Origin: a virus
Strand: one strand, 5' to 3'
Length of the DNA: 30,887 nucleotides
IMG/VR virus record: IMGVR_UViG_3300046472_000222
Coordinates: 1-30,887 of that record
The translations under genes were made by a program, and so were the position numbers. How positions within the stretch are numbered: the first letter of the stretch is position 1; the number at the start of each line of letters is the position of its first letter. The notes beneath the pieces were generated by a model. It did no database searches. It was not told the DNA's origin and was given only the letters and a program-made list of their open reading frames with translations. Below, piece after piece: positions 1-30,887 of this stretch.

Positions 1-314
1 TCCGTGGGAACCTCAGCCTCGCGCTTTAAAGCAGCCTCGTTGCGCACCATAGCCGCATACGCCGTTACGATCCGTCGCACGCAGCGGTATTTCTCGCGCT
101 GGTGTTCCTTGTACAAGTCAAAACTCCGGAAGAACTCGCAGTCCTCGCACAACTCGCCGCCAGGTGCGGGTGGATAACTACACACACCTTCGCCGTGATG
201 CTTGACCTTCAGTGCGTGCCATTTGTTGCGGTCATCGCGAAGCTTCTCCAGTGCCTGCGCCAATTCGATTGCCGCGTCACGCAGGCGCTGTTCCAGCCTG
301 TCCAGTTTATTCAC
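1..314 (-). CDS. Partial coiled-coil / CxxC small protein (C-terminus beyond window)
   Basis: Open on the minus strand from a GTG at 314 to the window edge with no stop, so the C-terminus is missing. At least 104 residues are visible. The N-terminus (KLDRLEQRLRDAAIELAQALEKLRDDR) is a charged heptad-like helix; a CEDCEFF motif follows near residue 60 and could be half of a zinc site. The start overlaps the stop of the preceding gene as GTGA, which argues for translational coupling and decides the start. It is the last visible member of the leftward operon. I do not recognise a family and infer no function. Confidence 0.7.
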   Translation of the reverse strand, partial: MNKLDRLEQRLRDAAIELAQALEKLRDDRNKWHALKVKHHGEGVCSYPPAPGGELCEDCEFFRSFDLYKEHQREKYRCVRRIVTAYAAMVRNEAALKREAEVPT

Positions 315-526
315 GCCAGCCTCCCGAGCAGAGCCACAACCATCGCCCGCGCGTCCGTGTCGACCACCGGCACGCCAGCCGCGAGCGACACTGTGCGCCA
401 CTGGCCCTCGGTGAAGTGCGCGGCTATGCGGGGCAGGTCGCACTGGAAGACGTTGTCGCTCTGGCAGCAGGCGGCGAGGATCGCGGCGGCGACCAGCTTG
501 GCTTTGCGGACTTGGTGGCGGTTCAT
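311..526 (-). CDS. Hypothetical 71-aa protein
   Basis: Starts at ATG 526 in an ATGA overlap with the stop of the upstream gene and ends in a GTGA overlap with the next gene, so it sits inside a coupled chain. Residues 8-20 (KAKLVAAAILAAC) form a short hydrophobic or amphipathic helix, followed by a cysteine-containing stretch and a TEGQWRTVSLAAGVPVVD segment. A longer reading up to 778 would overlap two better-supported genes, so the coupled start is preferred. No family recognised. Confidence 0.7.
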   Translation of the reverse strand: MNRHQVRKAKLVAAAILAACCQSDNVFQCDLPRIAAHFTEGQWRTVSLAAGVPVVDTDARAMVVALLGRLA

Positions 527-729
527 ATCGTCACGAATCCGTAGAATACATCCTGAGTGCGGCGCTTGAATTCTTCCGCGACAGCTTGGGCAGCAGCGCA
601 CCAAGCTGTCCGATCCGATTCTGAAAGGTCGAGCCATTCCGGTATTATCTCGGCATTCGGATCTAACCCGAGAGTCTGCACGTAGGCTCTCCAGGCCATC
701 TTCCCGATCATTTCCGTTGCGCGGTTCAT
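523..729 (-). CDS. Hypothetical 68-aa protein
   Basis: Begins MNRATEMIGKMAWRAYVQTL and contains EIIPEWLDLSESDRTAWCAAA, a small mostly helical protein. The phrase around W-x-x-L-x-x-x-x-R-x-x-W recurs in short phage accessory proteins, but I cannot assign a family. Start and stop both overlap neighbours by four bases (ATGA at each end), which supports the coordinates and implies co-expression. Confidence 0.75.
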   Translation of the reverse strand: MNRATEMIGKMAWRAYVQTLGLDPNAEIIPEWLDLSESDRTAWCAAAQAVAEEFKRRTQDVFYGFVTI

Positions 730-935
730 GCGACCACCGTCCGGTGATCTTCAGTCGCGAGCACCGTCTCGCCTGCATGCATCTTCACGATCAATTTGCC
801 GCCCTTGACTTCGTTGAGATAGCCGTAGCAGATCCACACGCGGCGGCCAATCTCTTCGAGCTTCGTTCCCAGGGCCATGTGTTTCGCGACTAAGTCCAGG
901 ATCTTCTTTTCGTGGTTTCGTGTGGCCTTGTTCAT
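726..935 (-). CDS. Hypothetical 69-aa HTH-like protein
   Basis: The sequence reads as short helices (NHEKKILDLVAKHMALGTKLEEIGRRVWI) followed by a basic strand (CYGYLNEVKGGKLIVKMHAGETVL). A helix-turn-helix is possible at roughly residues 10-45 but is not certain. ATG 935 is chosen because a -10-like CAAGAT ends six bases upstream, as for other unit-leading genes here. It heads the 935-to-1 sub-operon, about 40 bases downstream of the TTCTACGTAGAA palindrome, so it may be under that operator's control. Confidence 0.75.
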   Translation of the reverse strand: MNKATRNHEKKILDLVAKHMALGTKLEEIGRRVWICYGYLNEVKGGKLIVKMHAGETVLATEDHRTVVA

Positions 936-947
936 GGTTCAATCTTG
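936..947 (-). promoter_or_regulatory. -10-like CAAGAT for leaderless start at 935
   Basis: On the minus strand CAAGAT is followed by six bases and then ATG 935, with no Shine-Dalgarno. The same hexamer precedes the minus-strand gene starting at 19808. No convincing -35 box. Function is inferred from spacing. Confidence 0.4.
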
Positions 948-976
948 CGCCCCAAACGTGCGCCCGTCCATAGTAC

Positions 977-994
977 TTTCTACGTAGAAATCGC
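977..994. promoter_or_regulatory. Candidate operator: palindrome TTTCTACGTAGAAA plus shared flank
   Basis: A perfect 14-base palindrome (977-990) with an asymmetric extension. The minus-strand 17-mer GCGATTTCTACGTAGAA (978-994) is repeated exactly at 23537-23553 in the main divergent control region. It lies just downstream of the gene ending at 996 and upstream of the gene starting at 935. Dyad symmetry and exact recurrence suggest binding by a dimeric regulator. Confidence 0.6.
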
Positions 995-995
995 C

Positions 996-1370
996 TTAGA
1001 GTCCATTAAGGGTGTTGATGCGCTCGACCAGATACGCCTTCGCGGACGCCGTTTCCACTTTGGCTAGACAGGCGGTTGTGAAAGTCGCCCCTTCGTCCAT
1101 TTCCGATTCAATACCCCCCCACAGGCTGCCGTGGCAGCGGTCGCCACAGATGAGCCCCTTGGCGATGTGGTGGCAATCCATACAAGTGTGTGCCGTGAAC
1201 GGCTTGCCGTCGCAATCCTCGGCGGTCGTCAGTTCGTGCGCGACTCCAGCAGGGAAAGGGCGACCGCATTCGTAACAGCCAAATGGTTCTTGCGAATCTA
1301 CAACGGCAACCGTGTAGTCAGAGAACTCGCACCCACCTACATCCATATCCATACAGAAATCACAGTCCAT
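996..1370 (-). CDS. Cysteine-rich zinc-binding protein, 124 aa
   Basis: Many cysteines and histidines in paired arrangement: CDFC (3-6), C14, CYECGRPF near residue 32, then CMDCHHIAKGLICGDRCHG around residues 61-80, consistent with two or more zinc-binding knuckles. The start ATG 1370 overlaps the end of the preceding small gene (stop at 1360-1362). It is the last gene of the 1962-to-996 minus-strand operon. It resembles other zinc-ribbon proteins in this window in style, not in obvious sequence. Function unknown. Confidence 0.8.
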   Translation of the reverse strand: MDCDFCMDMDVGGCEFSDYTVAVVDSQEPFGCYECGRPFPAGVAHELTTAEDCDGKPFTAHTCMDCHHIAKGLICGDRCHGSLWGGIESEMDEGATFTTACLAKVETASAKAYLVERINTLNGL

Positions 1371-1500
1371 GGTGGCACCCGCAGCTACACGCGAAGTCGC
1401 CCGGCCCTTCCGGCGCGTCGTGGCATCCAGCGGCGCAGGCGGGGCAGATGGACTCGTCTGGCGCGAGGTCGAGCGCGTGGCGTTCGGCGATGACGGTCAT
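1360..1500 (-). CDS. 46-aa cysteine-rich mini-protein
   Basis: Small reading frame translated by eye: MTVIAERHALDLAPDES, then CPACAAGCHDAPEG and a C-terminal CSCGCHHGL. Six cysteines and three histidines in the C-terminal two-thirds indicate metal binding. The ATG at 1500 overlaps the previous stop (ATGA) and its own stop overlaps the next ATG at 1370. It therefore fits exactly into an otherwise non-coding gap in the operon. Function unknown. Confidence 0.7.
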   Translation of the reverse strand: MTVIAERHALDLAPDESICPACAAGCHDAPEGPGDFACSCGCHHGL

Positions 1501-1709
1501 TGTTTGCCTTTCTTCATCAGGTCGAGCACGCGCAGCGTTTCGCGCGTATCCTGCAATAGTGGATCGCGGTACCCGAGGCGACCCTCCACTCTCGCGCGAA
1601 TCTCTGTCACGCGCAACCGGCGTGCGGCCCGGCGCTCTCTCGCGTAGAGGATCGCCGACAGCGCCAGGATTCCCGCCGAGATCGCCGCGACCGTCATCAT
1701 CATGTCCAT
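1497..1709 (-). CDS. Small single-pass membrane protein, 70 aa
   Basis: MDMMM is followed by a transmembrane segment (TVAAISAGILALSAILYA, residues 6-23), then a strongly basic stretch (RERRAARRLRVTEIRARVEGR) and a helical tail ending KKGKQ. An N-out, C-in topology is likely from the positive-inside rule. The start lies four bases after the upstream stop; the stop overlaps the next start. It could be a lysis accessory or an envelope-interaction protein, but nothing specific is recognised. Confidence 0.7.
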   Translation of the reverse strand: MDMMMTVAAISAGILALSAILYARERRAARRLRVTEIRARVEGRLGYRDPLLQDTRETLRVLDLMKKGKQ

Positions 1710-1713
1710 TTCG

Positions 1714-1962
1714 TTAAGCCTCCCCCATCACAATTCTGAGATTGAAAACTACCGAGGAATCGCTGAGCGTGTCTTGCCAGACCTGGACTTCTCGCACGTA
1801 CGGAGCAGTGCTTCGATCATCGGGCGAGATTACCTCGACGGAGGAATCCGCCAGCGTCGGGCCGTAGACGCGAATCATGCCGGCAAGGTGGGCGCTCAGT
1901 TCCTGCACGGTGTTGAACGCCTCGCATTGAATCAGGTTTTCCATGACCACAGTTTGCGCCAC
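1714..1962 (-). CDS. Hypothetical protein heading the left minus-strand operon
   Basis: The reading frame starts with GTG at 1962 (82 residues); an internal ATG at 1944 would give 76. Neither has a clear Shine-Dalgarno. The core (IQCEAFNTVQELSAHLAGMIRVYGP) looks helical, followed by predicted strands (VREVQVWQDTLSDSSVVFNLRIV). It is divergent from the tailspike gene at 2021, with about 58 bases between. The minus strand carries TACCAT at 1984-1979, ten bases before the GTG hexamer spacing would predict, so the exact start is uncertain. Confidence 0.65.
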   Translation of the reverse strand: MAQTVVMENLIQCEAFNTVQELSAHLAGMIRVYGPTLADSSVEVISPDDRSTAPYVREVQVWQDTLSDSSVVFNLRIVMGEA

Positions 1963-2008
1963 GAACCCGCACGGGTCAATGGTACCGTCGCCTTAGAAAG
2001 TTTCGTAG

Positions 2009-2014
2009 TACACT
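2009..2014 (+). promoter_or_regulatory. -10-like TACACT, leaderless start at 2021
   Basis: GTAGTACACT, then six bases, then ATG 2021. No Shine-Dalgarno and no evident -35 at 16-18 bases. Confidence 0.5.
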
Positions 2015-2020
2015 TGGCCC

Positions 2021-4495
2021 ATGCAACGCCTTCTGCTTTTGCTGCTCGCCTGCGCCGGGATTGCGCTCGGCCAGTACACGCCTCCGCCCGCCACCAGCGC
2101 TACGCCTTCCGGCCCGTGCGGTGGCGATCTGGGCGGCACGTATCCGAACTGCACGGTTACCGGCCAGCACTTCACTGTGCCGCTTGCCGCGAGCGCTGGC
2201 GGGGACGGGGTGAACAACGGGACTTTCACAACCACGTTGCTCGCAAACTTTGCACCAACAATTAATGGTGGCGCCTTCCTCGGTGCCGCAGACGGAGCAG
2301 CGTCACAGACGGCGCTGACGACGAAGCTGGGGGTGACTCCAGTGTATGGGGGCGGGGCTGTTACTAGTAACTGCGTGCCCTATGGAGTGAGCGGTGGCAC
2401 GGTGACATGCGCAACGGCAGATCCACTGACAACGACGGATGGCTGTCCAGAGTTAAGTGATCTCAATCAAGTTTGCCCATTGATTCCGCCCTATTATGCA
2501 TCCGGCTCTGGTGTTACTACCACGACAAGTGGGACAACGGCCCCTGGTACATCAGTTACTCTGGCCTCCGTCTCCACGTTTAGTACTAATCAAGGAATTT
2601 GGATAACTGGCGCTGGGCCTGTTAATGTGGCGGGTGGTACTTTCGCCTATGCGAGCGGCGGTACGGCTACGGGAACCGGGTTTTGCATTGCGAGCGCATC
2701 TAATGGTGGAGGCGGATTTGCTCGTGCCTCCGTATCGGTCTCTGCTGGAACTATCAGTGGAAATTTGACGCTGATATCAGGCGGACGGTCATTTGCATCG
2801 CCTCCCACGACATGGACCCTGGCGCTCCCCGCTAATTTAGCCAGCCCATCGACTCCGGCCGCTTTAACCTGCTCAGGGACTATCACCACAACCGGAGGGG
2901 CTCTTGTCGCCTCCAATTACGTCGGAACCATCACCGCGATCAATGGAAGCGTGCTTACGATATCCCCTGCAACCACTACCAGCGTTCCTACGGCTACCTT
3001 AGTCCAGCATGACGACACAGCGGCCCTGCGTGCAGTAATTGCCGTAATTGCCGCGTCGTCTACGCCTTCCATGAAAATGATCCTTCCCTCTGGGACCTAT
3101 AGGGTCAGCACTGAAGGCGGCTTTACGACCAGCAGCAGCATAAACTCTATCCTGGCCGTTCCGGAAGTTTCCTATCTGGATGGCTGGCCCGGAACTGCAA
3201 TTACCGGAAATTTGGCAGTCGTAGATATCGAGGGAATTCCCCCGAGTGCTCCATGTTACAACTATTTATCAGCAACCGCCGCGCCTTGCGTTTCTGGGGC
3301 GATCATCAAAACTGATTCCACTTTTGGTAGTGTTATCGGGGGAGGGCACTCTGCCGGCTATTCTGGCTTTACCGGAGTTCTCCTTTCCCTTAAGGGGCTG
3401 ACATTCAGGACGTATCACAATCCGGCCATATCGGCAATCAACGCCGCTCATATTGCAAACCTTAAAGTCGACAATATTACGGTTGATGTTGGCCAGACGG
3501 GGCTTCCCGGTGATCCTACGACGGGGCAGTCCTATGGATTGCAAGCTCCACTCACGGGCAATGGAGCGACAGTCAACCTCGGGCAAATTACCGTCACCGG
3601 ATACGCGGTCGGGGCGAGCATTTCAGAGTGGGCTGAAGTTGGGAATCTGCAACTTGTGGAGAATGTGTCATGCTTACTGGTGCCTGGGAATACGCATCCG
3701 ACGTTGATACATTTCTTACTAACGCAGGCATGCGCCTACCACGTAGTGGGCTCCGGAGCAGCCAGCAAGATTACAATCCAATCACACGGAACTGAAGATG
3801 CCTATATGTCCCTACCTAGCTGGGCAGTTACGCAAGATAATTATTACGATCCAAGCAATTTCCTGATCGGATCGGACGCCACGGATGGTGGCGTGGTACG
3901 TTCGGGAGCAACCAAGCTTTCCGTATCCTTACTGGGGGCCTTCCCGCAGGTCTATGCGAATGCCACATTGAGCAACATGCTTCTGAGTCCTCTCGCAAGG
4001 ACGGCGGGCGTAACGGGGCAGTTTAATGCTACCGTAGGCGGCCTCAATGTACTGACCTCAGGAAATAATAATTGGGGAGGAGGTATAAATTCTCTATTTG
4101 CGCTCACTACCGGCACAAAAAACACCGGCTCCGGGCAGGCTACCTGCGATACCATAATCACCGGCTCGCAGAATAGTTGCTTCGGCCAGGGGTCAGATGT
4201 GAACTCCAGTAGCGCGGCATTTCGAACAGTGATTGGAGCTAGCGCCGTAGGCACAGCCGACAACACGGTTACATTGGGGCGTTCGGCGGATACAGTGGTG
4301 ATTCCCGGAGCAACTACCGCGACGGGAGTTGTTACATTTACTGCTGCCCCACGTTTTAACGGCGGCAATACGACTGCTGCCGTTGTTGGGTTAATCGGGA
4401 CCACGTGTCCCGCTGTGACTTGTACCGCCGCTTTTACTTGGATGACGGTGACTACCTCTGATGGTAGTACCGGCTACATCCCGATTTGGAAATAA
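2021..4495 (+). CDS. Tailspike / tail fibre with signal peptide and beta-helix, 824 aa
   Basis: Likely receptor-binding or polysaccharide-contacting protein. Residues 1-18 (MQRLLLLLLACAGIALGQ) read as a Sec signal peptide, odd for a virion protein. GGDLGGTYPN at 34-43 matches a motif common at the N-terminus of phage and metagenomic fibre proteins. DDTAALRAVI from about residue 331, with LPSGTYRVS after it, is the usual entry into a pectate-lyase-like right-handed beta-helix. Near residues 737-765, VIGASAVGTADNTVTLGRSADTVVIPG resembles the repeat style of trimeric adhesin heads. The end, DGSTGYIPIWK, is typical of a fibre tip. Base composition is visibly more AT-rich than the head genes, suggesting separate acquisition. 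Enzymatic activity is not shown. Confidence 0.85.
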   Translation: MQRLLLLLLACAGIALGQYTPPPATSATPSGPCGGDLGGTYPNCTVTGQHFTVPLAASAGGDGVNNGTFTTTLLANFAPTINGGAFLGAADGAASQTALTTKLGVTPVYGGGAVTSNCVPYGVSGGTVTCATADPLTTTDGCPELSDLNQVCPLIPPYYASGSGVTTTTSGTTAPGTSVTLASVSTFSTNQGIWITGAGPVNVAGGTFAYASGGTATGTGFCIASASNGGGGFARASVSVSAGTISGNLTLISGGRSFASPPTTWTLALPANLASPSTPAALTCSGTITTTGGALVASNYVGTITAINGSVLTISPATTTSVPTATLVQHDDTAALRAVIAVIAASSTPSMKMILPSGTYRVSTEGGFTTSSSINSILAVPEVSYLDGWPGTAITGNLAVVDIEGIPPSAPCYNYLSATAAPCVSGAIIKTDSTFGSVIGGGHSAGYSGFTGVLLSLKGLTFRTYHNPAISAINAAHIANLKVDNITVDVGQTGLPGDPTTGQSYGLQAPLTGNGATVNLGQITVTGYAVGASISEWAEVGNLQLVENVSCLLVPGNTHPTLIHFLLTQACAYHVVGSGAASKITIQSHGTEDAYMSLPSWAVTQDNYYDPSNFLIGSDATDGGVVRSGATKLSVSLLGAFPQVYANATLSNMLLSPLARTAGVTGQFNATVGGLNVLTSGNNNWGGGINSLFALTTGTKNTGSGQATCDTIITGSQNSCFGQGSDVNSSSAAFRTVIGASAVGTADNTVTLGRSADTVVIPGATTATGVVTFTAAPRFNGGNTTAAVVGLIGTTCPAVTCTAAFTWMTVTTSDGSTGYIPIWK

Positions 4496-4504
4496 CCATG
4501 AAGA

Positions 4505-4636
4505 GCTGCTGCGGGAACATTCACGGTTGGCGCAAATACCTGCACGGTCGTCATTACCATCAACGGAGCGACCGGCTTGACGGCGACTAAGGCTGGTACG
4601 ACGGATGTGATCCGGTTTATGGCGATGGCGTACTGA
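4505..4636 (+). pseudogene. Orphan fibre C-terminus remnant, in frame with the tailspike
   Basis: After the tailspike TAA at 4493-4495, the same frame has a second stop (TGA 4499-4501) and then about 43 clean codons: AAAGTFTVGANTCTVVITING, continuing to KAGTTDVIRFMAMAY and a TGA at 4634. This reads like an alternative fibre-tip end but has no start codon or ribosome site. The likeliest explanation is a leftover from replacement of the tailspike 3' end by recombination; stop-codon readthrough is the alternative. Confidence 0.55.
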
Positions 4637-4660
4637 TTTCCACCATCCAAGCAGGTGCGG

Positions 4661-4666
4661 TACAGT
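4661..4666 (+). promoter_or_regulatory. -10-like TACAGT, leaderless start at 4673
   Basis: GGTACAGT is followed by six bases and ATG 4673. A weak -35 (TTCCAC, 4638-4643) lies 17 bases upstream. Confidence 0.5.
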
Positions 4667-4672
4667 AGGCGA

Positions 4673-4987
4673 ATGCGATTCCTTCTATTCCTCGCGGCCT
4701 CCGCCGCGCTGCACGCCGCCACTCCGCAAGAGCGCGCGATCCGCCGCCTCGAAAAGGCGCAACACGAAATCATCGTCGCTCAGCACCGGAGCGAGAAGCG
4801 CGGAGCCGAGGCGCAGGCCGCGTGCCAGTCAATCGGAAAGACGCTGCAGGTCAATCCGCTCGGAGTGCTGGACTGCATGACGCCGCCCGCTCCGCCCCCG
4901 CCAGTTGCGCCACCGCCGCCGCCTGCTCCGGCGAAGGTCGAGCCCGCGAAACCCGAAGCGCCGAAACCGGAACCCGCGAAACCGTAG
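4673..4987 (+). CDS. Secreted proline-rich protein, 104 aa
   Basis: Signal peptide at residues 1-15 (MRFLLFLAASAALHA, AxA-type cleavage), a charged helical middle (ERAIRRLEKAQHEIIVAQHRSEKR), two cysteines that could form a periplasmic disulfide, and a C-terminal third made almost wholly of Pro, Ala, Lys and Glu (PPPPPAPAKVEPAKPEAPKPEP). Such Pro/Lys tails often span periplasm or cell wall. A spanin-like role is conceivable, but there is no lipobox and no second partner. The ATG at 4673 is preferred to an upstream GTG at 4655 because of the promoter spacing. Confidence 0.75.
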   Translation: MRFLLFLAASAALHAATPQERAIRRLEKAQHEIIVAQHRSEKRGAEAQAACQSIGKTLQVNPLGVLDCMTPPAPPPPVAPPPPPAPAKVEPAKPEAPKPEPAKP

Positions 4988-4993
4988 TACAAT
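4988..4993 (+). promoter_or_regulatory. -10-like TACAAT, leaderless start at 5000
   Basis: GTAGTACAAT, six bases, ATG 5000. It differs from TATAAT at one position. It overlaps the stop of the preceding gene (4985-4987) by proximity. Confidence 0.55.
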
Positions 4994-4999
4994 CTCCGC

Positions 5000-5314
5000 A
5001 TGGCGATTCACACACTGACCTATACCGGAGACGGAACCAAGAAGACGCTCGCGGCCCTCGCGATCGCCAGCGGCAACTACTCAGCGGACCAGGCGAGCAA
5101 GTTCCGCGCGAACTGGATTCAGGCCGTGTGCGAGGGCGCCGGCACCGCGCGGTTCGGCGACGTGAACACGTCGGCGTCGTACGGCATTCCTCTGCCCCAG
5201 CAGGCCGGTCAGATGTGCCCACCGATAATGCACCCGGAGGATTGCTACAGCTTCACCGGGACATACATCTACACGCCAAACGGCACCGTCGTGACGTTTC
5301 TCTGGGACGCTTAG
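5000..5314 (+). CDS. Hypothetical 104-aa phage protein
   Basis: Starts MAIHTLTYTGDGTKKTLAAL; the central part is helical (YSADQASKFRANWIQAVCEGAG) and the end is strand-rich (YSFTGTYIYTPNGTVVTFLWDA). Three cysteines. No signal peptide, unlike its upstream neighbour. It sits between the tailspike region and the head genes under its own promoter, and its stop overlaps the convergent minus-strand gene by four bases. It may be a small virion or accessory protein; no family recognised. Confidence 0.75.
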   Translation: MAIHTLTYTGDGTKKTLAALAIASGNYSADQASKFRANWIQAVCEGAGTARFGDVNTSASYGIPLPQQAGQMCPPIMHPEDCYSFTGTYIYTPNGTVVTFLWDA

Positions 5315-5592
5315 TCGGCCTCGAACTGCGGACCAGGCATCCGCCCAACATAGTGAATCACTGCGTCGCTGCCCCACTCTGAGCCAGGAAGCTTACGGAA
5401 CTCATCGCAGACCATTTGGCGCATAGCTTCTCGTCCTTGGTTGAAGCCCTTCTTTTCGGCGCGGCCTTCCTTGGTCGCGTTGTACTCGCGCTGGTAAGTA
5501 GCCCAGCATTTCTTGCACCAGTTATTGTCGGCGACGCGGTCCAGCGGACCCTTGCACTTCGAACAAAGCACGACTTCGGCTGTTTCAGGCAT
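5311..5592 (-). CDS. Zinc-ribbon protein, antisense insert, 93 aa
   Basis: Two CxxC pairs at the N-terminus (CSKCKGPLDRVADNNWCKKCWATYQREY, residues 10-37) form a classic zinc ribbon; this pattern is common in short phage proteins and HNH-adjacent domains, but no HNH core follows. The rest is charged helix (ATKEGRAEKKGFNQGREAMRQM). It is the only minus-strand gene between two plus-strand units and has its own promoter, which is moron-like behaviour. Function unknown; nucleic-acid binding is plausible. Confidence 0.8.
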   Translation of the reverse strand: MPETAEVVLCSKCKGPLDRVADNNWCKKCWATYQREYNATKEGRAEKKGFNQGREAMRQMVCDEFRKLPGSEWGSDAVIHYVGRMPGPQFEAD

Positions 5593-5598
5593 GCCCGT

Positions 5599-5604
5599 AG
5601 TTTA
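5599..5604 (-). promoter_or_regulatory. -10-like TAAACT, leaderless start at 5592
   Basis: On the minus strand TAAACT is followed by six bases and ATG 5592; no Shine-Dalgarno. Confidence 0.5.
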
Positions 5605-5649
5605 CTAAACATCTTGGTCGTTTGTTTTGTTCAGTACCGGGAACCGTAG

Positions 5650-5655
5650 TACTAT
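5650..5655 (+). promoter_or_regulatory. -10-like TACTAT at head operon start
   Basis: GTAGTACTAT, seven bases, then ATG 5663. It would drive the whole head operon. An upstream in-frame GTG at 5627 precedes this hexamer and is not preferred. Confidence 0.55.
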
Positions 5656-5662
5656 CGCGGCA

Positions 5663-7441
5663 ATGGCAGCCGCAACACTGACGCCAGCTTTCGAGGCGTT
5701 GGCCCTAAAGATCCAGGAAGGCGCGATGATGAACGGCGACGTGTGCGCACGCCTCCGAGACTGCATCGCGGACTACTTCCGGGGCACCATGCAGTACGGG
5801 TACTACATGGATCACTCGGGAGACGGCGAGTCCGGCCAGGTCATCTACTGCACCGGCGGCGACGTCATGCAGGCGGATTATGAGATCGGCTCGGTTGGCG
5901 GCAAGGCGACGTGCGGCATCGACTTCGAGGGATCCGTGGACGTCGTGCCCATCACCAGCTACGTTCCCGAGGCCGAGGAAACGGACCACTACGCCGCGAT
6001 GGCCGAGTCTTTCCGCGAAGCGAAGCTGTACAAAACTCTGCCGATCTACGAGCGGTACATCTCGCAGAAGACGCGCAAGGCGGCGGGCGCGGGCGACTTC
6101 GCCGGTAAAGGGAAAAGCTTCCCGATACTGAAGGCCGAGGACGTGAGCGCGGCGTTGCACTCCATCGGGCGCGCGGGGCCGGACAACTACAGCGCCGACA
6201 CGATCCGCGCCAACATCAAGCGGATCGCGAAGGCGAAGGGGTTTGCGCTGCCGGACTCGCTGAAGGATGACGCGAAAGAATCCCTAGGCAGTGCGGGCAG
6301 TCACTTGCGAAGTGGCGCTCCGCTTTCGGGCACCCATTCAGGGGGCCCACGGGCAACGGGGCAAGTTTTGGGCCGCGAAGGTTCCGGCGAGCAACAGGAG
6401 TCAACATCCCTCAAGCTTACCGAATCCGCCGCGACACTGGAAACCATTGTACTGAAGGAAGCCCGCGCCGACTACGAAACGAAGCTGATCGCTCCTGGTA
6501 AAGGTTCCAGCGCGTTCTATCCAAAGGAAGTCTTGCAGCGAGACGGTCCAAAGGTCTTCAAGGCCGGGACGCACGTCTACCTGAACCATCCGACCGCCGC
6601 AGAGGAAGCCGCGCGGCCTGAGGGTAATGTGGCGAATCTGGCCGGGGTCCTCACGACCGATGCGGTCTACCACGAGAATCATGCAAAGGGACCCGGTCTT
6701 TATGCACGGATGAAGGTCTTCGCGGACCATGCGCAGATCGTGGAAGAGAAGGCGGCGCATGTCGGGATGTCCATCAGGGCGTCGGGTGTCGCGGAATCCG
6801 GCAAGTCGCGCGATGGCCTGCCGATTCTGAAGGAACTGACCAGCGCGGAGAGCGTCGACGTGGTGACGCGAGCCGGTGCGGGCGGAATGATCTTGACCGA
6901 GGCGGCGCGCGGCGCGGCCGAAAATTCACAGGAGGTCGATATGACCAAAGAGGAAATCACTGCTCTCGTCGAGAGCGCGGTGAAAACTGCCGTTGCCGCG
7001 GTAACGCAGCCGGTACAACGGCTCACCGAGCGCGAACTCCGCGCCGATGCCACGGTCCTGGCAACGCGGGTGCTTTCGACCTGCACGCTGCACGAAGCGA
7101 GCAAGCAGCGCGTGATCGAGGCCGCCGTCAAGACGCTGCCGAAGACCACCGACGGCATGCTCGACGAGGCGAAGTTCGCCGAGCTTGTCACCGCCGAGGC
7201 GAAACGCGAAGGGCAGTACGTCGCGGCCTTGACCGGTACCGGTACCGGCGTCCGCGGCATGGGTCCTGGCGGGAACGTCGTCGAGATGGACCCGGCGAAG
7301 CTTCGCGAGGCGCAAGTTGCCGAGGAAGCCGCGGAGAAGCGCTTCCGCGAATCGGAAAACGAAGTCTTCTGCGAACTGATGGGCAACCCGGCGGCTGCCA
7401 AGTTCGCGGTCGAAGGCAAGAAGCATCGGAGGGTGGCGTAA
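5663..7441 (+). CDS. Capsid maturation protease-scaffold fusion with N-terminal accessory domain, 592 aa
   Basis: Three parts. Residues ~1-210 include FPILKAEDVSAALHSIGRAG from residue 153, a motif I associate with the DUF6582-type domain found at the front of some phage proteases. A Gly/Ser-rich linker follows. Residues ~255-425 look like a prohead protease, with candidate catalytic His in YLNHPT and Ser in VGMSIRASG. From residue 427 (MTKEEITALVESAVKTA) the protein becomes a helical, charged scaffold-like domain with KLREAQVAEEAAEKRFRESE. It is directly upstream of the decoration and major capsid genes, the usual place. The protease assembles inside the prohead, cleaves scaffold and is lost. 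Family assignment of the catalytic core is by pattern only. Confidence 0.8.
   Translation: MAAATLTPAFEALALKIQEGAMMNGDVCARLRDCIADYFRGTMQYGYYMDHSGDGESGQVIYCTGGDVMQADYEIGSVGGKATCGIDFEGSVDVVPITSYVPEAEETDHYAAMAESFREAKLYKTLPIYERYISQKTRKAAGAGDFAGKGKSFPILKAEDVSAALHSIGRAGPDNYSADTIRANIKRIAKAKGFALPDSLKDDAKESLGSAGSHLRSGAPLSGTHSGGPRATGQVLGREGSGEQQESTSLKLTESAATLETIVLKEARADYETKLIAPGKGSSAFYPKEVLQRDGPKVFKAGTHVYLNHPTAAEEAARPEGNVANLAGVLTTDAVYHENHAKGPGLYARMKVFADHAQIVEEKAAHVGMSIRASGVAESGKSRDGLPILKELTSAESVDVVTRAGAGGMILTEAARGAAENSQEVDMTKEEITALVESAVKTAVAAVTQPVQRLTERELRADATVLATRVLSTCTLHEASKQRVIEAAVKTLPKTTDGMLDEAKFAELVTAEAKREGQYVAALTGTGTGVRGMGPGGNVVEMDPAKLREAQVAEEAAEKRFRESENEVFCELMGNPAAAKFAVEGKKHRRVA
6930..6935 (+). 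promoter_or_regulatory. Perfect internal Shine-Dalgarno AGGAGG
   Basis: AGGAGG five bases before the in-frame ATG at 6941, within the protease gene. It is the best ribosome site in the region and signals a nested scaffold start. Confidence 0.75.
6941..7441 (+). CDS. Nested scaffold protein (internal in-frame start), 166 aa
   Basis: Same frame and same stop as the protease. It begins MTKEEITALVESAVKTAVAA behind AGGAGG, exactly at the boundary between the protease and scaffold domains. The product is helical and acidic/basic, as expected for a scaffold that templates capsid assembly and is then degraded. This is the arrangement known for lambda gpC/Nu3. The sequence shows start, ribosome site and domain boundary; separate expression is inferred. 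Confidence 0.7.
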   Translation: MTKEEITALVESAVKTAVAAVTQPVQRLTERELRADATVLATRVLSTCTLHEASKQRVIEAAVKTLPKTTDGMLDEAKFAELVTAEAKREGQYVAALTGTGTGVRGMGPGGNVVEMDPAKLREAQVAEEAAEKRFRESENEVFCELMGNPAAAKFAVEGKKHRRVA

Positions 7442-7442
7442 C

Positions 7443-7877
7443 ATGATCAACGAAATCAAGCAAGGGTCGCAGCGCAGTAAGCGCTGGTTCCCGTGCCCCA
7501 GCGCCGTCACCAGCGGCATGGCTGTGCTGATCGGTGCGCAGAACGGCCCGGCGCTCGCCGCCGTGGCCGAGGATGCGTACGATTCGAGCACCGGAGGCAC
7601 GACCTTCTGTCTCGACGGAAGCTTTGCGCTGACGGTTATCGGGCAGTCGAGCCAGTCCCCGGTGAGCGGGCTTCAGATCAACCCCGGCGAGGAACTTTAC
7701 GCCCAGGGAACGTTCGACTCGACCACGAACGTGACCTACAGTCTCACGATCGACAAGACGCGCGGCAACACGCCATTCGGCAACCTCGATCAAAACACGG
7801 CCATTCTTTCGGGCGTGACCAGCACGACCGCAATCGTTCGCTTGAAGTACGGCGGAAGCGGCCCGTACGGCGCGTAA
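7443..7877 (+). CDS. Capsid decoration / DUF2190-like protein, 144 aa
   Basis: MINEIKQGSQRSKRWFPCPSAVTSGMAVLIGAQNGPALAA has the look of DUF2190-type head decoration proteins, with the block VTSGMAVLIG followed by GTTFCLDGSFALTVIG and a strand-rich remainder. It lies two bases after the protease stop and 15 before the major capsid gene, where decoration proteins normally sit. Likely binds the outer capsid surface. No unusual features. Confidence 0.75.
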   Translation: MINEIKQGSQRSKRWFPCPSAVTSGMAVLIGAQNGPALAAVAEDAYDSSTGGTTFCLDGSFALTVIGQSSQSPVSGLQINPGEELYAQGTFDSTTNVTYSLTIDKTRGNTPFGNLDQNTAILSGVTSTTAIVRLKYGGSGPYGA

Positions 7878-7892
7878 AAGGAGAACACGAAC

Positions 7893-9275
7893 ATGGAAAC
7901 CTTTCAAAGTCTAGGCACTCTGCCCGAGTTCTCCAGCACTGCCGTTCATAGCCGGATGCGGGAGGCCAACCCCGACTACTTGATGCCGATGCGGCCACAC
8001 AACCAGCCGGGTTACCGGCGGCGTGTGTTCGAAGCGGCTCGGCTGCTCACCGACGTGCTCGGTGGTCGCGAAGATGGACTCTTCTGGAAAGAGTTCATGA
8101 ACCCGACCCGGCAGATCTTCGTGCAGGCCCTGCACGAGAAGTATCCCGGTATCTGGGGCGGCAACATCCAGACCGACCAGATGGGTCGCGTGGGACTTCG
8201 CGAAACGATGTCCTACACCGACTACAGCGCGTTGACGGTCGATATCCTCGATCGCATGCTGTACGGCTACTACTCCGCGGCACCCATCAGCAACTTGCCG
8301 CTAGTGAAGCCGCACACTCTCCGCGACTTCCGTCTCGTCGCTCGCTACGAGATGGACGGAGGCACCAAGCCGTTCTCGCGCCTGCCAACCGACTTCCCGA
8401 AGCTGGTACCGCACGGGGCCAGCGAACCGCCGACCGAGCGCTCGATGCAGCAGGCCGCGCAGGAAGTTCTCGGATCGACGCAGCGCGTCACGTATCAGCC
8501 TCAGTTGTACCAAGGCATGATGAGCGTCAACTGGCGCGCGCTGGTCAACGATGACCTGGGGATCTTCCAGGACATGGTGCAGCGGCTCGCGATCTCCGGA
8601 AACCGGACGATCTACCAATTCATCACCGGCCTGTACGTGTCCTCGACCGGCTGGAACACCACCCTGGTGTCGAGCACGTTCGCCAATCAGGTGACGGTCG
8701 CCAATGGTGCGGCCTCAGCCAATCCCGCGCTATCGTGGCAGGGGCTGTTGGATGCCCGCACGGTTCTCGCGAAGCAGCTCGACAGCGACGGACAGCCCAT
8801 CGACTTCATGGGGCGGCTCTTCCTGTACGTGGGCCCGGCGTTGGAAAACACCGCGATCTCGATGTCCAAGGCTCTGACGGCAAACATCAGCGTCGGCGGT
8901 GGTACCACGAACGCTCAGGGATTCCCGAGCCAACAGTTGGTCACCCCGAACTGGCCGCTCGCCGGCGTCGAGGTGGTGGTGGACAAATACATCCCACTCA
9001 TCTGCACCACGGCGGGAACGCAGAACACCATGTGGGCGCTGATCTACGAGCCCCAGGTTCAGCCGCGTCCTTCGGTGGAACTCGGCCGGCTCGCCGGTTA
9101 CGAGACACCGCAGCTTTTCCAGCAGGTCCCCAACACGATGCGGGTCGGCGGTGGCGTCGATCCGATGATGGGCGACTTCTGGAGCATGAACATCAACTAC
9201 AAGGGCGTCCTGGTTCTGGGTGGGACCCAGATCGACGGCCGCTCGCTGGCGGCGTCGACAGGCCAGGGCGTCTAA
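7893..9275 (+). CDS. Major capsid protein, 460 aa
   Basis: Location after protease/scaffold and decoration genes, length, and a strong ribosome site (AAGGAGA nine bases before ATG) point to the major capsid protein. The N-terminal arm is short (LGTLPEFSSTAVHSRMREAN), followed by an internal RQIFVQALHEKYPGIWGG region and a long middle with TYQPQLYQGMMSVNWRALVNDDLGIFQDM, typical of HK97-fold capsid proteins that bind nearby 'E460-like' families in siphoviruses. The C-terminus contains PNTMRVGGGVDPMMGDFWSMNI. I cannot tell cleavage sites or cross-link residues from sequence alone. Confidence 0.85.
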   Translation: METFQSLGTLPEFSSTAVHSRMREANPDYLMPMRPHNQPGYRRRVFEAARLLTDVLGGREDGLFWKEFMNPTRQIFVQALHEKYPGIWGGNIQTDQMGRVGLRETMSYTDYSALTVDILDRMLYGYYSAAPISNLPLVKPHTLRDFRLVARYEMDGGTKPFSRLPTDFPKLVPHGASEPPTERSMQQAAQEVLGSTQRVTYQPQLYQGMMSVNWRALVNDDLGIFQDMVQRLAISGNRTIYQFITGLYVSSTGWNTTLVSSTFANQVTVANGAASANPALSWQGLLDARTVLAKQLDSDGQPIDFMGRLFLYVGPALENTAISMSKALTANISVGGGTTNAQGFPSQQLVTPNWPLAGVEVVVDKYIPLICTTAGTQNTMWALIYEPQVQPRPSVELGRLAGYETPQLFQQVPNTMRVGGGVDPMMGDFWSMNINYKGVLVLGGTQIDGRSLAASTGQGV

Positions 9276-9392
9276 GAGGGAAAGGGAGTCATGCGCCGCT
9301 GTGTCGCCATCGGGTGCGCGGCGGCGTTCCTGTTTACGGAAGAAGGACGAGGCTTGTCGCATGAACCTTGCCGTCAATCCATCGAGGGTACT

Positions 9393-9860
9393 ATGAGCTT
9401 CAGCTATCAACAAGGTCAAAATCCACCCGTGGATTTTCCGAGAGGATTGACCGGCGACACGGTGGAGTTCAACCCAAACGGATCGCGCGCCTACATCTTC
9501 AGCGACCAGGAAATTACGATGTTCACCAACATCGCGCAGTCGGTCTGGCAAAGCTCGATGTTCTGGAGCGCATTCCAGGGCGTCGGTACGCTGCCATCCT
9601 CGCCGGTCTCTTATCTGAGGATTGCTTCGCTGATGATGGATGCTCTGGCCTCGAATAAGTCGCGCCTGGCTAGCGTGATCGCGCTGCTGGACGTGAAGCT
9701 CAGCCCGAAGGATGCGGCGATCCAGTGCCGCACGCAGGCTCAGGAGTACCGGGACGTAGACGACAATACAGGAGCGTTCGTGATCATCGAGCAGTGTAAC
9801 AACTACTGGTCATTCCGTGATCGCTTCTGGAACCAGTGGCAGAGGACGGCGGCGCAGTAA
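9393..9860 (+). CDS. Head-tail connector-type protein, 155 aa
   Basis: MSFSYQQGQNPPVDFPRGL, then a helical region (EITMFTNIAQSVWQSSMFW and YLRIASLMMDALASNKSRLASVIALLDVKLSPKDAA). Size and position right after the major capsid gene suit a portal-side adaptor. ATG 9393 has GAGGG four bases upstream. A longer in-frame start at 9291 (adding a cysteine-containing 34-residue N-terminus) is possible; its GGGAG lies too close to the start. An 11-codon frame (9361-9396) overlaps this ATG and could couple translation. Confidence 0.7.
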   Translation: MSFSYQQGQNPPVDFPRGLTGDTVEFNPNGSRAYIFSDQEITMFTNIAQSVWQSSMFWSAFQGVGTLPSSPVSYLRIASLMMDALASNKSRLASVIALLDVKLSPKDAAIQCRTQAQEYRDVDDNTGAFVIIEQCNNYWSFRDRFWNQWQRTAAQ

Positions 9861-10270
9861 TGCTTCAAGGACTCGACTACGAAATCCAAGCGGTGATGCC
9901 CGCGGCAATCGCCACGGGGCTCTTTGTCTCGCTGTGCACTATCCAGGCACCCGACGGACTGCCGGGGTATGGCGGTGCGCCGAGCGGGAACTACGCCGAC
10001 GTGGCGGGCCTGATCGACATTCAGTGCATGGACGCGGTGCCGAGCGACGCGAAGATCCAGGCGACCGAAGTCAAGGACATGGTGGAGATCGCGAGCAAGG
10101 GATTCCGCCACCTGCTGCTCGACAATTACTACCCGCAGGTTACGCCCGACGGCCAGATCCCGACGTACTGGCGCGCGATTGTGGACGGCGTGAGCTATGA
10201 CGTGCTGGGCGTAGAGCACGACTCGCAGAACACGCAGACTCGGCTGGAGCTGGAGATCGTCCAGGTATGA
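9860..10270 (+). CDS. Head-tail joining protein, 136 aa
   Basis: The start (MLQGLDYEIQAVMPAAIATG) forms TAATG with the previous stop; an upstream GTG at 9836 lies inside the previous gene and is not chosen. The C-terminal half is strand-rich with a VSYDVLGVEHDSQNTQTRLELEIVQV end, the pattern of small head-closure proteins in which a beta-barrel caps the connector. The role is inferred from order in the operon. Confidence 0.65.
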   Translation: MLQGLDYEIQAVMPAAIATGLFVSLCTIQAPDGLPGYGGAPSGNYADVAGLIDIQCMDAVPSDAKIQATEVKDMVEIASKGFRHLLLDNYYPQVTPDGQIPTYWRAIVDGVSYDVLGVEHDSQNTQTRLELEIVQV

Positions 10271-10461
10271 GCGTAACGCCGTGGGTTGTTGAGATCTTCG
10301 ATGATGAGGACAAGCTCATTGACAAGGTGCTGCTTCCCTACCAGCCGACCGCGGGAAGCGCTCTCCTATACAAAGGCAAGCGGTACACGTGCGGCGGTCT
10401 GGCGGATAGCTACTACGGGCCGATGCAGTTTGCTCCAGTGCGGGAGGCGGTGAATGCGTGA
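10267..10461 (+). CDS. Small beta-rich operon protein, 64 aa
   Basis: MSVTPWVVEIFDDEDKLIDKVLLPYQPTAG, then YKGKRYTCGGLADSYYGPMQF: alternating strands suggest a small SH3-like or barrel fold. It is held between two connector genes by an ATGA overlap upstream and a GTGA overlap downstream. Most likely a minor head-tail interface component; no family recognised. Confidence 0.7.
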   Translation: MSVTPWVVEIFDDEDKLIDKVLLPYQPTAGSALLYKGKRYTCGGLADSYYGPMQFAPVREAVNA

Positions 10462-10889
10462 GCTCTTCCCTAGAAGTCAAGTTGCAAACGGCGGCTCTTG
10501 CGTATCCAGCATTGACGGCGCTGCTGGGAACTTCCCCGTTTCGCTGGTGGGACACGCAACTGCCCCAGTCCAGCACGTTCCCGGCGGTCGTCGTGCAGAT
10601 GGTCAGCAACCCTGCGACGTACACGTTCGGCGGCCGCTTGCCCACCAGCTTCGCCCGGATGCAGTTCACGATCTGGGGTGGATACAGCGCGGCAGGAAGT
10701 CAGGCCGCGGATCAAGTTCGCTCAGCTCTCTACGCCTTCCTCGACCAGTTCAATGCGGAGGGTATACCGGGCCTTTTGCAATATCCGTGTCTGGTGGTAA
10801 ACGACCGGCGCGGCGGGTTCACCCAAGGCGACACGCTGCTGTATCAGCGGCTTCTGGACGTGCAGATTTTCAGTAACGATTCGATTTAA
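10458..10889 (+). CDS. Tail terminator-like protein (DUF3168 type), 143 aa
   Basis: The beginning SSSLEVKLQTAALAYPALTALLGTSPFRWWDTQLPQSSTFPAVVVQMVS follows the DUF3168 scheme: an N-terminal helix for the 'L..L..' segment, then 'P..L......P.V..' and a strand with Q/V. A second helix, AADQVRSALYAFLDQF, and a closing strand (YQRLLDVQIF) agree. Proteins of this type form the ring that stops tail-tube growth and joins it to the head. It uses a GTG start overlapping the previous stop and lies just before the tube gene. Confidence 0.7.
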   Translation: MSSSLEVKLQTAALAYPALTALLGTSPFRWWDTQLPQSSTFPAVVVQMVSNPATYTFGGRLPTSFARMQFTIWGGYSAAGSQAADQVRSALYAFLDQFNAEGIPGLLQYPCLVVNDRRGGFTQGDTLLYQRLLDVQIFSNDSI

Positions 10890-10897
10890 GGAGACTT

Positions 10898-11368
10898 ATG
10901 GCAGCCACTTCACCAATCGCACCCGCAATCGCAGTAGAGGGCCTGCTCATCCAGGTCGGCAACGCGGCGAGCCCCGAGACGATGCAGACCATCGCCAACG
11001 CGACGGATCTGTCGCTCCCGATCATGACGGCGGTCGTGGATGTGACGAACGTCAGCGACTCGTGGCGGCGCCGGATTCCCACTCTGCACGACATGGGCAA
11101 GATCGCATTCAAGATCTTCTGGGTGATGGAAGAGGTCACGCACCGCAACTCCATCAATGGCGGCGCGGTAGGCGCTGGCTTGCGGTACCTGATGGTGAAC
11201 TCGCTGGGGCGCGACTTCCAGTTTGTCTACCCCGACAATCCGCCGCCCAACTCCTCGACGGACGCGTTCTTCGCGTACGTTACCGGCTTCGCCATCACCG
11301 GCAAGGTCGGCGGCGTATTCGAGGCAAGCATTGAACTGTCGAACAGCGGTGCGCCGAGTTTGGTGTAA
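10898..11368 (+). CDS. Major tail tube protein, 156 aa
   Basis: Well-spaced ribosome site (AAGGAG, five bases before ATG). The mostly beta protein contains ANATDLSLPIMTAVVDVTNVSDSWRRRIPTLHDMGKIAFKIFW, which is the usual 'difference to reference value' layout of siphophage tube proteins, and it ends in a long strand (AITGKVGGVFEASIELSNSG). It sits between the terminator and the chaperones, the standard place. It would polymerise around the tape measure to make the tail tube. Confidence 0.85.
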   Translation: MAATSPIAPAIAVEGLLIQVGNAASPETMQTIANATDLSLPIMTAVVDVTNVSDSWRRRIPTLHDMGKIAFKIFWVMEEVTHRNSINGGAVGAGLRYLMVNSLGRDFQFVYPDNPPPNSSTDAFFAYVTGFAITGKVGGVFEASIELSNSGAPSLV

Positions 11369-11377
11369 GCTGTACGC

Positions 11378-11755
11378 ATGAGTCAAGACAACGGAACCGG
11401 GGTCGTGTACCCCACCATCGAACTGGGCGGTACCGCGTACACCGTCCGGTTCTCTCGCGGTTCGCTTTACCGCATGCAGAAGCTGGGAGTGGCCTTCGCG
11501 CCCAAGATTCAACCGATTCCCGATCAGCCGGGCATGATCCGGCGCACGATGACTTTCTCGGAAGTCGTCGACGTGATGCACATCGGGATCAACTTCCCCG
11601 GCACCGCCGAGCAACTGGCCGAACTCGTGACGAACGACAAGGTGCAGGAAGCGTTCGACAAGATCATGGAAGCCTGGGGAAAAGCCTTCCCGTCGCCTCA
11701 GATCCGGCTTCAGGAGTCGGCGGGGCAACCGGAAGCGAACCCGCCGGTTCAGTAG
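11378..11755 (+). CDS. Tail assembly chaperone, short form (gpG-like), 125 aa
   Basis: MSQDNGTGVVYPTIELGGTAYTVRFSRGSLYRMQKLGV opens with a strand-rich segment, then helices (EQLAELVTNDKVQEAFDKIMEAWGK). It stands between the tube and tape measure genes and contains a canonical slippery heptamer near its 3' end, so it is the analogue of lambda gpG. It binds the tape measure and recruits tube protein during tail assembly. A TAAGCT six bases before the ATG matches the -10-like pattern but arises from the previous stop codon and may be chance. Confidence 0.85.
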   Translation: MSQDNGTGVVYPTIELGGTAYTVRFSRGSLYRMQKLGVAFAPKIQPIPDQPGMIRRTMTFSEVVDVMHIGINFPGTAEQLAELVTNDKVQEAFDKIMEAWGKAFPSPQIRLQESAGQPEANPPVQ

Positions 11756-12096
11756 ACCAAGAGGAACAGTGGCTGCGCTCGTGGGCGTTCGCCACTTCGC
11801 CTCACGGGCTGGGCCTCACCACCGAGCAAAGCTGGTCGCTGACCGAGCGCGAGGTTATGGCGCTCGCGGCGGTCCACCAGCGGCACATCAACGGCTGGCG
11901 CGCACCACAGAAGACCGTCGATCCCATCCAGGCCGTGCGCGACAAGCTCGCCGTGTTCACGGCGAACAAGCGCATGCACCAGAAGATGAAGCCCGAGGAA
12001 ATCGAGGAGCTTCCCGCTTGGGCGATTGCCCCACACCCGAAGGAACCTAAGGAGCGTCAACTATGCCCGGCGAACCAATCGGCGAAATCCCTGTAG
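11378..12096 (+). CDS. Tail assembly chaperone, frameshifted long form (gpGT-like), 239 aa
   Basis: Zero frame to 11683, then the -1 frame to the TAG at 12094-12096. The added domain passes a Ser/Gly/Ala-rich linker into VDQEEQWLRSWAFATSPHGLGL, ERE-V-MALAAVHQRHINGW and IQAVRDKLAVFTANKRMHQKMK; helical and basic, like gpT. There is no good independent start for this part. It overlaps the tape measure start by 34 bases. The long form is needed in small amounts and bridges tape measure and tube subunits. Confidence 0.8.
11677..11683 (+). promoter_or_regulatory. -1 ribosomal frameshift site G GGA AAA
   Basis: In the chaperone frame the codons are TGG GGA AAA GCC, so the heptamer GGGAAAA fits X XXY YYZ exactly. 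After a -1 shift, the frame is open from SLPVASDPASG through 12096. This is the same class as the lambda G/T site. Confidence 0.85.
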
Positions 12097-15047
12097 TCAT
12101 CACTGGCGATTACTCCGCGCTCCAAGCGGCGATCGAGGCAACGATCGCAATGGCCGACGAGGGCGCGTCCAAGATCGCGGACGCGTTCAACATCCCCAGC
12201 GCGGGCAGCGAACTGGTCACCGCGGCCGAGGGTGCGACTACCGCTATCGGGGAGATGGGCGACGCGGCCGAAACCGCCGGCTCTCAGATGGGCGGCGCGG
12301 CGGGTGACGCGGGAGATCTGGGGCAGGCCGCTGCGGGTGCAGGCTCTGGGGCGGGCGATGCTGCTGGTGGCGTCAAAGAACTCGGTGATGCTGCGGAGGA
12401 AGCCGGCGGCAAGATGGAAGGGCTCGGCGAGAATCTCAAGCAGATCGCCGAGACGATGGGAATCGGCCTCGGGATCGCCGAGGGAATCGAAACACTTAAG
12501 GAACTCGCGACGGAATCCGTGGATGCGGCGGGCCGTATCCAGATGGCCAGTGATGCGCTGGAAGTGTTCACTGGTGACGCCGAAAAGGCCAAAGACATTC
12601 TTGAACAGATGAAATCCCTCGCCATGGGGAGCATCTTCTCGTTCCCCGATCTAACCGAGGCGGCGCAAAAGATGTCCGCGGTGGGCATTTCTACCGGGCA
12701 GGTAAAGGACGCCATGACTGCGGCGACCATGGCGGCGCAGATCATGCACGGCAGCGTCGATACAGTGGCGGCGTCTTTTGACCGTCTATTCCAGACCGGC
12801 GTGCTGGGTGCGCGGCAACTCGTTTCGATGGGCATCACCGCGAGCGACCTCGGTTCCCACATGACGAAGCTGGGGCTAGACTCCGACTCTTCCATGAAAG
12901 CCATCAGTGCGGCCTTCAAGGACATGGGGTCGAACAGCTCCCAGGCCGTTCAAATCTTAACCGACACGATCACCGATAAACTCGGCCCTGCATTCGCGAA
13001 GCAAGCGCAGGATATCCCGGTTCAGATCAACACCGTCAAGGTGGCCTGGGATTCGATGATCGAGGACTTCGGAAAGGCTGCGGCGCCGGACCTGACGGTA
13101 CTGCTCAGCGGGATTCGGTCCATCATCCCGGTCATCGGAGAAGTGGCGAGTGCGGTCGTAGAGCTTAACGCCGAGCAACTTTCCGGACTGATCGAATCTT
13201 TCAAGTCGCTAGAAGAGATAGTATCTTCTGCGGCGGGGCCGGTTGAGGATCTGGGTAAGGCGATCCTGGCAACGCTGGGGCCAGCTTCAGAAATCTTCGG
13301 GCAGCTTGATATCAACCTAAAGGATTTCAGTGCTGATCTGGTCAACAGCATGGGGCACTGGCGCGACCTGTCGGACGCGATCAATCTGGCTGTGATCGCG
13401 TGGGACGATCTCGCTATCGGGATTAACAAGGTAATCCAGGCGTACGACACGTGGAGAGGAGACACCGAGGGAGCGGCGGAAGCAACCGCGCGGATGGCCA
13501 GCGCGATGGTGAGTTTGCAGCAGGCCGAGCAGCGCGTGCTCGATTCGCACCATATCGTCATCACCACGACCGACCAACTCACGATGAGCGTGAGCGGAAT
13601 GTCGAAGGCGCTAATTGATGCGATTCCCAACGTTGACCACATCGGCACATCGCACGGAACGGCGGGAGCGGCCGCGAGCGGCCACGCGAAAGCGCAGCGC
13701 GAAGTAAACGACGCCTACGCCACGGTGCCCACGTATGCGCAGACCATCCAGGCCGCGATGGACGCCATCGACGCCAAGATTCTGGTGCAGAACTCGACAC
13801 TCCAGACCGCGATTGGAGTGTACAAGGCGTTTGCGTCCAGCGGCACCGCGACGGCGCAGGAACTGGCGGACGCATGGAAGAAAGTAGTCACCGACTCGCA
13901 AGCGGCGGGCGTTGCACTTCAGCCGATCAAGGACAAACTGGACGCGGACCTCGCATCCGCCAAAGGTCTCCAGGCCGTCATCGTCGACGGACACACTGTC
14001 TGGGTTCAAGCCGGTCAAGACGTTGTAACGCTGACCGAAGATCAGGTGAAACAAGTCGCGGTGCAGCAGGGTGTGGCCGATACAGCGGCCGGCGCGGCCG
14101 ATAAAATCGTCCAACTGCGCGGGGCGCTGGATCAAGCAAAGCAGAGCTACGAGGGACTGAGTCGAGTTTTCACCGACGGTACGTTTAAGAACGCCGCCGA
14201 TCTGATCGCCAAGGTAAATGGGGAGTTGGACGCGCAGGTAGCCAAGGTGAAAGCGGACACCGACGCGTGGAACGCGCTGGTGGATGCCACGTCAAAGGCG
14301 CAACCCGTGATGGACGGCGTACTCGGCAGCATGTCCAAAGCAGTGGACCTTTCGGCCCTCATCTCCACTGGATTCGCGCGGCCCGTGGGGGACAATTCTC
14401 TACCTGCCAGCGGAATAACCGGGAATGGCGTCCCCTTCATGCTTGGTGGCGGCGGACTGATGCCATTCGCGGATGGCGGCCACGTTGAGGGAGGCGTGCC
14501 CATCGTCGTAGGAGAGCAAGGGCCTGAAGTATTCTTGCCGGACTCCGGCGGACAGATCATCCCCAATAGCAAGATCGGCAGCGCGTTGACGTCGACCACG
14601 CGGGCCGCGGGCGTCGGCATGTCGCAAGAGATGGGTGACGGGTACTCGACGGTGAGTTTTAACGGTTCGCCACCGTTCGCGGTCACCAACGCGCAGGCCG
14701 ACCGCGTAAAGCAAGCGGCGGCCTCCGGAGGGAACGCCGTAGACGCGCTGCTCTATGCCGGGTACTCGGTGGGGCGCGGTGGGTCCGGCGCGTCGTTCGA
14801 CACACCCAAGGCCATGGTGCCGGGTTACAACGGGCTACTCGCGCCAAGCTACCAGGGACCGATGGGCCTGCCGTCCAGCGTGATCGGCAATCAGAGCGGT
14901 AGTGCGCTACCGGGTGGCGGTGGCGGCGGGTTGACGCTCAACGTCAGCTTCGCGGGTGCCACGATCTACGGCCAGCAGGGGGCCGATCAACTCGCCAACA
15001 CGCTCACGTCGGCGCTGAAGCAGAATGCGGGCCAGCTCAAGTTTTAG
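12063..15047 (+). CDS. Tail tape measure protein, 994 aa
   Basis: Largest protein in the operon, mostly Ala/Gly/Asp-rich helix. The N-terminal third has many small-residue repeats; MGIGLGIAEGIETLKELATESVDAAGRIQMASDALEVF and later MKSLAMGSIFSFPDLTEAAQKM resemble the minor-tail core common to tape measures. Around residue 800 is the C-terminal signature FADGGHVEGG with VGEQGPEVFLPDSGG, which in this family precedes the part left in the tail tip. Ribosome site AAGGAG, eight bases upstream. It sets tail length: by the rough 1.5 angstrom per residue rule about 150 nm. No lytic domain seen. Confidence 0.9.
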   Translation: MPGEPIGEIPVVITGDYSALQAAIEATIAMADEGASKIADAFNIPSAGSELVTAAEGATTAIGEMGDAAETAGSQMGGAAGDAGDLGQAAAGAGSGAGDAAGGVKELGDAAEEAGGKMEGLGENLKQIAETMGIGLGIAEGIETLKELATESVDAAGRIQMASDALEVFTGDAEKAKDILEQMKSLAMGSIFSFPDLTEAAQKMSAVGISTGQVKDAMTAATMAAQIMHGSVDTVAASFDRLFQTGVLGARQLVSMGITASDLGSHMTKLGLDSDSSMKAISAAFKDMGSNSSQAVQILTDTITDKLGPAFAKQAQDIPVQINTVKVAWDSMIEDFGKAAAPDLTVLLSGIRSIIPVIGEVASAVVELNAEQLSGLIESFKSLEEIVSSAAGPVEDLGKAILATLGPASEIFGQLDINLKDFSADLVNSMGHWRDLSDAINLAVIAWDDLAIGINKVIQAYDTWRGDTEGAAEATARMASAMVSLQQAEQRVLDSHHIVITTTDQLTMSVSGMSKALIDAIPNVDHIGTSHGTAGAAASGHAKAQREVNDAYATVPTYAQTIQAAMDAIDAKILVQNSTLQTAIGVYKAFASSGTATAQELADAWKKVVTDSQAAGVALQPIKDKLDADLASAKGLQAVIVDGHTVWVQAGQDVVTLTEDQVKQVAVQQGVADTAAGAADKIVQLRGALDQAKQSYEGLSRVFTDGTFKNAADLIAKVNGELDAQVAKVKADTDAWNALVDATSKAQPVMDGVLGSMSKAVDLSALISTGFARPVGDNSLPASGITGNGVPFMLGGGGLMPFADGGHVEGGVPIVVGEQGPEVFLPDSGGQIIPNSKIGSALTSTTRAAGVGMSQEMGDGYSTVSFNGSPPFAVTNAQADRVKQAAASGGNAVDALLYAGYSVGRGGSGASFDTPKAMVPGYNGLLAPSYQGPMGLPSSVIGNQSGSALPGGGGGGLTLNVSFAGATIYGQQGADQLANTLTSALKQNAGQLKF

Positions 15048-15250
15048 ATACCCGCATACTCGCGGAACTTAGCGAGCTTTCCGCGAATGATAGAGACCCA
15101 TCCGGAGCCATCGCACACTTCGCACTTGCCATCCGGTACGCGCCAGTTCACGCAGGGGCATTCCTCGATGGCTACGCCGCAGTGCAGGCATACGAAGAAC
15201 TTCCCGTGAGCACGGGGGCGGTGCCAGCACAGCATGATCAATGTTGGCAT
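15044..15250 (-). CDS. Zinc-finger protein, antisense insert, 68 aa
   Basis: Cysteine spacing C-x2-C at FVCLHCGVAI, then ECPC, and KCEVCDGSGWVSI at the C-terminal half, the last being like the CxxCxGxG half-site of DnaJ. ATG 15250 is taken; GTG 15256 and ATG 15235 are alternatives. It is convergent with the tape measure, sharing four bases of stop codon, and back to back with the gene at 15288. Like the 5311-5592 gene it is a lone minus-strand cysteine-rich gene inside the structural region. Function unknown. Confidence 0.75.
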   Translation of the reverse strand: MPTLIMLCWHRPRAHGKFFVCLHCGVAIEECPCVNWRVPDGKCEVCDGSGWVSIIRGKLAKFREYAGI

Positions 15251-15272
15251 GCCCACCCGCGCAGTGAAATGG

Positions 15273-15278
15273 TACTAT
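15273..15278 (+). promoter_or_regulatory. -10-like TACTAT within inverted repeat GGTAC-N4-GTACC
   Basis: TGGTACTAT nine bases before GTG 15288. The whole element GGTACTATCGTACC is an inverted repeat, so the minus strand reads TACGAT in the same place and may serve the divergent gene at 15250. Confidence 0.45.
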
Positions 15279-15287
15279 CGTACCTAA

Positions 15288-15512
15288 GTGCTGGTCAACC
15301 TCCAGGCCGAAGGATCTGCGGACAAGCTCCCCGAGGGCATGAGCACCGAGGAAATCCGCGAAGCGCAGGAATCGCGGCGCATCCTTCGCCAGACGCTGCG
15401 CGAAGAGCAACTGGCGCTCCACTTGGAACTAACCCGGCGCGAGCACGCGGATGCCGAGGCGCGGCGCAATCCGAATGCATCGCTGAATCAAGGGGTGAGT
15501 CTCCGTGGCTAA
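15288..15512 (+). CDS. Short coiled-coil tail-region protein, 74 aa
   Basis: Starts with GTG 15288 and is almost entirely charged helix: MSTEEIREAQESRRILRQTLREEQLALHLELTRREHADAE. It ends by overlapping the next gene by eight bases. It lacks cysteines and membrane segments. It may be a small scaffold or assembly partner for the tail-tip genes that follow; no family recognised. Confidence 0.65.
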   Translation: MLVNLQAEGSADKLPEGMSTEEIREAQESRRILRQTLREEQLALHLELTRREHADAEARRNPNASLNQGVSLRG

Positions 15513-16041
15513 CCGTCCGTACAAAGCCGGAATGTTCCACTTTATGAATGGGGACATCAACCTGCCGACCGACAATCTTAAGGTGGTTCTGCTCAGCGCG
15601 ACATACACGCCAAGCACAATCACGGGCGGCGACGAGTTCCTGAGCGTCATCCCCGGCGGCGCGATCATCGCGACTTCGCCGAACCTGTCCAGCAAGGTCA
15701 TCAACTCACCACAAGGCAGCTTCCAGGCCGCTAACCCAGTGTTCAGTTCGGTGGTGGGCGCGACCGTAACGCAGTTCGCGCTCTACAACGATACGGGTTC
15801 CTCGGCGACGAGCCAGCTTCTCATCCTCTGGGACAATGCGACGAACCTTCCCGTAGTGCCGAACGGCGGGAATATCACCGTGCAGTGGGCGGGCTCTCCG
15901 AACTACGTTTTTTCGTTCAACTTCGAGCGGCTGAGCGACGAAGAGCGCAGTATCGTGGAACGAATCTTTGACGCGCTGCGCGGACTCTTCAAGGGCGGCT
16001 CGGATCTTCTGATTCCGGTGCCGTCACTGACGCTCGGATAG
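15505..16041 (+). CDS. Conserved phage tail-region protein, 178 aa
   Basis: GTG start at 15505 inside the previous gene. The opening (ANRPYKAGMFHFMNGDINLPTDNLKVVLLSATYTP) follows a pattern I know from many phage proteins of about 120-180 residues, 'GxxxFxxGDIxLxTDxxKVxLLxxxYxP', found near tail genes and of unknown precise role. The body is beta-rich with small loops; the last 40 residues switch to a charged helix (RLSDEERSIVERIFDALRGLF) that is not part of the usual core. Probably a virion protein. Confidence 0.75.
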   Translation: MANRPYKAGMFHFMNGDINLPTDNLKVVLLSATYTPSTITGGDEFLSVIPGGAIIATSPNLSSKVINSPQGSFQAANPVFSSVVGATVTQFALYNDTGSSATSQLLILWDNATNLPVVPNGGNITVQWAGSPNYVFSFNFERLSDEERSIVERIFDALRGLFKGGSDLLIPVPSLTLG

Positions 16042-16044
16042 AAC

Positions 16045-17094
16045 ATGGCGGGCTGCGAACAGTATTTCGATCTGTTCTCGACTACGGTTGGCGGGGGTGG
16101 ATACACAGCCGGAAGCGGAGTCCTCGACGTCGTCAGCACAACCGGCGTAACTCTCAACGCCGGAGACACGTGCCGCTTGCTGGTCTACCGTGTCTCTGGT
16201 GGCGTCAACACTCCTATCGTCTTGCTCATCGCCACAGCGGTCAACAGTGGAACGCAATTTGCAGTCACGTCGGAAGGCGCGGATAGCAACGCTATCGCTA
16301 CCGACGTTGTGATCAACGTCAATTCGGTCGGTGGCCAGAATCAAATCCGCAAAGACCAAAGCGGACTCGCTGCTTATTCTTCCCTACCTTCGACTTCAAG
16401 CGCACACGTCGGTGATCGCTTCAGCCCCACAGATGCAGATTCAAATTATGCTTTCGTTTTCAACGGGAGTATTTGGGTCCCTCGATTGGCGACGTCCCAG
16501 AACGTCACCATTCCCCCGGCGGCCGCCTCGTGGAGTTGGATTGGAACGCAAGGATCAGCTCTAATCACAGATCTGGCGTCCGGCGGAGTCCAGTTAACGA
16601 ATCCGACGACAACACAGACAGCCGTGGCACTGGCTGTCCCTGGATCGACGCCATGGACGCGGAGATTCGGATTCAATTGGATGGGAGGGGGAATCGGTGG
16701 CGGCCTCTTCTTTTATGATTCTGGGTCCGCTAGGGCGCAAGTATTTCACCACGAAGAGGGATCCGACCCGGACGCCGTCAGTAGCAGCAAAAGGCTGGAG
16801 TTCTTCTCCATCTCAAACTGGCACATCGCTGCTGGCGTCTGGACGTTCGACAGCCAAGTGATCGCGCCAGTGAGAATCGCTGCTAATTCCCCACTATTTT
16901 ATATGGCGCTCGAAGACGACGGGACCAACTTCCTATTCCTTTACGGAATCGACCTGTCCAGCAATCTTCTGCAATTCAGCAGTTCGCAGGGTCGGCACTC
17001 TTGGCTCTCCGGCGGCCCGACCCACTACGGCTTCCTGTTTTACAGCCAGATCACATCTGCTCCTATCGCTGTAAATTTGTTGCATCTCGGGTAG
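16045..17094 (+). CDS. Tail protein of unknown type, 349 aa
   Basis: Gly/Ser/Thr-rich, all-beta composition. The N-terminal 110 residues (AGSGVLDVVSTTGVTLNAGDTCRLLVYRV) look like one domain. A junction at about residues 115-150 contains DRFSPTDADSNYAFVFNGSIWVPR, a pattern seen at phage tail fibre joints. The C-terminal 200 residues resemble a lectin-like sandwich (FGFNWMGGGIGGGLFFYDSG; HYGFLFYS). It sits three bases after the previous stop. Base use is slightly more AT-rich than the neighbours. Likely part of the tail tip or a fibre. Confidence 0.65.
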   Translation: MAGCEQYFDLFSTTVGGGGYTAGSGVLDVVSTTGVTLNAGDTCRLLVYRVSGGVNTPIVLLIATAVNSGTQFAVTSEGADSNAIATDVVINVNSVGGQNQIRKDQSGLAAYSSLPSTSSAHVGDRFSPTDADSNYAFVFNGSIWVPRLATSQNVTIPPAAASWSWIGTQGSALITDLASGGVQLTNPTTTQTAVALAVPGSTPWTRRFGFNWMGGGIGGGLFFYDSGSARAQVFHHEEGSDPDAVSSSKRLEFFSISNWHIAAGVWTFDSQVIAPVRIAANSPLFYMALEDDGTNFLFLYGIDLSSNLLQFSSSQGRHSWLSGGPTHYGFLFYSQITSAPIAVNLLHLG

Positions 17095-17098
17095 CTCC

Positions 17099-19228
17099 AT
17101 GTCGATCAACATCTCCGCACAATGGGGCGCGGATCAGTGGGGCGCGGACCCGTGGGCTGGCTTTCAGGGGGGCGGTGCTGGCTCCCAGACGATCAGCCCG
17201 GCGGGTCTATCCATCACGGTGGGAATCGGCACGCCGTACGTCCTTGGTCCCCCCCAGGCCGTGCTTCCGAGTGGGCTCTCTGTTTCGGTCGGCATCGGTA
17301 TGCCCACGATCATGGGACCGCCACAGACGCTCATCATTCCTGGGCTGTCGGTACAGGTGGGGATCGGCACTCCTACGCTGGTCGGGGGCGCCACCCATCT
17401 CCAGGTCTTCATCGACAACGTGGACCGCAGCAAATACCTCATCCCTCTGGGACTGTCACAGCAGCGCACGGGCGGCGGCGGTGGGGGCGGCGGCAGCGTC
17501 TCGGCATCCTCGGGTCCTGTCACGATCAGCAGCAGCACCATAGGCCGCGCAACGTGCTCCCTGGACCTGTTCGTAAACGACGGGTCGGGCTACGTTCCAC
17601 GGGCGGCGTCGACGATCATCCTGAAGGAGTTTGGCCAGAAGAAGTTCGCCGGCTGCATCTCGACCGTCTCAACCGATCCCGTTCAGCCGAACTTCGACAA
17701 GATCGGCTTTCACCTGGCTTGCGTAGATAAATCAAGCATTTGCGACCACCGGGTAGTGCTGAAGGATTACGCGGCCGGCGCCGACGCCGCAGCCACGGTG
17801 CTGGATATTGTGACCAACTTCCTCAACGGGGAAGGGATCACGACAGAGGGCGTGATCATCACGGCCACGCTGGGCAGCCCGATCACCGGCAGCCATCAGA
17901 CGGTAACCCAAGTGTTTGACACCATTTGCGCGCAGACTGGCGCAACGTGGTGGGTGGACATGAATGGGGTGCTGAACCTGAGCGTGCTGGCATCGGCGCC
18001 GGCGGCACCCATCTCGCTCACGTCCTCGTCCGACAACTTCCGCAATTTCACGGCATCCGAGACGACGCAGGGGTACGGGAACAAGTTCTACGCGGTCAGT
18101 AACTTGGTTGTTTTGCCAGGGTCCAGTAACGGACCAACTGGCGCGGCACGCACAGAAACCTACACGTTCATCAACGAAGGCGGGGCGGCGTGGCAGGCCG
18201 CGGCCTTCGCCGCGGGCCTTGCGCCGGGCTACGTGCTCACGCAATTGCCGATTGGTACTTTGGTCGGGGTGAAGATCAACGGCTCGACCGTGGCCATTTT
18301 CCCGCTATCGGAGGGCATCCAGCCGGGCCACTCCTACTACTGGTTCGCTGGAATCAGCACTGCGGCTGTGATCTTCCCCGAGAACTTCCTGCCGTCCATC
18401 GGGGACGTGATCGACGTTTCCTACATCCCGATCTACCAGAACTCGACCGTCAACACTGGCACGCCGCTGACCGGGACGTGCGGCTCGGGAATCTACGAGG
18501 GCGTGATCCAGGTCCCCAACATTTCGCTCCAGGGGGATCTGGACGCCATCGCGGCAGCTTACCAGACCAAGAACGGCGGGGCGCTGCCGTACATCTGCAC
18601 GTTCGAGACGGATCAGCCGGGGCTGGCGGTCGGGCAGGCGCTTTCGTGCGACCTTCCGCTGACTGGCCTGGGCACCACGACACTGTACATTACCCAGGTG
18701 ACGCTGCAAGAGGCGTCCGAGAATTGCGTTGACCTGGGCGGCGGGTCGAGCTTCCGATGCCGGGTCGAGGCGTCGACTAAGCAGAGCCTGGGGAATTGGC
18801 TCAACTGGTTCGAGAACCTCGTGGCGCGGTCCAACTACCCGCTCCCGCTGCCCCGCTACGAATACGCGGCGTTCGTGCTGGCTCCCGGGTCTTCTCTCGG
18901 TGGCGGTAACGCGGGCGTCAATCCGTACATCGTCCAGAACACCGGCCAGCTCTACGCGGCGGTCGGCGCTGCCGCGGTCGCTCCCACGAACCAGGATCTC
19001 CTGATTGACATCCTCGTGAACGGGGCGAGCGTCTTCGGTGGCGACATCACGAAAATGCTCAGGATCCCGGCGGGGTCGACCACGCTCCACACCACGACCA
19101 GCTTCGCGTCGCCGGGGATGTTCGTCTACAAGGGCGACCTCGTAACGGTGAGCGTGCAGTACTCGGTGCTGGCGACTAACCCCACGGCGGCGAGCGGTGT
19201 TTCGGCTAACCTACAATGGAGTTTCTGA
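17099..19228 (+). CDS. Tail-tip hub-like protein with N-terminal repeats, 709 aa
   Basis: Residues 1-35 are Gly/Trp-rich with a doubled GADQWGADPW; 36-97 carry three 23-residue repeats. From about residue 150 the segment with RATCSLDLFVNDGSGYVP, then KKFAGCISTVSTDP, and VFDTICAQTGATWWVDMNGVLNL near residue 280 recalls the hub domains of Mu gp44/T4 gp27-type baseplate proteins. The last 110 residues (YEYAAFVLAPGSSLGGGN to the end) look like a separate jelly-roll binding domain (ITKMLRIPAGSTTLHTTTSF). Probably the central tail-tip protein, also carrying a binding module. Assignment by pattern only. Confidence 0.75.
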   Translation: MSINISAQWGADQWGADPWAGFQGGGAGSQTISPAGLSITVGIGTPYVLGPPQAVLPSGLSVSVGIGMPTIMGPPQTLIIPGLSVQVGIGTPTLVGGATHLQVFIDNVDRSKYLIPLGLSQQRTGGGGGGGGSVSASSGPVTISSSTIGRATCSLDLFVNDGSGYVPRAASTIILKEFGQKKFAGCISTVSTDPVQPNFDKIGFHLACVDKSSICDHRVVLKDYAAGADAAATVLDIVTNFLNGEGITTEGVIITATLGSPITGSHQTVTQVFDTICAQTGATWWVDMNGVLNLSVLASAPAAPISLTSSSDNFRNFTASETTQGYGNKFYAVSNLVVLPGSSNGPTGAARTETYTFINEGGAAWQAAAFAAGLAPGYVLTQLPIGTLVGVKINGSTVAIFPLSEGIQPGHSYYWFAGISTAAVIFPENFLPSIGDVIDVSYIPIYQNSTVNTGTPLTGTCGSGIYEGVIQVPNISLQGDLDAIAAAYQTKNGGALPYICTFETDQPGLAVGQALSCDLPLTGLGTTTLYITQVTLQEASENCVDLGGGSSFRCRVEASTKQSLGNWLNWFENLVARSNYPLPLPRYEYAAFVLAPGSSLGGGNAGVNPYIVQNTGQLYAAVGAAAVAPTNQDLLIDILVNGASVFGGDITKMLRIPAGSTTLHTTTSFASPGMFVYKGDLVTVSVQYSVLATNPTAASGVSANLQWSF
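17204..17389 (+). repeat. Three tandem 69-bp (23-aa) repeats in the hub gene
   Basis: Copies start at 17204, 17273 and 17342. Each begins GLS-hydrophobic-x-VGIG-T/M-P, with a GPPQ block in the first two. The third copy is shortened. DNA has diverged more than protein, so the repeat is selected at protein level. Confidence 0.75.
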
Positions 19229-19368
19229 CGGGTGCGAACAAGTTTGGTTGTCGCATACACGCGGGGCTGAACCAGATCCTTTCTTTCGAGGAGTTGTCTC
19301 GCCCGGTTCCGGTTCCCTGCGACCCGTATCCGCCCGCAGCTTTCCACCCGTTCCGCGCGCGTCGATAG
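19216..19368 (+). CDS. Possible 50-aa basic proline-rich protein
   Basis: Starts at ATG 19216 inside the last codons of the hub gene and ends at TAG 19366. Sequence begins MEFLTGANKFGCRIHAGLNQ and ends in a Pro/aromatic/Arg tail (PYPPAAFHPFRARR). It fills most of the only gap between the hub gene and the convergent zinc-finger gene. No ribosome site; translation could couple to the hub stop. Could be chance. Confidence 0.4.
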   Translation: MEFLTGANKFGCRIHAGLNQILSFEELSRPVPVPCDPYPPAAFHPFRARR

Positions 19369-19379
19369 TACTTCGGCGC

Positions 19380-19808
19380 TCATTCCATCCATGATACGCA
19401 TCCCTGTGTCGAGCAGCGCCCGTGCATGTGGCCGTTGTATGAGGCGACCGAATAGCGCAGCTTCCCGCCATCACAGCAGGGACACGCAATTTCGCCGATG
19501 CCCCCGCTTCCCTTGGCGAAACCCCTCGCCTTCGCGTCAGCCTTCGCGGCACCGCGCGCTTTCACGCCACGTTCGTAGGACGCAATGCGCTCGTCGGCCT
19601 CCTTCTCGGCGTCCGCTTGGCTCATGATTTCAAACAGAACGCAGTCCCACGTCTTGCGCTCCTTTACGAAACCGGGAAGACATGGCATGGCGCCAGTTCC
19701 GCGATGATCCTCGTAGCGAACTCCAGCCTTGCAGGTTTTGTTCTGTACGCCGTTAAAGTGACGGCATGAATCCAGTGCAGACTTGATGAACCGTTCTCTC
19801 AATTCCAT
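19380..19808 (-). CDS. Zinc-binding protein, antisense insert, 142 aa
   Basis: MELRERFIKSALDSCRHFNGVQNKTCKAGV opens with two cysteines; a charged linker follows (ADAEKEADERIASYERGVKARGAAKADAKARG). The C-terminal 40 residues form a zinc ribbon, ACPCCDGGKLRYSVASYNG then MHGRCSTQGCVSWME, with four or five cysteines. ATG 19808 is selected over upstream starts, which overlap the divergent gene, because CAAGAT lies five bases away. Probably binds zinc and possibly nucleic acid; function unknown. Another lone minus-strand gene in the tail region. Confidence 0.75.
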   Translation of the reverse strand: MELRERFIKSALDSCRHFNGVQNKTCKAGVRYEDHRGTGAMPCLPGFVKERKTWDCVLFEIMSQADAEKEADERIASYERGVKARGAAKADAKARGFAKGSGGIGEIACPCCDGGKLRYSVASYNGHMHGRCSTQGCVSWME

Positions 19809-19813
19809 GTCCC

Positions 19814-19819
19814 ATCTTG
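19814..19819 (-). promoter_or_regulatory. -10-like CAAGAT, leaderless start at 19808
   Basis: GGCAAGAT, five bases, ATG 19808 on the minus strand. It lies about 30 bases from the plus-strand element at 19846, making a compact divergent promoter pair. Confidence 0.4.
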
Positions 19820-19845
19820 CCAAGCGGGCGCGCATCCCGCAATGG

Positions 19846-19851
19846 TACTTT
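19846..19851 (+). promoter_or_regulatory. -10-like TACTTT, leaderless start at 19858
   Basis: TGGTACTTT, six bases, ATG 19858. TGG before the hexamer gives an extended -10 (TGN). Confidence 0.5.
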
Positions 19852-19857
19852 CGTTCA

Positions 19858-21072
19858 ATGGCCCTTCGCTCCCTCAACGGCTTCGCGTACTCGGACTTCA
19901 CCAAGTGGTCGCTGCGGTACCCCAACTCCGCGTTCTTCGACGGACTGTTCCGTCCGCTGGGCACGTATACACTGACCGGCCAGATTGACACCGGGCCGTT
20001 TGGCGTCGGCAACGGCAACGCCCTGCATTTGAAGGTCGCGCAGCACATCTGGGAGTTCACGGAGATTTTCGACAATCAGCAGGGCTGGATCGTCGGCATG
20101 TGGATCATGCCGCACGCCATCGCGACCACGAAGACGATTCTACTTTTCCAGGACCGCACGGGAGTCAACCTCGGGACGCAGTTCGTGGTGCAGATTCGAC
20201 CGGACGGGAAGATCCAGATCGGGACGGGGTTCGGGGACAACGTCTTCGTGTTCCCCGCGCTCTACGACACGATCAACAGCGGCAACCCGGTAGGGATCAA
20301 CGCGACCAGCACGGCCGCGTGCCCGATGGACCAGTGGACGCACGTCTGCATCAAGCTATTCGTCGCCGCCAGCACGGACACGCCGTCCGGAAGCGCGCAA
20401 CTCTACATCAACGGATCGCTCGATACCTCAGTGTTTGGAAAGAGCACCGGCCCCACCAGCCACAACTATGCGAACTGGATCGGGCCGATGTGGGACTCGA
20501 CGGACGGCAGCGAGATTTCGTTCAGCGAGCCGGTGGTGTGCGACTTCCTGGGCTCGGTGAACAACATCCCGGTTTCGCCCAACTCCCAGGTGAAGACGTT
20601 CTTCCCGACCTCGGATGTCGCCAACGGCGGATGGCTGCCCGCGAGCGGCGCCGACAATTTCGCGATGGTGAACGACGTCAACGGGCCGAGCGGCACGAAC
20701 TACGTGCAGCTTCCTGCGCTCACGTTCCCCGATGAGCTGTTCGGCTTCCCTGGCTCAGGACTTGGCGGTTCGCTGCTGGGGCTGGCGGTCAATGTGGCGA
20801 GCGAGCAGTCCGGCGCGGGCCAGACGCTCCAGGCGCTGCTCAAGCAGGGCGCGACGAAGTACCTGCTGGGCTCTACCATGACTGCACCGGCGACGCGCGC
20901 CATTATCCCGACCGTGCTGGACACGAACCCGGCGACCGGAAACCCGTGGCTGGCGTCCGAAATCGGCGGCGGCGCGTGGGGATTCCGCGGCCTCACCGGC
21001 ACCGGGTACAAGGTCGAGCAGATGTACCTGGAGGCGCTGGCGGGCGGCGGGGTGGGCAGCTACTCCTATTGA
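19858..21072 (+). CDS. LamG/ConA-like lectin-fold tail protein, 404 aa
   Basis: Residues ~30-230 match the pattern of concanavalin-like sandwich domains: WEFTEIFDNQQGWIVGMWIMP, KTILLFQDRTGVNLG, GKIQIGTGFGDN, then MDQWTHVCIKLFV and GSAQLYINGSLDTS, the classic 'W..v......g...lyvNG' strand pair. The C-terminus (GLAVNVASEQSGAGQTLQALLKQG and YKVEQMYLEAL) is another beta domain ending GGVGSYSY. A sugar- or receptor-binding tail protein is the best guess. It has its own promoter, so it may be a swappable module separate from the hub operon. Confidence 0.75.
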   Translation: MALRSLNGFAYSDFTKWSLRYPNSAFFDGLFRPLGTYTLTGQIDTGPFGVGNGNALHLKVAQHIWEFTEIFDNQQGWIVGMWIMPHAIATTKTILLFQDRTGVNLGTQFVVQIRPDGKIQIGTGFGDNVFVFPALYDTINSGNPVGINATSTAACPMDQWTHVCIKLFVAASTDTPSGSAQLYINGSLDTSVFGKSTGPTSHNYANWIGPMWDSTDGSEISFSEPVVCDFLGSVNNIPVSPNSQVKTFFPTSDVANGGWLPASGADNFAMVNDVNGPSGTNYVQLPALTFPDELFGFPGSGLGGSLLGLAVNVASEQSGAGQTLQALLKQGATKYLLGSTMTAPATRAIIPTVLDTNPATGNPWLASEIGGGAWGFRGLTGTGYKVEQMYLEALAGGGVGSYSY

Positions 21073-21275
21073 GAGGATGGCGTCGCGCGGTTACGGTTGA
21101 ATTCGTCCTTCGCTCGTTCGATTGCTAGATATCCGGGACACGGATCGTCAAGATCAGCGGTGCATGCATCGGCGAACGTTGCAAGAGTTGCTCGGCAATC
21201 CTGGCATATCATCGAACGGGCGAGCGTTTTTTCAACGTGGGCGCGCTCTTCCTGTAGCCTTTTTGATAACTTCAC
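21066..21275 (-). CDS. Cysteine-containing helical protein, 69 aa
   Basis: Start GTG 21275 overlaps the previous stop (GTGA) and has GAGGAAA upstream; the longer frame upstream is noise. Sequence KLSKRLQEERAHVEKTLARSMICQDCRATLATF, then a second cysteine pair (ADACTADLDDPC) and a basic end. One C-x2-C plus two spaced Cys could hold one zinc. It overlaps the end of the lectin gene by seven bases. Second gene of a two-gene minus-strand insert. Confidence 0.7.
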   Translation of the reverse strand: MKLSKRLQEERAHVEKTLARSMICQDCRATLATFADACTADLDDPCPGYLAIERAKDEFNRNRATPSSQ

Positions 21276-21467
21276 GGAATTTCCTCCCCTTGCGCTTCCT
21301 GGCAGTCGTAGCAGGTCTCCGAAACCCCAGACCCTCCGCAGGTCTCGCAATGCTCAATATCGTCTAGGTCATCTGTTTTTGAGGGTCCTACGTATTGCCA
21401 GCGCATGTCCACGGCGTAGTTTCCTTTGCCGCCACAATCTGCGCACCTGACGCATTCACAAGCCATG
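21272..21467 (-). CDS. DnaJ-type zinc-finger mini-protein, 64 aa
   Basis: MACECVRCADCGGKGNYAVD and ETCGGSGVSETCYDCQEA contain the CxxCxGxG-style half-sites of DnaJ-like cysteine-rich domains, here without any J domain. Eight or more cysteines in 64 residues. It heads the 21467-to-21066 minus-strand pair and has a promoter-like TAAGCT five bases before ATG. Possible redox or protein-binding role by analogy; function unknown. Confidence 0.75.
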
Positions 21468-21472
21468 GCCCA

Positions 21473-21478
21473 GCTTAC
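21473..21478 (-). promoter_or_regulatory. -10-like TAAGCT, leaderless start at 21467
   Basis: Minus strand: TAAGCT, five bases, ATG 21467, no Shine-Dalgarno. It does not derive from a stop codon here. Confidence 0.45.
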
Positions 21479-21503
21479 GACGCGGATCGCACGGATGGAA
21501 TGG

Positions 21504-21509
21504 TACCGT
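21504..21509 (+). promoter_or_regulatory. -10-like TACCGT in a GGTACCG direct repeat, start at 21517
   Basis: TGGTACCGTGGTACCGATG: the heptamer GGTACCG occurs twice; TACCGT ends seven bases before ATG 21517. Confidence 0.45.
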
Positions 21510-21516
21510 GGTACCG

Positions 21517-22041
21517 ATGTTTCTCTTACTGCTCGCTCTCGCCCTGCCACTCGCCGCCCAGCCAATCACCGTCGCGATGGAAAACTTAACGCATCCCGGC
21601 TTAAGTTTCCAGGTCGCGGACCAGTGGCGCATCACGGTAACCGGCGCTCCGTCGCAGGCCGTCAGCATCGCGGCGTACCACGACGGGATCAGCATCGGGC
21701 CGGCGGCCGCAGTCACGCTGGACGCCACCGGGTCGCTCGTGCTGACCGGAAAGATGGCCGCCTCGCAGATCGGAGACTGGCAGGAATCCTTCAACGGTGC
21801 GCCTTTGGCCTTCACTGTGCAGCCTGCCCCGGCGCTGGTGATGGTCACGACGCCCGTGGGGCCTTCCACGCCCAACTCGTTCGCCTGTCCCGCAGGCCGC
21901 GCGCTGGTGCTCGCGCTGGGCTGGTCTGGCGTGCAGGGCGTGGCGCTGATCGAGGGCGAAGACTACACGCTCGTCAATGGCGCGGTGGCACTGGTGGACA
22001 CGCCGCAGGTCGGCGATGTGGTGCAGTTGCTCTGCCAGTGA
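21517..22041 (+). CDS. Secreted beta-sandwich protein, 174 aa
   Basis: Signal peptide MFLLLLALALPLAAQ (residues 1-15) followed by two beta-rich halves: ITVAMENLTHPGLSFQVADQWRITVTG (Ig-like appearance) and a C-terminal RALVLALGWSGVQGVALIEGEDYTL segment with a cysteine at the start and end. It has its own promoter and is convergent with the lysis block without a gap. Export to the periplasm or surface is predicted. It could modify the host envelope or be a virion part made in an unusual way; no family recognised. Confidence 0.7.
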   Translation: MFLLLLALALPLAAQPITVAMENLTHPGLSFQVADQWRITVTGAPSQAVSIAAYHDGISIGPAAAVTLDATGSLVLTGKMAASQIGDWQESFNGAPLAFTVQPAPALVMVTTPVGPSTPNSFACPAGRALVLALGWSGVQGVALIEGEDYTLVNGAVALVDTPQVGDVVQLLCQ

Positions 22042-22563
22042 TTAGGAGCGGTAGGCCAGCGCGGCGGCATGCGCGGCGGGCAGGTGCGCCTCGTAGCGGG
22101 TCTGGTAGTCGCGCGGCTTCGGTGCGGTGCCGGGGATATCGATATACCAGGCGGTGTTCAAGTTGTGGTCGTTCCCGGCCCACAGCGCAAATGCGATCTT
22201 GGCGTTTATCGCCGGGTCCAGTAGCATCGCGGGGTCGGTGACGCCGTTCCTGAGGCAGAGATTGCGCACCTGAGGCACCAGCCAGTTGATCTGCGTCAGC
22301 CCGTAGCTGTCGTCGCCTGTGTTCTTGTCGCCGTTGTGTGCGGTAGGATCTCCCGCCGACTCGCGCAGAGCGATCGCGGTCATGGTCTCCGCGCGAACCG
22401 GATCGAAGCCAGCCTTCAGCATCACGGCATAAATGTCGGCGGCGGTCACGGCGTCCTCGGATGTGGTCGGCGCTGCGGGGGCGGCAATTGTCGCGTCAGC
22501 CGTGGGAAGGTGCAGGAGCACCAGAATAAGAAGCGCACACACGCGGATTGGAGTGCTACCCAC
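22042..22563 (-). CDS. Secreted lytic transglycosylase (probable endolysin), 173 aa
   Basis: GTG start; N-terminal hydrophobic segment (VCALLILVLLHLPTADA) is a signal peptide or releasable anchor. The SLT/lysozyme-like core starts with MTAIALRESAGDPTAHNGD, where the Glu in LRES is the expected catalytic acid, followed by DDSYGLTQINW, the usual conserved GL-QI block. It cleaves peptidoglycan glycan strands. It is the last gene of the minus-strand 23492-to-22042 block, so lysis is probably expressed from here. Sec-dependent export would make a classical holin less essential. Alternative: a virion-entry hydrolase, less likely given position. Confidence 0.85.
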   Translation of the reverse strand: MGSTPIRVCALLILVLLHLPTADATIAAPAAPTTSEDAVTAADIYAVMLKAGFDPVRAETMTAIALRESAGDPTAHNGDKNTGDDSYGLTQINWLVPQVRNLCLRNGVTDPAMLLDPAINAKIAFALWAGNDHNLNTAWYIDIPGTAPKPRDYQTRYEAHLPAAHAAALAYRS

Positions 22564-22570
22564 CAGCGGA

Positions 22571-22777
22571 TCACTTCACCTTCTCGATTCTTAGGACGGC
22601 CGTACCTGGAATCCATGCGCTTCCACCATCGAGGAAACCGTGGCTTTCGATTTCCGCTGACGCCGCGGCCAGATCAGGGAACGCAGAATCCAGGAAATCT
22701 CGAATGAGGACCGCGGGCGTCCGCAAGCTGCCGGGCTCTAGCCCTAAATAGTGCGCTCTGTAGCCGACGCGATTCAC
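22571..22777 (-). CDS. Hypothetical 68-aa lysis-block protein
   Basis: GTG start overlapping the previous stop (GTGA). Sequence NRVGYRAHYLGLEPGSLRTPAVLIRDFLDSAFPDLAAAS, then SAWIPGTAVLRIEKVK: mixed alpha/beta, soluble, no membrane segment. It is seven bases upstream of the transglycosylase. Could be an endolysin partner; no family recognised. Confidence 0.7.
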   Translation of the reverse strand: MNRVGYRAHYLGLEPGSLRTPAVLIRDFLDSAFPDLAAASAEIESHGFLDGGSAWIPGTAVLRIEKVK

Positions 22778-23109
22778 GTTTTTGCGACCGGAATCTTGTT
22801 CAGTGCGGCTTCGACCAACTTCACCGCGCCGACAAGCCCGTCAATCGCGCTGCCCAGCTCGCCCTGGTCGAGTCCGGGGTGAACCGCGTTGACGATGTTC
22901 ACGGCAATCGCCTTCTTTGCGGCGCCGGAGTTGGCCGGCGTGATGAGTCCCTCGACCGCGTCCATCGCGCCGATCACGGTAGCGGCCACGGTGCCGACGC
23001 CTGGGATCAATGCGAGGAACGGTTCCAGAGGGTTCGCGATGGCGGTGGCCGCGCCGAGGCCCACGGAAACCCCGTGGGCGATGTTCTTGAGGATCGATCC
23101 GAAGCTCAT
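22774..23109 (-). CDS. Small amphipathic protein, possible holin-like, 111 aa
   Basis: SFGSILKNIAHGVSVGLGAATAIANPLEPFLALIPGVGTVAATVIGAMDAVEGLI is a weakly hydrophobic Gly/Ala-rich stretch of about 50 residues followed by an amphipathic, neutral tail (KAIAVNIVNAVHPGLDQGELGSAIDGLVGAVKLVEAAL). It resembles frequent phage proteins with 'P.L..IPGVGT' of unknown role. A membrane-associated role next to the endolysin is plausible. It starts two bases after the previous stop. Confidence 0.7.
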   Translation of the reverse strand: MSFGSILKNIAHGVSVGLGAATAIANPLEPFLALIPGVGTVAATVIGAMDAVEGLITPANSGAAKKAIAVNIVNAVHPGLDQGELGSAIDGLVGAVKLVEAALNKIPVAKT

Positions 23110-23111
23110 GT

Positions 23112-23492
23112 TTAGCTCGCCTGCGGAGGGATCGGGTTGAAATTGCTGTCCAGCTTCGGCATCGGGTTGTCGGTCGGGTTGAGGCCGAACTGGTTGTAGC
23201 TGTAGTTCCACGGCAGGAACGGGCCGCGATAGGTGTCGAGCAATTGCTGCATGTTCGCATCCGGCAGTTGGCCGCCTTCCTCGAACCACTGCGCGATAAG
23301 CTGCTGAACCTGCGTGGCCGCTTCCCACTTGATCGTGGTGCCCGCAATCAGCGTGCCCACTAGCGGATCACCGGGATAGGCCAGTTGTGCCTGGCGCACG
23401 AGCGCGCCGAGCGGCATACGCCGTGCGATGGCGATGGTTCCGTTCACGAACTGCGCGAACGGATACGTTGCAGGGATGAGCTGAGGGTTCAT
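23112..23492 (-). CDS. Hypothetical protein heading the lysis block, 126 aa
   Basis: MNPQLIPATYPFAQFVNGTIAIARRMPLGALVRQAQLAYPGDP, then helical TIKWEAATQVQQLIAQWFEEGGQ and a Pro/Asn-rich end (NQFGLNPTDNPMPKLDSNFNPIPP). Soluble, no cysteines. It is the first gene of the leftward lysis operon and has the best -10 in that direction (TAAGAT, six bases upstream). Family unknown. Confidence 0.75.
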   Translation of the reverse strand: MNPQLIPATYPFAQFVNGTIAIARRMPLGALVRQAQLAYPGDPLVGTLIAGTTIKWEAATQVQQLIAQWFEEGGQLPDANMQQLLDTYRGPFLPWNYSYNQFGLNPTDNPMPKLDSNFNPIPPQAS

Positions 23493-23498
23493 GCGGGA

Positions 23499-23504
23499 AT
23501 CTTA
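23499..23504 (-). promoter_or_regulatory. Promoter for lysis block: TTGCCG-16-TAAGAT, start at 23492
   Basis: Minus strand TAAGAT ends six bases before ATG 23492; TTGCCG lies 16 bases upstream of it. Both boxes are present here, unlike at most other sites. Confidence 0.6.
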
Positions 23505-23536
23505 TCACAATTTTCTGTGGCGGCAATGGTACTACG

Positions 23537-23554
23537 GCGATTTCTACGTAGAAG
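23537..23554. promoter_or_regulatory. Candidate operator, second copy of TTCTACGTAGAA
   Basis: GCGATTTCTACGTAGAA on the plus strand, identical to the minus-strand copy at 978-994. It lies between the divergent lysis-block and recombination-block promoters and is bracketed by TACTACGG and GGTACTATT, so a bound regulator could affect both. Confidence 0.65.
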
Positions 23555-23560
23555 GTACTA

Positions 23561-23589
23561 TTGAACGGTGCGAAACTGGGGGCTAAAAT
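23561..23589 (+). promoter_or_regulatory. Promoter TTGAAC-17-TAAAAT, leaderless start at 23596
   Basis: TTGAAC (23561-23566), 17 bases, TAAAAT (23584-23589), six bases, ATG 23596. This is the best -35/-10 pair for the plus strand. A second -10-like TACTAT (23556-23561) overlaps the -35. Confidence 0.65.
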
Positions 23590-23595
23590 CGGTCC

Positions 23596-23757
23596 ATGGA
23601 AAGCAACCATCCGAACAGCCCGACAGCAACGCTGCTGCCCTGCGGCGCGGTCCAGTGCTCGGCCTGCGAATCGATTATTTATGAAGACGATGAGGCGGTG
23701 GAACGCGGAGAAGAATATCTATGCGCGCGGTGTGCGAATGAGGAGGTGGAAGCGTGA
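23596..23757 (+). CDS. 53-aa zinc-ribbon protein heading the recombination block
   Basis: MESNHPNSPTATLLPCGAVQ, then CSACESIIYEDDEAV and EEYLCARCANEE: two CxxC pairs about 20 residues apart, a typical zinc ribbon, with acidic surroundings. Immediately downstream of the strongest promoter in the window, so probably early-expressed. Ends in a GTGA overlap with the next gene. Could be a small transcription or host-takeover factor; not known. Confidence 0.75.
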   Translation: MESNHPNSPTATLLPCGAVQCSACESIIYEDDEAVERGEEYLCARCANEEVEA

Positions 23758-23954
23758 AGCCCTGGGAGAAGCGTAACCGGCAACGGCAGGACGAGCGTGA
23801 GTTCTGCCCGGGTCCATGTCCCCGCCCCCTTATTTGCACGTGCGGCCACGACGCCGACGAGCACTCCGACGAGCCCTTCCTTGGGCCGTGCCAGCATCCC
23901 GGCTGCACGTGCAAGGCGTGGAGTGATGTGCTGGTTCTGACGGAGGCCAAATGA
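23754..23954 (+). CDS. 66-aa cysteine/histidine-rich protein
   Basis: GTG start overlapping the prior stop. Basic start (KPWEKRNRQRQDEREF), then CPGPCPRPLICTCGHDADEHSDE and GPCQHPGCTCKAW: at least eight Cys and three His in CxC / CxxxxC / CxC arrangements suggest a metal-binding cluster. Its ATGA-type junction with the next gene makes it part of the recombination operon. Function unknown. Confidence 0.75.
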   Translation: MKPWEKRNRQRQDEREFCPGPCPRPLICTCGHDADEHSDEPFLGPCQHPGCTCKAWSDVLVLTEAK

Positions 23955-24733
23955 GCCACGAAGTAGCGAAGCGCGAGGCCGCCGCGCCCGCGCGAATCGA
24001 GGACGCCCCACAGAGCCTACTTGAGGCGGTCATGCGCGAGGTCCGCAATCCGGACATGGACCCGGCGCGACTGCGGGAGTTCCTGGAGATCGGGGAGCGG
24101 CTAGAGGCTCGGCAGGCGAAGGCGCGATTTAACGACGCGTTCGCCGATCTGAAAGCGAAGCTTCCTGTCATTGACAAACGTGGGGTGGTGCTGAACAAGG
24201 CCGGCAAGGTCCAGTTCAAGTATGCCCGCTACGATGATCTGCACCGGGCGATCACGCCGCTGCTGTTGGAATTCGGGTTCTCGACGTCCTTCGATTTCGA
24301 GGAACCGGACGCGGGCAGGCTGACCACGATACTGCACCTGCGGCACCGCGGCGGCCATCAGGAAGACTTCCGCTGGACGCTCCCCGCGATGGGGCAGAAT
24401 CAGTTCGTGAGTAATCTCCAGAACGCAGCGGCCGCGCGAAGCTTTGGCAAGCGGTGCGTGCTGATCGATGCGCTGGACATCCTCACGGAGGATCAGGACA
24501 GCGATGGTCGACCGGTGGCACCGCCGGAGAAGATCACAGAGGAGCAGGCGATCAGGATTCGTGATATATGCGAAGCCTGCGAAGAGAAGGAGCCGGGATT
24601 CTATGCGCGGTTCAATAAATGGCGGAAGGCTGAACTTCAGAACGAGCACGTGTCCGACCTGTTCCAGGGCGAACAATACGAATCGGTGATGACGAAGCTG
24701 CGCGACAAGATGGCCGCGCTGGGGGTGAAATGA
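23951..24733 (+). CDS. erf: ERF-family single-strand annealing protein, 260 aa
   Basis: After a variable ~60-residue start the ERF signature appears: DLKAKLPVIDKRGVVLNKAGKVQFKYARYDDLHRAITPLLLEFGFS, with the usual helix-strand-helix order and a GHQEDFRWTLPAMG block further on. The C-terminus (EKITEEQAIRIRDICEACEEKEPGFYARFNKW) is a helical domain typical of phage annealers. It anneals complementary single strands in phage recombination, acting together with the nearby nucleases. Coupled to the next gene by ATGA. Confidence 0.85.
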   Translation: MSHEVAKREAAAPARIEDAPQSLLEAVMREVRNPDMDPARLREFLEIGERLEARQAKARFNDAFADLKAKLPVIDKRGVVLNKAGKVQFKYARYDDLHRAITPLLLEFGFSTSFDFEEPDAGRLTTILHLRHRGGHQEDFRWTLPAMGQNQFVSNLQNAAAARSFGKRCVLIDALDILTEDQDSDGRPVAPPEKITEEQAIRIRDICEACEEKEPGFYARFNKWRKAELQNEHVSDLFQGEQYESVMTKLRDKMAALGVK

Positions 24734-25296
24734 CGACGGTGTATTTTGATCTAGAAACGGGTGGCGTCAATGACGAACCGACCATCCAACTCGCCGCCGT
24801 AGCGGTCTCTGAGGATTGGAGGGAATTGGGTTATTTCGAGCATAAAATCAAGTTCGATCCCGAAGCGTGTAACCCAGAAGCACTAAAACTAAATGGCTAT
24901 TCCGCTGAAGCATGGAAAGACGCTATCGTTCCAGCGGGGGTCGCGATGAGGTTCTCCGCGTGGCTGAAGCCGCACAGCACGGTCGAGATGATTTCCAAGC
25001 GCACCGGGGCACCCTACAACGTCGCCAGACTGGCCGGTTACAACGCTCTCACGTTCGACCTTCCGAGGCTCCGTGCGATGTATGGCCAGAACTTCTTTCC
25101 GTGCTCCTACCACGTTCGGGACGTTCTACAGCGTGCTATGTTCTGGTTCGATGAGCATCCAGACGCGCAGCCAAAACCGAAGGATCTAAAGCTTTCCACT
25201 CTCTGCGAATACTTCGAGATCCCAAGCGAGGGAGCGCATGAGGCACTTACCGATGTGCGTATGACGGTCTCTCTGCATCGGATGCTGGCGCAGTGA
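24730..25296 (+). CDS. DnaQ-like DEDDh 3'-5' exonuclease, 188 aa
   Basis: All catalytic motifs are visible: YFDLETGG (motif I, Asp and Glu), YNALTFDLPRL (motif II Asp) and GAHEALTDVRMT (motif III, His and Asp of the DEDDh class). Between II and III it has a VRDVLQRAMFWF and KDLKLSTLCEYFEI stretch. Size is that of a lone proofreading-type exonuclease without a polymerase. In this operon it would trim 3' ends for recombination or act on host nucleic acid. Slightly more AT-rich in its first third. Confidence 0.9.
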   Translation: MTTVYFDLETGGVNDEPTIQLAAVAVSEDWRELGYFEHKIKFDPEACNPEALKLNGYSAEAWKDAIVPAGVAMRFSAWLKPHSTVEMISKRTGAPYNVARLAGYNALTFDLPRLRAMYGQNFFPCSYHVRDVLQRAMFWFDEHPDAQPKPKDLKLSTLCEYFEIPSEGAHEALTDVRMTVSLHRMLAQ

Positions 25297-26135
25297 TCCA
25301 CCACGCCGTAGTACAGGGCTCCGAAGAGTGGCTCCGCTTGCGACTCGGAATCCCGACCGCCAGCGAGTTCTCGCGCATCATCACGCCAAAGAAGTGGGAT
25401 CTTGCGGCCGGCCGCGCGCAGTACCGCGTCGAACTGCTGACCGAGATGATCCTCGGTGGACCGCTCGACGGCGTGACGACGCCAGCGATGTTGCACGGGA
25501 AAGACTGGGAGCCGAAGGCGCGGGCCGCGTACGAGATGCAGGAGGGTGTGGACGTCGAGGACTGCGGTTTCTGCACCGACGACGCTCGGACCTATGGAGC
25601 GAGTCCTGACGCGTTCGTGGGTGATGATGGATCACTCGAAATCAAGTGTCCCGAGAAGCCGGAGATTCACGTCGGCTATCTGCTCAACCCGGATTCATTC
25701 TCCGAATCGCACTGGGTCCAGGTACAGGGGCAACTGTTCGTCACCGGGCGCAAGTGGACCGACCTAATCAGCTACTTCATGGGAATCCCGATGGTACGCG
25801 TCAGGATCACGCCGCACGAAGAGTTCCAGGCGAAGCTGGCGGCGCACCTGCGAACTTTCCTGACGGAGTTGGACAGCCTCAAGGCCGTGGCGATCGAGCG
25901 CGGGTGCAAGTTCCATGAGGACAAGCCAGCGCCGCCAGCACCCGACCTCATCCGCGATATGACCACGCACGCCGACATCGAGGAGATGGTCGCGAGCGGC
26001 GCGATTGTTCCATGGCGCGTTCCGTGCCCGCTGTGCTCGAAGATGGAGGGCTACGGAGAAGCGCCCGGTGGCGTCTGCCCGCGCTGTGGTGGAGAGCGCA
26101 CGGTGGAAGCGATTGTTCCGGAGGGACGGGCGTGA
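25293..26135 (+). CDS. YqaJ-type viral recombinase nuclease with zinc-ribbon tail, 280 aa
   Basis: GSEEWLRLRLGIPTASEFSRII is the YqaJ/lambda-exonuclease opening. The nuclease core has GASPDAFVGDDGSLEIKCP, giving the D...ExK active site, and SHWVQVQGQLFVTG, the conserved Q-x-Q region. A C-terminal extension of about 60 residues carries CPLCSKMEGYG and CPRCGGERT, a zinc ribbon not in the minimal domain. With ERF this gives a Red-like 5'-3' exonuclease plus annealer pair. GTG start overlaps the exonuclease stop. Confidence 0.9.
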   Translation: MIHHAVVQGSEEWLRLRLGIPTASEFSRIITPKKWDLAAGRAQYRVELLTEMILGGPLDGVTTPAMLHGKDWEPKARAAYEMQEGVDVEDCGFCTDDARTYGASPDAFVGDDGSLEIKCPEKPEIHVGYLLNPDSFSESHWVQVQGQLFVTGRKWTDLISYFMGIPMVRVRITPHEEFQAKLAAHLRTFLTELDSLKAVAIERGCKFHEDKPAPPAPDLIRDMTTHADIEEMVASGAIVPWRVPCPLCSKMEGYGEAPGGVCPRCGGERTVEAIVPEGRA

Positions 26136-26395
26136 GTGCGGCTTCGGTACCTGAGTACAGCTTCAAGTTCGACAAAGCCAAGGATTCTTGGGTGTGCTCA
26201 GTTCATGGCGACGTGGACTCGATCGCTTGGGTGCCGTGTTGGGCTGGGTGCGATGAAGGAGAATTTGACGAGTACGAAGATGATCCAATCAGTTGCGATC
26301 CGGGAGACACATCCACTTGCTCAGAATGCAAGGGGGAAGGTGGATGGCGCGTCTGCGGAGAGTGCAATGCGAACAATCCAGATGCGGAATTTTAA
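26132..26395 (+). CDS. 87-aa zinc-binding protein ending the operon
   Basis: GTG start overlapping the previous stop (GTGA); a longer upstream reading of the frame lies inside the recombinase gene and is rejected. Sequence SAASVPEYSFKFDKAKDSWVC, then CWAGCDEGEFDEYEDDP, and CSECKGEGGWRVCGECNANNP, a DnaJ-like or zinc-ribbon pair. Strongly acidic. Followed within ten bases by a terminator. Confidence 0.75.
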   Translation: MSAASVPEYSFKFDKAKDSWVCSVHGDVDSIAWVPCWAGCDEGEFDEYEDDPISCDPGDTSTCSECKGEGGWRVCGECNANNPDAEF

Positions 26396-26403
26396 ATGAG
26401 TTG

Positions 26404-26434
26404 CGCCCCGTAGTTCGACGCGCGGGGCGGTTTT
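26404..26434 (+). terminator. Intrinsic terminator after recombination operon
   Basis: CGCCCCG (26404-26410), 12-base loop, CGGGGCG (26423-26429), then G and TTTT. Seven perfect GC-rich pairs plus a T-tract. It separates the operon from the structured non-coding region. Confidence 0.75.
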
Positions 26435-26761
26435 ACTGGCGTCGGCGTGGATGGTGCACGCACCTGTGGTTCCGTGAAGAGGTTAATCGGCGACCTGTGG
26501 AGATCAGCACCGCAGGTAATTGGACTGGCAACCTTTAGAAATTGCTAAACAAGCTGCCCGGTGACGACTCCGGGACTGGCGGTTAAGGAAACCCGCTTGG
26601 AAGATAAGACCTCGAACCTTACGGATGGAGCTGATCCGGGTCAGAACCGGAACGCCAGTTTAAGGGTTTCGCACCAAGCAGGCGCGCGGTGCGGAGAGTG
26701 GGCGCGGCAAGTCAGTCTCGGGGGAGGTGGCTGCCGCGCCTGCGATTTCAAAAGGAGAGAT
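26435..26761 (+). ncRNA. Structured non-coding region / leader RNA upstream of 26762
   Basis: About 330 bases without convincing coding sequence but dense in hairpins. In order: ACCTGTGG (26493-26500) with CCGCAGGT (26510-26517), and an extra ACCTGTGG at 26462 that could compete; TTTAG/CTAAA (26534-26549); CCCGG/CCGGG (26557-26574); a 79-base enclosed domain closed by ACTGGCG/CGCCAGT (26575-26581/26653-26659) with TAAGG/CCTTA and TCCGG/CCGGA inside; GCACC/GGTGC (26671-26692); and a nine-pair GGCGCGGCA/TGCCGCGCC stem (26701-26740) just ahead of the AAAGGAGAG ribosome site. Stems are perfect or have one wobble. No tRNA, SRP or known riboswitch motif fits. No clear promoter seen; it could be a separate RNA or the leader of the next gene. 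Confidence 0.5.
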
Positions 26762-27244
26762 ATGCCGAGTATAACTTTCAGTGGTGTTGTTCTTGAGAAA
26801 GCCGACCGTGTCAGCGCGGCGGCAACGCTTCACTTCGCATGCGAACTTACCGCAAGCGTCGTGAAACACATGAAGTGGGGGGACCTTCCGGACGCGGCAA
26901 AGAAGGCCCTGATGGACGGCCAGTTCGCCGGCGGAAGCTTCGTGCTTTCTCCGAAGGAAGCTCGCCAGACGCAAATCGTGGGCACGCTGCCAGACGAGAT
27001 GCAAGCGGCTGTCCTGACGGTTGGCGGGTTCGTCATCACGCGCATGCAAATCGAGGGATCGCGCGGGAAGGGCGTCAAGCGCCGGATCAACTTCGTTCTC
27101 AAGAGCGCGGACGCGGACGCCGCGGCGAAGGCCGAGGCGTGGCTCACGATGGCCGGAGACACCCGCGGCTCTCTGCGGATTGAATACTCCGCGATGGGTT
27201 CGGCGGTGACCGAGGTCGGCGAGGAAGGGGAAGACGAGGAATGA
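26762..27244 (+). CDS. Acidic-tailed protein, possible ssDNA-binding role, 160 aa
   Basis: ATG 26762 has AAAGGAG upstream; the frame extending to 26561 runs through hairpins and is rejected. The fold is strand-rich: SITFSGVVLEKADRVSAAATLHFACELTASV, FVITRMQIEGSRGKGVKRRINFVLKSADADAA, then SLRIEYSAMG and a tail VTEVGEEGEDEE. An acidic C-terminus recalls the protein-interaction tails of SSB, T7 gp2.5 and T4 gp32. Position between recombination enzymes and a nuclease fits. It is not a recognised SSB fold; treat as hypothesis. Confidence 0.7.
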   Translation: MPSITFSGVVLEKADRVSAAATLHFACELTASVVKHMKWGDLPDAAKKALMDGQFAGGSFVLSPKEARQTQIVGTLPDEMQAAVLTVGGFVITRMQIEGSRGKGVKRRINFVLKSADADAAAKAEAWLTMAGDTRGSLRIEYSAMGSAVTEVGEEGEDEE

Positions 27245-27546
27245 GGAAAGCAGCCCGCACCGACGCGAACCACACGGAGATCGTACAGTCTCTCTTGGAC
27301 ATCGGGTGCTCCGTTCAGAGCCTCGCCGCGGTCGGTGTGGGCTGCCCCGACCTGCTTTGGGGACTGGCCGGCGTCAATGGACTGATCGAGGTAAAGAACC
27401 CGGAAGTACGGCCCAGTGATCGCGTTCTAACCGAAGACCAGAAACGATTTCATTCCTCCTGGAAGGGGCATATCGACGTCGTGGAGACCACGGAGCAGGC
27501 GGTCACGGCTGTGCGGAGAACGCTGGCGAAGGAGAGCGCGGCTTGA
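27241..27546 (+). CDS. VRR-NUC nuclease, 101 aa
   Basis: Follows the small stand-alone VRR-NUC pattern: NHTEIVQSLLDIGCSVQSLAAVGVGCPDLLWG then NGLIEVKN and VLTEDQKRFHSSWKGHIDVV. The catalytic set is Glu in the first helix, PD before the strand, and E-x-K in IEVK, all present. The family cleaves branched or Holliday-type DNA in phages. Coupled by ATGA to the acidic protein and TTGA to the next gene. Confidence 0.85.
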   Translation: MRKAARTDANHTEIVQSLLDIGCSVQSLAAVGVGCPDLLWGLAGVNGLIEVKNPEVRPSDRVLTEDQKRFHSSWKGHIDVVETTEQAVTAVRRTLAKESAA

Positions 27547-27752
27547 GGCTAGGCCGAGGCCAGGTCTGCGACTGCGGGGTGTGCCGGCTCTGCCAGTACC
27601 GCATGGTGCAGGCAACCCGCCGGCGCAAGATCAAGGCTGCTGACACCCGCGAACCGTGGACCGAGGCGCGCGACACGCGCGCGGACGAACTTCGCTACCA
27701 GGAACTGCTGCGCCGGTACGGCCATCTCATGCAGAACGGCAGCGCCTACTAG
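27543..27752 (+). CDS. Cysteine-rich basic protein, 69 aa
   Basis: A TTG start at 27543 overlaps the previous stop (TTGA); without it the first usable start would be ATG 27603, losing the cysteines. It has CDCGVCRLCQYRMVQATRRRK, a C-x-C-x2-C-x2-C cluster followed by a basic patch, as in small zinc-binding DNA or RNA proteins common next to phage nucleases. The C-terminus is helical (DELRYQELLRRYGHLM). It ends four bases into the convergent membrane gene. Confidence 0.7.
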   Translation: MRLGRGQVCDCGVCRLCQYRMVQATRRRKIKAADTREPWTEARDTRADELRYQELLRRYGHLMQNGSAY

Positions 27753-28138
27753 GCTGGCTTTCTCCCGAGGATCATCTGGAGTATCTGTAGCAACGTGAGC
27801 GCGGCCCCGAGCCCGATTCCTATTCCGCTCATCGTGGCCACCTGTGATTGAAGGTGGAAGACCTGCTCCTGAAGGGTCGTCACCTGCGTCGAAACCACTG
27901 CCGCTGTGCTCTCGACGCGGGCGATCCTCTCCCCGTTGTTCGTGCTCTGCGCATGCACGAGCACGGCCACGGAAGCTCCAATGAATCCAGAGCACAGCAT
28001 CAGGAACATGACCCGCGCAAGAGTCAGAGCCGCTGCCCGCGCCTTTCTTGGCATACTGAGTGCGAGCCGGTGGTCGCATCCAAGGTTCGTACAGATCAGA
28101 TCGTACGACGACGTGAGGACGCGTAGCGGGTTATCCAT
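27749..28138 (-). CDS. Two-span membrane protein with coiled coil, 129 aa
   Basis: N-terminal 30 residues have two Cys and a His (CTNLGCDH) and a basic stretch (MPRKARA). Transmembrane helix 1 is around residues 41-62 (ARVMFLMLCSGFIGASVAVLV). A helical, heptad-like segment follows (ARVESTAAVVSTQVTTLQEQVFHLQSQ), then helix 2 (GIGIGLGAALTLLQILQMILG, ~103-124) and a short basic tail. Both ends probably face the cytoplasm. It could be a holin or an envelope exclusion protein. ATG 28138 is chosen because of the promoter; ATG 28052 is the alternative. Confidence 0.7.
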   Translation of the reverse strand: MDNPLRVLTSSYDLICTNLGCDHRLALSMPRKARAAALTLARVMFLMLCSGFIGASVAVLVHAQSTNNGERIARVESTAAVVSTQVTTLQEQVFHLQSQVATMSGIGIGLGAALTLLQILQMILGRKPA

Positions 28139-28145
28139 TGCGGCA

Positions 28146-28151
28146 AGAGTA
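28146..28151 (-). promoter_or_regulatory. -10-like TACTCT, leaderless start at 28138
   Basis: Minus strand TGGTACTCT, seven bases, ATG 28138. It has the TGG-TAC form seen at 15273, 19846 and 21504. Confidence 0.5.
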
Positions 28152-28221
28152 CCACATCTTGCGCCACAAGAAAAAAACTACCACTACGGGCTGCGTGGAA
28201 CTATCGCCTCAAAAGTGGGCC

Positions 28222-28249
28222 TTGCGATTCCGCCAGGTTTTGGTAGACT
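28222..28249 (+). promoter_or_regulatory. Promoter TTGCGA-16-TAGACT for second early operon
   Basis: TTGCGA (28222-28227), 16 bases, TAGACT (28244-28249) preceded by TGG (extended -10). No ATG follows at six bases, so this unit has a real leader of about 90 bases, unlike the leaderless ones. Confidence 0.6.
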
Positions 28250-28255
28250 GTGGAT

Positions 28256-28343
28256 TCCCGGTTGTGGAGACACACCGAGCCTGAGAGAACAGGCTTGGTG
28301 GTATCTGAGAAGCAGGCGGGATCAGCGGCCAGGAACCGCCGAC
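28256..28343 (+). promoter_or_regulatory. 5' leader with 11-bp hairpin
   Basis: CACCGAGCCTG (28273-28283), six-base loop AGAGAA, CAGGCTTGGTG (28290-28300): 11 pairs with one G-T. A second GCGG/CCGC stem follows (28325-28339). No T-tract, so not a terminator. Could stabilise the mRNA or control translation of 28344/28406. Confidence 0.5.
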
Positions 28344-28409
28344 ATGCTCAACCTAACACGAATCCAGACGCCAAGCAAGGCCCACGAGTACCAGGGCGGT
28401 GCAGCGTGA
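28344..28409 (+). CDS. Possible 21-aa leader peptide
   Basis: MLNLTRIQTPSKAHEYQGGA, one more Ala, then TGA in a GTGA overlap with the next gene. AGGA lies eight bases upstream. Its only support is the leader promoter and coupling overlap; could be incidental. Confidence 0.35.
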   Translation: MLNLTRIQTPSKAHEYQGGAA

Positions 28410-28735
28410 TCTCCCAGCAGCTCGCGGGGCACTCGCTGCGCACACGCAAACGGATGACGTACGTCGACGGATATCGCGCCGTTATTCGTTCACTCGGGTA
28501 CATCCTAATCGCGTGGAACTCGAAACAGGAAGGCACTTCTCCGTACAGAACAGGTGATCGCGTCGAGAAAATATGGGGGGAATACCCAGCACCCGAGCCG
28601 CTTGTGGTTATCGGACCCGGCTCCCGCGCAGAGTTCGCGAAGCAGATGGAAATCCTGAAAGATGCCGGTTATCCCGGACCAGGCGTGCGCCCCAAGACTG
28701 GATACCGCGTGTCGCGTGTCGGGAGGCCGTCATGA
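28406..28735 (+). CDS. Hypothetical 109-aa protein
   Basis: GTG start at 28406 overlapping TGA. Sequence ISQQLAGHSLRTRKRMTYVDGYRAVIRSLGYILIAWNSKQEGTSPYRTGDRVEKIW, then PLVVIGPGSRAEFAKQMEILKDAGYPGPGVRP and a basic end. Looks like a small alpha/beta nucleic-acid-associated protein; no family recognised. First solid gene of the replication-type operon; ATGA overlap with the next. Confidence 0.7.
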   Translation: MISQQLAGHSLRTRKRMTYVDGYRAVIRSLGYILIAWNSKQEGTSPYRTGDRVEKIWGEYPAPEPLVVIGPGSRAEFAKQMEILKDAGYPGPGVRPKTGYRVSRVGRPS

Positions 28736-29472
28736 GTAATCAGGGCGTATTCCCCGGCTGGGGGCACCTGTTCCGCGAGAAGTGGAACCCCAACCCGCAC
28801 ACCCTGGCGCGCGTCAAGAACTACCTAGAGGGCTTCGCCGCCCACGGCCGAACCATCCACTGGAAGCTCAGGACCGCCGCGGCGAGGCTAGACATGGGGC
28901 GCTCGACACTATGCCGGTACCTGCGCTACCTGCGCGAGCAGAACTGGCTAGCGACGGTCAAAGTCACGATGCGCTACGCGATCCGAAAAGTGCTTGGGAG
29001 TGTTAAGCTTGCATCGCCAAGTGGGACACCATGCGGGACACCTATAGAAGTAAAACCTGAAGCCAGTCAAAACCAACCAAAACAGAACTCTTCGGACGCC
29101 CCCAGTTCTGGTGGGTGCGAAATCAGCAAGCTCCCCGTTGGGTATTGTGAGGCGTACCAGAGGCTGGTTGAAATCTTCGACGCCGCGGGCAAGGCTCGAA
29201 ACGACCGCGATCTACAGCGAGGGCACGCGGCCTTCATCGGAATTGGTGTTGCGCAGTGGGAGCCCGCGATTGCGTGCGCGATGGATTTGTGTCAGAAGAC
29301 AGCAAACCCACGGTTTATTCCATCTCTCGTAAACTTCCTGCTGGATGAGCCATGGACGCGGGTAGCTGTTGTGAGAACGCTCCCGGTGATCACCGAACCG
29401 ACAGCTAAAACCAAAGGCCGTTTGGCGCTCGAAAGCTCGATATCGTGGTTTTTGAACGGCGGTGGAAGATGA
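28732..29472 (+). CDS. Winged-helix replication-initiation-like protein, 246 aa
   Basis: Residues ~30-85 form a helix-turn-helix (RTIHWKLRTAAARLDMGRSTLCRYLRYLREQNWLATVKV), as in phage replication proteins of the lambda O or DnaD-associated type. A low-complexity linker follows (PEASQNQPKQNSSDAPSSGG), then a helical C-terminal domain (YCEAYQRLVEIFDAAGKARND) that may bind a helicase or loader. Codon use here is more AT-rich than in its neighbours. ATG 28732 is coupled to the previous gene. Transcription regulator is the alternative. Confidence 0.65.
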   Translation: MSNQGVFPGWGHLFREKWNPNPHTLARVKNYLEGFAAHGRTIHWKLRTAAARLDMGRSTLCRYLRYLREQNWLATVKVTMRYAIRKVLGSVKLASPSGTPCGTPIEVKPEASQNQPKQNSSDAPSSGGCEISKLPVGYCEAYQRLVEIFDAAGKARNDRDLQRGHAAFIGIGVAQWEPAIACAMDLCQKTANPRFIPSLVNFLLDEPWTRVAVVRTLPVITEPTAKTKGRLALESSISWFLNGGGR

Positions 29473-30023
29473 GGCCAGACCGACAGCAAATAGCCGCCGC
29501 GATCGCCATGATGTCCGGTGGACTGGTGAAGTACTTCCCATCAGACGATGCGGCGCAGAGAATCATCCTGCTCGAGCTCGAGCGTATGGTTCCCACTGTA
29601 GAGGCGCTGGACTGGCTGGTAGACAAATACCTCCGTGTGATCGGTGAGTGGACCAGCCTGAAAGACCTTCGTGGCGTTTTATGCGCCCGCTGCACACCAT
29701 TGGATAAAATCCAGGCGTATAGTTCCGCTCCCGGCTTCACCGCTGATGACCTGGAGGCCAACTGGCACTCGCGACAGTTAGAGGAATCTACCGCGCGATT
29801 GGAGGAATACCGCCAACAGGCGCGGCTCATGGGGCCGGCCGACAGAACGGCTGCGGCTCAGATACAGGGAGCGGTGGATATTCTAGCAGAGGCGTCGGAC
29901 ATCAACGAACGCGAGCAGCGCGAGCCGGTGCGGATGCCGGACGAAATAAACCGCAAGGCTTCACGCGAGGCACTGCTCCGCGCGTTCCCCGACCAAGCAA
30001 AAAAAGAGGGGCTGGTTCAATGA
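29469..30023 (+). CDS. Hypothetical partner of the replication protein, 184 aa
   Basis: Helical throughout: MRPDRQQIAAAIAMMSGGLVKYFPSDDAAQRIILLELERMVPTVEALDWLVDKYL, a middle with CARCTP, and long charged helices (LEESTARLEEYRQQARL). No P-loop is visible, so it is not a DnaC-type ATPase; a helicase-binding adaptor of another kind is possible. Coupled by ATGA on both sides, always between the winged-helix gene and DUF3310. Confidence 0.65.
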   Translation: MRPDRQQIAAAIAMMSGGLVKYFPSDDAAQRIILLELERMVPTVEALDWLVDKYLRVIGEWTSLKDLRGVLCARCTPLDKIQAYSSAPGFTADDLEANWHSRQLEESTARLEEYRQQARLMGPADRTAAAQIQGAVDILAEASDINEREQREPVRMPDEINRKASREALLRAFPDQAKKEGLVQ

Positions 30024-30241
30024 CCGCCGAGGCCGACCTGGCGGTGGATCATCCGGCGCATTACAAGCGCGGCGGGATCGAGGCTATCGACGTGATCGAG
30101 GCATTCGACCTTGGTTTCCACCTCGGGAACGTGGTGAAGTACATACTCCGCGCCGAGGCGAAGGGAGCGACACTTCAGGATCTCAAGAAGGCGTCCTGGT
30201 ATTTGAAGCGCGAGATCAACAGACGGGAGAGTGGGCAGTGA
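30020..30241 (+). CDS. DUF3310 protein, 73 aa
   Basis: Clear DUF3310 signature: HPAHYKRGGIEAIDVIEAF, then LGNVVKYILRAEAKG and DLKKASWYLKREI. These small proteins are widespread in tailed phages, sometimes annotated as nucleotide-kinase related, with no firm function. Length is typical. Coupled to neighbours by ATGA and GTGA. Confidence 0.9.
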   Translation: MTAEADLAVDHPAHYKRGGIEAIDVIEAFDLGFHLGNVVKYILRAEAKGATLQDLKKASWYLKREINRRESGQ

Positions 30242-30384
30242 ACCCCGCAACCGACCTGGCGCGCTGCCTCGCCGAGCAGCGGGCGGCCGTGGCGCACATG
30301 CCGGTCGACGAACGTGCCGCGCGCCTGTGGCTGAACGACTGGGTTAGCGAAGAAGTGCTGATCCGCGCGGAGCTGGCGCGATGA
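30238..30384 (+). CDS. 48-aa helical protein
   Basis: GTG start overlapping the DUF3310 stop, and stop overlapping the next ATG. Sequence NPATDLARCLAEQRAAVAHM then ARLWLNDWVSEEVLIRAELAR: one or two helices, acidic. It fills the exact gap between two genes with coupled junctions on both sides, which is the main evidence that it is real. Function unknown. Confidence 0.7.
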   Translation: MNPATDLARCLAEQRAAVAHMPVDERAARLWLNDWVSEEVLIRAELAR

Positions 30385-30605
30385 AGTGCGCCAAGTGCGA
30401 TCTTAAGGCCGTGGGCCGCGGACTGTGCTCGACCCACTATGCGCGAGCTCGCCGACGCAAGCAGGTTATCGGCGAGCCCATGCCGAACAAGAACTGTGAA
30501 GATCTGGAGTTCAGGGGTATTTGGACGGTCGTGCGCTTGCGCCTCACGCCATTGGATGTTCTCGGTCAGCGCGGGTCTGCTTGTGATGAGATGCCGGTGC
30601 GGTAA
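30381..30605 (+). CDS. Zinc-finger protein, 74 aa
   Basis: MKCAKCDLKAVGRGLCSTHYARARRR: C-x2-C, then C-x2-H, with the K-A-x-G-R-G-L-C-x-x-H-Y-x-R-x-R-R signature that is common in actinophage and other phage small proteins and in some HNH-adjacent modules. The C-terminal half (EDLEFRGIWTVVRLRLTPLDV) is unrelated. Probably binds nucleic acid. Last gene before the small terminase. Confidence 0.8.
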   Translation: MKCAKCDLKAVGRGLCSTHYARARRRKQVIGEPMPNKNCEDLEFRGIWTVVRLRLTPLDVLGQRGSACDEMPVR

Positions 30606-30608
30606 GCT
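30603..30608 (+). promoter_or_regulatory. -10-like TAAGCT, leaderless start at 30615
   Basis: TAAGCT, six bases, ATG 30615. It contains the preceding stop codon, so part of the match is expected by chance. Confidence 0.35.
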
Positions 30609-30614
30609 TGATGC

Positions 30615-30887
30615 ATGGCGGAAACCGCCTCGCCCTTCCACAACATTCGACATCCTAAACAGCGCGCGTTCCTTACGGCCTATTCCCACCTCGGTTCACA
30701 GACCCGCGCGGCTCGTGTTGCGAAGATCGACCGGACCACGCATTTCGTATGGATGCGCACCGATCCGGAGTACGCGGAAGCCTTCAAGTTCTCTCAGGAG
30801 ATCGCGGCGGAATCACTCGAAGACGCCGCACTGCTTCGTGCTCGCGATGGCATCAATCGCCCCGTGTTTCACAAGGGTAAAATCTGT
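30615..30887 (+). CDS. Terminase small subunit, N-terminal 91 aa (cut by window end)
   Basis: AETASPFHNIRHPKQRAFLTAYSHLGSQTRAARVAKIDRTTHFVW is the usual DNA-binding helix-turn-helix of phage small terminases ('K..aFL.a....g....AA..agi.r.t...W'), followed by DPEYAEAFKFSQEIAAESLEDAALLRA and the RDGINRPVFHKGK region typical of phBC6A51-like subunits. It recognises the packaging site and loads the large subunit, which should lie just beyond the window. No stop is reached. Because capsid genes are far away on the left, the map is circularly permuted relative to the usual order. Confidence 0.75.
   Translation, partial: MAETASPFHNIRHPKQRAFLTAYSHLGSQTRAARVAKIDRTTHFVWMRTDPEYAEAFKFSQEIAAESLEDAALLRARDGINRPVFHKGKIC

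What the first reader, a model, noticed from the sequence alone, without database searches (positions are those of the whole stretch)
2021..22041. Three Sec-signal proteins, including the tailspike
The tailspike-like gene (2021), the proline-rich protein (4673) and the beta-sandwich protein (21517) all open with clear Sec signal peptides and all have separate promoters. Phage tail parts normally assemble in the cytoplasm. Either the beta-helix protein is exported to act on the host surface (receptor masking, superinfection exclusion, biofilm sugar degradation), or a secreted host gene was captured and fused to a phage fibre (the GDLGGTYPN motif supports a fibre origin).
Basis: partly seen in the sequence, partly recalled or inferred. 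Interest (0 to 1): 0.75.

Follow-up and report, generated by a model that had tools for sequence, protein, structure and literature searches.

The report
Phage spikes with bacterial export signals
This virus of bacteria carries a sugar-binding or sugar-cutting spike with an export signal at its front, and the same design recurs in related and unrelated viruses with cysteine patterns typical of exported proteins, so these phages seem to send spike-type proteins out of the host cytoplasm before the cell bursts.

Summary
P0001 (2021-4495), P0002 (4673-4987) and P0003 (21517-22041) begin with Sec-type signal peptides (SP). A fourth, the lysozyme at 22042-22563(-), also does. All three + strand genes have a TACNNT element 6-7 nt before the ATG, which supports those starts.

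Comparison makes it more than a curiosity. In 80 loci encoding relatives of the capsid protein, SP genes concentrate in one variable slot between portal and head protease (15/74 versus 9/445, p=2.5e-8). They encode fibre, GH43, GDSL and S74-chaperone proteins. P0001's C-terminal 47 residues are shared with SP-less fibres, and its central domain with an SP-less phage tail protein. Mature SP proteins are cysteine-rich with even counts (31/37). In one small family all 5 SP members have exactly two cysteines, against 5 of 24 SP-less members. The simplest reading is that the signals work and the products fold in an oxidising compartment.

Virion or free effector remains open. The GDLGGTYPN argument fails: the motif is common in secreted cellular proteins. 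I found no paper describing this. Verdict: real, a recurrent exported-spike cassette, a new variant of a known kind. SignalP and virion proteomics were unavailable, the host is unknown and the P0001 fold failed.

The parts
2021..4495 (+). P0001, 824-aa tailspike-like protein: signal peptide 1-17, GDLGGTYPN 35-43, beta-helix-like region about 327-614, repeat region about 657-790, 47-residue fibre C-terminus 778-824; 16 Cys in the predicted mature chain
2021..2071 (+). Sec signal peptide MQRLLLLLLACAGIALG, predicted cut before Q18
   Evidence: heuristic; 0 of 2000 own shuffles reach the score
2004..2014 (+). CGTAGTAC/TACACT promoter-like element 6 nt before ATG 2021
4352..4492 (+). C-terminal 47 aa of P0001, 54-60% identical (48-aa alignment) to C-termini of SP-less fibres in related phages and found in 24 viral loci
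4673..4987 (+). P0002, signal peptide plus charged, possibly coiled stretch, two Cys, proline-rich tail
5000..5314 (+). P0005, small conserved cassette partner; SP-less here, SP-bearing in five relatives
5311..5592 (-). Conserved minus-strand zinc-ribbon-like gene bordering the variable slot
5663..7441 (+). Head maturation protease, right border of the slot
   Evidence: phrog_15531 E=5e-31
21517..22041 (+). P0003, signal peptide plus 160-aa mature protein with two Cys (GTG 21508 also possible as start)
22042..22563 (-). P0004, SLT lysozyme with a signal peptide: likely Sec-exported endolysin
   Evidence: PF18896 E=1e-12; SP
19783..21072 (+). LamG-domain protein in the tail module without signal, a candidate conventional host-binding protein
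   Evidence: PF13385; no SP

Best explanation
P0001 is the main product of a phage 'exported spike' cassette. It is made late in infection, carried through Sec, cut by signal peptidase I to give a mature protein starting QYTPPP, and oxidatively folded with disulfides in the periplasm. It acts on host glycans outside the cytoplasm. P0002 and P0003 are smaller exported companions. Inferred last step: the spike meets progeny virions or neighbouring cells when the host lyses. I lean slightly towards it being a host-recognition or depolymerase spike that joins the particle after export (about 0.4), over a free enzyme, mask or decoy (about 0.35). Shown by sequence: signals, starts, recurrence at one locus, fibre ancestry, cysteine signature. 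Inferred: actual export, cleavage, disulfides, and the final role.
For: Signals well above controls. Starts fixed by TACNNT spacing. SP genes concentrated in the portal-protease slot, OR 12, p=2.5e-8. SP proteins carry fibre or depolymerase modules: GH43+LamG, GDSL, S74, beta-helix, tail-fibre PHROGs. P0001's C-terminus and centre are homologous to SP-less phage fibres. In L073 a signal is fused to a domain 50% identical to the N-terminal domain of SP-less fibres at the same post-MCP position. Even cysteine counts 31/37 (p=4e-5) and 1.56% against 0.23% Cys (p=1.6e-11). Within the P0005 family, 5 of 5 SP+ members have exactly two Cys against 5 of 24 SP- (Fisher p=0.001). An even count is an established marker of DsbA-type substrates (PMC7678975).
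Against: No SignalP, proteomics or localisation was possible. The SP rule is home-made, and in relatives the start codon was chosen among several. Relatives are not all independent. Cysteines can also pair in virions without export: crAss001 tails hold disulfides (PMC10172136), and its text does not mention signal peptides. SP+ phages also carry SP-less LamG or hub proteins, so the SP+ spike need not be the receptor-binding protein. Crossing of the outer membrane before lysis is unexplained. The host is unknown.
Confidence: 0.72

Rival explanations
1. Free, non-virion secreted effector: P0001 works only as an exported enzyme or lectin that trims exopolysaccharide, masks receptors or blocks superinfection, and is never part of the particle.
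For: Signal and cysteine signature; SP-less candidate host-binding proteins exist in the tail module; the nearest known analogue, WceF, is a secreted exopolysaccharide enzyme with a tailspike fold (PMC7949094); similar repeats occur in secreted bacterial proteins.
Against: The cassette lies in the head module; fibre modules and the shared C-terminus point to virion proteins; the L073 SP+ protein keeps the N-terminal domain of a post-MCP fibre; P0001 shares no domain with this phage's other proteins in the local BLAST, as self-masking of its own receptor would suggest.
Confidence: 0.35
2. Captured secreted host gene: a bacterial surface-protein gene was acquired and fused with phage fibre ends; the signal is simply inherited and the product behaves as in the donor.
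For: GC3 0.46-0.57 in the body against 0.81-0.87 in core genes; residues about 657-790 are 35-43% identical to Acidobacteriota proteins, many with a detected signal; GDLxGTYPN is common in secreted cellular proteins.
Against: The first 100 residues, with the signal, have GC3 0.71, nearer the phage; the central and C-terminal domains match SP-less phage fibres; no match to the C-terminus in 396 genomes of the Acidobacteriota sample (no positive control); recurrence of unrelated SP+ bodies in one slot.
Confidence: 0.15
3. Artefact: a downstream start is used, or the hydrophobic N-terminus is a chance reading of upstream DNA, as for the post-MCP connector where the apparent signal is a translated terminator hairpin.
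For: Such artefacts do occur in this clade.
Against: In P0001 the TACNNT spacing fits ATG 2021; by inspection the next in-frame ATG/GTG/TTG after the signal would drop the GDLGGTYPN region; cysteine parity is independent of the start.
Confidence: 0.05
4. Lysis or envelope accessory: the small exported proteins (P0002, P0003) are spanin- or envelope-stress factors and P0001 merely shares the route.
For: The SP-bearing SLT lysozyme is next to P0003; P0002 has a charged, possibly coiled stretch and a proline-rich tail.
Against: No spanin or holin family match; the second exported proteins of relatives are unrelated beta-rich or collagen-like proteins.
Confidence: 0.1

Closest known systems
WceF of Pantoea stewartii (secreted bacterial tailspike-like exopolysaccharide enzyme, PMC7949094)
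   Same: Tailspike-like protein with a cleavable export signal acting on extracellular glycans
   Different: Bacterial gene in an exopolysaccharide cluster, Tat signal; here a Sec-type signal, in a phage structural module, hypervariable, with exported companions
Phage tailspike depolymerases and S74-chaperone fibres
   Same: Beta-helix or S74 or LamG/GH modules, variable bodies, shared fibre C-terminus
   Different: Known ones fold in the cytoplasm and carry an N-terminal virion-binding domain (own knowledge); here a signal peptide and short linker occupy that place in P0001
Sec-dependent coat proteins of filamentous phages (own knowledge)
   Same: Virus structural proteins that use the host Sec machinery
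   Different: Those stay as inner-membrane proteins and are extruded; these are soluble proteins of tailed phages that presumably lyse
Secreted GDLxGTYPN proteins of Bacteroidota, Acidobacteriota and others
   Same: Signal peptide, motif and repeat region shared with P0001
   Different: Chromosomal proteins without the phage fibre C-terminus in the 396 genomes tested
Sec-exported phage endolysins (for example M4Lys background in PMC7143992)
   Same: Phage protein sent through Sec; the window lysozyme P0004 looks like one
   Different: P0001-P0003 are not wall hydrolases by any family match

Membership tests
Type I Sec signal peptide | Positive n-region, hydrophobic core, AxA-like cleavage site | tested here: met
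   P0001, P0002, P0004 meet all parts; P0003 lacks a K/R in the n-region. SignalP not available.
Type I Sec signal peptide | Actual export and cleavage | not testable with these tools
   Indirect support only: cysteine parity
Phage tailspike / beta-helix depolymerase | Right-handed parallel beta-helix | tested here: inconclusive
   PF12708 E=0.011; 30% identity to a phage tail protein whose segment 99-174 hits mannuronan epimerases; model failed, pLDDT 33
Phage tailspike / beta-helix depolymerase | N-terminal virion-binding domain | tested here: not met
   No family match at the N-terminus; signal plus short linker instead. L073 has a signal followed by a fibre N-domain
Phage tailspike / beta-helix depolymerase | Glycan lyase or hydrolase activity | not testable with these tools
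   No catalytic family assigned to P0001
WceF-like secreted tailspike enzyme | Cleavable export signal before a tailspike-like body | tested here: met
   (WceF uses Tat)
WceF-like secreted tailspike enzyme | Encoded in a bacterial exopolysaccharide cluster | tested here: not met
   Encoded between head genes of a phage
Sec-exported endolysin (P0004 only) | Muralytic domain plus signal peptide | tested here: met
   SLT_3 E=1e-12; signal score 11.65

The most novel reading that the evidence does not exclude
Several lineages of tailed phages finish their particles outside the cytoplasm: host-recognition spikes are sent through Sec, disulfide-bonded in the periplasm and attached to virions only when the cell lyses.
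Probability: 0.3. Interest if true: 0.9.

Novelty: new variant of a known kind. Interest (0 to 1): 0.74.

Why it matters
Parts of tailed phages are thought to be made and assembled in the cytoplasm. A recurrent cassette of exported, cysteine-paired spike proteins in soil and other phages would mean either a periplasmic route of virion maturation or a widespread class of secreted phage effectors acting on host surfaces and biofilms. It also predicts that standard cytoplasmic expression would misfold these depolymerase candidates, and that signal peptides in structural modules should not be dismissed as annotation noise.

Tried and rejected
P0001 as a query found no relatives in viral contigs and one weak phage match. 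A degenerate DNA pattern for GDLxGTYPNC found nothing in viral contigs. The MCP alignment found no prophage in genome contigs and only weak distant hits in 396 genomes of the phylum of a Bryobacterales genome, so the host stays unknown. AlphaFold of P0001 alone failed. P0005 folded well (pLDDT 92) but matched no PDB fold at E<=0.001. The 'signal-like' stretch before the gene after MCP was rejected as a translated terminator hairpin. The GDLGGTYPN motif was rejected as evidence for a phage origin. Self-masking through shared binding domains was not supported. Literature searches found no description of Sec signals on tailed-phage fibres; the library is incomplete and holds no bioRxiv preprints. 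Rfam gave nothing.

Full report
What was checked. The window is a linear 30.9-kb virus fragment with head protease, capsid protein, tape measure, hub-like and LamG proteins. The three proteins named in the finding open with Sec-type signal peptides. With a home-made n/h/c-region rule they score 13.75, 11.15 and 13.25. Among 47 curated window genes only four score 11 or more, the fourth being an SLT lysozyme; internal methionines reach that level in 20 of 4386 cases. P0003 lacks a positive residue in its n-region, so its signal is weaker on that feature.

Start codons. A hexamer TACNNT lies 6-7 nt before ATG 2021, 4673 and 21517, and before 5000 and 5663. Only 13 of 772 ATGs in the window have it 4-9 nt upstream, those included. 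This looks like a -10 element giving nearly leaderless messages, which is an inference. A plain sigma-70 scan is at chance.

Recurrence. P0001 itself has no close relative, but its capsid protein has. Across loci encoding capsid-protein relatives the order portal - variable slot - minus-strand zinc-ribbon - protease - decoration - capsid is conserved. SP genes of at least 150 aa, deduplicated, sit in that slot 15 times out of 74 genes, against 9 of 445 elsewhere (Fisher p=2.5e-8), and several of the nine are artefacts. P0001 is not in these counts: it failed a codon-composition filter. The slot proteins are a large fibre- or enzyme-like protein followed by one or two small exported proteins, with bodies that are mostly unrelated: GH43 plus LamG, GDSL, S74 chaperone, collagen-like.

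Ancestry of P0001. Its last 47 residues are 54-60% identical in the 48-residue alignment (55-62% by BLAST) to the ends of SP-less fibres located after the capsid gene in L060-L076. A scan with this domain found 24 viral loci, some of them contigs already seen: SP-bearing fibres in L214, L222, L224/225, L229/230, L236 and L237, SP-less ones in the rest; some have runs of consecutive SP genes. Residues 366-614 align at about 30% with an SP-less phage tail protein whose neighbouring stretch matches mannuronan epimerases. About 657-790 resembles Acidobacteriota proteins, most of which have a detected signal. GC3 is 0.71 in the first 100 residues and 0.46-0.57 beyond, against 0.81-0.87 in core genes. 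P0001 is therefore a mosaic with a foreign body. The GDLGGTYPN motif is common in secreted cellular proteins and says nothing about fibre origin.

Do the signals work? [quoted passage not shown] P0001 has 16, P0002 and P0003 two each) and a median of 1.56% cysteine, against 0.23% in capsid, portal, tape-measure and protease proteins (p=1.6e-11). In the small P0005 family, which has members with and without a signal, all five SP members have exactly two cysteines, at more than one pair of positions, against 5 of 24 without (p=0.001). Even counts are a recognised mark of exported, disulfide-bonded proteins (PMC7678975). These tests do not depend on the signal predictor alone. The alternative, disulfides formed in virions without export, exists (PMC10172136) but does not explain the within-family link.

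Mechanism. Shown by sequence: signals, starts, locus, fibre ancestry, cysteine signature. Inferred: Sec export, cleavage, periplasmic oxidation. Open: final role. For a virion role: head-module position, shared fibre ends, and L073, where a signal is fused to a domain 50% identical to the N-terminal domain of the SP-less fibres at the same position. For a free effector: SP-less LamG or hub proteins in the same phages, no recognisable virion-binding domain in P0001, and the WceF precedent (PMC7949094). From general knowledge, P22 tailspikes and T4 fibres can attach to incomplete particles in vitro, so attachment after lysis is physically possible.

Limits. The predictor is not SignalP; in relatives the start was chosen among several; relatives share ancestry; the P0001 fold failed; the host is unknown; the literature search covers open papers only.

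Noticed in passing
window 9291-9340 and the matching site after MCP in many loci (L027, L033, L037, L055, L068): A GC-rich terminator-like hairpin follows the capsid gene; the loop region often reads CTCGGGGGAGGTGG or, in other phages, its approximate reverse complement TTCCTCCGAG. Read in frame it mimics a signal peptide.
   Followed up: partly
window 933-999 and 23532-23598: 67-nt inverted repeat (73%) carrying TAGTAC/TTCTACGTAGAAA motifs near divergent genes, probably phage promoters.
   Followed up: no
L002:6426, L003:6064, L012:6202, L020:5041, L029:5917, L037:724, L057:2454, L064:6689: Recurrent SixA-like phosphohistidine-phosphatase-type ORFs (M..YLMRH) in the portal-protease slot; glycosyltransferase/methyltransferase-like genes upstream of the portal in L002 and L003.
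   Followed up: no
window 5311-5592 (-) and 50 other loci: A zinc-ribbon-like gene is kept on the opposite strand at the same place inside the head operon.
   Followed up: no
L003:9434-9958, L051:1895-2389, L048:9364-9897: The decoration protein ORF has an in-frame hydrophobic N-terminal extension (MFHPHAF.LL..LLSLL) that may be a separate leader, an artefact or another signal.
   Followed up: no
L237:3463-8998: Run of consecutive SP-bearing genes including a beta-helix-like protein in an unrelated 53-kb virus contig.
   Followed up: partly
P0001 and other SP+ fibres, mature N-termini: Many start Q-x-x-PP directly after the predicted cut (QYTPPP, QYRPPG, QNTPPS, QPVNPP, QYTPPG), possibly a linker or an attachment peptide.
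   Followed up: no

Follow-up and report, generated by a model that had tools for sequence, protein, structure and literature searches.

A recurring, covarying RNA hairpin with a conserved tip at gene junctions of unrelated phages

In the boxB/nut hairpins and in the coat-protein operators of RNA phages, a variable stem offers a conserved tip to a protein. Hairpins are also found at the ends of structural genes; T7 Tphi, for example, is an intrinsic terminator located after a phage capsid gene. A further cis-acting phage RNA, the put RNA of HK022, is active without any phage protein and could in principle be used by any phage of the host (PMC9378689). It consists of two stem-loops and contacts the beta-prime zinc-binding domain of RNA polymerase (PMC9378689). 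REP and REPIN sequences, in turn, are short intergenic palindromes (PMC3733652, PMC8266576). Among candidate RNA motifs, Table 1 of Weinberg et al. (2010; PMC2864571) describes Solibacter-1 and Soil-1 as restricted to Solibacter usitatus or soil samples; there, both are rated as uncertain RNAs and lack Rfam accessions (PMC2864571).

The DNA analyzed here (the window) is an IMG/VR virus record of 30,887 bases, without taxonomy in the record. The original prediction described a gap of some 330 nt in its recombination block as hairpin-rich phage RNA. As detailed below, a single 46-nt hairpin at the 3′ end of this gap (26437-26761), hairpin B, belongs to a family that recurs in other phage and environmental DNA. 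The existence of the family is well supported, and hairpin B, which matches no catalogued RNA family, is probably an undescribed gene-control signal.

The gap and its genomic setting

The right part of the window is a recombination block with the following features:

23951-24733: Erf-like annealing protein
24730-25296: RNase T-type exonuclease
25293-26135, plus strand: YqaJ-like recombinase, upstream of the gap
26132-26395, plus strand: small ORF with a GTG start, Cys-rich with CxxC motifs, of atypical codon-phase composition
26404-26434, plus strand: terminator-like hairpin of 7 bp with a 12-nt loop, followed by TTTT, after the small ORF
26437-26660, plus strand: non-coding stretch without detectable structural constraint, as judged by fold z, codon phase and covariance model R2
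26479-26612, plus strand: marginal FMN-riboswitch-like match
26667-26696, plus strand: hairpin A, stable, 9+2 bp
26762-27244, plus strand: gene for a 160-aa protein, predicted to be beta-rich, from a phage family of unknown function
27241 (start): weak Holliday-junction-resolvase match

The small ORF at 26132-26395 carries pairs of CxxC motifs and a flat codon-phase composition unlike that of the adjoining genes, and it may have been acquired recently along with the gap. A phage protein that is otherwise unrelated (G002:6223-6339, minus strand) carries a tail about 60% identical to the Cys-rich tail of the YqaJ-like protein (PCPLCSKMEGYGEAPGGVCPRCGG, window 26010-26130), and the common tail reads as a swapped zinc-ribbon tail.

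That the gap is non-coding and lies behind a terminator-like hairpin, much as originally proposed, was borne out by the sequence, codon phase and codon scores. The arms of the terminator-like hairpin (CGCCCCG at 26404-26410 and CGGGGCG at 26423-26429) precede TTTT at 26431-26434; the hairpin is absent from a consensus scan because its loop spans 12 nt and only four T follow. GC content by codon position is flat across the gap (0.59/0.58/0.59), in contrast to the downstream gene (0.66/0.47/0.75), and codon scores fall below zero in each of the six frames. A GTG frame, 26561-27244, leads from within the gap in frame into the gene at 26762; relatives of the encoded protein align to the ATG at 26762 rather than to this longer frame.

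The structure ascribed to the gap fared less well. Compared with shuffled sequence, the whole region has a fold z of -1.89, and 120-nt windows starting between 26380 and 26600 range from -1.2 to +1.0. Only the 3′ end stands out clearly: 26660-26779 reaches -5.2, whereas 122 background windows average -0.16 and go no lower than -4.1. Hairpin A and hairpin B at 26698-26743 thus have statistical support. The predicted perfect nine-pair stem ahead of the ribosome site is present (26701-26709/26732-26740). The "at least six stems" do exist, but outside the 3′ end they are indistinguishable from shuffled sequence, and the 120-nt windows lend no statistical support to a closed multi-branch domain at 26575-26659. 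Moreover, R2, a single-sequence covariance model of 26479-26613, found no relative among 46 related phage records or in 234 kb of loci, and BLAST against 42 phages returned nothing for the 5′ part. On the fold z and these searches, a structured RNA of 330 nt was rejected; the impression of a hairpin-rich RNA is wrong for most of that length.

The 5′ part had also been credited with a switch-like feature, in which two copies of one sequence compete for a partner. Both copies of ACCTGTGG exist (26462-26469 and 26493-26500) and either can pair with CCGCAGGT, but two 8-nt direct repeats per 421 nt are close to chance expectation. With no such leader ahead of relatives of the 26762 protein and no relative of the 5′ domain, the switch idea is unsupported. 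Placement of the gap before a recombination-block gene would be in keeping with a metabolite riboswitch in this 5′ domain, or with an autoregulatory leader for the protein encoded at 26762 after the manner of T4 gp32, and a permissive Rfam scan of 421 nt did return the FMN riboswitch (RF00050) at 24.5 bits, E 0.0014. The E value rises to 0.037 in an 11-kb scan, the match is absent from whole-window scans, and no Rfam model matches the window at gathering scores. Its score lies far below the FMN gathering cut-off of 66.2, and the FMN riboswitch was rejected because the conserved junction motifs are unmatched as well: at the FMN junctions GGGCA (J1/2), CCGAC (J5/6) and GGAUG (J6/1), taken in part from the model consensus, cmscan aligned GGCGAC, ACUGGC and CUUGGAA. 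In 33 phage records, the best chance match to the FMN model reached only 10.8 bits.

The leader idea was further assessed through relatives of the downstream protein. Direct scans with this protein and with the YqaJ-like recombinase found no relatives; a scan with a capsid profile yielded 80 related phage contigs. Relatives of the 26762 protein occur in 11 of 42 related phages searched (20-42% identity, best E 6.5e-32), the closest being that of G023 at 42% identity. The regions upstream of these 11 genes are mostly coding or unrelated, and the covariance models R1-R3 found no equivalent RNA leader there, G023 included, which is evidence against autoregulation through a conserved leader. The gp32-like proposal is thus unsupported and, with R2 lacking relatives, a leader or riboswitch appears highly improbable. 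The 5′ part is accordingly treated as unconstrained spacer; it could conceivably be a lineage-specific RNA.

The description of the 26762 protein as SSB-like is unproven. Neither Pfam nor PHROG gave a match, to an SSB family or otherwise, and the acidic tail is not strictly conserved. The predicted fold is beta-rich (pLDDT 81); in a fold search, scores stayed at Z of about 6 (best 6.5, below the level that counts) for Sen1/SETX barrel domains and a tail protein of a phage, and no SSB was listed. The family, which has no Pfam or PHROG assignment, comprises 12 members, the window protein and those at L110-L120, located in recombination or replication blocks and sharing the motifs AMGW and EGxKGKGxRxELRF.

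Some of these homologues have conspicuous upstream sequences of their own. In G018 (L112, about 2750-2990, minus strand), a gap of 243 nt upstream of the homologue holds two long and very strong hairpins, unrelated in sequence to the window. This region was considered as the same RNA on account of its hairpins and CGGGACTGG similarity and rejected, as neither R2 nor R3 matches it. In G025 (L117), the sequence just upstream of the homologue forms a highly stable hairpin (z -6.2), probably a terminator, that combines an 11-bp ATCAGCAGCCG/CGGCTGCTGAT stem and a T run. In G009 (L114), a near-perfect tandem repeat of about 45 bp (GGGACTCGAAGCCGTGGCATGGCCAAGTGATTCACTGGAAGCGGT) is present in three copies at the end of the ORF upstream of the homologue.

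Hairpin B and its relatives

Three features define the 3′ end of the gap:

26698-26743, plus strand: hairpin B, which belongs to an RNA hairpin family that recurs and covaries (covariance model R3, 42.8 bits, E 6.8e-9)
26712-26730, plus strand: conserved tip of hairpin B, UCAG-UCUC-GGGG-GAGG-UGG (consensus NNRA-UCUC-GGNG-GAGG-UGG)
26753-26757, plus strand: Shine-Dalgarno sequence AGGAG of the gene at 26762, identified from the sequence and outside hairpin B

The family shares a long, GC-rich outer stem, variable in sequence but complementary in every member, that carries the conserved tip. In the tip, four bases on the 5′ side (NNRA) face three on the 3′ side (UGG) to form an asymmetric internal loop, above which UCUC and GAGG pair as a short stem capped by a GGNG loop. 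The base 5′ of UCUC is A, less often G and once U, and lies opposite an invariant U; therefore, an A-U or G-U pair is possible before UCUC. In the window, the stem requires a bulged A.

Relatives emerged from several searches. R1, a covariance model of the 3′ part (26660-26745) built from the window alone, matched directly 3′ of the gene for the major capsid protein in G001, G009, G010 and G026, and plain BLAST also pointed to a post-capsid hairpin. Among the regions that follow 70-odd capsid genes, at least nine distinct phages have hairpins in which quite dissimilar stems carry one common tip, CTCGGGGGAG(G). An exact scan of IMG/VR for the 16-nt core TCTCGGGGGAGGTGGC returned 43 contigs, about half of them with complementary flanks in non-coding sequence; roughly half lie in coding frames, look like chance matches and were rejected as members. 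In all, about twenty other phage or environmental DNA fragments carry a relative with the tip nearly unchanged, at post-capsid sites of related phages and at about a dozen unrelated loci. Because most members, the post-capsid ones excepted, came from the exact-core search, their uniform tip is partly a product of the method. R3, the family covariance model, detected a member with the altered loop GGCG, 3′ of a terminase gene in G019, and gave exactly one match in nearly every phage record with a match. A BLAST match in G002, near the homologue of the YqaJ tail, was discarded since it sits inside a methyltransferase-like gene. No copy of hairpin A was found elsewhere. After the capsid gene in L020, L075 and L076, hairpins have the loop TCTTCCTCCGAG, which comes close to the conserved tip read as its reverse complement (CTCGGAGGAAGA); judging by these letters, the same element is possibly present there in inverted form.

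The outer stems covary. For 19 aligned members, the covariation score is 0.406, compared with 0.170 ± 0.026 after shuffling (0 of 500 shuffles as high), and 66 cells are changed on both sides where 33.8 are expected; with the register slid, covariation never exceeds 0.196. Because this first set had been picked as hairpin-like, the test was redone on all 32 thinned matches, unselected. Pairing then averaged 6.47 of 11 positions, compared with 4.96 after arms were swapped between members (0 of 5000), and seven matches had at least 10 of 11 pairs (0.06 expected). Covariation in homologous intergenic regions, the check advocated at the outset, is thus found for the last hairpin of the gap and for nothing else. 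What survives of the structured phage RNA is a conserved hairpin of 46 nt and not a multi-domain RNA of 330 nt.

The same alignments bear on whether the constraint acts on DNA or on RNA. Short intergenic palindromes spread over differing loci, one of them (L179) near a TnpB gene, would suit a DNA-level element such as a REP-like palindrome or a site for a protein or HUH nuclease. The stems are, however, unrelated between copies, and most phages have a single copy. Furthermore, in strong stems chosen without regard to strand, 12 G·U pairs stand against 2 A·C mismatches (p 0.006), an excess that implies constraint on the RNA of the G-rich strand; in the window this is the plus strand, that of the gene at 26762. 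A DNA-level element is therefore considered very unlikely.

Family positions and proposed function

The core usually starts 17-73 nt past the upstream stop codon; the window copy, 321 nt from the nearest one, is more distant. Many members follow Mu-gpT-like capsid genes; others follow a terminase gene (G019) or lysozyme (L178). L155 separates terminase from a further gene and is oriented against its neighbors. L187 has P22-like head and tail genes in its vicinity, L175 a replication initiator, L165 an integrase and L179 a TnpB gene. L174 adjoins a PEP-CTERM gene in a chromosomal-looking locus.

Such placement close behind stop codons, together with a post-capsid site that recalls phage capsid terminators, raises the question of whether the family consists of intrinsic terminators or 3′-end stabilizing hairpins, with the tip a favored stable cap that has no partner. 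T-rich sequence follows the stem in about half of the copies (for example, L158, L164, L149, G003 and L187), and thus some members may be ordinary terminators. As an account of the whole family, this reading is somewhat doubtful. The window copy is followed by TGCGATTTCAAAAGG, which holds no U tract (TGCGATTTC stands directly after the stem, without a U run), and the terminator scan gave none on the plus strand; U tracts are likewise missing from L183, L185, L172, L151, L174, L175 and L176. A plain terminator, moreover, would have no need of an internal loop and tip conserved across unrelated loci.

The tip could alternatively act in translation. GGAGGUG is the full complement of the 16S 3′ end, so this invariant, perfect Shine-Dalgarno sequence, paired with UCUC, might be a masked one that controls translation of the next gene or ribosome standby, and in many members the next start codon lies about 20-50 nt downstream. 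This spacing is too great for a normal Shine-Dalgarno sequence, and a second one lies nearer the start in the window, L187, L183 and G019; masking is hence an unlikely function of the tip.

In several post-capsid copies, the tip can also be read in frame as LGGGG, a possible N-terminal extension. The frame differs in G001 and is broken in L063-L068; therefore, coding cannot account for all copies and was rejected as the explanation. Downstream of the capsid stop codon in many relatives, an open frame with an upstream start overlaps the hairpin and gives the next head protein a short hydrophobic N-terminal extension, MRRAARLVLGGGGLAAAALFLMSFSY-like (L073 963-1090, L033, L060; window 9291-9400). 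This may be a real dual-use region or an alternative start.

With moderate confidence, we propose that the functional part of the gap is one cis-acting hairpin, 26698-26743, of an undescribed family, whose tip is read by a putative trans-acting factor. The variable GC-rich stem presents the conserved tip at a gene junction, where the factor would recognize it in nascent or mature mRNA. This factor would probably be a host RNA-binding protein or the transcription or translation machinery; a host factor is likelier than a phage protein since the tip is common to unrelated phages and a chromosome-like locus. Recognition might then set readthrough, processing or stability at the junction, ribosome standby being another candidate outcome, and the remainder of the 330 nt would be spacer. 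Against this proposal stand the bulged A and the distant stop codon of the window copy, the partly built-in uniformity of the tip, the LGGGG reading, the reversed L155 and the T-rich sequence after about half of the stems. More broadly, and more tentatively, the family can be viewed as an RNA recognition element (stem-NNRA-UCUC-GGNG-GAGG-UGG-stem) that unrelated phages, and probably soil hosts too, place at capsid, terminase and other junctions, where a putative host factor tunes expression. Soil acidobacteria are our guess for the hosts, based on sample sources and the one PEP-CTERM neighbor.

That a small covarying RNA missing from Rfam is common to unrelated phages points to a recognition system in little-studied bacteria, probably of soil, or in their phages. 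The strict tip could readily serve as bait in the search for its binding factor, and the position after capsid and terminase genes marks a candidate control point for structural gene dosage.

Comparison with described elements

Permissive scans with Rfam 15 of the window region and of the relatives' loci gave no credible match over hairpin B, BLAST for a 47-nt relative found none in GenBank phages or plasmids, and the tip sequence string was not found in a relevant context in the open-access literature. Hairpin B could be the same element as Solibacter-1 or Soil-1. If new, it adds one more orphan cis-RNA motif, of interest mainly because unrelated phages share it.

The likeness to HK022 put is that of a cis-acting phage RNA structure. 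However, put lies near early promoters and folds its roughly 70 nt into two stem-loops (PMC9378689), whereas the present element is a single 46-nt hairpin in an intergenic position, often a capsid junction. With boxB/nut hairpins and coat-protein operators, hairpin B shares a variable stem and conserved tip, its own partner being putative; the tip sequence and internal loop differ from theirs. Capsid terminators such as T7 Tphi likewise place a GC-rich hairpin just past the major capsid gene, but the hairpin B family has a conserved tip, often lacks a U tract and occupies other gene junctions too. Finally, the family resembles REP/REPIN sequences in being short intergenic palindromes; REP sequences, however, are near-identical and occur many times in a genome, whereas stems in the hairpin B family are unrelated and nearly all phage records searched that have an R3 match have just one.
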